Below are positions 1 through 40,422 of a DNA stretch of 40,422 nt, in pieces. Within the stretch, counting starts at the first letter, position 1. The number at the start of each line of letters is the position of its first letter. Source of the stretch: a virus. The notes under the pieces are model-generated. The model searched no databases. It saw nothing but the letters and a program-made list of their open reading frames with translations, and was not told the origin of the DNA. Location of the stretch: positions 1 through 40,422 of IMG/VR virus record IMGVR_UViG_3300048833_000717. The stretch is one strand, 5' to 3'. Made by a program: the position numbers and the translations under genes.

Positions 1-837
1 TCACAGCCAGTTCCGCAGCCGCAGCTCGAAACGGCTCTTGTTGACGTCGCGCCGTTCAAAGAAATCCACGTCGATCAGGCTGCCATAATGGATGCGCTGA
101 GGCAGGCTGCCTGCGCCCAGCGTGTCGTCCGACTCCACCAGCAGCAACGGCTCCGTCCGCCCGGCCGCCATGATGATCGTCTTCAATTCGCAAACCTCGG
201 CGTCTGTCAGATGGCTGAAAACACCCCGCACCTCAGGCACGACGGCGCGGCGCCAGCTGCTCTGCTCACCACCATCATGGGTCCGCACCTCAGACAGATC
301 GTTGGCGCGCCAACCAGCGCCCCAGTCGAAGCCGCGCATGTCGCTGGTAGCCCGCCCCGGCTCCCACCGCTTGCCGATCGCGATCACGCCCAGGTTCCAT
401 GGGTTCAAGTCCACCGGGCCTGGCCAGTTGATGTAGATGCGCAGGTAGCGAACCGGCCGGGGCGCCGGGAGCATCATCAGGGCATGGGCGCGCCGATCGC
501 GGAACACGCCGTCGGCAGCCGGCGGAAACTCGCCCCAGGCCACATACTCGAACAGCTCGGTGGCAGGGTCATCGACCCACGGTCCGACCGGCGCGCCGTC
601 AGCATTGGTGCGGCCATAGGCCTTCCAGGTGCCGCCCGACGGTCCGTTGTGAAACAGCAGGGCGAATGTATCGAGCAGCCTGTCTGCGAACAGATCCAGA
701 TCGATCCAGGCCGTCCATGCGCCGCCGACCGACACCTGCGCAGTCACCTTGGGCTGAGCGGACAGCGCTGGATGCACCCACAAATCGGGCGCCAATGACG
801 CGGCCAGTAACGGATAGGGCTTCATCAGCCAGGTCAC
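1..837 (-). CDS. Phage tail protein, 278 aa, probably distal tail or tip component
   Basis: The frame is complete: the stop is the first three bases of the window, and the start is a GTG whose GTGA overlaps the stop of the upstream gene. An in-frame ATG four codons later is an alternative start. I do not recognise a named family. The protein is rich in Trp, Asp and short beta-type stretches, has no membrane segment or signal peptide, and contains internal patterns such as RYLRIYINWPG that look like a carbohydrate-binding or jelly-roll style strand. It is the last gene visible downstream of the tape measure and large tail-tip gene, so a structural tail role is inferred from position. The tail cluster presumably continues past the left edge. 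Confidence 0.7.
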   Translation of the reverse strand: MTWLMKPYPLLAASLAPDLWVHPALSAQPKVTAQVSVGGAWTAWIDLDLFADRLLDTFALLFHNGPSGGTWKAYGRTNADGAPVGPWVDDPATELFEYVAWGEFPPAADGVFRDRRAHALMMLPAPRPVRYLRIYINWPGPVDLNPWNLGVIAIGKRWEPGRATSDMRGFDWGAGWRANDLSEVRTHDGGEQSSWRRAVVPEVRGVFSHLTDAEVCELKTIIMAAGRTEPLLLVESDDTLGAGSLPQRIHYGSLIDVDFFERRDVNKSRFELRLRNWL

Positions 838-1199
838 AGCAGCACCAGCCCGGTCAGCGTAGTCGTTCCATTGTTCGCATCCACACGGGCGTGGATCACC
901 AGCATGTTCACCGCAACCGGCATGCCGAAACGGCCCGCGTATGGAATCGTCACCGTCCTGCCCTCCAGATCAGGGTACAGGCCGGCAATGACGACCATGT
1001 CCCGAGCCCGCGGCGCGCTCATCTGCCCCAGCTGGCGGACCGACTCCGCCAGCGCATCGGCCTCGTTCACCAGTGGGCTCACCTGGCTCGTATCCAGCGC
1101 CGCCTCACCCCACAGTGCCTCTATCGTGGGCGAGATGGCGGCGGCGAACCGATCCTCCGTCTTCAGAAACTCGGCGCGAGTAAGGGTGGCGGTACTCAT
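834..1199 (-). CDS. Hypothetical tail-cluster protein, 121 aa
   Basis: The ATG at 1199 overlaps the stop of the 159-aa gene as ATGA and the stop overlaps the next GTG, so the gene is locked into the tail operon. Longer upstream extensions of this frame run through the neighbouring gene and are not credible. The N-terminal half looks helical (LTRAEFLKTEDRFAAAI), while the C-terminal half is beta-rich and ends in TTTLTGLVLL. No family is recognised. Its place among tail-tip genes suggests a small virion or assembly protein, but nothing in the sequence proves this. Confidence 0.7.
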   Translation of the reverse strand: MSTATLTRAEFLKTEDRFAAAISPTIEALWGEAALDTSQVSPLVNEADALAESVRQLGQMSAPRARDMVVIAGLYPDLEGRTVTIPYAGRFGMPVAVNMLVIHARVDANNGTTTLTGLVLL

Positions 1200-1675
1200 G
1201 ATCCCATGGCCTCCTCCGGCGTGATGCCGGCAGCGATACGAGCGGCTTCTTCGTCGCTCTCGATCACGCCGATTGCGCGCATCCAGGCTGTGCCCTGCTG
1301 ATGAAACGAACCGGTCGTGGGAATCGGCTCTTTGAGAGCCGTGGTCGCGTTGATCAGGCGCTGCGTGAACCCGTCCGGATCGACGTACTGCCCGGCCCAC
1401 GGATGGCCGTCGGGGTAAACGGCCGTCAGCATGCGGTTCGCGCGAGCCGTTTGTGCGGCGGTGTAGAGGCCGAGGATCTGCAGGCCGGTGAGGTAGCGGG
1501 GGCCGATATGCGGCACAAAATCCAGCAACTCGGCATCCCAGCGCCAGGCCGAAAGGTCGGGCAGTTCGGCGAATTCCTTAAAGGCCATGCCTGGCGCGAT
1601 GCTCTCGGCCGGATCGTCCAGCACGATCTGGTCGATGGCGCCAGAGGCCTCATTGTAGATGACCCAGCAGCTCAT
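1196..1675 (-). CDS. Hypothetical tail-cluster protein, 159 aa
   Basis: The ATG at 1675 overlaps the stop of the large tail-tip gene (ATGA) and the stop overlaps the next start, indicating translational coupling. The N-terminus (SCWVIYNEASGAIDQIV) resembles the short beta-hairpin openings of small phage tail proteins, and the middle is helical. It lacks signal peptide, membrane segments and recognisable catalytic motifs. Tail fibre accessory or assembly proteins often sit directly after a tip or fibre gene, which is the only functional hint here. Confidence 0.7.
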   Translation of the reverse strand: MSCWVIYNEASGAIDQIVLDDPAESIAPGMAFKEFAELPDLSAWRWDAELLDFVPHIGPRYLTGLQILGLYTAAQTARANRMLTAVYPDGHPWAGQYVDPDGFTQRLINATTALKEPIPTTGSFHQQGTAWMRAIGVIESDEEAARIAAGITPEEAMGS

Positions 1676-4600
1676 GAGGATCGCGACACCTTGAAGGTGC
1701 CCGTCCAGCCCCCCGCCGAAAGCGTGCCGACAGGGCTCGCCATCAGCCGGATCTGCCAGAACTCCTGCGCGGCTGGACCTGAAACGCTGGTCGAGTAAGC
1801 GGCCGAGCCGCCGTTCCAGATGCCCTCCACGTCTTTCACGGACGGCAGCGATCCGGTGACATACCCGGTCACATCCACATAGGGGTCGCCGGTGCCGGCA
1901 AGGCGCTTCTGCGCCTTCATCTGCACGTTCGCGGATGAGCCGCCGTCCGTGCCGAAAAAGCCCGCGGTGGCGGAGATACTGATGGAGCCGCCCGGCCCGG
2001 CCGGGATGACCAGCTCATTCGAGACGACCATGTTGGAGCTGGTCGGCCGCAGGATGCTGTTGTCGGCGACCTCGATCGCGGCGGCGCCGCGGATCGACTT
2101 CAGCACCTGGATGATGATGTCCACCTGCTCGACCGGAGCCGCGCCGGGCGGATCATAGGTGGCGCGGAATACCAGCTTCCCGACGAGGCCGCCGATGTCC
2201 GTGATCGTGTAGTTGCCTGCGCTGTCGATCGAGCCAGCAGCGGCCGTGTGCGTCAGCGCCGCGAAGGTGCAGCTGGCCGTCACGTCGGCGCCGGCATAGC
2301 GGCATTGCAGGCGGCCCGTGGCACCCGTGAATGCGTCGGCGAGCGGTGCACCCGCCGAATCGCAGGGCACAGTCCAGGTTGGAAGGCTGGGGGTCACCGC
2401 AAAGGTGGAAACGCCGTCGGCGCCGGCCTTGGTGCGCAGGCTCCAGTTCGCGTTGGAGGCGGCCGGCGGCAGCGGCGGGCCGTTCACGGCCATCTTGGTG
2501 TGGGCGGCCGTTACAGTCCAGCTGGAGCCATAGCGCTCGACCTCCTCGCCAATGGAGAAGGTGAAGCCGATGGCGACATCGTCCCACATCCCAACCCAAA
2601 CGTTTCGGGTCTTGCTGTCGGCCGTCGTCTGCGCGGCGTCTGCGGCGCTCTTCGCGATGGCCGTGAACAGGTCCAGCAGCAGCTGCCGAGCGTAATAGTA
2701 ATCGGTGAACTTGCCCCGGAAGGTGGTGGCCACGATCGGCGTGTCGGCGGCGGTGTTGTTCCAGGCGGGCGTCAGACCGGCGAGGTACGTGTTGAGGGCG
2801 GTCCTGGCGTTCGCCCATGCGGTGTAGCTGGCATGGCCGGTGACGGCGAGCGTCGCGGCGCGCGCCGCGATCACCGCATATTCATCGTCGATCGCGGTCC
2901 ATTCTTTAATTGCAGCCGGCTTTTCGCCACGGCTGAGATACCCGTCTGAAACGATGATCGAGATCGAGGACAGCGCTGATGCTGCGCCTGCCAGAGCCGT
3001 GGCGGCATCCGCAACCAGTGCCGCTGCCGACTGACTGCCGACATTGAGGGTGTTCTGTGCGGTGTTTTCGCCGGTGACATCAGCCCCCGGAGCCGCCCGA
3101 CCAAGATACGGTTCGCCGACCAGTACTTGACCGGCCGTGCGGCCCAAGAACGCGATGTGTGGCCAGGCAAAGGCAGCCCCTTCGGGGATTAGGACGGATC
3201 CGCTTACGGTCTGCCATACCCCCGTTGAGGTTCCCGCATCCAGGCGCGTTCCCACGAGCTCCAGGGTCATCAGATAGGTGAAATCGGCGTCCAGAATGTT
3301 CAGCAGTGCGACGGATTCACCCGTCGCACCGAGCCCATTGAGGACGCTGTGGCGGCCATGGAGGGTCTCTCCCGGAGAGACAGGAAATGGCTGGATGCCG
3401 GCAGCGACAGGTGCTGTCCAGCCAGCGTATTGATAAACACCTCCGGAGGCCAGTGACCTGATGCGATAGCGATCCGCGAGGCGCCCACCGCCGGCGAGCG
3501 CGTCCCGCACAGTGTAGGCACTACTGCTCCACATATCGGATAGCGTGATCGGGTCCGGGATCAGATTTCCAGCATCCGCGTTTCGGGTGGCACTGTCAGC
3601 CGGCCTGCCCGCGCCGGTCACCAGCGCCCAGTCGAGATTGTCGAGCAGGGCCAAGGCGCCCAGACCACTGATATCCTCCGCCCTCAAGATCCCGGCGATC
3701 TCCGCCTCGCCGTGCGGCCGGTTGTTATGGCCCCAACCCACAGCACGGCGGCGGTTCGGCATCACTATGGCCTCGCGCTCCACGCTGATCAGCTCATGTG
3801 CAGCGAAACTTTTCAGCGGCGCGGCGAAATCGAGGCGTCCCAGCTCGAACTGGCCGCCCGACAGCACCTTCCAATACGCGCCCAGGCCTGAGACCAGTTG
3901 ATCAAGCGCCGTGGCGGCGGTTCGCTCGTCGTTCACGAACAGCTGGGCCTGCCCTGGGTAGAGCGCATTGAAGCCAGCGGCGCCCGCGCTGACGTCGATC
4001 GAGGACCGCATCGCAACCAGGGCCAGTGCGATATCGCCGGCCGTCTGCGGTCCGCTGGCAGTGATGTCGGCCGTCAGCGGATAGGTGGGAGTCGTCCAGG
4101 GGCGGACGAGCGTCAGGCCGCCGGCATTGCCGCAGACATCGCACGTGCCGTCGGCTGGCGTGTTGGCTCGCAGGGCCGCTAGATCCGCGCGCACCACCCC
4201 GGCCCCGAACGGTGCGCCACCATCGAAAACACCATGGAACACACTGGTCGGCCGGCCGATCAGCAGCCAGATGTTGTAGACCCGGTCCACCTGCATGGCT
4301 GGCACGTTCAGGCATTTTCCCGAGCGCATCGGCACGACCTTGCCGGCATGATCGACCGCACCGGCGCCATCCAGCAGCGGGTTCGCGGTGGAGCCGAACC
4401 GGGTCGACAGCAGCGTAGAGCGCAATGGCTGGCCATTATCCAGCAGGGTCAGTGTCAGCGCCCCGTCGGCCGTCACCCCCATCGTTTCGACCACATAGGT
4501 GGCCGCCTCGCCGAAATCCGAGTCCGACGCATCCGCGAGGCCGGCAGGCCAGCTGGCAGAGCGCAGTATGACGGTCGATCCCACCCAGATCATGGACGAC

Positions 4601-4845
4601 AGCGGGCTGTCGCGCCCCACCGCCAGCACCAGCTGACCGACCTGGGGTGTGGCGCCCTGCCCGAACTTGCCGTCAGCAAAGCCCAGATCCAGCTCGAAAT
4701 CCGGCAGCGACCGGATGACATCCGGCCGCCACTGCTGACCCATGAAGCGGCCGGTGACCCGCGCGTTATGAACGAACCGATGCACCTCCGCCACGCCGTC
4801 TGCCGGTCGGCGCGGCGACAGCGTCACCAGCGTGGTCAGGCTCAT
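1672..4845 (-). CDS. Large tail tip / host-specificity-like protein, 1057 aa
   Basis: This is the first long gene after the tape measure, the position used in siphoviruses by the baseplate hub and central tail-tip protein. The first 400 residues look like a globular hub with many beta strands and one CxxC (CDVCGNAGG, near residue 235). The region around residues 640 to 740 is Ala-rich and helical, a possible trimeric coiled coil. The C-terminal 350 residues are beta-rich, with Gly/Ser/Thr runs like stacked Ig or fibronectin-type receptor-binding modules. The start ATG overlaps the tape-measure stop by four bases. Assignment rests on position, size and composition; I cannot identify a specific Pfam family by eye. 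It probably contributes to adsorption together with the spike encoded near 25338. Confidence 0.75.
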   Translation of the reverse strand: MSLTTLVTLSPRRPADGVAEVHRFVHNARVTGRFMGQQWRPDVIRSLPDFELDLGFADGKFGQGATPQVGQLVLAVGRDSPLSSMIWVGSTVILRSASWPAGLADASDSDFGEAATYVVETMGVTADGALTLTLLDNGQPLRSTLLSTRFGSTANPLLDGAGAVDHAGKVVPMRSGKCLNVPAMQVDRVYNIWLLIGRPTSVFHGVFDGGAPFGAGVVRADLAALRANTPADGTCDVCGNAGGLTLVRPWTTPTYPLTADITASGPQTAGDIALALVAMRSSIDVSAGAAGFNALYPGQAQLFVNDERTAATALDQLVSGLGAYWKVLSGGQFELGRLDFAAPLKSFAAHELISVEREAIVMPNRRRAVGWGHNNRPHGEAEIAGILRAEDISGLGALALLDNLDWALVTGAGRPADSATRNADAGNLIPDPITLSDMWSSSAYTVRDALAGGGRLADRYRIRSLASGGVYQYAGWTAPVAAGIQPFPVSPGETLHGRHSVLNGLGATGESVALLNILDADFTYLMTLELVGTRLDAGTSTGVWQTVSGSVLIPEGAAFAWPHIAFLGRTAGQVLVGEPYLGRAAPGADVTGENTAQNTLNVGSQSAAALVADAATALAGAASALSSISIIVSDGYLSRGEKPAAIKEWTAIDDEYAVIAARAATLAVTGHASYTAWANARTALNTYLAGLTPAWNNTAADTPIVATTFRGKFTDYYYARQLLLDLFTAIAKSAADAAQTTADSKTRNVWVGMWDDVAIGFTFSIGEEVERYGSSWTVTAAHTKMAVNGPPLPPAASNANWSLRTKAGADGVSTFAVTPSLPTWTVPCDSAGAPLADAFTGATGRLQCRYAGADVTASCTFAALTHTAAAGSIDSAGNYTITDIGGLVGKLVFRATYDPPGAAPVEQVDIIIQVLKSIRGAAAIEVADNSILRPTSSNMVVSNELVIPAGPGGSISISATAGFFGTDGGSSANVQMKAQKRLAGTGDPYVDVTGYVTGSLPSVKDVEGIWNGGSAAYSTSVSGPAAQEFWQIRLMASPVGTLSAGGWTGTFKVSRSS

Positions 4846-7805
4846 ACCGCCCGCCTCGCATACTGGGCCAGCAGACCCAGATCGAGCGAATTGCCACCGC
4901 CGGCGGCGATCATCTGCTGGATGCCCGAGTTGATTCGCTCAAGGATCACCGTCTGCTCATCGAGAGTCGTGTTCGCCTCGGTGAGCTTGTCGTTGGTCAG
5001 GTTCTGCGCGGCCGAGCTGGCGGCGGCCACCCGCTGTTCCGTTTGCGCCATCAGCTGCTCGATCGTGGTGATGGCATCGTTGCGATCCGCCGCATATTGC
5101 CCGGTCGAGCCATAGGCCGAGCGGGAGAGGTCGATCTGCTGCTGGATGATCGAGGCGAGCGCGTCGATCTGGCTGACGTCTCCCCCGTTCACCAGCCCCT
5201 GCAGCCGGCTTCGTTCGGTGGACAGCGCTGCGAGCTGGTCGGAGACTGAGCCCTCGGCACGGCTGCCGAACTTCAGATCGTCCAGCAGCGCCTTCACGCT
5301 GGCGAGCTGCTCTTCCGCCTGATCCTTGATCAGCTTGGTACGCTCTTCCGCGTTGATGCGCTCGATCTCGACGACGTCGAAGCCATAGGCGCGGGCGATC
5401 CGCACCCGCTCTGCGGCCTGCCGCTCGAAATCGCGCGCAGCGCTGGCGAATGGGTTTTCCCGATCCGCCAGATAATTCTCAAGGCCTTGCACCTTGAGCG
5501 CCTCGCTGACGGCCTTGTCGAGGTTTTCGGCATATTGCCGCAGCACGGTCTGCACGCGCGGGCTCACCCCGGCGACGGCGCCGTCGCGGATGGCGTCGGC
5601 CAGCGCAGCCTGCACGGCCGCGTTGGCATCCTCTCCGAAAGCCAGCACGCCCGGCTGCTTCTTCCGCGTGCGGCCCTGCCCGGTGGTGTCGACCCGATAA
5701 TATTTGCCGTTCTGGCCCAGCGACACGGAATAGTCGCCCACCCGGCCGCCCAGTGTGTCGATGATCGAGGAAAGCGCGTTGGTGAAATTGTTGCCCAGGA
5801 TGTCGGCATTCTTCACCTGGGTGCCACCTGTGCCGGTGGCCGCCCCTTGCACCATTTGCCCGCCAGAGCCGGTCAGTGTGACGCTGCCATTCTTCTCGCC
5901 CACGAACAGGCCGCCGATTGCGGTGCCGACAGCTGCGCCGATCGCCTGGCCGACGCCGGGCGGCAGCCAGCCCATCGCCTCGGCCGCCTTGCCCGCCTGC
6001 GTGCCGATGGCGGCGCCGATCTTCTCTTCTTTCGCGCCCTTGCCCACGATCTCGGCCACTGCGGAGCCGAACGCGACGCTCTGGAAAACGCCCCCGATCT
6101 GGTCGGCGAAGGGCGTATCACCGAACACGTCCCTCAGCTGCTTCACAACGGGGCGGAAGGCTTCCTTGAACTCATCTGTCCTCGCGGCTGCCAGCAGCGG
6201 ACGGGCGATGGTGCCCATCGACCCGCGCAGATCCTGCCCGTCACCACTCAGGATGGCCGCCGCCAGCTCCTCCAGTGTTCGCGCCGCCTCTCCGCCGATC
6301 AGTGTGCCGATCTGGCCGGCGGTGCGCACGGCCTCGCGCCGAAACGCGTCAGCCTGAGCCCTGCCGGCCTCCTCGGCCGCCCTGCGATAGTCGATCCCAC
6401 GCTCGGCCTGTTCGACGGCAGCCGCTATTCCGGTCGTCTCCCGGCTGCGCTGGGTTGCCGTCTCGCGCCCCTTGTCGGCCGCATCCAGCCCGCCCAGGAA
6501 CCCAATGTAGCTGCCGTCACCACGCGCCAGTTTGCCGATCTGAATTGAGGCGGCTTCAGCAATCTTCACCAGCGATTCGATCAGGCGCGCCTGCTCATCC
6601 GCCATCCGCTTCGCTTCGCGGGCGGCGGATGTGGCGGCCCGTTTGGCTTCGCTGGCGGCCTTGTCAGCCAGCTGCTCTGCCTCACGCGCCGCTTCCGCAC
6701 CGGCCTGCTTCGCTGCGCGGGTGAAATCCCGGACACTGTTTTTGTCGAACGGATCGAACCGCATCACCTCGCCATCGATGAACAGCTGGTTGCCGCGGGA
6801 TTCCGCGATGCGGCGATCGGATCGCCGTCCGGCGGCCGCCTGGCGCTGGGCCTCCCGCGCCGCGTCCAGCTGCGATGGCTTCAGCAGTTCAATGGCGTCT
6901 CCTGCCGGCGTGCCGGCCAGCAGCAGCTTGTCGAATGCCCGTGGCAGCAGCCCGTTCGACCGGGCGGTGAAGTCTGCGACGGCGTTCAGCGCCTTCGCCA
7001 TCGCGCCGCCTACGCCGACGGCCCATTCGCCCAGCTCGTCGAGCACATCGTCCAGCACGCCGCCCAGTTCGCTGGCAGCGCCGGCGATACCGTCCATGGC
7101 CAGCTCGATTTCGGCGCCATCATCCCCGAATCGATCGGCCAGGCTCCCCATCTCGTCACCGGCCTCGCCCAGCGTCCGCATCAGCAGACCCAGCCCCATG
7201 ACCGCCACTGTGATGGCCGCGCCCCATGGGCCTGTCAGCACGGCACCAACCCGGCCCGCTGCCCCGCCCATCATGCTCATCGCGTAGCCGACCTGGTTGG
7301 CCTGCTGGGCAAATATGATCAGCGGAGACGTGCCGGACGCGGCCTGCGTGGCGATATCGTTCAGCTGCATGCCCAGCTGGGCCTGTCCTATCCGCCCGCT
7401 CACCTGCACCTTGCGGATCGCATCTGCCGCCTGCCGCTCCGCCGCTTCCTTGCGGCGCGCCTCGCTGATCACGGCATTTGCTGCGCGGCGGGCTTCTTCG
7501 ATCTCCTGCTGGGCCACTCGGCGGATCTCCTCGATCCGCTCCATCGCTGCCTGCCGCTCGCTCCCGCGCTTCCCCGCGGCCGTGGCTCGCACGTCGTTCA
7601 GCTGTCGGCGGTTGGCTTCCTGCACGTCGCGCAGGGCCGAATTCACCGCTTGGGCAATGCTATTGCCGGATGCCTTCGCATCGGCCGCCGCAGCTCGAAA
7701 CCCGTCGCCAACGTCACGTGCGCTCTTGCCGATGCCCGCAAGCTCCGGCTTCGCCTGGGCGGCATCCACCGTGACCCGGCTCTGCAGATCCAGCTGCACC
7801 GTCAT
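4842..7805 (-). CDS. Tail tape measure protein, 987 aa
   Basis: It sets tail length and is ejected with DNA in siphoviruses. Evidence is the size, the Ala-rich coiled-coil character (residues 60 to 150 and 360 to 420 are long Glu/Arg/Ala heptad-like helices) and the hydrophobic glycine-rich stretch around residues 165 to 215 that could span the membrane. The N-terminus resembles the TMP_2 lambda-H-type opening, including a QLNDIATQAASG segment. A second hydrophobic Gly/Ala stretch lies near residues 600 to 640, followed by a charged helical C-terminus. The ATG overlaps the stop of the frameshifted GT chaperone frame as ATGA, which is the classical G-GT-H order. Its presence with a tube protein and no sheath gene indicates a flexible non-contractile tail. 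Confidence 0.93.
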   Translation of the reverse strand: MTVQLDLQSRVTVDAAQAKPELAGIGKSARDVGDGFRAAAADAKASGNSIAQAVNSALRDVQEANRRQLNDVRATAAGKRGSERQAAMERIEEIRRVAQQEIEEARRAANAVISEARRKEAAERQAADAIRKVQVSGRIGQAQLGMQLNDIATQAASGTSPLIIFAQQANQVGYAMSMMGGAAGRVGAVLTGPWGAAITVAVMGLGLLMRTLGEAGDEMGSLADRFGDDGAEIELAMDGIAGAASELGGVLDDVLDELGEWAVGVGGAMAKALNAVADFTARSNGLLPRAFDKLLLAGTPAGDAIELLKPSQLDAAREAQRQAAAGRRSDRRIAESRGNQLFIDGEVMRFDPFDKNSVRDFTRAAKQAGAEAAREAEQLADKAASEAKRAATSAAREAKRMADEQARLIESLVKIAEAASIQIGKLARGDGSYIGFLGGLDAADKGRETATQRSRETTGIAAAVEQAERGIDYRRAAEEAGRAQADAFRREAVRTAGQIGTLIGGEAARTLEELAAAILSGDGQDLRGSMGTIARPLLAAARTDEFKEAFRPVVKQLRDVFGDTPFADQIGGVFQSVAFGSAVAEIVGKGAKEEKIGAAIGTQAGKAAEAMGWLPPGVGQAIGAAVGTAIGGLFVGEKNGSVTLTGSGGQMVQGAATGTGGTQVKNADILGNNFTNALSSIIDTLGGRVGDYSVSLGQNGKYYRVDTTGQGRTRKKQPGVLAFGEDANAAVQAALADAIRDGAVAGVSPRVQTVLRQYAENLDKAVSEALKVQGLENYLADRENPFASAARDFERQAAERVRIARAYGFDVVEIERINAEERTKLIKDQAEEQLASVKALLDDLKFGSRAEGSVSDQLAALSTERSRLQGLVNGGDVSQIDALASIIQQQIDLSRSAYGSTGQYAADRNDAITTIEQLMAQTEQRVAAASSAAQNLTNDKLTEANTTLDEQTVILERINSGIQQMIAAGGGNSLDLGLLAQYARRAV

Positions 7806-8550
7806 TTTGTTGCCAGCCTCTCAGCCTGCACGGTCAGGGCCTCCCGCTCCATCACGCGCAGGTCCAGAAAGATCTGCGGCGTCATCTCGATCCCCAGCAA
7901 GCGGGCCGCCGGCTCGACGGCAGCATAGTCCAGCCCGGTGCGGATGCCGGCCAGCCCGGCGGTCTTCCATTGCGTGTCCAGCGCCAGGAACAGCCCGATC
8001 GATCGCCCCTCGTCATCCGCGTCGATCTCGGCCAGATCCTGCGCATCATCGTGCGGCAGCTTCGCCAGCTCGCGCGCGATGTTCTCAGGGCTGGCACCGG
8101 CCTGTTCCAATGCCGCTCTTATGCGCTCTCGGAAGCTGCTGCCCTCGCGCCGGTCCGGCCCGCTGCCGCCTGACGCCCAGCGGGCAGCGTCGCGGAGTTT
8201 TTTTCCCGCTCCCTCGGCCGGCCGGTCCAGAACTCAACATAGGAAACCGTCCAGGCCAGCACGAAGCCGGGCAGGTCCAGAAGGGCAGCGGCGCCATCGC
8301 GGCTGAAGGGCAGCGGCGCGCCATCGGCGTCCACCACATCCTCCCAGTCCTTCACGATCCGCAGGAAGTTATCCAGCTCTTCCTCGGACGAAAGGCTCGC
8401 CGAATCATCGTGGAAGATCCGGTTGAACTCGTCGCGGCCGATGCGGACGATCTTCAGCTTCAGAACCTGCTCGACGATCTCCCCATCGGGAGACACGCTA
8501 TTCCAGCGGACCGGCCATTTTGAGACCGGATCCTTCACCAGCTTGAACAT
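7802..8550 (-). CDS. Tail assembly chaperone GT, 249 aa, made by predicted -1 frameshift
   Basis: This is the predicted fusion read by the ribosome from 8550 to 8197 in frame zero (118 codons), then from 8197 to 7802 after slipping back one base (131 codons). The slip site is A AAA AAC at 8203-8197, in frame with the G gene. After the shift the reading continues through RERIRAALEQAGASPENIARE to the end at LATK, directly before the tape measure. The downstream part has no good independent start: its first possible codon is a TTG at 8110 inside the overlap. In lambda and relatives the minor GT product binds the tape measure through the T part and recruits tube protein. The arrangement here matches that family. 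Confidence 0.88.
8119..8550 (-). CDS. Tail assembly chaperone G, 143 aa (unshifted product)
   Basis: This is the main product of the chaperone gene when no frameshift occurs. The gene lies between the tube protein and the tape measure, the fixed position of lambda G-type chaperones. It is small and acidic in the middle (SLSSEEELDNFLRIVKDWED) with a Trp/Phe-rich helix before the slip site. The 25 residues after the slip site (TLPAGRQAAAGRTGARAAA type) are low-complexity, as expected when that stretch is conserved mainly for the RNA signal and the overlapping frame. The start ATG at 8550 lies 28 bases below the tube gene stop. Confidence 0.88.
   Translation of the reverse strand: MFKLVKDPVSKWPVRWNSVSPDGEIVEQVLKLKIVRIGRDEFNRIFHDDSASLSSEEELDNFLRIVKDWEDVVDADGAPLPFSRDGAAALLDLPGFVLAWTVSYVEFWTGRPREREKNSATLPAGRQAAAGRTGARAAASESA
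8158..8203 (-). promoter_or_regulatory. Programmed -1 ribosomal frameshift site: slippery heptamer plus stem
   Basis: On the coding strand the heptamer A AAA AAC occupies 8203 to 8197 in the correct X XXY YYZ phase for the G frame. Eleven bases later a perfect 8-base inverted repeat begins: GCCCGCTG (8185-8178), a 12-base loop, then CAGCGGGC (8165-8158), a plausible stimulatory stem. The minus-one frame opens into the 131 codons that run up to the tape measure start. The heptamer and the phase are read directly; the efficiency is unknown. Confidence 0.88.
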
Positions 8551-8578
8551 CTGAGTTCCTTCGTCTGCGCGCGCGGCG

Positions 8579-9541
8579 CTATTTGGTCTTCAGGGTGAAG
8601 TCGTTTCCGGCGGCGGTGGAAACGAAATCGATTTCGGCCGAGAGGAAGATCCGGTTCGCCTCCACCGAAAAATCTCCGTTCACAAGCACGGCATTGGCGC
8701 TGGCGATCTCCACGATGTTCCCCGCGTCCAGGCCATGTGTCAGGTTGAATGCGCCCGGCGTGCCGGCGGCGATATCCGTGAAGAAGTTCCGGGCCGCGAG
8801 GTCGGGCAGCTCGAACAGCACCCGGGCGCGCGGAGAACGGGCGGAACCGCTCTCATCCTTGCCGAACACGATCTGGCGCGCCGCCGTCGTCGAGTAATAT
8901 TCGAGCTTATTGCCCAGGTTCAGCTCGAAGCTGCGCACCCCCAGCGTCACGCCGAACAGCTGAACAACGGTGTTGATCAGCGACACCTCGACCGGCGGCG
9001 GATAGACGGGCAACACCACGCCGGCCGGCGAGCTGGCGGTGATGATGTTCGCCTCATCCTGGTGAACGGCCATGAATTCCCAGGCGATCGAGGGCAGCTG
9101 TTTCTCGACCAGGCTGATCGTCATGTTGCCGCGCGCACCCTTGCCGCGCAGATCGAAGGCATTGCCCTTGTTTCCGGCCAGGCTCAGCGATCCGCCGTCA
9201 CCCACACCGATCAGCGGATAGCCGCATTCGGTGGCCGGCACCGGCACCGCGGCACCGAACTGGCAGCCACGGGTGAACTTCGCCCAGTGCGCGACACCGT
9301 CCACGGTCCCGGCACCTGTCAGCTCCTGGCTGAACCGGTGGCGCTGCCGCTTGGCGGTCCGGCGGGATGGATTCGCGCCATGAAAGCCGCGCTCGATCTG
9401 CCGGCGGACGTCCTCGCCCTCGATCGCCGTCATCGTATAGCCGAAGATCACGGAGGCGTCTGTCGCGGGCGCAGGCGCGGCCCAGGTGGCGTAGCTCGCC
9501 TCGGCCTTCGCCAGCATGAGGGAAAGGTCACTGATCGCCAT
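8579..9541 (-). CDS. Siphovirus-type major tail tube protein, 320 aa
   Basis: It follows the small gp38-position gene and precedes the G/GT chaperones, where the tube gene of B3-like phages and other siphoviruses lies. The sequence is beta-rich with few charged helices. It opens with MAISDLSLMLAKAEASY, a form common in tube proteins of this type, and ends with strands such as IFLSAEIDFVSTAAG. The ATG at 9541 was chosen because longer frames are Arg/Pro-rich shadow of the neighbouring gene, which this start overlaps by 14 bases. There is no tail sheath gene near it, in contrast to phage Mu, whose L and M genes encode sheath and tube. Confidence 0.8.
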   Translation of the reverse strand: MAISDLSLMLAKAEASYATWAAPAPATDASVIFGYTMTAIEGEDVRRQIERGFHGANPSRRTAKRQRHRFSQELTGAGTVDGVAHWAKFTRGCQFGAAVPVPATECGYPLIGVGDGGSLSLAGNKGNAFDLRGKGARGNMTISLVEKQLPSIAWEFMAVHQDEANIITASSPAGVVLPVYPPPVEVSLINTVVQLFGVTLGVRSFELNLGNKLEYYSTTAARQIVFGKDESGSARSPRARVLFELPDLAARNFFTDIAAGTPGAFNLTHGLDAGNIVEIASANAVLVNGDFSVEANRIFLSAEIDFVSTAAGNDFTLKTK

Positions 9542-9767
9542 TGGTGGTCTCCGTCGTCGGGGTCTTTGCGGCCTTTGCGGCGCGCCGGTCGGTGGCGGCC
9601 GCCTTGGCATCGCGGTCTTCGGCGGCCCTCAGCGCCAGGCTGGCGGGCAGGCCGTCCTCGGCCAGCAACGCCCGATCGCACAGGCGCACGATGCCGGCGT
9701 CCGTCAGCACATGGCGGCCGGCATCGAACCAGGCGGGCAGGATCTCATTGGGGGTTTCAGAGGTCAC
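9528..9767 (-). CDS. Small hypothetical protein in Mu gp38 position, 79 aa
   Basis: The gene sits between the gp37-like protein and the tube protein. The first 45 residues look folded (EILPAWFDAGRHVLTDAGI, RLCDRALLAEDG), while the last 30 are Ala/Lys/Arg/Thr-rich and probably disordered or DNA/virion-surface exposed. No membrane segment is present. The family is not recognised, and only its position suggests a head-tail joining or tail assembly role. Confidence 0.7.
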   Translation of the reverse strand: MTSETPNEILPAWFDAGRHVLTDAGIVRLCDRALLAEDGLPASLALRAAEDRDAKAAATDRRAAKAAKTPTTETTNGDQ

Positions 9768-9778
9768 TGATCGGCTCC

Positions 9779-10207
9779 TCAGGGGGCAACAAGCTGGGTG
9801 CGAAGATGGGTGCGGCCGCGCATGCGAACGGTGCGCGCCATCAGAGAGGGCGACACTTCAACGGTGCGGACATCGGAAACAGTCAGCGCCGAATCCCAGC
9901 CCTGCGGCTGCTGCCCGAACAGCGCTGCGATCACAGCTTCCGTCAGCTCGTGCAGACGCTCGCCCGCCGCGCCGCGTCTGGCCCCATCCGGCCTGGCGAC
10001 GATCACGACCGCCACGCTGGCGTTGATCACCTGATGCAGGATGTAGCTCCCCTCCGTCGCGGGCGCGCCGTTCATCGTGTCGACCATCACATAGGCGGCG
10101 GGCAGCGCCAGGTTCGGTCGGGAGGAGATCTGCGCGAACTCCTCCACGCCTTCCACCGCCTTCAGCGGCAGATCCGCCAGCAGCGCCCTGATCGGATCCA
10201 GGTTCAC
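9779..10207 (-). CDS. Mu gp37-like protein (DUF1834), 142 aa, tail terminator-like
   Basis: The order G-like, gp37-like, gp38-position, tube is that of Mu-type phages. The sequence fits the Phage_Mu_Gp37 family by length and pattern: an N-terminal helix (DPIRALLADLPL), then PAAYVMVDTM and ASVAVVIVARPDG strands, a helix HELTEAVIAALFG, then a QPQGWDSALTV segment. Proteins of this fold usually cap or terminate the tail tube. The start ATG overlaps the stop of the G-like gene by four bases. The family assignment is by eye. Confidence 0.8.
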   Translation of the reverse strand: MNLDPIRALLADLPLKAVEGVEEFAQISSRPNLALPAAYVMVDTMNGAPATEGSYILHQVINASVAVVIVARPDGARRGAAGERLHELTEAVIAALFGQQPQGWDSALTVSDVRTVEVSPSLMARTVRMRGRTHLRTQLVAP

Positions 10208-10695
10208 GACCGTCCGCCCCCGAACGCGCTGCGCAGATGATCGGCGATGATGTCGTTGATGTCGCGTGCGTCATCCACGCCGAAGCCCAGGAAGGGTCTG
10301 GCCGGCATGGTCACGCTGGCGCGTGGGCCGAAGGGCGTTTTCAGCGCCCGCTTGCCGCTGCCTGCGCGCGGCCGGATCGTGCCGCCCGCCTGGTGGATGG
10401 CCGCATAATGGATGTTGGTGCCCACCACGGCCGAAAAGCTGTCGTGATCGCGGGTGATGGAACTCAGCAGGGCGCGGGTGTCGATCAGCGTTTTCTCCCC
10501 GCCCTCCTCGAGAACACGGCGAGAAGGCTGCCAGGGCGCGCCATCAGGCCCCTTGCCAGCATCGAAGCGCGCCGCAACCTGATCCTCCATTCGCTCCGCG
10601 ATTTGCTCCATCGCCGGTTCAAAATCCGCCAGCGCCAGCAGCGCCCGCTCGATGGCCGGCAGCAGCTCGTCCTCGAAGGTGAAGCGGATATCCAT
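10204..10695 (-). CDS. Phage virion morphogenesis protein, Mu G-like (Phage_tail_S type), 163 aa
   Basis: This head-tail connector or completion protein belongs to the family of Mu gpG and P2 S. Typical signs are the start MDIRFTFEDELLPAIERAL, a MEDQVAARFDAGKGPDGAPW segment with the W-x-P motif near residue 54, the DTRALLSSIT stretch, YAAIHQAGGTI, and the C-terminal PARPFLGFG motif that is highly recurrent in this family. Length agrees with the family (about 150 to 170 aa). The stop shares four bases with the next start and the start shares one base with the previous stop. Confidence 0.9.
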   Translation of the reverse strand: MDIRFTFEDELLPAIERALLALADFEPAMEQIAERMEDQVAARFDAGKGPDGAPWQPSRRVLEEGGEKTLIDTRALLSSITRDHDSFSAVVGTNIHYAAIHQAGGTIRPRAGSGKRALKTPFGPRASVTMPARPFLGFGVDDARDINDIIADHLRSAFGGGRS

Positions 10696-11435
10696 CAGAA
10701 CCCCTTCAGGCTCTCGCGGCTGAACAGCCGTTCGCCGTCCTGGAACAGCACAGGCGCAGGTGCGGCGGTGGAGGGGGCGGCAGGCACCGAAAGCTGGGAT
10801 TTCCGCGCAGCAATATCGGCCAGCAGCTTGCGCGCTTCGGCCGCCCGCACGCCCACCTGTTCGGGCAGCCCATGCTTGTACAGCCGGGCCAGCGCCAGAT
10901 CATAGGTCAGCTGCGGCAGCGGCGCAGGCGCCGGCAGCGCCAGCGGAAGTTCGTAGATCCCGGCCAGATAGCTGTCGATCAGCGCCTGGGCATCCAGCAG
11001 CGCGGCTTCCAGCACCTGTCCGTCGATCGCGCCCCGCCCGGCCTCGTCCGTCAGCTCGATCGTCAGGTCGAGGCCGGCGCGCGCGACGAAGCCGGCGATG
11101 TCCATATAGCCGGGCTGGGCGGCATCCGGCACGCGCCAGCCCTGGTCGATGCACAGCAGCTCCTGTCGCCGTTCGGCGATGCCGCCGGCCCCGTCCGCCA
11201 CCCGGCATTCGATCAGGTAGAGCTCGCCGTCTGTCCCGCCGTCCAGCGAGATCATCACATAGTCCACCCCCGCGTGTTGCGCCGCCACCGTCATTGCCGC
11301 CATCTCCGCCACGCGGCCGCGCGGGGTAATGACAACATCCTCGATCGCGCCGATCGGCACGCCAGCCGGCTGCCCGAACTGCATCCGCAGATGGGCGCGG
11401 GCTGCCGGGTCCTTCAGGGCGGGCGTCAGGCTCAT
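10695..11435 (-). CDS. Mu gp36-like protein (DUF1320) with an extra N-terminal domain, 246 aa
   Basis: Residues about 108 to 225 match the DUF1320 head-tail connector family: DIAGFVARAGLDLTIELTDEAG, DGQVLEAALLDAQALIDSYLAGIYELPL, LTYDLALARLYKHG and LLADIAARKSQL. Family members are normally about 140 aa and begin at the equivalent of residue 108. The first 105 residues form an additional domain that starts MSLTPALKDPAARAHLRMQFG, contains CxxG-free beta strands (TDGELYLIECRVADG) and is not part of DUF1320. An internal ATG at residue 110 could give a short form, but I see no strong ribosome site for it. The ATG start overlaps the gp35-like stop (ATGA). Confidence 0.82.
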   Translation of the reverse strand: MSLTPALKDPAARAHLRMQFGQPAGVPIGAIEDVVITPRGRVAEMAAMTVAAQHAGVDYVMISLDGGTDGELYLIECRVADGAGGIAERRQELLCIDQGWRVPDAAQPGYMDIAGFVARAGLDLTIELTDEAGRGAIDGQVLEAALLDAQALIDSYLAGIYELPLALPAPAPLPQLTYDLALARLYKHGLPEQVGVRAAEARKLLADIAARKSQLSVPAAPSTAAPAPVLFQDGERLFSRESLKGF

Positions 11436-11824
11436 TCCTCGTCCACACCCTTCACGGTGAAGCCGCTGTCATGGCGCAGCTGGTCCAGCTGCTCGTCAGT
11501 CAGTTCACCCTCCCGGATGACCACAATCTGCCCCTGCGCCCATTGGCGGCCTGCGCGGCGCCGCGTCACGTGGGCAGCGACCAGCGCAACAGGACGCAAC
11601 TCCAGCGTCTGCGGGTCCTGAGCGCCCGGAGCTTCATCGTCGGAAGAAGCATTGGCCGCCGCTTGCTCAGGGAACTCAACCCCCGCCGCCGCGCCCGAAG
11701 GAAGAGCGGCGGGGGCGGCCGTGGTCGCAATGTCCACGGCCTCGCGGTTATCGGTTTGGCCCGAAAGAGGGGCGGGCTCTTCCGCCCGCCCCTCCTTTGC
11801 CGGCACCTTCGCGCGCGCGCCCAT
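11432..11824 (-). CDS. Mu gp35-like protein (FluMu HI1506-related), 130 aa
   Basis: It sits directly after the major head gene T, as gp35 does in Mu. The first 75 residues are Ala/Pro/Glu-rich and probably disordered. The C-terminal 50 residues carry the recognisable part, an LVAAHVTRRRAGR segment then QIVVIREGELTDEQLDQLRHD, as in FluMu/HI1506-type proteins. The ATG at 11824 shares its last base with the T stop (TGATG), which decides the start against a slightly longer ATG at 11836. The role is unproven; association with the capsid or connector is inferred from position. Confidence 0.75.
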   Translation of the reverse strand: MGARAKVPAKEGRAEEPAPLSGQTDNREAVDIATTAAPAALPSGAAAGVEFPEQAAANASSDDEAPGAQDPQTLELRPVALVAAHVTRRRAGRQWAQGQIVVIREGELTDEQLDQLRHDSGFTVKGVDEE

Positions 11825-12711
11825 CAGGCGAGCCACGGCGTGGCGCGATAGGCCACTTCATTCTTCCAGATATTGTCCTCGCCGCCGGAAAGCCGATCCC
11901 TCTCCAGCAGCTCCTTGGCCGCCTTCAGGTTCTTCGGACCCATAACCAGCAGGTCCGGCTTCAGGCCCAGCGGGCGGCCGAAGTCGCCCTTCTGCGCCAT
12001 CATCGACATCAGCGCGGTTTCGAAGTTGGCCGCATTCAGCGGCTGCTTCGATCCCCAGGCCAGCTGCCACAGGCCATAACCCACGTTCATGCGGCCATCC
12101 ACGCCATAGACATAGTCGCCGCTCATGAAGACGCGATCGTCCGTCGGCCTGTCCTTCTGCACGAACTGGAAGGCCTTGCGGTTCTGCTTGATCAGCGGCT
12201 TCACCGCACGGCGGGTGCACAGCAGGAACCACGGCTCGCCATTCCCGGCGACAGCGTCGGTGTTCGCCACCGAATAGGGGTTTCCGGCCGCGTCCAGCAC
12301 CTGGTGGTCGGTGTCGAAGAAGAACTGTCCATCATAGCAGGTGCTGGCAAATCCAGCCCTCAGCGTCTCGTAGACCAGCAGGCTCGGGAACTCGGCGGCC
12401 GTCTGCCCCAGATCCCGGAACATGGGTGCATAGATGCCCAGATTGTCGTCATCCACATCGTCGCGTTTCACCGACACGGTGTTTTCGAAGCTGCGGTTCC
12501 GGATCTGATAGCCATGCGTCGCCAGCTTGTTGATGACGCGGTCGCCAAGCCACTCGCGCACACCTTGAAGCGCGCCGAGCCAGCCATATTCTTCCTTCCC
12601 CGTGGTGGAGTTCACCTCCATCACGATGTCGGAATAGTCGGGCCTCACGGCGTCGAAGGCGCCCTGGAAGGCGGCCTTGAAGCCGATGCCTGCTGTTTGA
12701 AGATCTGCCAT
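11824..12711 (-). CDS. T: Major head (capsid) protein, Mu T-like, 295 aa
   Basis: The length and sequence fit the Mu-like gpT family. Signs are the start MADLQTAGIGFKAAFQGAFD, the GKEEYGWLGALQGVREWLGDR segment with the family W-L-G pattern, then FENTVSVKRDDVDDDNLGIYAP, the DGQFFFDTDH stretch, an internal CTRRAVKPLIKQNRKAFQFV and the C-terminal KAAKELLERDRLSGGEDN. The protein forms the icosahedral shell on the scaffold encoded upstream. The start ATG at 12711 lies 16 bases below the stop of the decoration-like gene; longer frames overlap that gene with shadow sequence. Confidence 0.95.
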   Translation of the reverse strand: MADLQTAGIGFKAAFQGAFDAVRPDYSDIVMEVNSTTGKEEYGWLGALQGVREWLGDRVINKLATHGYQIRNRSFENTVSVKRDDVDDDNLGIYAPMFRDLGQTAAEFPSLLVYETLRAGFASTCYDGQFFFDTDHQVLDAAGNPYSVANTDAVAGNGEPWFLLCTRRAVKPLIKQNRKAFQFVQKDRPTDDRVFMSGDYVYGVDGRMNVGYGLWQLAWGSKQPLNAANFETALMSMMAQKGDFGRPLGLKPDLLVMGPKNLKAAKELLERDRLSGGEDNIWKNEVAYRATPWLA

Positions 12712-12727
12712 GCGAAAGCTCCTGGGG

Positions 12728-13141
12728 TCAGATGGTGCCGATGGTGACGAAGACGCCGCCGGCAACGACGTCGACCACCTTGCCGGCGACAGAGCGGGTG
12801 GCCCCGCCGTTGGTCTTCGCGACCGTCTGATCGTCGACGACGAAGCAGTCGTCGCCGATCTCGGCGCGGGTGATCAGGTCCGCAGCTGCCGAATTGGCGA
12901 ACAGGAACGTGCCGGCCTCACTCTCGATCCTGGTCGCGCCTGCGGCAGCGCCGTTCACGGCGCGCTCCCGCGCAACGCCGCGCGCCACCAGGCCAGCTGC
13001 GCCGGTTCCCTTGGTGGCATTGCCGGCGGCATCCAGCATCACGATGGCGCCCTTGTAGATGGTCACATTGGCGGCCATCGGATCGGAATAGATGCGGTTC
13101 TCCCGGGCGGCAGTGCGCCGGTCAGCGGTCAGTGCGACCAT
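12728..13141 (-). CDS. Head decoration / capsid cement-like protein, 137 aa
   Basis: The gene lies between protease/scaffold I/Z and head protein T, where Mu has gp33 and many phages have a decoration protein. The sequence is short, Ala/Gly/Val-rich and beta-like (KGAIVMLDAAGNATKGTG, VARGVARERAVNGAAAG, AGKVVDVVAGGVFVTIG), as in DUF2190-type cement proteins that clip onto the capsid surface. The start is one base from the I stop. The family call is by pattern and position only. Confidence 0.75.
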   Translation of the reverse strand: MVALTADRRTAARENRIYSDPMAANVTIYKGAIVMLDAAGNATKGTGAAGLVARGVARERAVNGAAAGATRIESEAGTFLFANSAAADLITRAEIGDDCFVVDDQTVAKTNGGATRSVAGKVVDVVAGGVFVTIGTI

Positions 13142-13142
13142 G

Positions 13143-13682
13143 TCAGAATCCTTCCTTCTTGGCGGCGAGATAGGCCTCGGTCGTCAGGCCCATGGACGCG
13201 GCGACTGCGCGCTCGTCAGCCGTCAGCCCATCGCCGCCAGCGACAGGGTCCGGCTGACGAGCGAATTGTTCGCCGGCGGCCACGATGGCGGGCGCGGCGG
13301 CGACATAGGCCTGGAAGCCGACGAGGTCTTTCCTGGCGTAGTCGTCCGCCCAACCCTTCATGGCCGGCGAAATCTTGCCGGCCTTCAGCGCGGCGGCGAC
13401 GACTTCATCAGCGCTGCGAACGGTGTTCACCTTGTGCAGCTCGGCGATCTCGCCGCGCAGCTCGTTGACAACGGCGATCGGCACGAATTTCGTCGGATCG
13501 GCCTTCGCAGAGGCAGCGGCCACCAGTTCGTCGGCGGTGGCGCCGGCCTGCAGGCCCAGCTTCTGACTGGCGGCAGCGATGGCGGCCGAAGCGGCGACGA
13601 GGCCCGTCACATGCGCGACGATCTCGTCTTCCGTCGCGCCGGCCAAAAGGCCCGCCGCGACGGCGATTTTCGAAAGGGACAT
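13143..13682 (-). CDS. Z: Scaffold protein Z-like, internal in-frame start of gene I, 179 aa
   Basis: An ATG at 13682 (MSLSKIAVAAGLLAGA, codon 176 of I) is preceded by GGAG at 13692-13689 with a six-base gap, a good ribosome site inside the I gene. Phage Mu makes its scaffold Z from exactly such an in-frame start within I. The predicted protein is Ala-rich and helical, with a repeated pattern (GATEDEIVAHVTG, GATADELVAAASA) and a C-terminus TEAYLAAKKEGF. The start is supported by the visible ribosome site and by the family precedent; expression is not proven. Confidence 0.72.
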   Translation of the reverse strand: MSLSKIAVAAGLLAGATEDEIVAHVTGLVAASAAIAAASQKLGLQAGATADELVAAASAKADPTKFVPIAVVNELRGEIAELHKVNTVRSADEVVAAALKAGKISPAMKGWADDYARKDLVGFQAYVAAAPAIVAAGEQFARQPDPVAGGDGLTADERAVAASMGLTTEAYLAAKKEGF

Positions 13683-14207
13683 GGGGGTCTCCAGCTTAGG
13701 GTCGAGGTGGGGATTGAGGGAAGCAACGGCCGCGAGCTCGTTGATGGCGGGCGTGTTCACCAGGCCGACGTTGCGGATGGTGCGAACAGCCTTCGTGGCC
13801 GGATCGTAGGTGAATAGCGGGGAAAGGTAGCGATACTCTCGAGCGGCGAGGTGGGCCTCGGCCGCCGGGGTCCAGCTGACTTCAGCCCAGATGCCGTCAT
13901 CTTCGACGGAAAGGGAAGCCGGGCTGATCCAGCCAGCGGCCGGTGCCCGACCCCCCACGCCCTCGACCGCGCCGTAGAAACTCTGGTGGTCGTAATCGAC
14001 CATGATGTCCGTCTTGCCCGCATGCACGCGGGTGGCTGCGACTACAGCATGTGCAACCTCCTTTGACATGGTGAACGGCCCGCGCCCGTCGCGAAGCGCG
14101 ATCGTGCCGAGCGGCATCAGCTGGATGCGCTTTTTCGGCACACCATCGGAAACCGCCTCGACGGAGGCGGCCGCGATCGCGATAAGGGAGGCGGCGTTTG
14201 CGGGCAT
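13143..14207 (-). CDS. I: Mu I-like prohead protease (with scaffold region), 354 aa
   Basis: This serine protease and scaffold precursor belongs to the Mu I (gp32) family. Residues 25 to 170 carry the recognisable core: KRIQLMPLGTIALRDGRGPFT, IMVDYDHQSFYG with the Asp/His pair expected in the active site, RAPAAGWISPASLSVEDDGIWAEV, YRYLSPLFTYDP and VGLVNTPAINEL. After residue 170 the sequence turns into an Ala-rich helical scaffold. A candidate activated promoter lies directly upstream, so this is the first gene of late region 2. The start ATG at 14207 has GGCAGGG just upstream. The in-frame internal start at 13682 is described separately. Confidence 0.94.
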   Translation of the reverse strand: MPANAASLIAIAAASVEAVSDGVPKKRIQLMPLGTIALRDGRGPFTMSKEVAHAVVAATRVHAGKTDIMVDYDHQSFYGAVEGVGGRAPAAGWISPASLSVEDDGIWAEVSWTPAAEAHLAAREYRYLSPLFTYDPATKAVRTIRNVGLVNTPAINELAAVASLNPHLDPKLETPMSLSKIAVAAGLLAGATEDEIVAHVTGLVAASAAIAAASQKLGLQAGATADELVAAASAKADPTKFVPIAVVNELRGEIAELHKVNTVRSADEVVAAALKAGKISPAMKGWADDYARKDLVGFQAYVAAAPAIVAAGEQFARQPDPVAGGDGLTADERAVAASMGLTTEAYLAAKKEGF

Positions 14208-14217
14208 TGCCCTGCCG

Positions 14218-14263
14218 GTTTAGCTTGGGGCCGCCCCCTGCTTCCCCGGCGCCGGTTCCGGAA
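14218..14263 (-). promoter_or_regulatory. Candidate Mor/C-type activated late promoter for the I operon
   Basis: The 161-base gap between F and I holds a 23-base element at 14241-14263 that is identical to one at 31207-31229. Its minus-strand core reads TTCCGGAACC then GGCGCCGGGG, two adjoining palindromes (TTCCGGAA and CCGGCGCCGG). Seventeen bases after the element is CTAAAC (14223-14218), at the same distance as CTATCG in the other copy. With that as the -10 box the element would lie at about -31 to -53, the position bound by Mor and C in phage Mu. No -35 hexamer is evident. The rest of the gap (14264-14368) holds no gene I can support. Confidence 0.7.
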
Positions 14264-14368
14264 GCGTTGAACTTCCTGCCCGGTCAGTCTATATCGGCCT
14301 CAAGGCTGTCGTTTCGGACGTTGAGCCCGGGGGGCCGCAAGGCAGGCATCGGGCAAGCCACTCATCCA

Positions 14369-15877
14369 CTATTTCAGCGGCACCTTCCAGTGCGTTCGGG
14401 GAACCAGCCCCTTCTGCTGGATTTCCACCACCAGCTCGTGCCGGTATCCATCAACCGTGCTGGAAATCTCGAGGCGGGGCGCGCTCGATCGATGCCGGCC
14501 CTTGAAATCGGTGACATGGCGCAGGCTGCCATGCTCGTTCAGGATGCGCGGCAGATCATGCGCGTCATCGGCAGTGATCGGCTCCTGTCCCCGCCTGCGT
14601 TCGCCTTCGCCGCCATGCCGGCTGAACATATGGCGTGTATGACCATGTTCCAGCACGACCTCCGCCGAATGGACCTTCAGCCCCTCGGCCTCGATCCGGG
14701 CGACGGTGCGCTGGGAAACCCGCCCCAGTTGCAGCGGCTCCGCTTGCATGGCGCGCGGCGCGATGGTGTCCGCGATCCATTGCCGGGTGTGCGCCAGGCG
14801 CGCGGCTTCACGCCCGGTCAGCCCCGCCTCGTCAGCGAACCGCCCCATGATCCGGTTGCGCAGCGCCGCGATGCGGGAGAGTTTCGCCCGCGTCTCGGCG
14901 CTGGTGTCGCCGTCAGCCGTCCGCCGCCGCTTCCGCGCCCCGGCGATTTCATCCTGCCACTGCACGCTGGCGGGCTCGATCCCGTCGATCAGCCGCAGCA
15001 GCAACGCCAGCATGTCGTCGGCCAGCTGGATGGAAAGCTGCGCGATCAGCCGCTCGGCCGTGTCGATCAGCCCGGCCGCCCGTGCCCGGATGATCACGAT
15101 CGCGGCCTTCTCCACGATGCCCAGGATGCTTTCCGCGCCGACATTGTAATCCCAGCCATGGTCGATCGCCGGCAGCTTCGGCCGGTCCACCCGCGCGCCG
15201 CGCGGCCCGAACGGCATCCGTCCGACAGGCTCCATCGGCGCCAGGCGCGCCAGCTCCTCTTCCGTGGTGACCGTCCAGCCATTCCGTTCCAGATCCTGAT
15301 CGGACAGGTTGCGGATGCCGCACCGGCAGTTCCATCCATTCGGCGGGAAGTGGGTGCGCCAGAACGGATGGTCGACCGGCAGGATGATCCCGTTCCACCG
15401 CGCGTGCTGGGGCCGTGTCCGGCTGTCCCGCACGGCCGAATAGCGAATGTAGGGCCGCCTCGACTTCGCCTTCTGCACCCGCTCCCACTGCCCGGCGGCA
15501 TGGCTCACGCGCATGTTGGTGCGGAAGATGGTGCGCAATCGCCGCTCGCCCACGAACACGGCGTCATCGGTTCCGGTGATGCGGCGGTCCTTCACCATCC
15601 CCCACCACCCGGCCTTCTGCAGCTCGGGCTGGATCTCCGCCTGCCACATCTCGAACGTCTTGCCCTCCGCCAGTGCCCGATCCAGCGATTCCTTCACGGT
15701 GGCCAGCAGCTCCACCTTCGCCATCTTCGCAACCGTGAAGGCACGCGCATGCTCTTCCGGCTGCAGATCCCGCCAGCTGACGGAAATCTTCAGCTCGTCC
15801 CGCCGCCGGAACGCCTCGATCGCGTCTGTCGGCGGCAGGCTCAGCGCCTGGCGAATGGTGGGGGTTGGATCGGTCAA
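14369..15877 (-). CDS. F: Mu F-like minor head protein with C-terminal PBECR nuclease-like domain, 502 aa
   Basis: Residues 110 to 190 hold the Phage_Mu_F signature, including RTIFRTNMRVSHAAGQWE and HPFWRTHFPPNGWNCRC (170-186). This protein links portal and head and may be injected. The last 98 residues (from about 404) are a separate domain with VVLEHGHTRHMFSRHGGEG, then DDAHDLPRILNEHG and a YRHELVVEIQQKG strand pair, the pattern of phage barnase/EndoU/colicin/RelE-like (PBECR) domains often fused to F proteins. The start is a TTG at 15877 that overlaps the stop of the adenine methyltransferase; GGAGG lies four bases upstream. This unusual start sits at the edge of the inserted methyltransferase module. 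Confidence 0.9.
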   Translation of the reverse strand: MTDPTPTIRQALSLPPTDAIEAFRRRDELKISVSWRDLQPEEHARAFTVAKMAKVELLATVKESLDRALAEGKTFEMWQAEIQPELQKAGWWGMVKDRRITGTDDAVFVGERRLRTIFRTNMRVSHAAGQWERVQKAKSRRPYIRYSAVRDSRTRPQHARWNGIILPVDHPFWRTHFPPNGWNCRCGIRNLSDQDLERNGWTVTTEEELARLAPMEPVGRMPFGPRGARVDRPKLPAIDHGWDYNVGAESILGIVEKAAIVIIRARAAGLIDTAERLIAQLSIQLADDMLALLLRLIDGIEPASVQWQDEIAGARKRRRTADGDTSAETRAKLSRIAALRNRIMGRFADEAGLTGREAARLAHTRQWIADTIAPRAMQAEPLQLGRVSQRTVARIEAEGLKVHSAEVVLEHGHTRHMFSRHGGEGERRRGQEPITADDAHDLPRILNEHGSLRHVTDFKGRHRSSAPRLEISSTVDGYRHELVVEIQQKGLVPRTHWKVPLK

Positions 15878-16764
15878 GCTGCCTCCGAACTGATTATCAT
15901 GTTCGATGACGGCGGCGGCGGGCAGATCCCGGGCGAGAAAAACATGACTTCCCCGCCCGTGGTTCTATCGCGAACGCTATATCCGATGCCATAGGTGAGA
16001 ACCTCGTACCCCATATAGAGCAGTCGTATCTCCGACACGTCATCGTAGGAAACAATCCACTTGGCGTTTCCGCCTAGCTGGGAGAGCGCAGCCGCCACTG
16101 CCGCATGGTCTTCAGGGCGATAATAATCGTAGTAGAGTTGCCTGCCCTTTCGGAAATAGGGGGGGTCCAAGTAAACTAGAGTTTTCCGCCTCCAGTGCGG
16201 CTCTCGTTCCTTCAGAAACGCCACAGCGTCGAGATTGGATAGACGAATTCTCGATCGATATCTGGCGATGGCTTCAATGCGGGCGATGAGAGCGGATTTG
16301 TTGAAGCGCGCGTCAATCTTCCACGGCCCGCTCTGATCACGCCCTCCAATCACACTGCCGTTTAGAATGCCGGATCGATGCGTGCGGTTAAGAAAGAACG
16401 TCGCAAAGCCCAACTCAAGCAGATCTACCCCTTCTTCAGCCGACAGGATCGACTTGCAACGATCGCGCACATCGACGGTGACTTCGGTATCCTGAATCAA
16501 CCGACAGAGCGCCTCAGTTTCGTTGAGAACGCTCCACCAGAATGCATGGATCGCACTGTTCAGATCGTTGATTTCGACGTGCCGGACAACGCCAGAGAGG
16601 AGCAATTCCCAAGCTACGGCTGCACCACCCGCATAGGGCTCGACGTAGGTGCCATCAGAAAGATGGTTTTGGCGGATCAATTCCGCAACAAACGCCGCCA
16701 GCTTCCCCTTCCCTCCAGGATACCTCAAGGGGCTGTAGCGGCCGGTTGCCTGCATCTTGGTCAT
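15874..16764 (-). CDS. Dam-type (D12 class) N6-adenine DNA methyltransferase, 296 aa
   Basis: It transfers a methyl group from SAM to adenine N6. Residues 10 to 22 carry the SAM-binding PLRYPGGKGKL motif, and DPPY is at residues 200 to 203 (VYLDPPYFRKG). Other family parts are YVEPYAGGAAVAWELL (motif I region) and FFLNRTHRSGILNG. Length is typical for Dam/DpnM enzymes (about 270 to 300). The ATG at 16764 overlaps the stop of the ParB-like gene as ATGA, so both are made from one message; three codons later there is another ATG. Base composition is clearly less GC-rich than in neighbouring phage genes, a sign of separate acquisition. The target site cannot be read from sequence. No matching restriction enzyme is seen. 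Confidence 0.95.
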   Translation of the reverse strand: MTKMQATGRYSPLRYPGGKGKLAAFVAELIRQNHLSDGTYVEPYAGGAAVAWELLLSGVVRHVEINDLNSAIHAFWWSVLNETEALCRLIQDTEVTVDVRDRCKSILSAEEGVDLLELGFATFFLNRTHRSGILNGSVIGGRDQSGPWKIDARFNKSALIARIEAIARYRSRIRLSNLDAVAFLKEREPHWRRKTLVYLDPPYFRKGRQLYYDYYRPEDHAAVAAALSQLGGNAKWIVSYDDVSEIRLLYMGYEVLTYGIGYSVRDRTTGGEVMFFSPGICPPPPSSNMIISSEAA

Positions 16765-18164
16765 GGTCTGGACGCTGCACCGAAGGCCACGATGAACAGC
16801 GGAACACACGCGTCCCATCCGTTTCTAAGCGCGTCGATACCCGGAATGATATGGGCTGCATGCACATAGTCATTCAGCGAAATGATCGAATTCTTGGACA
16901 ATTTATCGGTTAGGTGCCGCTTGGTCTGGGCTATCTCCCTAGCTCGCGCCTTATCATTGGCCTGCACATGCGCCACAACCCTTTCGAGACGGGTACTCAG
17001 ATAGCTGTCTGCGTCCGGACCATTCGGCTCTGAAAGCGAGTTTGCGCGACAGTAGCTATCAACTGCCAGCTCAATCATCGCCCTAAGAACAAAGCTTGAG
17101 GATATCGGAGCATCGTTCAACTGCAGCCTCTCTGCTTCACGAAGGAGCTGCTTTCCCCGTTCGGTCACGGGCAATAGAAAATTGTGCGCACGGGGGGCCA
17201 GCGTCGTTCGCGGAGATGTCGTTCTGCTCGTGCCGCTTCGCCTTGATGGCTTATGCGAAGACGGCTGCCGAATTTTCGACGGCGTAAGGCCCTCTATGGT
17301 CGTTGATTCGAACAGGGTTTGCTTCTTTCCCAGCGTAGGGGCTGATATCCCCCACCGGCTCAAAACCTGATCCCTATACTCTCCGATCGATTCCTTCTGA
17401 TTCAGGCTTCGCGTAGAGATTTTTCCATCGGCGATGTCGGACATTATCTCCTTCAGAATCTCGAGCGTCGCCTTCGGGTCAGTTTTGAAGGAGGGGTGGC
17501 GCGCCTTTTCTTTTTGCAGATGGCCTAAGCCAAAGAGCTCCTTGAATTGCGCGGACTGGAGCAACCGCTCCAGTATCGATGACTTGTTGCGGATCGCGAA
17601 GGCGACCTTTTTCCACCACTCGCTAGATGGATCTGCGTGTCGACCAACGAACTCCACAACGTCGATAATCGACTTGTCCTCTTGGAACCGCTGGATCTGC
17701 AACGGGCTCCACTTTATTCGCCCCTCTCCATCCAGTCCCTTGCCATGTCGACGCTCGATCCACGGCCGGGCTTGTTCCAGGCTATCGAATTTCACGCACT
17801 GGATAACATCCAAAGCCTTGGGCTTCTGAGAGGTGGAGATTTCCACCAATTTCTTAGCCACAGCCGCATCGCAGTCCAATTGGCGAATTCGATTGGGCTC
17901 CAAGAGCAGCTTCACGGCAGACAGTCGGCGGTTTCCATCGACAACGACGTAAGCGCCATCCTCGTCTTCATCATCAATGACGTATGGGAGGTCGCCGGGA
18001 TCGAGACCATTATCTCGGATGCTTTCCATGATCGTAAAGAAGTGGCGGGTGTTTAGATTCAGTATCTGGCTTATCGCCCCATTCTCTCCCGATGGACGAT
18101 CAATTCGCGGGTTGCCCACATCCAGGACAAGCTCGCCAACTTCCACATCAATCCGAACAAACAT
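16761..18164 (-). CDS. ParB/Srx-fold protein of unknown function, 467 aa, paired with the Dam methyltransferase
   Basis: Residues 55 to 95 contain a ParB N-terminal-like core (LPYVIDDEDEDGAYVVVDGNRRLSAVKLLL split over strands, with GNRR at 77-80), the motif that binds NTP in ParB-type proteins. The middle (about 160 to 330) is helical with Trp-rich patches. Residues 335 to 365 are a Ser/Arg/Thr-rich linker, and the C-terminal 100 residues form a helical domain (RAMIELAVDSYCRANSL; NDYVHAAHIIPGIDALRNGW). The ATG at 18164 has GGGGTGA just upstream; longer frames lack support. It has no HTH like the early ParB. GC content is visibly lower than around it: one 60-base line has 34 G+C against 44 in a line of the terminase. 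The function is unknown; a defence, counter-defence or modification partner is inferred from the coupling to a methyltransferase. Confidence 0.82.
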   Translation of the reverse strand: MFVRIDVEVGELVLDVGNPRIDRPSGENGAISQILNLNTRHFFTIMESIRDNGLDPGDLPYVIDDEDEDGAYVVVDGNRRLSAVKLLLEPNRIRQLDCDAAVAKKLVEISTSQKPKALDVIQCVKFDSLEQARPWIERRHGKGLDGEGRIKWSPLQIQRFQEDKSIIDVVEFVGRHADPSSEWWKKVAFAIRNKSSILERLLQSAQFKELFGLGHLQKEKARHPSFKTDPKATLEILKEIMSDIADGKISTRSLNQKESIGEYRDQVLSRWGISAPTLGKKQTLFESTTIEGLTPSKIRQPSSHKPSRRSGTSRTTSPRTTLAPRAHNFLLPVTERGKQLLREAERLQLNDAPISSSFVLRAMIELAVDSYCRANSLSEPNGPDADSYLSTRLERVVAHVQANDKARAREIAQTKRHLTDKLSKNSIISLNDYVHAAHIIPGIDALRNGWDACVPLFIVAFGAASRP

Positions 18165-18201
18165 ACTCACCCCACAGCATCCAGCATCGAATAAGGTGAG
18201 C

Positions 18202-18227
18202 CTAGCGCTGTGAATGACAGCGTCTAG
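18202..18227. repeat. Imperfect inverted repeat upstream of the ParB-like/Dam insert
   Basis: CTAGCGCTGT (18202-18211), a five-base spacer and ACAGCGTCTAG (18217-18227) form a dyad with a perfect CGCTGT/ACAGCG core and CTAG at both outer ends, with one extra base on one side. It lies in the 201-base gap between the portal stop and the ParB-like start, about 40 bases before that start. It could be an operator, a hairpin or part of a promoter serving the inserted genes. No run of U follows it on the minus strand, so a factor-independent terminator is unlikely. The remaining gap holds no supportable gene. Confidence 0.45.
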
Positions 18228-18365
18228 TTTTTGTTCACGGGCAGCCCCCCGATCGGCGCGGAGAAGTTGCTGGCGTGCAACGCCATATGGTGTCGATATC
18301 TCAGGTCCCACCAGTTCGCCCAAACAAAGGCTGTGTGTCTGCATCGCTCCGCGCGGCATGGGCAT

Positions 18366-20081
18366 TTACTGCCCGCTCACCCCGGCCGCGCGGCTCACGA
18401 TGCAGGCGTGCTCCAGCAGCTGCTCGAACGCCTCGTCGTCCAGTTCGGCTGTCAGCTGATCCAGCAGATCGCCCACCTCCTCGAACGAGGCACCGGCCGC
18501 GATCGCATTGGCGACCGGTGCGGAGAGCCCATCCATCAGCCGGGCGCCCTCCTGCTCCACCAGGCTGTCGGCAGCCTGGTCGATTTCGTCGGCTTCCACC
18601 GCCAGCCTTCGCGCCACGGCCGCCGCGATCACATCGGTCAGGGCCGCGCTGCCCGGATCACGCGAATAATGGCGATAAGAACCCCCTAAGAAGTGGGTCG
18701 CGGCGTTCGCAGGCGTCTCCGGACCTTTTGGCCCCCGTCGCGCGCTGGCGGGCCGTTTTTCGGGGTCGGCAGGATCGGTGGCCGGCGCGGCGGCAGCCGG
18801 TGCCCACAACAGCTCCGCATCCTTGCCCTTCGGCGCATCCGGCAGGCCCAGCTTGTCGGCGATCACCGACATCTCAACGCGGCCGCCCAGCTCCACGAAG
18901 GTCTTCACCGCCGGCATCATCTTGCCCGCGTCCCACTCTTCCTCCCGGCCGATCTTCAGCCGGGGAATGCCCACGTCCGGCCCGAAGTTCAGGCGCACCA
19001 TGTGGGCGATGACGTCCCGTGCGATGCTGGCAGACAGCAGCTTCGCGTCCGCGCGCTCGATGTCGGCGCGCACGTCGCCATGCTCCTTACCGCTGCCCAG
19101 CCCGCCGGTGTCTGCATCGGTCGTCGCCGTCTGCCCCAGCACCGCCTTGGATATCTGCCGGTCCACATACTGGGCCAGCTTGTCGTAGATCTCGGAGCCG
19201 TTCGCCTTTCCATCCACCAGTTCGATCGACATCCCCTCAGGGATTACGGCCGCGGCATCCTCACCCATGCCGGCCACGGCCCGCAGCAGCGTGCGGATCT
19301 GATCCTCGTTTGAACCGGTCGGATACTTGCCGATGCGGAAGGGGCGGCCATAGATGTCCGCGAACGACAGCCAGTCCTTCAGGGCGAAATTTTTGAACAG
19401 ATAGGCCCAGGCAACTGCCCGGGCGAGGCCGTTGCGGATGGGCAGCCCACTCTTCGCCGGATGCAGGTGGAACAGGAACTTCGCGGGCGGCAGCGGCACG
19501 CCGCGCCATTCAGCACCCCTGTCAGCGTTCGCACCATCATAGCCACCGCGCAACAGCGGAATCTCGCCCGTAACAGGATCCCAGGCGAACCAGCGCGGCA
19601 CCCGCCACTTCAGCTTTTCCGGAAACCAGAGGGCCCCGTCCTGGTTCCAGATGATCTCGGTGCCGGAATAGCCCTTGCCGATCGCGTCGAGCACATCGAA
19701 CAGTTCGCTTTCGAGTGCATCGCGGTTCAGCCACTCCCGCACGAAGTCCGCTGCTCGCACATCGGCCTTCTCGTCCGTTGCCGCATCCAGCGTGATCGGC
19801 AGCTGGGAAACCTGCCGCTTGCGTGTGCCCAGCACACCCAGATAGTGCAGGTCGCGCTCCTCCATCTGCTCGGCGAGATCCAGATAGGCGGCAGGATCAC
19901 CGGTCTCCGCCTCCAGAAGCAGTGAGGCCAGCGCCTGGGGCGTGATGCCGCCGATATGGATGTCGGATTCAATCCGCCGCACACGCGCCGTGTCCGCGGC
20001 CGAGATCTCCGCTTTCAGCAGTCCGGGGTCCAGCTTGCTGCCGTCACCGAAGGTCCGCTTGTAATTTTCGGGTGATGCCAT
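18366..20081 (-). CDS. Portal protein, Mu gp29-like (DUF935), 571 aa
   Basis: It forms the dodecameric vertex ring through which DNA is packaged. Family signs are IHIGGITPQALASLLLEAETGDP near residue 42, the LGVLGTRKRQVSQLPITL stretch with the conserved R-K-x-x-V segment, GYSGTEIIWNQDGALWFPEKL, RNGLARAVAWAYLFKNFALKDW and the FADIYGRPFRIGKYP motif that is very characteristic of DUF935. The last 130 residues are Ala/Pro-rich then helical. The start ATG at 20081 has GAGGGACC upstream and lies 10 bases below the terminase stop. In simple Mu-like phages the F gene follows directly; here the ParB-like/Dam insert intervenes. Confidence 0.95.
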   Translation of the reverse strand: MASPENYKRTFGDGSKLDPGLLKAEISAADTARVRRIESDIHIGGITPQALASLLLEAETGDPAAYLDLAEQMEERDLHYLGVLGTRKRQVSQLPITLDAATDEKADVRAADFVREWLNRDALESELFDVLDAIGKGYSGTEIIWNQDGALWFPEKLKWRVPRWFAWDPVTGEIPLLRGGYDGANADRGAEWRGVPLPPAKFLFHLHPAKSGLPIRNGLARAVAWAYLFKNFALKDWLSFADIYGRPFRIGKYPTGSNEDQIRTLLRAVAGMGEDAAAVIPEGMSIELVDGKANGSEIYDKLAQYVDRQISKAVLGQTATTDADTGGLGSGKEHGDVRADIERADAKLLSASIARDVIAHMVRLNFGPDVGIPRLKIGREEEWDAGKMMPAVKTFVELGGRVEMSVIADKLGLPDAPKGKDAELLWAPAAAAPATDPADPEKRPASARRGPKGPETPANAATHFLGGSYRHYSRDPGSAALTDVIAAAVARRLAVEADEIDQAADSLVEQEGARLMDGLSAPVANAIAAGASFEEVGDLLDQLTAELDDEAFEQLLEHACIVSRAAGVSGQ

Positions 20082-20091
20082 TGTCGGTCCC

Positions 20092-21609
20092 TCAGAAACC
20101 CCGCCGGCCGCGCCAGCTGGGTTGGAAATCGTCGTCGTGGTCAGGCCGCATGAAATCGGCGTGGCGATCGCGCGGGGAATCGCCGGTCCGGTTGACAGGG
20201 TGGTAATCGAATTCCGGCGTGGGGAAGTCGCCCAGCAGGCTGGCGATGGCCCCCGCCCAGAACCGGTCGGAGTGCACCTCGTCTTCTGCGTTCACGATCC
20301 GGATGGCGCTGCCCGCGCCGGACACCTTCTTGATCGCAAGAAAGTCGTCACGGATCTTTGGATCATAGGGAATGCGGATCCGCACCCGCTCCACCCGCGT
20401 CGCCAGCGACATGGCCAGATCGATCCGGGTCGCGCCCTGCAGCAGGAAGCCCTGCACCCGATAAGAGCCATGCAGCCTCTGCAGATCCTCGACGACCTTT
20501 TCGCCCATGCCGCCCTGGTCGATCCCGGCCTGCACCACGCGGCGATGCCGCATCATCCAGTTGAAGAAGGCATCCTGTTCGTCGAACGACTTCCCAACTT
20601 CCTCCCACCGGTCGCGCAACACCAGCGTGTCGCCCACCAGTTCGAAGCCCCACTGGATCTGGCCATCACGCCGCCGCGCGACGTCCCGGCCGATGAAGTA
20701 AAGCCCGCCGGCATACAACTCCGGCTTGCCGGCATGATCGTCCTCGCAGGCGGCCAGGTGCTGGAGGTTGATGAGCGATCCGGCGCCGACGCTGGGAATC
20801 ACGTCCAGCTCTTCGGCCGCATTCTCCCCATAGAAGCCCCGGATGTCGGCGATGAACTCGGCCTTGGGCAGGATCGCCTTTCCCCGGATCGCGAAAACCT
20901 CTTGCATCCGCTCATAGAGACCATCCTCAATGGCATCGTCGAAGGTGATGCGGATCAGCCTGCCTGGCTGCTTGCCGGCCCGCATTTTCTCCACCAGCTG
21001 GTTGAACGGGTTGGCCACCCCGTCATGCGTGGAGATCACGATCACCTGACCGCCCCACATCAGCAGGGCGAGGGCCGCCTTGATCTTTTCGGCTATGGCG
21101 TTGTGGAACGCGGCCTCGTCCAGGATCACGACGCCCTGTTTGCCCCGGAATGCGCGCGGGACGGAGGGCAGCGCCACGATGCGGAAGCCACTGGCGAACT
21201 TGATCCGGTAGGACTGGATGTTCTTCGATCGGCCGTCCTCGTCCAGATCGTCGATGATCTCCTCGTCTACATCGTCGGCCACGATCTTGAAGGCGCGGGC
21301 CCACATGGCACAGGCCTCGATGAACTCGATCGCCATGTCTTTCTCATAGCCCATGTAGAACACATGGTCTCCGCCGGCAGACGGCGCAGCGGCCGCCCGC
21401 ATCACGGCGAATGCGGCGATCGCCCAGGTCAGGCCGATCCGGCGGCTCTTCTCCACCACCACGACGGCGGTCCCCGCCAGCAGATCGGCAACGGTACTGG
21501 CCTGATAGCCCAACAGAACTGCCTGCCGGCTCTTGCCTTCGAACAGGCGTTCGGCCGCCTCGATCTCGGCGCGCTTCTCATCCTTCAGGTCAGGGTGGAA
21601 AGTTGTCAT
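20092..21609 (-). CDS. Terminase large subunit, Mu gp28-like, 505 aa
   Basis: It is the packaging ATPase and nuclease. The ATPase part has a Walker A-like KSRRIGLTW at residues 54-62 (the deviant form usual in Mu-type terminases), Walker B GVVILDE at 159-165 and a coupling motif VISTHDG near 194. The nuclease part begins near residue 300 with YFIGRDVARRRDGQIQ, whose Asp residues fit the RNase H-type metal site, and continues with a VVQAGIDQGGMGEKVVEDL segment. The ATG at 21609 overlaps the 61-aa gene stop (ATGA). A longer frame reaching 21870 runs through the neighbouring genes as Arg/Cys-rich shadow and is rejected. Confidence 0.96.
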   Translation of the reverse strand: MTTFHPDLKDEKRAEIEAAERLFEGKSRQAVLLGYQASTVADLLAGTAVVVVEKSRRIGLTWAIAAFAVMRAAAAPSAGGDHVFYMGYEKDMAIEFIEACAMWARAFKIVADDVDEEIIDDLDEDGRSKNIQSYRIKFASGFRIVALPSVPRAFRGKQGVVILDEAAFHNAIAEKIKAALALLMWGGQVIVISTHDGVANPFNQLVEKMRAGKQPGRLIRITFDDAIEDGLYERMQEVFAIRGKAILPKAEFIADIRGFYGENAAEELDVIPSVGAGSLINLQHLAACEDDHAGKPELYAGGLYFIGRDVARRRDGQIQWGFELVGDTLVLRDRWEEVGKSFDEQDAFFNWMMRHRRVVQAGIDQGGMGEKVVEDLQRLHGSYRVQGFLLQGATRIDLAMSLATRVERVRIRIPYDPKIRDDFLAIKKVSGAGSAIRIVNAEDEVHSDRFWAGAIASLLGDFPTPEFDYHPVNRTGDSPRDRHADFMRPDHDDDFQPSWRGRRGF

Positions 21610-21791
21610 TCGGCAGGCCCTTCCACCGCAAAGACCACGCGGACATCGAGGCGGCAGCCATTGCCTCCACGAAGAGCATCGGCCGCACGCATCGCCGCGA
21701 ATTCCCGCTCGTGACGGCTCACAACCAACCACACCGGGCCGTCCATGGACTGCCGCTTTTGCTCCACGATCCAGACGCCGCGCATCTTCAT
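21606..21791 (-). CDS. Small hypothetical protein between methyltransferase and terminase, 61 aa
   Basis: The ATG at 21791 overlaps the MT-A70 stop as ATGA and the stop overlaps the terminase start as ATGA, so it is held in the chain by coupling on both sides. The sequence reads like a small folded domain: KMRGVWIVEQKRQ, GPVWLVVSRHEREFAAMRAADAL and CRLDVRVVFAVEG, a beta-beta-alpha-beta arrangement. No family is recognised and there is no membrane segment. A role with the methyltransferase or in packaging is possible but unproven. Confidence 0.7.
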   Translation of the reverse strand: MKMRGVWIVEQKRQSMDGPVWLVVSRHEREFAAMRAADALRGGNGCRLDVRVVFAVEGPAE

Positions 21792-22357
21792 GCCAGCGCC
21801 TCGAACTTGTCGGTCTCGTTGCCCCAGCAATCCCAGCCCGGCCGGCGCTGGCGGGCGAACAGCTCCACATAGGGGCCGTCGAACAGCGCCTCGCAGTCGG
21901 CGTGGATCTGGTCCGGCTTGCGGCTGTGCTCCCGTACTGGGGCCACGATCAGGTTGCGGACGCTGCGGGATTTCGGCTTCGGCGCGCCGCGCGTGCCGAT
22001 CAGGTAGAACTCCGCCGCCGATCGGAAGATGAACCCCGTGCCGAACTGCCACGCCTTGCCGGTGCTGGATTGCTTCGCCCAGGCGCCGGCAGTCTTGAAC
22101 TCGAATCCCCAGCACTCCATCACGGCGATCGCGTGCGGCAGCATCGGCGCGGTCGCCCACATCACCAGCGTGCAATCCGGCGCGGCCAGCTTCGAAACCG
22201 GCAGCCGCGCGATATCCTCCAGCGTCGCGCAGTCATAATGCGCCTGCGGGCTCTTCGCCTTACCCCGGTCGCTGTGCAGCGTGAACGCCCACGGCGGATC
22301 GGCCAGGATCAGCCCGTAATGATAGTGCATGAGCGACATGAACGGGTTCGGGTTCAC
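21788..22357 (-). CDS. MT-A70 family adenine methyltransferase, 189 aa
   Basis: The catalytic motif DPPW is at residues 20-23 (LILADPPWAF), placed near the N-terminus as in phage MT-A70 enzymes, followed by HYDCATLEDIARLPV, DCTLVMWATAPMLPHAIAVMECWGF and the C-terminal ARQRRPGWDCWGNE that closes this family. It makes N6-methyladenine in DNA or, less probably, RNA. The GTG at 22357 is preferred: GGGGGG lies six bases upstream and the GTGA overlaps the stop of the 44-aa gene; a TTG at 22387 and an ATG at 22339 are weaker. It sits between small and large terminase genes, so methylation may be timed with packaging. Confidence 0.93.
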   Translation of the reverse strand: MNPNPFMSLMHYHYGLILADPPWAFTLHSDRGKAKSPQAHYDCATLEDIARLPVSKLAAPDCTLVMWATAPMLPHAIAVMECWGFEFKTAGAWAKQSSTGKAWQFGTGFIFRSAAEFYLIGTRGAPKPKSRSVRNLIVAPVREHSRKPDQIHADCEALFDGPYVELFARQRRPGWDCWGNETDKFEALA

Positions 22358-22488
22358 GGCCGCCCCCCGATGATCAGTGTCAGGCAAAACACCAGCATTT
22401 CGGCGGCCGCAGCCGAAACGGCATCAAGAAGCCTCTGAGGGACCCCCCAGAGGCGCTTGAGGACCGCCTGAGCGCGGGGCGGCATCAT
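22354..22488 (-). CDS. Tiny hydrophobic-tailed protein, 44 aa
   Basis: This short frame starts at ATG 22488, overlapping the stop of the DUF3486 gene (ATGA), and ends at TGA 22354-22356, overlapping the GTG of the MT-A70 gene (GTGA). The N-terminal half is basic (PPRAQAVLKRLWGVPQRL) and the C-terminal half is hydrophobic (AAAAEMLVFCLTLIIGG), long enough for a marginal membrane helix. A second ATG follows the first immediately. The couplings at both ends are the main support; no family is recognised. Confidence 0.6.
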   Translation of the reverse strand: MMPPRAQAVLKRLWGVPQRLLDAVSAAAAEMLVFCLTLIIGGRP

Positions 22489-23204
22489 GCCTCTCCCAGC
22501 ACGAACTTGCGGAACTCGGCGATGGATTCGGCGGAAACCCCGCGCTGCCGAGCCACCTTCGCAACCTCGTCGGCCGCTGCCTGGTTGTCGGCCTCGGCCT
22601 TCGCCAGGGCGCGCGATTGTTTCGCCTGGGCGGCCTTCTCGCTCTTGCGGTCCTTCTCCTTCGCCTCCTCGATCTTCATCGCCTGCAGGTGCCGGCGGGA
22701 CTGGATGCAGGTGGCGAACGTGCGCGAGATCCGCGTGAGGTCCAGCGGGTCGAGCCGCTCGGCCGCCAGATCTGGGTTCTCCTCCAGTTCCTCGGGCGTG
22801 GCGTTCTGGGCCTTCATGGAATTCAGCGACATCTGGAACGTCATGCTCATCAGCAGCTGCACCAGCCCGCCCAGCATGGCGTCGCCGTCCACGGAGGACA
22901 GGCTCTCCATCACAGCGCCGTTCACCTGATTCAGCATCTGCATCGCGGGCGAAATCGCGCGCAGGTTCGCCTCGACCTTTTGGTCGATCTCGTGCTGCAG
23001 CGCGCGCACATGGCGGCCCAACGCCGTGCGGGAGGGCGGCTCTGCCCCCATAGCCTTCAGATGGGCGAGGATCTCGTCCAGATGCCGCCCTTCGGCAAAG
23101 CGCAGCCGATAGATTTCGTCCTGGACGGCCTTCGGCATCCGGTCGATCGTGCTGGGGCGGTTAACCCGCACCGGCTTCTTTCGGGGCTGCTTGCCATCTG
23201 ACAT
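22485..23204 (-). CDS. DUF3486 protein, Mu gp27-like small terminase subunit, 239 aa
   Basis: Expected to recognise the phage end and recruit the large subunit. The family opening is visible: RKKPVRVNRPSTIDRMPKAV, then EIYRLRFAEGRHLDEILAHLKAMGAE with an HTH-like SRTALGRHVRAL. The C-terminal half is a long charged coiled coil (KIEEAKEKDRKSEKAAQAKQSRALAK and on). The ATG at 23204 lies four bases past the previous stop; an upstream extension is Arg/Pro-rich shadow. It lies two genes before the large terminase, with the 44-aa gene, MT-A70 and the 61-aa gene inserted between. Confidence 0.9.
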   Translation of the reverse strand: MSDGKQPRKKPVRVNRPSTIDRMPKAVQDEIYRLRFAEGRHLDEILAHLKAMGAEPPSRTALGRHVRALQHEIDQKVEANLRAISPAMQMLNQVNGAVMESLSSVDGDAMLGGLVQLLMSMTFQMSLNSMKAQNATPEELEENPDLAAERLDPLDLTRISRTFATCIQSRRHLQAMKIEEAKEKDRKSEKAAQAKQSRALAKAEADNQAAADEVAKVARQRGVSAESIAEFRKFVLGEA

Positions 23205-23208
23205 GGCA

Positions 23209-23508
23209 TCAGGCCTTCGGCGACGGGCGGCGGACGCCAGGAACGGTGGCGCGACCGACGGCGACATCAAGGCCGCGTTCGGTGGCGGTCGCCACCAGCA
23301 GGCCCGGCAGCGCCTCGGCCAGCTGCACCAGCCCTTGCTCCTTCAGCCATGCCAGCTGCGTCCGCACCTGATCGCTGGTGGCGCCCAGCCCCATCGCCGA
23401 AAGGCCATCGCGTAGCATGGAGCTGTTCATGCGCCACTCGGGGGCTTCATCCAGCATCCGCAGGATGGCGATGCGGACGTGCTCCGCCATATACTCGCTG
23501 TAGCTCAC
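23209..23508 (-). CDS. Mu gp26-like winged-helix protein, 99 aa
   Basis: The sequence MAEHVRIAILRMLDEAPEW, NSSMLRDGLSAMGL, TSDQVRTQLAWLKEQGLVQLAE fits a winged helix, as in the small phage family placed between DUF2730 and DUF3486 in Mu-like phages. The start is a GTG at 23508 whose GTGA overlaps the previous stop, with a GGAGCGGGG ribosome site; an ATG seven codons in is the alternative. It is probably DNA-binding or virion-associated; its role is not established. Confidence 0.82.
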   Translation of the reverse strand: MSYSEYMAEHVRIAILRMLDEAPEWRMNSSMLRDGLSAMGLGATSDQVRTQLAWLKEQGLVQLAEALPGLLVATATERGLDVAVGRATVPGVRRPSPKA

Positions 23509-23816
23509 TTTCCCCGCTCCCTGAGAAACTCCTCGATCCGGTCGATCCCGGCCTCGACCTTGCCGACGTCGCGACCCAGTGCGCGCACGTCGCTCTTCAA
23601 CCCCTCGAGGTCGGCCTTGGTCGGCACCTGGTCCAGGCGGACTTTGATGTTTGAGCAATCGCGCTCGATTTCGGTGACCCGCTGCTGCAAGGCCTTCGCT
23701 TCGTCCGAATTTCGCCAGCTCGATGCGCGGTTGGCGACATAGACGGCGCACGCCACCGCAATCAGGGCGGAGCCGGCGGACAGCCCGCGAAACAGCAGCT
23801 CCACAAACGATTCCAT
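23505..23816 (-). CDS. DUF2730 protein, Mu gp25-like, 103 aa
   Basis: One N-terminal membrane helix (SAGSALIAVACAVYVAN, residues 13-29) is followed by a long coiled coil (residues 40 to 103, ALQQRVTEIERDCSNIKVRLDQV and on) that ends in EEFLRERGK. Length and architecture match DUF2730 proteins, which lie at this spot in Mu-like genomes. It is likely anchored in the inner membrane. The ATG shares a base with the previous stop (TAATG). The function is unknown in the family. Confidence 0.85.
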   Translation of the reverse strand: MESFVELLFRGLSAGSALIAVACAVYVANRASSWRNSDEAKALQQRVTEIERDCSNIKVRLDQVPTKADLEGLKSDVRALGRDVGKVEAGIDRIEEFLRERGK

Positions 23817-24073
23817 TACGGGCGGCCTTTCAAGACAGTGACAGGTTCAGAGTGCGGCGGCCCGCAGACACGGCGCCCCCATTCGGATTTCTCCTGGCAC
23901 CCGATGCATCGGGTGGCGGCCGCGAAGGCACGGCGGCGCGGCTCCGGGATCTCGTCGCCGCAGACCGCGCAGATCTCGGCCCCAGGTCCCAGCAGCGCGG
24001 CGGAAATCGCGCGCACGCCCTCGGCCCGCTCGGCTTCTTCCAGCTGCTGTGCCTGGTCCAGCATGTCGGTCAC
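23816..24073 (-). CDS. DksA/TraR-type zinc finger protein, 85 aa
   Basis: Two CxxC pairs, C35-C38 (ICAVCGDEIP) and C56-C59 (RCIGCQE), with RRRAF between them form the C4 zinc finger of the DksA/TraR family, and the short N-terminal helix is typical of phage TraR-like versions. Such proteins insert into the secondary channel of RNA polymerase and alter promoter choice. The start is a GTG overlapping the endolysin stop; an ATG three codons later is possible. It lies between lysis and packaging genes, as in many Mu-like phages. Confidence 0.9.
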   Translation of the reverse strand: MTDMLDQAQQLEEAERAEGVRAISAALLGPGAEICAVCGDEIPEPRRRAFAAATRCIGCQEKSEWGRRVCGPPHSEPVTVLKGRP

Positions 24074-24621
24074 GCCACCCGTTCCCGCAGCCAGCCGTAG
24101 AGGAAGGCTTCATTCGCCCCGCGCTTCTCGGCCAGCTCGACGTAGCGGGCGCCCTGCAGGCAGTTCATCGCGCGCAGCAGCACCGTCACGCCCTCGCCGC
24201 CGCGCACCTTCAGATAGGAGGTCAGGGCGCGCAGGGTGCCGGGGCCGACGGCGCCATCCACAGCGATATCGGCGAACAGCTTGCCCTGGTTGTTCAGGCC
24301 GTTCAGGGAGCGCTGCAGGAAGATCGCGCCCCAGCTCGGCCCCATGTTGACGCCAGTGTCGATGCACTCGGCCGCGATCGGCGCGCTCAGCAGCGCGATA
24401 TGGTCGAACTTCGGCTCTCGGACATAGCGGTTCCAGTAGATGTCGAACGCTTTCTGGCGCGGCAGATCCCGCATAGGGCCAGCCCAGCCGTTGGTGCGGG
24501 CGACCGCCTTCGTGATCCCCCAGTTCGTCTCGCCACCGGCATCGCGCGGGTCGTTCACATAGCCGCCTTCGCGGGTGATCACGCCGTCGATGATGGACTT
24601 GATTTTCGGGTCGACGATCAT
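24070..24621 (-). CDS. Endolysin, glycoside hydrolase family 108, 183 aa
   Basis: It cleaves peptidoglycan at lysis. Residues 16 to 38 carry the family signature TREGGYVNDPRDAGGETNWGIT with catalytic Glu18. The middle has YWNRYV and FDHIALLSAPIAAECIDTGVNMG, and residues 105 to 180 form the accompanying peptidoglycan-binding part (AVDGAVGPGTLRAL; MNCLQGARYVELAEKR). No signal peptide is visible, consistent with holin-dependent release. The ATG at 24621 overlaps the o-spanin stop (ATGA) with GGGGTG upstream; a GTG at 24630 would add three residues. Confidence 0.95.
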   Translation of the reverse strand: MIVDPKIKSIIDGVITREGGYVNDPRDAGGETNWGITKAVARTNGWAGPMRDLPRQKAFDIYWNRYVREPKFDHIALLSAPIAAECIDTGVNMGPSWGAIFLQRSLNGLNNQGKLFADIAVDGAVGPGTLRALTSYLKVRGGEGVTVLLRAMNCLQGARYVELAEKRGANEAFLYGWLRERVA

Positions 24622-24917
24622 TGCGGGCACCCCGCAGCCGCGTCGGAAAGCCGCGCGGCCAGGTCATCGCCCCAGCTGCCGAGATCGGCCACGAAGGCAA
24701 TGCCGGCGTCGTTGCCCTGCACAATGGCACCGGGCGCAGGCGCGGGCTTCGCCGGTATCGGGAGCGCCAGCTCCAGCGGGCAGATGGTGCGGGTCACCGT
24801 CGTCTGCTCAACGATCGGCTCGGGCGCTGCCGCCCGAGAGGTTGCGCAGGCAGTCAGCATCGCAAGAGAGCAGGCCGCCAGCATCACGCGGGGCGGCGGA
24901 AATGGCAGCAGTCGCAC
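24618..24917 (-). CDS. Outer-membrane spanin lipoprotein (Rz1-like), 99 aa, nested in the i-spanin gene
   Basis: The frame starts at a GTG (24917) with AGGA eight bases upstream and gives RLLPFPPPRVMLAACSLAML followed by a lipobox LTAC, so cleavage would leave a lipidated Cys. The mature part is Pro-rich (IPAKPAPAPG) as in Rz1-type proteins. Its first 110 bases overlap the end of the i-spanin gene in another frame, the lambda Rz/Rz1 arrangement. It would link the outer membrane to the i-spanin and complete lysis. An ATG at 24884 would give a signal peptide without the basic start and is less likely. Confidence 0.85.
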   Translation of the reverse strand: MRLLPFPPPRVMLAACSLAMLTACATSRAAAPEPIVEQTTVTRTICPLELALPIPAKPAPAPGAIVQGNDAGIAFVADLGSWGDDLAARLSDAAAGCPQ

Positions 24918-25338
24918 GGGATTTCCTTTCGGCGGAGGTGCGGGCGCGGGCTTCCGCGCGGGAGACGGCGGCAAGGGCACGCTGCTCGGCCTGGGCCAGC
25001 TGGGCGCGGGCATCGGCCAGATTGGCTTCGGCCACGCGCTGCCGCGCGACGCGATCGCGCACCTGGGCGCCGCAGGCAGTGGAGATCGTCCACAGATCAT
25101 CCGACGTCAGCGCCGCCTCGCAGGCAGCGGCCTGACGCCGTGCGACAACCGCGGCTTTCAGCTCACGCGGGCAGGCATCCACCGGCTTCCCAATGTCGCC
25201 GGCCGCCATGGTGCAGATGCGCAGCTGCTCGCGCGCGTCGCGTGCGTGCCGCCAGTCCGTCATGGCAGCCAGGGCAGCCAGCGACAGCGCAACTGCGCCC
25301 GCCAGCTTCGCCCAGGGTGGCAGGAGGGAGATGCGCAT
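24808..25338 (-). CDS. Inner-membrane spanin (Rz-like), 176 aa
   Basis: A single N-terminal membrane helix (LAGAVALSLAALAAM, residues 12-26) is followed by a periplasmic domain with Cys pairs and a long Ala/Arg/Glu coiled coil (residues 95 to 145), then SCDADCLRNLSGG near the end. This is the type II membrane plus coiled-coil layout of i-spanins. The end overlaps the lipoprotein gene, and the endolysin follows. The ATG shares a base with the stop of the spike gene (TGATG). Confidence 0.85.
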   Translation of the reverse strand: MRISLLPPWAKLAGAVALSLAALAAMTDWRHARDAREQLRICTMAAGDIGKPVDACPRELKAAVVARRQAAACEAALTSDDLWTISTACGAQVRDRVARQRVAEANLADARAQLAQAEQRALAAVSRAEARARTSAERKSRATAAISAAPRDAGGLLSCDADCLRNLSGGSARADR

Positions 25339-28300
25339 CAGTGCACCACCTCAGCCTTCAGGATTTCAACCTCGATGCTCTGCCCGGTGATTGCGCCGCC
25401 GGCGGCGTCGCGGGTTTCCAGCACGATCAACGGGGTCACACCCAGGGCTGCCGCCCGCGTCATTGGCACGCTCTCCAGTGTCAGCTCGGTCCATTCTTCG
25501 GTGAACAGGATCGCGCCGCTCGTCGTGGTGGAGAGCGTATAGCCGCCGTTGCGGTTTCCGGGCGTCAGCGCGCCCATCTCGATGGCGGCCCCCAGGTTCG
25601 ATGCGTTGTTCGACAACGCCACCCGCAGATAGGCGGCCATCGCACTGGTGGAGCGGATCCGCATCTTCAGGCGCATCGTGTAGGTCACACCCGCCGTCAC
25701 CGTCAGGAAGTTGCCGGTCGCCCGGCGGAACCGCAGCATGGGCGCGCTCAGCACCGTGTCCGCCGTCGCCGTCACCACCAGGCGCTGGGTGTCCCCCAGC
25801 AGGGAGGCAACGCCATCGAACCCGGCGCCAACCTCCGCGATCCAGCCATTCCAGACCGCACCGGCGCCGCCCGTGATCGTGCCGCCGCTGCCCGCGCCAA
25901 CCGATGTCAGATCGATAGTGCCGCCGATCGGATCGCCCAGGTCCACGACATAGGGCGTGGCGGCCGCCGCGAATGGGCGGGCCATTTCCCAACCGCGCCC
26001 ACCGGCGGGATGGACGAGGTCATCCTCAGAGCGCCATGGGTAGTCGCGGCCCTCCAGCGGGTTCGCCGGGTCGCCGCTGCGCGCATACCAGGGAACGACG
26101 ATCGCGCCGTGCGCGCTGGCGATAGCGCCAAGGCCGGCGTTCACCTCATCGACGTTGGTACGCGCGTATCCACCAGCCTGCCATTGTGCGACTTCCTCTG
26201 AGCGCATCATTTGCTCTGGGATAAGGATCTGCGCATTCGGATAGGCGGCCCGAAGGGTCCCCAAGGCCGAGTTCATGGCTGACAGCCAGCCCGCATCGCC
26301 CGTGGCCCCAAGATCGAGGGTGTTTGAGCCCCCATTTATGAAAATCAGGTGCGCGGACTCCGCCAGATAGGCGCTATCGGATGCCAGCGCGGTCGCCTGA
26401 GAGGCAACCGCCGTGGCGGAGGCCCCTGCGACTGCATCGTTATAGGGCTGCGACACGCTGCTGCCGCTCACCGTCATCGCGTGGCGGATGCGCCGGTTGC
26501 CCATCATGAACCGGCCGAACACAGCCGGGCGAAGCCAGTGCGATATGCGGTCGGCGCTGCCCGAACCGCGCACGATCGTCTCCTCGAACGATGCGCCCAG
26601 GTTCGCCAGCATCGGGTTGGAAACAGGCGCGGGTATCGGTGTTGCCATCGCCTGCACCGCTGGGCTTGCCAGGCTGCGCGCCGAACCAGTTCCCACGCCG
26701 TCGGAAACCGTCACCAGACAGGCGACAACCTTGCCGAGGTCAGCGCCGGTCTTGGTGTAGAAATCACCATTCGCGCCGGAAATGTCGCTCCACGGCCCCG
26801 CGTCACTGTCCGCGCGCTGCCACTGCTTCGTGAGCGAGGTATAGGCGCCATCCCACAGGCCCGGCCCGATCGCGCTGGTCTGCCCGACATAGGCTGCACC
26901 AGACATCACCGGCAGTTTCAGGTTGGCGATCGTCGGCGCAGGCGAGCCGCCTCCAAACGTCCCGCTGCCATTCAGCACAAGGTTCGGCACCGTCGCCAGC
27001 GTGCCCCGGTTCGGGGCACCTGCAGGGTCGTTCCACACGTCCGCATCGTCGCGGAAGAACAGTTGCGGAAGCCCGCCGGGCCAGTTCTCTCCGTTCGCGC
27101 CGATCCCGGCGTTGGTGAACACATCCAGGATGGCGGGATCGTGCAGGTCGGGCAGCGCCTCCGCATCCTCATAGACCCGCAGGCCCATCCAGTGCAGCCG
27201 GAAGTCCGCAGGCAGATAGGCCGCTGTCCCGGTGTTTCCGAAGGCGGCCCACACGCCGCTGAGGAAGTTCAGCGTCCGCGTGCCGTCCAGCGTGTCAATC
27301 TGCCCGCTCGTTGGCGCACGGAGCACCCGGTTCACCGCGCAGGTGATCGCGCCGTTTGCGTGCTCGGTCACCTCCCCGCTTTCCTCGTCGGTGACAGGCG
27401 AAATCTGCGTGAAGTCCAGCGCGATGACGACCAGGTTATGGCCGCCCGCATTGATGACATTGCCATATCCCGCGTTGACAGCGGTGGAAGTGGACAAGCG
27501 GAAGGTGATCCCGCTGCCCACGGTCAGATAGTTGTTCGTGTCGCTCCCCAGCGTGGCGAGTCGGCCCGATCCGCTGGCCGGCGCGTCGAAGCTGAACGCA
27601 TAGACTGCCTTCCGCTTGGCGCTGCCGCCGGTGATCGCGGTTCCCATCAGCGCGCGCGCCGTGCCGTTGCTGATCGGCCCATCCGTCGGCGCGTCTTTCG
27701 TATAGAGCCGCCAGTAATTCACCGTCCCGCCGATGCGGACAGAGACAGTCTTGCTCTGCGCCAGCGCCGCCGGGGCCGTCGCCTGCAACTCCATCCACTC
27801 GTCCGGCGCGAAGGTGCCATCGGCGCCCGTGAAGCCTGCCGCCGTGATGCCTGCCAGACTGGCAGCCTTCCGCCACTGGCAGTCGGTCACCTGATCCACG
27901 GCCTTCGGATCGAGCCCATAGAACAGTTCCCGCACCGAGCTGGTCACCGTCTCGTCGGGGTCGAGATCGAACACCGGCAGGAAATGCAACTCCACCGGGA
28001 TCATGTTGTCGTCGAACACCCGGTTCACCGGATCGATGGACTGTTCCAGATCGCCAGCAGGCCCCCAGCCTTCCCAGCCCGGCTTCGGCGTCCAGCCCGC
28101 CACCATCTGCGCATGGGTCGAAAGGCGGTCAGCCGTCGGGGCCGTCCACTTCGCCGCATCGGTGATCGTGGTTTCCTCACCGTCGAACCGGAACTGAGGC
28201 GTTGCCATGGGCCGCAGCGTGCCGACCGTGGATTTCGTCGTCACCCACGGAGCGTCAACCGACCATGTGCCGCTGCCGTTGCCATAGTTGTTCGCCACGA

Positions 28301-30590
28301 TCGTCATGTGCGTCCGCGCGCCGCGAGGGTCGCCAATGTTGAAGCCGTTCGTGATCCCGCCGCGAATGAAGTCACCGAAGCTCATCACCCGATGGCCTTC
28401 ACCAACAGCCGCATTGTCGGTGTAGAGGAAGCCCTGAAACCCACCACGGCCCTTGCCAGCGCCGCCCGACTGCCCGCCGTCGAACAGGTTCATCCGGCGT
28501 TCGAGATAGGGGTTGGTGCCGGAACTGCCGCTGTTCCCATATTGCTGGTCGCCATCGCCGTGCGGATCGCCCCAATCCCCCTTGCGGTGGATAAAGCGCC
28601 CGATGACGCAGCCCCAGCGCCGGTCAGCCCGCACACGGGGATGCGTGAGGGTCAGCGCGGCGGACTGGTTGGCGTCCTGGCTGAACCGGTCGTAGGTGCT
28701 GAAGAAGTTCCAGTGCTCGTCGTCGGCATCCTGCTTCTGATCGCGGACGCCGTTCGAGAAGTCCCGGAACTCATGTTCGGTGATAATGAAATCGCGGATT
28801 TTGCCCGCCGAGGTGCTGTTGAAGCACCACGGATAATAGTTATAGCGCGGCATATTCTGCCAGGTGATCGTGCTGTCCGCCCGCCCGCCGGTATAGCCGC
28901 TGCCGGTCGCCGTCAGCCGCCAGCGCGTCACATAGAAGCCATCCGGCGCTCCCACGGGCTTCGCAGGCGTCGTCGCGTCCGTCAGATACAGCACCTCGAA
29001 CTCAGCCGCCGCTCCAGTGCCGGGGCCTGCATTGAACTCCAGCGGATGAATGCCGGTCGTCCCGTCCGGGGTGTTGGCGTTCCCCGTGCTGATGAAGGCA
29101 GGCGGGTTCGCCGTCGCCCACACGCCCAGCGCCGCGCCGGTCTGGTTGCTCGACAGGTCGCTATGCGGGTCTTTCAGATCCACCCGAGTCAGCGCGCCGC
29201 CGCTCCACGTGCCGAGGAAGTTGGTGTAGCCCGGCCGCCAGTAGGTCGTCGGGTCGATGTCCGTCTGCCAGTTCATCGCAATCGACCCGTCCGGGTTGAT
29301 CGAAATATCCCCGCCCTTGCTGGCGCAGTGGAGAAGCTGGATGCGGCGCGACAGTTGATACAGGTCACCGAATGTCCACAGGAACTCTCCCGTGAACGTC
29401 AGCGCCACGCTGCGCACCCGCTGGAACACGGTATAATCCATGTTCCGGCAGATGACCTTATTGACGTTGGCGTATGCCCCAGCGACCCGATCAGCGGCTG
29501 CCGAGCGGAGCACCACCTGCTTCGTGCGGCTGTTCGTCGGGATGGACAGGTCGAGCGTGGAATAGACGCCCGAACCAGTCAGCTCGATCACCGCGCCGGG
29601 GAATGCCGCGCCGAGCGTGTTGATGCTGGAAGTCACTGCCGCGACAGCCGCCGCCAGAGAGGCGTCGTCGGTCACGGTATAGTCTGCCGCCCGGTTCGAC
29701 AGCTTCTCGCAATAGGTGCGGCTGCGCTTCATCTGCCCGCCCAGCGTGCAGATGATGTCCAGGATGTAGGCGCCAAGCGGCAGGTTATCCCATCCAGCAC
29801 CGGCCCTGATCTGATTGCCAACCACCGCCACCGCGTCCGCCGGCAGCGCGCCATAGGTGGCCTGCCCGGTCAATTGGACGCTCGCCGTCGCGCCGTCGGC
29901 CATATCCTCAATCGTGGCGAGCGTGTCACCGGGCGCGGCGGTGTCCATCCAGTAGCGCGTCGACGGCCAGACCAGCTTGAGGGCAGTGGGAGCGACACCG
30001 GAAATCATCGCCGGCCCGAACGGACCGCTGATCCGGCCTGAATTGGTGGCGGACGGGTGTGTTTCGATCAGCTCGAACGGCGGGATCTCGGTGCCACCCG
30101 ACAGTGGCGCGGCGAGGCCGGCAACAATCCCGGTACCGGCCCCGTTGATCGCCAGGAAGCCCAGATCGAATGCTTCACCGTCGCCGATCACGGTGGATCC
30201 CGCCGTGCGGTTCCCGATGGACGCAACCAGGTCACCCGGCTGCGTCGCCTCTGAATAGGAGATGGCGCTGACGGACAGGCCTGCCAGGGTCACCAGCGCA
30301 GGCGCGCCCACAAGCGAAAAGCGCCGCTCCGCGGCATCGCCGGCAGCATTCTGTACACGAGCCACCAGCTGGCGGACCTCGTCCGGGGTGAACCCGGCCG
30401 TCACCGTCACGGCGCCAGCCGCGTTAACGGTCAGCCCATCGCCACTAACCCTGCTGAACGTCACAGCGCCGCCCAGGCCGGAGCGCAGCTGCGCCTGCAC
30501 GCCCGTGGCTCCTGCCGGAATCCGCAGCCGGTCGATGGATAGGGCGCCGCGCGCCACGCCGCCCCGGAACAGGCCCTTGAACAGGCTCAT
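25338..30590 (-). CDS. Giant tail spike / receptor-binding protein with SGNH-hydrolase-like domain, 1750 aa
   Basis: The N-terminus (MSLFKGLFRGGVARGAL) is followed by Ig-like and cadherin-like segments to about residue 290. A repetitive beta-rich stretch (about 300 to 700) looks like a right-handed beta helix. A LamG/concanavalin-like part lies near 960 to 1190 and an Ig-like part near 1210 to 1320. Residues 1327 to 1535 resemble an SGNH hydrolase: LGASFEE (Ser in a GAS instead of GDS block), INGGSNTLDLG (Asn block) and DLVHPAGG (Asp/His block). The C-terminal 200 residues look like a carbohydrate-binding jelly roll. It probably binds and deacylates a surface polysaccharide. It is placed between the holin-side genes and the spanins rather than after the tail tip. 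The ATG overlaps the previous stop. Confidence 0.85.
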   Translation of the reverse strand: MSLFKGLFRGGVARGALSIDRLRIPAGATGVQAQLRSGLGGAVTFSRVSGDGLTVNAAGAVTVTAGFTPDEVRQLVARVQNAAGDAAERRFSLVGAPALVTLAGLSVSAISYSEATQPGDLVASIGNRTAGSTVIGDGEAFDLGFLAINGAGTGIVAGLAAPLSGGTEIPPFELIETHPSATNSGRISGPFGPAMISGVAPTALKLVWPSTRYWMDTAAPGDTLATIEDMADGATASVQLTGQATYGALPADAVAVVGNQIRAGAGWDNLPLGAYILDIICTLGGQMKRSRTYCEKLSNRAADYTVTDDASLAAAVAAVTSSINTLGAAFPGAVIELTGSGVYSTLDLSIPTNSRTKQVVLRSAAADRVAGAYANVNKVICRNMDYTVFQRVRSVALTFTGEFLWTFGDLYQLSRRIQLLHCASKGGDISINPDGSIAMNWQTDIDPTTYWRPGYTNFLGTWSGGALTRVDLKDPHSDLSSNQTGAALGVWATANPPAFISTGNANTPDGTTGIHPLEFNAGPGTGAAAEFEVLYLTDATTPAKPVGAPDGFYVTRWRLTATGSGYTGGRADSTITWQNMPRYNYYPWCFNSTSAGKIRDFIITEHEFRDFSNGVRDQKQDADDEHWNFFSTYDRFSQDANQSAALTLTHPRVRADRRWGCVIGRFIHRKGDWGDPHGDGDQQYGNSGSSGTNPYLERRMNLFDGGQSGGAGKGRGGFQGFLYTDNAAVGEGHRVMSFGDFIRGGITNGFNIGDPRGARTHMTIVANNYGNGSGTWSVDAPWVTTKSTVGTLRPMATPQFRFDGEETTITDAAKWTAPTADRLSTHAQMVAGWTPKPGWEGWGPAGDLEQSIDPVNRVFDDNMIPVELHFLPVFDLDPDETVTSSVRELFYGLDPKAVDQVTDCQWRKAASLAGITAAGFTGADGTFAPDEWMELQATAPAALAQSKTVSVRIGGTVNYWRLYTKDAPTDGPISNGTARALMGTAITGGSAKRKAVYAFSFDAPASGSGRLATLGSDTNNYLTVGSGITFRLSTSTAVNAGYGNVINAGGHNLVVIALDFTQISPVTDEESGEVTEHANGAITCAVNRVLRAPTSGQIDTLDGTRTLNFLSGVWAAFGNTGTAAYLPADFRLHWMGLRVYEDAEALPDLHDPAILDVFTNAGIGANGENWPGGLPQLFFRDDADVWNDPAGAPNRGTLATVPNLVLNGSGTFGGGSPAPTIANLKLPVMSGAAYVGQTSAIGPGLWDGAYTSLTKQWQRADSDAGPWSDISGANGDFYTKTGADLGKVVACLVTVSDGVGTGSARSLASPAVQAMATPIPAPVSNPMLANLGASFEETIVRGSGSADRISHWLRPAVFGRFMMGNRRIRHAMTVSGSSVSQPYNDAVAGASATAVASQATALASDSAYLAESAHLIFINGGSNTLDLGATGDAGWLSAMNSALGTLRAAYPNAQILIPEQMMRSEEVAQWQAGGYARTNVDEVNAGLGAIASAHGAIVVPWYARSGDPANPLEGRDYPWRSEDDLVHPAGGRGWEMARPFAAAATPYVVDLGDPIGGTIDLTSVGAGSGGTITGGAGAVWNGWIAEVGAGFDGVASLLGDTQRLVVTATADTVLSAPMLRFRRATGNFLTVTAGVTYTMRLKMRIRSTSAMAAYLRVALSNNASNLGAAIEMGALTPGNRNGGYTLSTTTSGAILFTEEWTELTLESVPMTRAAALGVTPLIVLETRDAAGGAITGQSIEVEILKAEVVH

Positions 30591-30910
30591 TGGCTCAGCC
30601 GCACATTGATCGCACCACTCGTCCAGGACGTGCAGCGCACCCGATAGAGGACGCCATTCTCAGGCGCCTCCAACACCGTCCTGACGGGCTGCGAAAAGGA
30701 GATCGGGCCATCGGAATCGCCACCAGGAATGGCCGTCACACCGCCGTCAAAGCTGGTCTCGACGACGACAGTTCCGACGAAAACACCCCACAGCGCGAAG
30801 TTGAAGCTGCCCTGAAACGCCACCCACGGCGTCGCCTCGTCCAGCGCATCCAGCACGCCGGCTGAAATCCGGTTCACGTCGTCGCCGCTGGTCGGTGTCA
30901 GCTTGCCCAT
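30587..30910 (-). CDS. Hypothetical phage protein, 107 aa
   Basis: The ATG at 30910 shares a base with the holin stop (TGATG) and the stop overlaps the spike start (ATGA). The sequence starts with GKLTPTSGDDVNRIS and then becomes beta-rich (VAFQGSFNFALWGVFVGTVVVETSFDGG, PISFSQPVRTVLEAPENGVLYRVRC), like a small beta-sandwich. No signal peptide is seen. Position directly before the spike suggests a spike partner, adaptor or decoration protein; this is inference. The longer upstream frame to 31099 is shadow of the holin gene. Confidence 0.72.
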   Translation of the reverse strand: MGKLTPTSGDDVNRISAGVLDALDEATPWVAFQGSFNFALWGVFVGTVVVETSFDGGVTAIPGGDSDGPISFSQPVRTVLEAPENGVLYRVRCTSWTSGAINVRLSQ

Positions 30911-31176
30911 CAGATTGTCACCCCCGCCACGCGCTCCAGATGGCGGTATCGGGCCAGCCCGAGAGCCCCCAGCAGCGCTGCCACTGAAACCCAGTCGAAC
31001 GGAGAAACGGGGCCGCCTGTCGCCAGCTCGGCGAACGGCACGAATGCGCCGCGCACCAGAACGGTCAGGGTGCAGGCCCAACCCGCCGCAGGCCGCCATC
31101 CGCGAACCATGAAATCAAAGGCGCCGGCGATGGGCCGGCGCTGGATGGGTTCAGGGGCTTCGTCTCCGTCCTGCAT
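30910..31176 (-). CDS. Holin, 3TM/GTA-holin type, 88 aa
   Basis: A basic start region with RPIAGAFDFMVRGWRPAAGW, hydrophobic helices at about 31-51 (AGWACTLTVLVRGAFVPFAEL) and 59-77 (FDWVSVAALLGALGLARYR), and a short charged tail fit the small phage holins of the GTA-holin group; by eye only two clear helices are visible. It would form the membrane lesion that releases the endolysin. It is the first gene of late region 1, right after the candidate promoter. There is no ribosome site before the ATG at 31176; an internal ATG at 31110 (residue 23) is the alternative. Confidence 0.8.
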   Translation of the reverse strand: MQDGDEAPEPIQRRPIAGAFDFMVRGWRPAAGWACTLTVLVRGAFVPFAELATGGPVSPFDWVSVAALLGALGLARYRHLERVAGVTI

Positions 31177-31182
31177 GGGCGG

Positions 31183-31229
31183 ACGATAGGGTGATGGAGG
31201 GCACCACTTCCCCGGCGCCGGTTCCGGAA
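31183..31229 (-). promoter_or_regulatory. Candidate Mor/C-type activated late promoter for the holin-to-F operon
   Basis: Directly after mor, bases 31207-31229 repeat the 23-base element found at 14241-14263 without mismatch (minus strand TTCCGGAACC then GGCGCCGGGG then AAG). Seventeen bases further lies CTATCGT (31189-31183), at the same distance as CTAAAC in the other copy, a likely -10 box without a -35 box. Mor-activated promoters of phage Mu have this layout with the activator bound near -43. The holin ATG begins only seven bases after the box. Confidence 0.72.
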
Positions 31230-31235
31230 AGGGCG

Positions 31236-31601
31236 CTACAGAAGGGAAAGTTGCCGTGAGTCCCGCTGCTCGGCCAGCACCTCTCGAACATGCCGTTCGG
31301 AGACCAGCAATGCGGTGGCGATTTCGCCGTTTGAGCGTCCGGAGGCCTTCAGGTCAAGGATTCGCTGCCGACGGCTCGCGGCAGCCGGAAATTCCAGTTC
31401 GGTGCGGTGCCAGAATTCGCACAGGATGGCGGCAGCCTCCGCGCCGATCGCGACTGTGATCGGGTGGGTTTCACCAGCATTCGCGGGCACATAAACTGAT
31501 CGGCCTGCGAATGCGTCCATCAGCCTCAGCACAGCCTCTTCGCCCAGCTCACTGACGAGGTCTGCGCGCAGCGCTTCGAAACTGGCCCAACGCTTCCGCA
31601 T
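31236..31601 (-). CDS. mor: Mor-type transcription activator, 121 aa
   Basis: It activates middle/late transcription in Mu-like phages by binding DNA just upstream of -35 and contacting RNA polymerase. The dimerisation part (residues 8 to 65) has FEALRADLVSELGEEAVLRLMDAF and GRSVYVPANAGETHPITVAIG, with the VYVP strand typical of the family. The HTH lies at about 91-110 (NGEIATALLVSERHVREVL). The ATG at 31601 overlaps the gemA stop (TGATG). A longer frame to 32003 is shadow of GemA. The duplicated element at 31207 and 14241 is the natural candidate for its operator. Only one member of the Mor/C family is visible in the window, so it may serve both late operons. Confidence 0.92.
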   Translation of the reverse strand: MRKRWASFEALRADLVSELGEEAVLRLMDAFAGRSVYVPANAGETHPITVAIGAEAAAILCEFWHRTELEFPAAASRRQRILDLKASGRSNGEIATALLVSERHVREVLAEQRDSRQLSLL

Positions 31602-32350
31602 CAGCCCGACAGCGCCTTCCGCACCTGCTCGCCCAACGAGGACGATACGTGCCGCAGAACGAATCCGGGCAGGAATTGCCAGTGGCGGGAAGGCTCCCGC
31701 AGCACTGCGTTCACGATCTCCCGGTCGCTGCGGCTGTCGCCATTCTCCTGCAGAATCGCGCATTGCCGGGCGACAAGGCGCCGCATCAGCAGATCCAGCG
31801 TCGATGTTTCCGTGGCGTTCTCGGGTGGCGTCTGGTCCCACCCTGCACGCTCCGCCATCGCCTTCAGCGCCTCGATGAGCTTGTAGCCGTGCGCCTGGTT
31901 CGCCCACTGAAGCTTGGCCACACCCAGCTGCCGCGCAGCGAATGCTTCCAACGCCGGGTTGGACGGGTTGCGGACGGCGCCCAGATTGTAGAGCGAGATC
32001 CACATCGCGGTGGCCTTGCGGGCGACCGGGTGGTCGGCGGCGCTTGGAATTCGCCGCCCATCAGGGTCGGCCGGGCGGGCAGCCGAAGCCCCCCGCCCGG
32101 CCTTCAGGTCCGACCCTGAAATTGCCCGCCCGGCACTCGGCTTCGCCTTCCAGCCCAGCCGCTCGAACTCGGCCAAGGCGGCGTCCATCTGCGCATCCGT
32201 CATGTCGGCAGAGCTGCTCTTGCCGGTGACGCGGCAGAGGATGGCGCGATAATCCTCGTCGCCCAGCCCCAGCTCCTTCTTCGCCAGGTGCAGCTTTGCC
32301 GTCATCGCCCGGCGAACCGGATTCGGCGAGAACCGGGCGGCCGCGCTCAC
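31601..32350 (-). CDS. gemA: GemA-like regulatory protein (DUF1018), 249 aa
   Basis: In Mu, GemA modulates host gene expression and lies just before mor, as here. The family start is clear: TAKLHLAKKELGLGDEDYRAILCRVTGKSSSADMT, with the K-x-L-G-L and RVTGKSS motifs near residues 20 to 45. The second part includes ARKATAMWISLYNLGAVRNP, AFAARQLGVAKLQW and HGYKLIEALKAMAERAGWD. The start chosen is a GTG at 32350 with GGGGAG eight bases upstream and GTGA coupling to the previous gene; an ATG at 32305 would begin at the conserved core. Confidence 0.93.
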   Translation of the reverse strand: MSAAARFSPNPVRRAMTAKLHLAKKELGLGDEDYRAILCRVTGKSSSADMTDAQMDAALAEFERLGWKAKPSAGRAISGSDLKAGRGASAARPADPDGRRIPSAADHPVARKATAMWISLYNLGAVRNPSNPALEAFAARQLGVAKLQWANQAHGYKLIEALKAMAERAGWDQTPPENATETSTLDLLMRRLVARQCAILQENGDSRSDREIVNAVLREPSRHWQFLPGFVLRHVSSSLGEQVRKALSG

Positions 32351-32682
32351 AGCTCGGTCTCCCCGCGCGCCACAGCATGCAGCCAGGCAGAAAGCCATTC
32401 ATCGCCGGATCGGCCATCCAGTGACACCAGCTCCAGATCGCAACTGGCCTGGGCGATCACATGATCGGAAACGCGGATGTTCAGCGGCCAATCCAGCCCA
32501 CAGACCACCCGAACATGGCGCGTTGCCGAATCCGGCTTGGGGCTCAGTTCGATCCAGCAGCGATAGCCCAGCGCCCTCGATATCCGCTTCGCGCGGGCGG
32601 CCAGGAAGGCGATTCCGCCCGGCACGGCCGGTGGCCGCCCGATCACCAGGCGTCGGGGCATGGCGATCGGAAGATCGATCAC
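32347..32682 (-). CDS. Hypothetical early protein, 111 aa
   Basis: GTG at 32682 overlaps the previous stop (GTGA), and the stop overlaps the gemA start. The sequence is a compact alpha/beta mix (RRLVIGRPPAVPGGIAFLAARAKR, RHVRVVCGLDWPLNIRVSDHVIAQ, ASCDLELVSLDGRSGDEWLSAWL). An ATG eight codons in is possible. No family is recognised. It belongs to the semi-essential early region where Mu-like phages keep variable accessory genes. Confidence 0.65.
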   Translation of the reverse strand: MIDLPIAMPRRLVIGRPPAVPGGIAFLAARAKRISRALGYRCWIELSPKPDSATRHVRVVCGLDWPLNIRVSDHVIAQASCDLELVSLDGRSGDEWLSAWLHAVARGETEL

Positions 32683-33041
32683 CGCTGCACCCCCAGCTCA
32701 TCGTAGCGCGCCAGTGTCAGCAGTCGACCGCGGATACTGGACTGGTTGCGGCCCAGCTCCGCCCCGATCGTCGTTGTGCTGGCGCCTTCCAGACGACGCC
32801 GCTGAATATAGGTGTCCTCAGCTGGCGAAAACGGGCGCACGAGGTGTCCGGCACGCTTCACTACCGTTCCAGGCGGAAGACCGCCCGGCCTGAAGATTCG
32901 GCCGGGTCGCTGGATTCCATGTTCCATGCAGACATAGGCAAGGTAGCCTGGCGAAACGCCAAGGCGCAGCGCGATCTGCCCCAGCGTCAGCCCACGCTCT
33001 TCCCGCAGGCGCGCCAGCTCGGCAATGTCGACCCGGCTCAT
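32679..33041 (-). CDS. HTH DNA-binding protein, 120 aa
   Basis: Residues 9 to 45 (LARLREERGLTLGQIALRLGVSPGYLAYVCMEHGI) are a clear helix-turn-helix. A second one seems present at 70-110 (FSPAEDTYIQRRRLEGASTTTIGAELGRNQSSIRGRLLTL), which resembles Myb/GcrA-like or recombinase-type HTH segments. The ATG overlaps the gam stop (ATGA). It lacks any catalytic domain. It is probably a regulator of the phage or host; the target is unknown. Confidence 0.8.
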   Translation of the reverse strand: MSRVDIAELARLREERGLTLGQIALRLGVSPGYLAYVCMEHGIQRPGRIFRPGGLPPGTVVKRAGHLVRPFSPAEDTYIQRRRLEGASTTTIGAELGRNQSSIRGRLLTLARYDELGVQR

Positions 33042-33619
33042 GCCGCCGCCTGCCCGATCATCGCGGCCTCGGCCGGTTCGCTCGTGGCGCGTGCGATGAA
33101 GAAGGTTTCGGCCTGCCTCACCGCAAAGCCCAGGCCTTCCAGGGCCGCGGCATCAGCCTGATCCAGCGGATTGTCCCCCTCATGTCGCAGCGCCTTGATC
33201 AGGGCAGGTTTGTCCAGCTCGAGCACCTCGCGCAGTGCCCAGTCGCGGAATCCCAGAAGGTCGAGCTCCTCGATCAGCTCCAGTTCCTTCGCCTTCGGAT
33301 AGGTCAGCGTCGGGTTGCCGGTTCGTGTGCCAATCTCGCAACCACCCAGCACCACGCTTTTGCGTTTGCCGCCGGTGATTTCCTCCCTCCGCGCCTCCCA
33401 GAATGGCTTCAGCTCGTGCAGCAGCGTCTTCAGCTCCGCCACCACAGGAGCGGCCAGCTGGTCGCGGTGCGCATCGATCTGGGCTTTCGCGGCATCTGCC
33501 GCGAGCTTGATCTCATCCAGCCCTGTTTCCAGTTCGGCGAACCGGGCCAGCTTCGCAATCGCGGCTTCCATCGTCTGAGGCACGTCCAGGGCGGCCGCCT
33601 TCATGCGCTTCTTAACCAT
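33038..33619 (-). CDS. gam: Mu Gam-like host-nuclease inhibitor, 193 aa
   Basis: It binds double-stranded DNA ends (a Ku-like fold) and protects them from exonucleases. The sequence fits Phage_Mu_Gam: an N-terminal AIAKLARFAELETGLDEIKLAADAAKAQIDAHRDQLA coiled coil (two antiparallel helices in the fold), then the core with SVVLGGCEIGTRTGNPTLTYPKAKELELIEEL, FRDWALREVLELDKPALIKAL and a C-terminal ETFFIA strand. The ATG at 33619 is chosen with the overlap to the 67-aa gene stop; two earlier in-frame starts are weaker. Confidence 0.95.
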   Translation of the reverse strand: MVKKRMKAAALDVPQTMEAAIAKLARFAELETGLDEIKLAADAAKAQIDAHRDQLAAPVVAELKTLLHELKPFWEARREEITGGKRKSVVLGGCEIGTRTGNPTLTYPKAKELELIEELDLLGFRDWALREVLELDKPALIKALRHEGDNPLDQADAAALEGLGFAVRQAETFFIARATSEPAEAAMIGQAAA

Positions 33620-33815
33620 GGCTAAGCACCCATTCAGCAAGCAGGAAAAGCGCCATTGCGGCGCCGGAAAACATCAGCAGGGCTGCCACAGTGCGCACCC
33701 GCCGCCGGCGCCGTTCGGCGCGGCACTCCAGGCCGATGAACGGCAGCTGCTGATGGTTCTGGAAGGCAGGTCGGGCCCAGTGGCGACCGTCAGAGGTGCG
33801 GATTTCAACCGGCAT
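33612..33815 (-). CDS. Small single-TM protein, 67 aa
   Basis: ATG at 33815 has GGAG eight bases upstream and overlaps the end of the DnaA-like gene by 11 bases. The N-terminal 40 residues are soluble (MPVEIRTSDGRHWARPAFQN), then an Arg cluster (CRAERRRRRVRTV) precedes one membrane helix (ALLMFSGAAMALFLLAEWVL) at the C-terminus. The Arg cluster would keep the N-terminus in the cytoplasm. The function is unknown; membrane proteins in this early region of Mu-like phages are often exclusion or accessory factors. Confidence 0.72.
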   Translation of the reverse strand: MPVEIRTSDGRHWARPAFQNHQQLPFIGLECRAERRRRRVRTVAALLMFSGAAMALFLLAEWVLSHG

Positions 33816-34215
33816 GGCGCATCTCCAGCCCGCCCCGCAGATGGTAAAACGCGGTGGAATGGTCACAACCGAACAGCTGGCCGATGCGCTTCGGCCCGTC
33901 CCCGAACTCGCGGGCGACGGCGTGCATCGCCTCGCGCCGGGCCAGCACCCGGGCAGGCTGCCGCCCGCGCCCCAGCAAGTCCGCCAGGCGGAACCCATGT
34001 TTGCGCGCCACTGTTGCCACCAGCTTCAGCCGCCGCGCGCGCGGCGTGTCCACCGTCCGAACAGAGGCGAGCCCCTCCATCGCCGTCAGCGGCAGATCGG
34101 GGACGCCCTGAATGATCGGCTGCCGCGGGCGGAACACGGGCTGATCCATCAGGCTGCAACCGCTGCCCCGCCCGTCGGGAAATCGCGGGTCCGGTCCGCG
34201 CTTGATCATGCTCAT
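33805..34215 (-). CDS. Early protein with a DnaA domain IV-like HTH, 136 aa
   Basis: Residues about 62 to 130 read RLKLVATVARKHGFRLADLL, RQPARVLARREAMHAVAREFGD, KRIGQLFGCDHSTAFYHLRGG. This is the pattern of the DnaA C-terminal DNA-binding domain, including a variant of its DHST signature, although there is no ATPase part. The first 60 residues are Pro/Arg-rich. The start is ATG 34215, with ATGA coupling to the zinc-binding gene and GGGGAG upstream; longer frames are shadow. It may bind DnaA boxes or phage sites. The same unit occurs twice in the 160-aa gene at 34673. Confidence 0.8.
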   Translation of the reverse strand: MSMIKRGPDPRFPDGRGSGCSLMDQPVFRPRQPIIQGVPDLPLTAMEGLASVRTVDTPRARRLKLVATVARKHGFRLADLLGRGRQPARVLARREAMHAVAREFGDGPKRIGQLFGCDHSTAFYHLRGGLEMRHAG

Positions 34216-34424
34216 GACAGGAACTCCCCAGCACGAGGGTCCATCGGCTCCAGATCGGGATCGAACGCATCGTCTGGGCACGGGCCCATCTGGGCGGCAG
34301 GGCCGCCCCATCCACATTCGCTGCACAGATCGGCGCCAACCCAGTGGCAACCGCCATCGCAGGCCCGGGAATCGGTGCAGCCGCAAACGCGACACGCCCG
34401 TTCGCTGTCAGGGGCGGACTTCAT
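34212..34424 (-). CDS. Cysteine-rich zinc-binding protein, 70 aa
   Basis: Seven Cys in the first 40 residues (C11, C14, C16, C22, C26, C34, C37; CRVCGCTDSRACDGGCHWV then DLCSECG) form the small zinc-ribbon-like protein common in phages, usually with the same CHWV segment. The rest is acidic and Pro-rich. It is coupled to both neighbours by four-base overlaps. The role in phages is unknown; nucleic-acid or protein binding is plausible. Confidence 0.8.
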   Translation of the reverse strand: MKSAPDSERACRVCGCTDSRACDGGCHWVGADLCSECGWGGPAAQMGPCPDDAFDPDLEPMDPRAGEFLS

Positions 34425-34669
34425 GCCTTTTCCCCTTCGATCACCGTCAAGTGGCGTTGCCGATCCTGCCTGGCGCGCTGGCTGATGATCGCCAGCGTCA
34501 GAACGGGCACCCTCACCACGCGGTCGGCCTGCTGCAGTTCGATCAGCCCCAGCCGGTCGCCGATCCGGTTCACGAACCCCTCAACCGTCTGGTGATCCAG
34601 CAGCCCCTCGACATTCAGGTGCGCCATCGCGCGCAACTCGGCGCGGATTTCGTCGATTTCGGATTGCAT
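34421..34669 (-). CDS. Hypothetical early protein, 82 aa
   Basis: Sequence MQSEIDEIRAELRAMAHLN begins with an acidic helix, followed by VEGLLDHQTVEGFVNRIGDRLGLIELQQAD and a beta/helix end (VRVPVLTLAIISQRARQDR). It has no membrane segment or recognised motif. The start lies three bases past the previous stop, and the stop overlaps the next ATG. Conserved only by its position in the early chain, as far as can be seen. Confidence 0.65.
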   Translation of the reverse strand: MQSEIDEIRAELRAMAHLNVEGLLDHQTVEGFVNRIGDRLGLIELQQADRVVRVPVLTLAIISQRARQDRQRHLTVIEGEKA

Positions 34670-34672
34670 GGC

Positions 34673-35155
34673 TTACGCCTCCATTTTCGGATTGAGGTGC
34701 GAGCGCACCGTCGTCTGATCGATGCCCAGCGCCGCCGCGAGGCTGGCCGGGCTGTCTCCGAAGCGATCGAACGCGGTGCGGATTGCCTCGCGTCGGGCAG
34801 CCAGGACGTGCGGGCGGCGCCCGCCGTGAAGCACGTCCTCGGCAGTCAGCCCGTGCGCCTCCGCAACCGAGCGGACGACGACCATGCGGTCGACACCGTC
34901 ACGTCCCCAACCTGAAGCGGCTGCGAGGCTGTATTGCACCTGGCGGCGGCTGCGCCCGAAGAAGGCTGCGATGCGATCGACGGGGTCGTTAAACTTCTCC
35001 CGCATGGCGAGGATCGCCGCCTGTCTGGCTGCACGAACCTCTCGCGTCTGGAACTTACGCATCACCAGCTCGGGGCTGGTTCCATGCGCGGCTGCGATTG
35101 CGCGGACGGTCTCCATCCGCCGTTCGCTCGCCTTGTCGTTGTGTTCCATCTGCAT
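34673..35155 (-). CDS. Early protein with two DnaA domain IV-like HTH repeats, 160 aa
   Basis: Two related units are visible. Unit one, about 14-82: TVRAIAAAHGTSPELVMRK, then VRAARQAAILAMREKFND, then IAAFFGRSRRQVQYSL. Unit two, about 90-155: VVRSVAEAHGLTAEDVLHGG, then VLAARREAIRTAFDRFGD, then LAAALGIDQTTVRSHL. Both follow the DnaA domain IV order (V-A-x-x-H/Y, a.RR.A, then a helix pair). The protein lies directly after the MuB-like ATPase. A role in replication, target choice or regulation is inferred. The ATG at 35155 has a second ATG two codons on. Confidence 0.8.
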   Translation of the reverse strand: MQMEHNDKASERRMETVRAIAAAHGTSPELVMRKFQTREVRAARQAAILAMREKFNDPVDRIAAFFGRSRRQVQYSLAAASGWGRDGVDRMVVVRSVAEAHGLTAEDVLHGGRRPHVLAARREAIRTAFDRFGDSPASLAAALGIDQTTVRSHLNPKMEA

Positions 35156-35158
35156 GGC

Positions 35159-36121
35159 TCACTTCACCGTCACAAAGTCGATGTTGCGCTGCGCCCAGGC
35201 GGCCTTGACGTCGGCCAGCTCAAGTAGGCGGTCCTCTTCGCTGGCCAGAACGTTGGCGACGCGAAGCGTCTTCGCGACATTACGAAGCGTCCCGTCTCTG
35301 GCTGCGATCGTCTGCAGGAATCGCAGGATGGCCGGGTCTTTTATGCCCCAGCCGGTCACCACGATCTCCACATCGGCCGCATCCACCGCCGAACGGAAAT
35401 CCTGCATGTCGATCCGGCTGTTGAACGTCGAAAGGTCCGCCTGCCGCGCCGCGCGCAGCAGCGGTACCAGCCGCGGATCACCCAGGAACGCCAGGCCGAT
35501 GTCGCACCGGTCTGACCATGTCCGCGCCACCTGCAGCCCCTCCGGGCACAGAAATTGTGCCTCGTCGATGATCAGCAGCGCCTTGGTGCCGTTCAGGCGT
35601 GCGACAATCAGCTGGGAAAGCTCGCTGGGTGCGATGCCATAACGTGGCTTGCTATCCCCCAGCGCCCGAAGAATCGCCCGCAGCATCTGGGAGACGCTGC
35701 CGGTCGTCGGGTCCATCGTGGCGATGAAGACGTTAGGTGCCAACGTCTGATACTCGCAGGCAGTCAGGCTTTTTCCTGAGCCCGAGGCGCCCGCGAAAGC
35801 CGTGACACCACCAGCATGCGCCACGCGCAGCAGGGTCAGGATGCGCTTGGCAATCGGGGTCGGCAGCCAACCGGGATCGACACCAAGCAGCGCGCGCATC
35901 TCGCCAACGGCCTGTCGACCGTCCAGATAGCGCCGCACCTTCTCCGTCACATTCTCGTTGACGCCGGCGTAGCTACCGGCCTTCCAATTGCTCAGCGTGC
36001 CGTTCGGGATGCCCGAAAGCGTGGAGATCTTTGCCCATGAAAGGCCGCTCTGCAGCTGATGTTCGATCAGCCGCTGTCGAACCTCCTTCGTCGTCTCTGG
36101 TGTTTCAATAATCGTTGCCAT
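35159..36121 (-). CDS. B: MuB-like AAA+ ATPase, transposition target-selection protein, 320 aa
   Basis: It activates the transposase and delivers target DNA; it forms ATP-dependent filaments in Mu. Residues 10-55 are an HTH (QRLIEHQLQSGLSWAKIS, LSGIPNGTLSNWKAG). Walker A is GASGSGKS with K117, and Walker B is LLIIDEAQF with D186-E187. The C-terminal part ends in the helical domain seen in this family. The start is the ATG at 36121 because GGAGAAGG lies 11 bases upstream at 36140-36133; a TTG at 36142 falls inside that site. It directly follows the transposase, with an 81-base gap containing a short hairpin. Confidence 0.95.
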   Translation of the reverse strand: MATIIETPETTKEVRQRLIEHQLQSGLSWAKISTLSGIPNGTLSNWKAGSYAGVNENVTEKVRRYLDGRQAVGEMRALLGVDPGWLPTPIAKRILTLLRVAHAGGVTAFAGASGSGKSLTACEYQTLAPNVFIATMDPTTGSVSQMLRAILRALGDSKPRYGIAPSELSQLIVARLNGTKALLIIDEAQFLCPEGLQVARTWSDRCDIGLAFLGDPRLVPLLRAARQADLSTFNSRIDMQDFRSAVDAADVEIVVTGWGIKDPAILRFLQTIAARDGTLRNVAKTLRVANVLASEEDRLLELADVKAAWAQRNIDFVTVK

Positions 36122-36146
36122 AATTGGTATCGCCTTCTCCAAGGTG

Positions 36147-36160
36147 GCCCCTCACGGGGC
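36147..36160. repeat. Small GC hairpin between transposase and MuB-like gene
   Basis: GCCCC-TCAC-GGGGC at 36147-36160 is a perfect five-base stem with a four-base loop in the 81-base gap. It has no U-run after it on the coding strand, so it does not look like a full terminator. It may modulate expression of the ATPase relative to the transposase, since the MuB ribosome site begins only seven bases downstream. This is weak evidence on its own. Confidence 0.35.
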
Positions 36161-36202
36161 GGTAAAGGCGGCGTCGGGGCGGCTACCCCGGCGCCGCCAA
36201 TT

Positions 36203-38206
36203 TCATTCGTCCTCGATCAACCGCAGGTGCCGCCGCTCCATCGCGGCCGAGAAGCGGTCCATGAATTCGGGTTCCACAGCCTGCTGGGCAGGCGCCGCAG
36301 GCGCGATCGCCAGCGCCCCGCGCGTGCGCATGGGCCGGATCACGGTGGTTTCGGGCGTGTCATCGTCCGGTGCGTCCGTCGGCAGCAGCCGGGCGATGTC
36401 GGAGGCGGAAATCAGCTGCTGCAGCTCGATCTGCCGCTTCACGGCCTTGCGATGGTCCGCCTCCAGCTTCGCCCGCTGCCGAGCCGCCTCCGCATCTGCA
36501 AAACCGACCGCGCTCCAGACCGGCGCGGTGGCAATGAACGCCTCGGTCGCATCATAGCAGTGCACCTCTCCGTGCAGATTGTCCGGGTCGAATCGAAGGG
36601 TCAGCAGCTGGCCGGCGTGGCGGCCCAGCTCGGGCGTCCAGTATTGGTTGCCCAGATAGGTGACGGCGCCGGTCTCACGGTGCGCCCGCACTCGTTCGGC
36701 GGCCAGCAGGGCGCGCTGCAGATGCTCCGAAGTCGCCTTCCGGATGGGCGAAACCGCATAGGAATCGGCGAATGCTTCATCGAAACTGCGGCCCCGCGCC
36801 ATTTCGGTGCGGCGGCCCTGCCGAGCGTTATGCTCGGCCACGCCCTTCGCCACGATCTGCTCGAACAGGTCGAAATCCACCGCCTTCGAACCGTAATTCT
36901 CCGGCTTCGCGTCGGGCCTGTTGCCGGTGTAGGCCCCGGCAAAGGCCGGATGCTTCGCGATCGCGTCGCAGAAGTCGCGGAAGGCCCGCTCGATCGGCTT
37001 GGATTGCCCGCGATAGGGCGTCGCCCACATGTTGCGGATCTGCAGCTGCGTCAGCAGTCCCAGCGGCTCATCCTCGCGAATTTTGAACCGGAACCGGGTC
37101 TTCGCCCCGCCCGTGATCCATTTGCTGGCGAACGCGCGGCCGTTATCCAGCAGGACGGCGTCGGGGATGCCCCATTTCCGGAACAGGTCCGCGAACGCCA
37201 GCCGGGTCAGCACCGCATTTTCGCTGTCGCCAAAGCGCCAGGCCAGAATCTTGCGGCTGTAGACGTCCTGGATCGCCACCATCATCGGCCGCGCGATCCG
37301 CTCGTCATAGCTCGCGGTGGCCGGGAACCGCACAAAGACGTCCCACTTGTGGCCGTCGATGTTCACGATCTCCAGCGCGTGCAGACCTGCTACGGAGCGG
37401 ATCTGCGGCGGCAGCATCTTGCGAACCGCCTCAGACCCGTTCCGACAAGCCTGCACGACTGCCGGCGGAACCTCTTTCTCTATCCTGCGCTGGAAGGTCT
37501 TCAGGTGCGGTATGGCCAGGCCACGCGCATCCGCCACTTCCTTGGCCCGGCGATAGCAGCTGCTCAGCGTCGGCTTCTCCAGCCGCAGCCAGTCGCTTTT
37601 GAAGATCGTCCAGATATCCTCGTCGATGGCTGCCTCGGCGCCGCCGCCCTGTGCGCGCGGGGCCAGCGCCGGCAGCCAGTCCAGACGCGGCGCACCCGCC
37701 ACCAGCCCCAGCCAGTTCCAAAGGGTGGCCCCGCTCACCCCGGCGCCGATCGCCACCGTCGCAACAGCGGCAGAGCGGTTCAGCCCGGCCCGCTCGGCTT
37801 CTTCCACCCGCTCCAGCAGGCGCAGCCGCCGCTCCGCTTCAGCCTTCACCTTGCCGGGACGCGATTCGAACCAGCCCCACAGGCTGGATTGGGCGGGCAC
37901 CGTTTCAACCGGGGGTTTACCCCCGATCATCTTGGGGTCAGCAACAGTTTCAGGGGCCAGCCCGCGCCGAACCAGCTCCAGCCGCGCCGCCGTGGGCAGC
38001 ACGCTCGCATGATATTCCACGCCTCCGCCCCGGCCGGGCCGCTTCCGCGCCAGCGGTTGCCCCAGCTGGCAGGTGCGCAGAGCCCAGCCCTCGGCCTCGG
38101 CCCGCTCATTCACCTTCCGCTTCGCGCCGGAAAGGCCCGGCAGCGACAGGCACGCGATTTCGTGCGCCGAAAACCACTCTTTGCGAAGGATCGGCCCCGA
38201 CATCAA
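36203..38206 (-). CDS. A: DDE transposase, MuA type, 667 aa
   Basis: It pairs the phage ends and carries out strand transfer. The N-terminal part (residues 1 to 80) holds the Mu-type end or enhancer-binding HTH (WFSAHEIACLSLPGLSGAKRK). The helical middle includes a typical GATLWNWLGLVAG segment. The catalytic residues are D284 (VNIDGHKWD), D354 (VLLDNGRAF) and E406 (KPIERAFRDF); MuA itself has D269, D336 and E392, so spacing agrees closely. Length equals MuA (663). The C-terminal part has an LRFDPDNLHGEVHCYD barrel segment and a charged tail that would contact the MuB-type ATPase. The ATG overlaps the stop of the 154-aa gene. Recognition sites at the phage ends are not in the window. Confidence 0.97.
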   Translation of the reverse strand: MMSGPILRKEWFSAHEIACLSLPGLSGAKRKVNERAEAEGWALRTCQLGQPLARKRPGRGGGVEYHASVLPTAARLELVRRGLAPETVADPKMIGGKPPVETVPAQSSLWGWFESRPGKVKAEAERRLRLLERVEEAERAGLNRSAAVATVAIGAGVSGATLWNWLGLVAGAPRLDWLPALAPRAQGGGAEAAIDEDIWTIFKSDWLRLEKPTLSSCYRRAKEVADARGLAIPHLKTFQRRIEKEVPPAVVQACRNGSEAVRKMLPPQIRSVAGLHALEIVNIDGHKWDVFVRFPATASYDERIARPMMVAIQDVYSRKILAWRFGDSENAVLTRLAFADLFRKWGIPDAVLLDNGRAFASKWITGGAKTRFRFKIREDEPLGLLTQLQIRNMWATPYRGQSKPIERAFRDFCDAIAKHPAFAGAYTGNRPDAKPENYGSKAVDFDLFEQIVAKGVAEHNARQGRRTEMARGRSFDEAFADSYAVSPIRKATSEHLQRALLAAERVRAHRETGAVTYLGNQYWTPELGRHAGQLLTLRFDPDNLHGEVHCYDATEAFIATAPVWSAVGFADAEAARQRAKLEADHRKAVKRQIELQQLISASDIARLLPTDAPDDDTPETTVIRPMRTRGALAIAPAAPAQQAVEPEFMDRFSAAMERRHLRLIEDE

Positions 38207-38667
38207 CGCCGCCCCCGCTCGATCGGAACCGTGATCGGCCGCAGCGCCCGCAGTTCCTCGTCGATCCGCTGCTTCTGCGCCATCAGGTGGCCAACGCGGG
38301 CGGTATGAACTTCCTCGCCCACCAGCACGCGCCCGCCAATGCGGGAAATCACCACGTCAAGGATGTCGAGCCGCCCGGTGGCCGCGATCAGCGCAAGGAA
38401 CCGATGGGCGCTGATCGCATGCTCTTCGCGAGCCTCGCTCGCATAAGCATTCAGCATGTTCCTGGAGACGTCTTCACCCAGCAGGGAGGACATCTGGCCC
38501 GCGATCTCAGCGCGGTCGCGGTTGTCCTCTTTCAGCGCGCGGCCTACGGCGCTGGAAATCACGCGATCCAGCCCCGCCAGATCGCCTTCCGATTTCGCCG
38601 GCTTCGGCGCTGCGAAGGTGAAGGCCATTTGGCCGTCCGTCAGGGATGGGCGGCGCTTCCGCGTCAT
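38203..38667 (-). CDS. Hypothetical early protein before the transposase, 154 aa
   Basis: ATG at 38667 overlaps the previous stop (ATGA), and the stop overlaps the transposase ATG. The sequence is helical and charged: LAGLDRVISSAVGRALKED, RAEIAGQMSSLLGEDVSRNMLNAYASEAREEH, then SAHRFLALIAATGRLDILDVVISRIGG. The N-terminal extension to 38859 is shadow. The pattern recalls small DNA-binding or cofactor proteins encoded before the transposase in D3112/B3-like phages, but I cannot assign a family. Confidence 0.75.
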   Translation of the reverse strand: MTRKRRPSLTDGQMAFTFAAPKPAKSEGDLAGLDRVISSAVGRALKEDNRDRAEIAGQMSSLLGEDVSRNMLNAYASEAREEHAISAHRFLALIAATGRLDILDVVISRIGGRVLVGEEVHTARVGHLMAQKQRIDEELRALRPITVPIERGRR

Positions 38668-38981
38668 GCGGCAGGCGCTTTCAATGCGCGAATGGCGACA
38701 GCGTAATACAGCGCCTCCCGGTTTCCCTCGTACCGGGGCGCAAGATAGCTGGCGGTTCCGGCCTCTGAGTTTGAAGTGCCGATCTGGTTCTGCTCGATCA
38801 GCAGCGCGGCTTCCTCCAGCGCCTGAACGCGGGCGGCCTTCACCAAGGCCGCGACCCAAGTCTTTCCATCGTCATTCAGCTCTTCGAATTCGGATGCTGC
38901 GAAGACGATGATAACGTCGTCGCTGTCGCAGATGGCCTGCGCACGCACCCAATCGGCAGATGAAAGCACCAACCGCGTCAC
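38664..38981 (-). CDS. Hypothetical early protein, 105 aa
   Basis: GTG at 38981 overlaps the ParB stop (GTGA), and the stop overlaps the next ATG. The sequence has an alpha/beta start (TRLVLSSADWVRAQAICDSDDVIIVFAAS) and a helical middle (GKTWVAALVKAARVQALEEAALLIEQN), then an ALYYAVAIRAL helix at the end. The ALEEAA..IE pattern is common in small phage proteins of unknown function. No membrane segment or motif gives a role. Confidence 0.68.
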   Translation of the reverse strand: MTRLVLSSADWVRAQAICDSDDVIIVFAASEFEELNDDGKTWVAALVKAARVQALEEAALLIEQNQIGTSNSEAGTASYLAPRYEGNREALYYAVAIRALKAPAA

Positions 38982-39880
38982 TCTGCCTCCGCGCCATCAA
39001 GGGACTGCGCCTTCGCCAGCGCCCGGCGGATTTCCTGCGTATATTGCCCGGCCAACTGGTCGAACGCGGCCTGCCGCTCCAGCTTCCCCATCCGGTGAAT
39101 GGCACCCAGCACCGCAGACAACCGCTTGTCCTCGGCAGACACCTTCGGCCGCTGCTGCAGCGTGGCCAGCCCCTCGTTCACGGAGCGGATCGAGCCGGAT
39201 ACCAGCATTTGGGCCAGTTCAAGCTGGCGGGAAGGGTCTTGGTTAGCCAGCGCCTGCAGCTGGGAGGCGTTGCGATAGACCGGATGTCCAGCGAGCATCG
39301 CCTTCACCTGCGGGCTAAGGCGGCGGTGAAGCTGCAGATCGCGCTTCACTGTCCGAACCGAGACACCCAGCCGTTCCGCGACCCGGTCAGACCATCCATA
39401 TGCGTGGGCCAAATTGGCCCGCGCATTAAGTGCATCAGAAATAGGAAGTTTTGCCGACCAGCGCACATCCGCGGCAACCTGCTGCGCGGATTTTCCTGCC
39501 GTTCCATCAGCTGCTCGCGCCAGGTCGATCAGTTCGGCCATGAACGCCGCCCGGTCGGCCGGATCGAGATCGCGGCGGAACAGATTCTCCGACACTTCCC
39601 GCAGCCGCCGCTCTGCCCACTTGCTCGACACGATGATGGCTTCGATCTCTGCCCACCCGTTGATCGAGGCGGCAGCAAGCCGGTGCCCGCCTGTCACCAG
39701 AGCGAACCCGCCCTGCGGCAGCCGGCAGACCTCGATTGGCGTCAGCTGTCCATCGCGCGCCATGATGCCAGCCAGGCCCTCGGCCCAGTCAGCTTCAACC
39801 GGCCGCATCCGCTCGCCAACTTCTATGTCAGCCAGCGGGATCGCAACGACGTTGCGGACTATCTCCCCACCCGGCAGCAT
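38978..39880 (-). CDS. ParB N-terminal domain / HTH protein, 300 aa
   Basis: Residues 12 to 105 form a ParB-like domain: IPLADIEVGERMRP, MARDGQLTPIEVCRL, GFALVTGGHRLAAASINGWAEIEAI, WAERRLREVSENLFRRDL. The middle (about 155 to 195) carries an HTH (DRVAERLGVSVRTVKRDLQLHRRL). The C-terminal part is helical. No ParA is nearby, so chromosome-type partition is unlikely; a regulator or transposition-linked role is more plausible, as similar proteins precede the transposase in other alphaproteobacterial Mu-like phages. The ATG shares a base with the previous stop (TGATG). Confidence 0.9.
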   Translation of the reverse strand: MLPGGEIVRNVVAIPLADIEVGERMRPVEADWAEGLAGIMARDGQLTPIEVCRLPQGGFALVTGGHRLAAASINGWAEIEAIIVSSKWAERRLREVSENLFRRDLDPADRAAFMAELIDLARAADGTAGKSAQQVAADVRWSAKLPISDALNARANLAHAYGWSDRVAERLGVSVRTVKRDLQLHRRLSPQVKAMLAGHPVYRNASQLQALANQDPSRQLELAQMLVSGSIRSVNEGLATLQQRPKVSAEDKRLSAVLGAIHRMGKLERQAAFDQLAGQYTQEIRRALAKAQSLDGAEAE

Positions 39881-40422
39881 CAGTGCAGCCTCCGCCCGGT
39901 GCCGAACAGGCCGTCCAGGCGAAGCCAGAACCGCCCGAGTGCCGAACGCGAGGGCGCGCGATATCCAAAATTGTGCCGCAGCAGCTCGCGCACCTCATCA
40001 AGCGGCGCAGAGCGATGCGTCCTAACCACCGCTGCCAGTACCTCCTTGTCACGGAAGAACTGAGGGAAGCGCAGGACACCGCCGTTGCCGGAGGGCGCGA
40101 GCAGATGCTGCAGGGTCCGCATCATTTGCTCGTCGGCCCGCTTGCTTTCGAAGCTGTGAAACCGTTCCAGCATGGCGCGCCGCTGATCGACGACTTTCAG
40201 AGGGTCCCGGAAGTCCGGGTGGCGGGAATCTGTGATGGGCACCTGCGGCGCCAGCCGCTTCATCCTGGCAGGCTGGGGCGCGCGCTGCAGCTCACCGGCC
40301 CGGTAGGCCATGAACACGCGGATCAGCTGCTCGCGAACGTCGGCGGCCTTACTGGTCTCGGAGAACATGCAGACGAGAAGGGCTTGTGCTTCGTTGAGAT
40401 AGTAGTCCGTGCTGGGTCGCCC
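39880..40422 (-). CDS. Partial early protein with antirepressor-like N-terminal segment, at least 180 aa
   Basis: An ATG at 40368 exists, but the frame stays open to the right edge. The 18 residues before it (GRPSTDYYLNEAQALLVC) continue smoothly into FSETSKAADVREQLIRVFMAYRAGEL. This DYYLNEAQALLVCMFS...AADVREQLIRVFMAY pattern is the conserved end of Rha/Bro/KilA-N-like phage regulatory domains, so the true start is most likely outside the window. The rest (residues 50 to 160 of the visible part) has a helical middle and RTHRSAPLDEVRELLRHNFGYRAPSRSALGRFWLRLD at the end, which looks DNA-binding. It is probably a regulator (antirepressor-like) at the start of the early operon. Confidence 0.78.
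   Translation of the reverse strand, partial: GRPSTDYYLNEAQALLVCMFSETSKAADVREQLIRVFMAYRAGELQRAPQPARMKRLAPQVPITDSRHPDFRDPLKVVDQRRAMLERFHSFESKRADEQMMRTLQHLLAPSGNGGVLRFPQFFRDKEVLAAVVRTHRSAPLDEVRELLRHNFGYRAPSRSALGRFWLRLDGLFGTGRRLH

Follow-up and report, generated by a model that had tools for sequence, protein, structure and literature searches.

A repeated 23-mer in a Mu-like phage genome

The window analysed here, an entire IMG/VR virus record (40,422 bases), is a Mu-like phage encoded on the minus strand, which carries homologues of MuA and MuB, a Mor-like activator, a holin, terminase, the Mu portal, F, the I protease and the major head protein T; ParB-like and Mu transposase genes are among its genes. 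A holin-like gene (30910..31176, minus strand; phrog_3427, 2.8e-5) would be the first gene of a lysis operon, and gene I, the head maturation protease/scaffold (13143..14207, minus strand; PF10123, 7e-81), the first gene of a head operon. The interval between holin and endolysin holds a 1,750-aa gene (25338-30590, minus strand) with a GDSL-lipase domain (PF13472, residues 1385-1528) that resembles a fibre or depolymerase, for which this is an unusual site, and that partly accounts for a mor-to-I distance of 17 kb, where 7-9 kb is usual. The head operon contains, between F and a 534-aa gene (16761-18365), a gene for a D12-class N6-adenine methyltransferase (15874-16818, minus strand).

The window contains two copies, and no more, of the 23-mer TTCCGGAACCGGCGCCGGGGAAG (transcribed strand), both on the minus strand. 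Copy 1 (31207..31229) starts 6 nt past the stop codon of the mor-like gene, in the gap that extends to the holin ATG (31177-31235), while copy 2 (14241..14263) precedes gene I in the gap that separates it from the F-like gene (14208-14368). The pair is the sole perfect 23-nt direct repeat in the window, in which no other match was found at up to three mismatches, the expectation being 0 (100 dinucleotide shuffles). An earlier sequence-only reading had reported the 23-base identity of the two copies, their location in true intergenic gaps upstream of I and of the holin, and a distance of 17 bases from each copy to CTAAAC or CTATCG, all of which was confirmed. Its statement that mor lies directly before the first copy is correct in transcription order, i.e. 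for the copy at 31207. The only candidate for a third copy, CCGGATCGGCGACCGG at 34568, lies within a coding gene and was disregarded; with only two copies in the window at up to three mismatches, the site search gave no further late promoters of the PP or Pmom type.

By homology, the 121-aa product of the mor-like gene (31236..31601, minus strand) is a member of the Mor/C transcription activator family: it matches phrog_836 (6e-18) and PF08765 (26.3 bits for a cut-off of 24.9), its family profile matches 1rr7 (Mor, 3e-4) and Mu C (2e-3), and alignment of the family to Mu Mor and C with hhalign gave 97% and 1e-10. The AlphaFold2 model (pLDDT 90) has a C-terminal helix-turn-helix (HTH), whose recognition helix reads VSERHVREVL. 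Foldseek and VIA-align matched the HTH part alone (residues 73-121), Mu Mor and C being absent among the matches listed. Each complete phage examined has one clear Mor-family gene. A second, weak match to the Mor profile in the window (34673-35155, minus strand; E 9e-5) was judged mere HTH resemblance; this 160-aa protein seemingly consists of two repeated HTH-like halves.

Lineage-private pairs in the same two gaps of related phages

No relative was retrieved when viral contigs were scanned with Mor and I as single proteins, or for exact 22-mer matches. Relatives were obtained by alignment-based and portal-based scans, which added 160 loci; 112 loci in all contained mor and I, or 106 after removal of near-duplicates, and 1,272 mismatched cross-locus pairings served as the null. 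In 48 of the 106 loci, the gap that follows mor and the one that precedes I shared a segment above the 99th percentile of mismatched pairings, in contrast to none of 97 when the region upstream of the portal was submitted to the same test as a control. With a score that rewards dyads, 30/106 loci exceeded the 99% level and 46/106 the 95% level, against 0/98 above 99% for the portal-upstream control. About half of the loci had no significant shared element under these tests. A common segment is present in both gaps of RcapMu, RcWaterboi, RR1-B, Rhodovulum phage P1 and Pelagibaca phage P1, with a different sequence in each, and further examples are CCTGACATTTGTCAGG (locus L018), GGGCGCAACGTTGCGCCC (L106) and CCGGTGACAGTGTCACC (L152). 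The element is an inverted repeat, and each phage lineage has its own sequence for it. The search of related phages that the sequence-only reading had called for lent it support, the paired arrangement being found after mor and before I in dozens of phages.

The pairing extends to the Stenotrophomonas phages QH16 and Suso (L010, L011), which have a different early region together with a Mor-like gene and an I-like protein: an element of the GTGCGGG/CCCGCAC type lies after mor, before the lysis operon, and again before the capsid operon, and AACAAT stands at the right distance from the post-mor copy in both. Pelagibaca phage vB_PeaS-P1 (L007), which carries a paired element, has a Mor-family gene at 26748-27191; the paper describing this phage reported it as lacking Mor (PMC5488378). 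In the Rhizobium phage RR1-B (L004), two more copies, at 26081 and 31118, precede the tape measure gene and a baseplate gene; at the latter copy the -10 position reads CACTCT, and the baseplate gene has its annotated start codon approximately at the predicted +1. Extra copies in L093 and L098 lack a -10 context and were set aside. An uncultured Sphingomonas locus (L040) has two Mor-profile matches (8925-9315 and 13862-14501) and may represent two neighbouring or rearranged phages.

The relatives also set the register of the symmetry. Two inner palindromes, TTCCGGAA and CCGGCGCCGG, had been singled out in the window; they are real and perfect, but what the relatives conserve is a longer imperfect dyad, CCGG-N8-CCGG, which corresponds to 31212-31227 in copy 1 and 14246-14261 in copy 2 (both minus strand). 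The inner palindromes were therefore set aside and are probably incidental. The relatives bear as well on the possibility that the pair is a recent, functionless duplication of DNA. The identity of the two window copies would fit such an event; however, their flanks are unmatched beyond the 23 bases, and it is contradicted by other phages, whose corresponding gaps hold matching pairs with unrelated sequences, so that this possibility is close to negligible.

Promoter geometry and predicted transcript starts

When 38 loci were aligned on the dyad centre alone, an A at +34 (76%) and a T at +38 (69%) rose above a nearly flat background. After dereplication (30 loci, 60 copies), the -10-like motif nAnnnT was present at the two expected offsets in 48 of the 60 copies, compared with a mean of 3.3 and a maximum of 11 at other offsets. 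A fixed offset of this kind is characteristic of a -10 hexamer, in which the A would be -11 and the T -7, and puts the dyad centre at about -44 to -44.5. TGA directly after the dyad (+10 to +12) is also enriched among the relatives. In the window, the putative -10 hexamer of the lysis promoter is TATCGT (31183..31188, minus strand), at +32 to +37 from the dyad centre, where nAnnnT is enriched in the relatives; that of the PI-like promoter is TAAACC (14217..14222, minus strand), which is weak and whose spacing is one base below the family mode. The sequence-only reading had the spacing of its boxes right; the better-supported hexamers begin one base after the CTA-starting boxes that it had proposed. 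With this register the element lies at -53 to -31, as that reading had it, and the dyad centre at -43.5 relative to the predicted starts.

A consequence that had been missed in the sequence-only reading is that the predicted transcript starts lie at or beside start codons. For the holin the predicted start is the A of the ATG itself (31176, minus strand), and no Shine-Dalgarno sequence is present upstream (+1.2 kcal/mol). For I it is about 14210, 3 nt upstream of the ATG (14207..14210, minus strand), which would leave a leader of at most about 3 nt. Among the 38 phages, 26 have an in-frame I start 44-47 nt after the dyad centre, transcription being predicted at +45, and these starts have a median Shine-Dalgarno energy of -2.45 kcal/mol, which is like that of random sequence (-2.4) and amounts to none, whereas gpT starts with a Shine-Dalgarno sequence in 90% of cases in the same phages. 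Over all loci, nAnnnT lies 6-7 nt upstream of the start codon in 64/105 cases for I, 10/93 for gpT and 19/105 for the portal gene. The late mRNAs of many of these phages, including the holin message of the window, consequently look leaderless. In Caulobacter, leaderless mRNAs are common (375 mRNAs) and efficiently translated (PMC4117421), so hosts of this kind could use leaderless late mRNAs. A variant of the same explanation retains the operators and has the late mRNAs start further upstream, or the start codons mischosen. The 12 of 38 phages without an in-frame start at +44 to +47 speak for it, as does AGGG near the ATG of the window I gene, a possible weak Shine-Dalgarno sequence (-5.1 kcal/mol); the coincidence of 26 I starts with the predicted transcription start, at random-like Shine-Dalgarno energies that set them apart from gpT, makes this variant rather unlikely.

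Another alternative is that the element acts as RNA, either as an intrinsic terminator or as some other hairpin towards the 5' ends of the two transcripts. The palindromes of RcapMu and RR1-B are followed by TTTT and do look like terminators. Yet no more than 14 of 76 copies have a T-run of at least four behind them, only 5 of 38 loci have one after each copy, and neither copy in the window is followed by a T-run. On these counts the terminator was rejected as a general reading. Neither a -10 at fixed spacing, nor a predicted start downstream of the element, nor the covariation with a protein helix described below would be expected of a hairpin, and I consider this alternative very unlikely.

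The recognition helix and the proposed late switch

The half-sites of the element follow the recognition helix of Mor. Half-site and helix are correlated across loci (Mantel r 0.40, P 0.0005), and the correlation persists once the rest of Mor and I is allowed for (partial r 0.28, P 0.0005). The clearest switch involves position 7 of the helix, in xxxRxVx, where Arg goes with nGGA (SERHVRE in the window, SQRHVRR in RcapMu, TERHVRR in L012, TQRWVRE in RR1-B) and an aromatic residue with nTGA (TERHVYR in L018; also L013, L026, L060 and L148). The counts of nGGA to nTGA were 12:1 for Arg versus 0:13 for aromatic residues after dereplication (Fisher P 3e-6), and 6:1 versus 0:8 (P 0.0014) in loci outside the discovery set, namely those that had failed the pair test and in which the half-site was read at fixed geometry upstream of the I ATG; these P values are optimistic because of shared ancestry, the independent, well-supported switches numbering only two or three. 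On the best trees, the Arg/aromatic trait switches about seven times in step with the base, with 2-3 independent pairs on well-supported branches. Five loci beyond both sets, for which only mor is available (L005, L024, L040, L083, L110), agree by eye.

Since the half-site tracks the recognition helix, the binder of the element is almost certainly a Mor-family protein; the HTH of the AlphaFold2 model, combined with the covariation, points to an HTH that reads a dyad half-site. Other phage proteins, such as a repressor, a ParB-like protein or a transposase, often bind palindromes and are encoded nearby, the last two in the window itself. Only two copies are present, however, both at late-promoter geometry, and their sequence tracks the Mor helix. 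Moreover, no transposase or ParB gene is annotated in the records of Suso and QH16, and yet both phages have the element behind mor and again ahead of the capsid operon, which makes a ParB-like or transposase site unlikely. Taken as a whole, the assignment to another phage protein appears highly improbable.

The two copies would therefore be operators, one at each of two late promoters that correspond to Plys and PI in Mu, and both would be bound by the single Mor-family activator of the phage (31236-31601). In the mechanism that I propose, mor would be the last gene read in the early operon, and its product would switch on the lysis/packaging operon directly downstream and the head/tail operon 17 kb on. 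An activator dimer would contact the imperfect dyad CCGG-N8-CCGG, whose centre lies about 43-44 bp before the start, and would recruit or activate host RNA polymerase at a weak -10 (TATCGT or TAAACC) that adjoins the dyad and is accompanied by no good -35. The holin message, and probably the I message too, would begin at or within about 3 nt of the start codon. The sequences themselves establish the repeat, the genes, the spacing, the conserved arrangement, the covariation of helix and half-site and the missing Shine-Dalgarno sequence at the holin start; binding, activation, start sites and leaderless translation are all things that I infer from sequence comparison, and the explanation as a whole is very probably correct. 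The idea, already put forward in the sequence-only reading, that a single Mor-type activator drives both late operons from identical sites located where Mor and C bind in Mu is now supported by three largely independent comparative lines: paired elements of private sequence, a -10-like hexamer at Mor spacing, and covariation of half-site and helix. Beyond that idea, the comparison adds private operators across the family, a partial recognition code and predicted leaderless late promoters. Extension to the broad Mor-bearing group, with one activator, lineage-private sites, a simple code (Arg nGGA, aromatic nTGA) and leaderless head and often lysis mRNAs, is on balance favoured.

Searches of the open-access literature turned up no report that Mu-like phages have paired sites or leaderless late mRNAs, and novelty is claimed within that limit. 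In many transposable phages few late promoters are annotated; for their late switch, the results offer a positional rule together with part of a protein-DNA code, so that activator and targets should be predictable from sequence. They also offer a natural series of matched activator/operator pairs, which should be mutually insulated and useful for studying the evolution of specificity, and they predict leaderless initiation for phage morphogenesis genes.

The closest known systems are those of Mu. The Pm promoter has a -10 and lacks a -35; the site of Mor there is a 16-bp dyad (5-6-5) with its centre at -43.5 (PMC4390567, PMC4287176). Plys and PI are activated by a Mor/C-family dimer, whose dyad overlaps the -35 region or lies immediately upstream of it (PMC4461284, PMC4287176). 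The window shares with Pm the activator family and a nearly equal spacing; the half-site sequence is unrelated, and Mor drives the middle operon in Mu, whereas the Mor-like protein of the window is proposed to drive late operons. The likeness to Plys and PI lies in two sites in the same gene context, one ahead of a lysis gene and one ahead of I, each at a fixed distance from a -10. Mu, however, divides the work between two paralogues, Mor acting at Pm and C at four late promoters, in contrast to one Mor-like gene and two sites in the window, and its I ATG is preceded by the purine-rich AGCAGGA, unlike the leaderless arrangement proposed for the window and its relatives. Rhizobium phage RR1-B has four sites where the window has two, and it and Rhodobacter phage RcapMu differ from the window in the T-runs after the palindrome; both have late transcriptional activator genes and, as in the window, a private palindrome after mor and before I.
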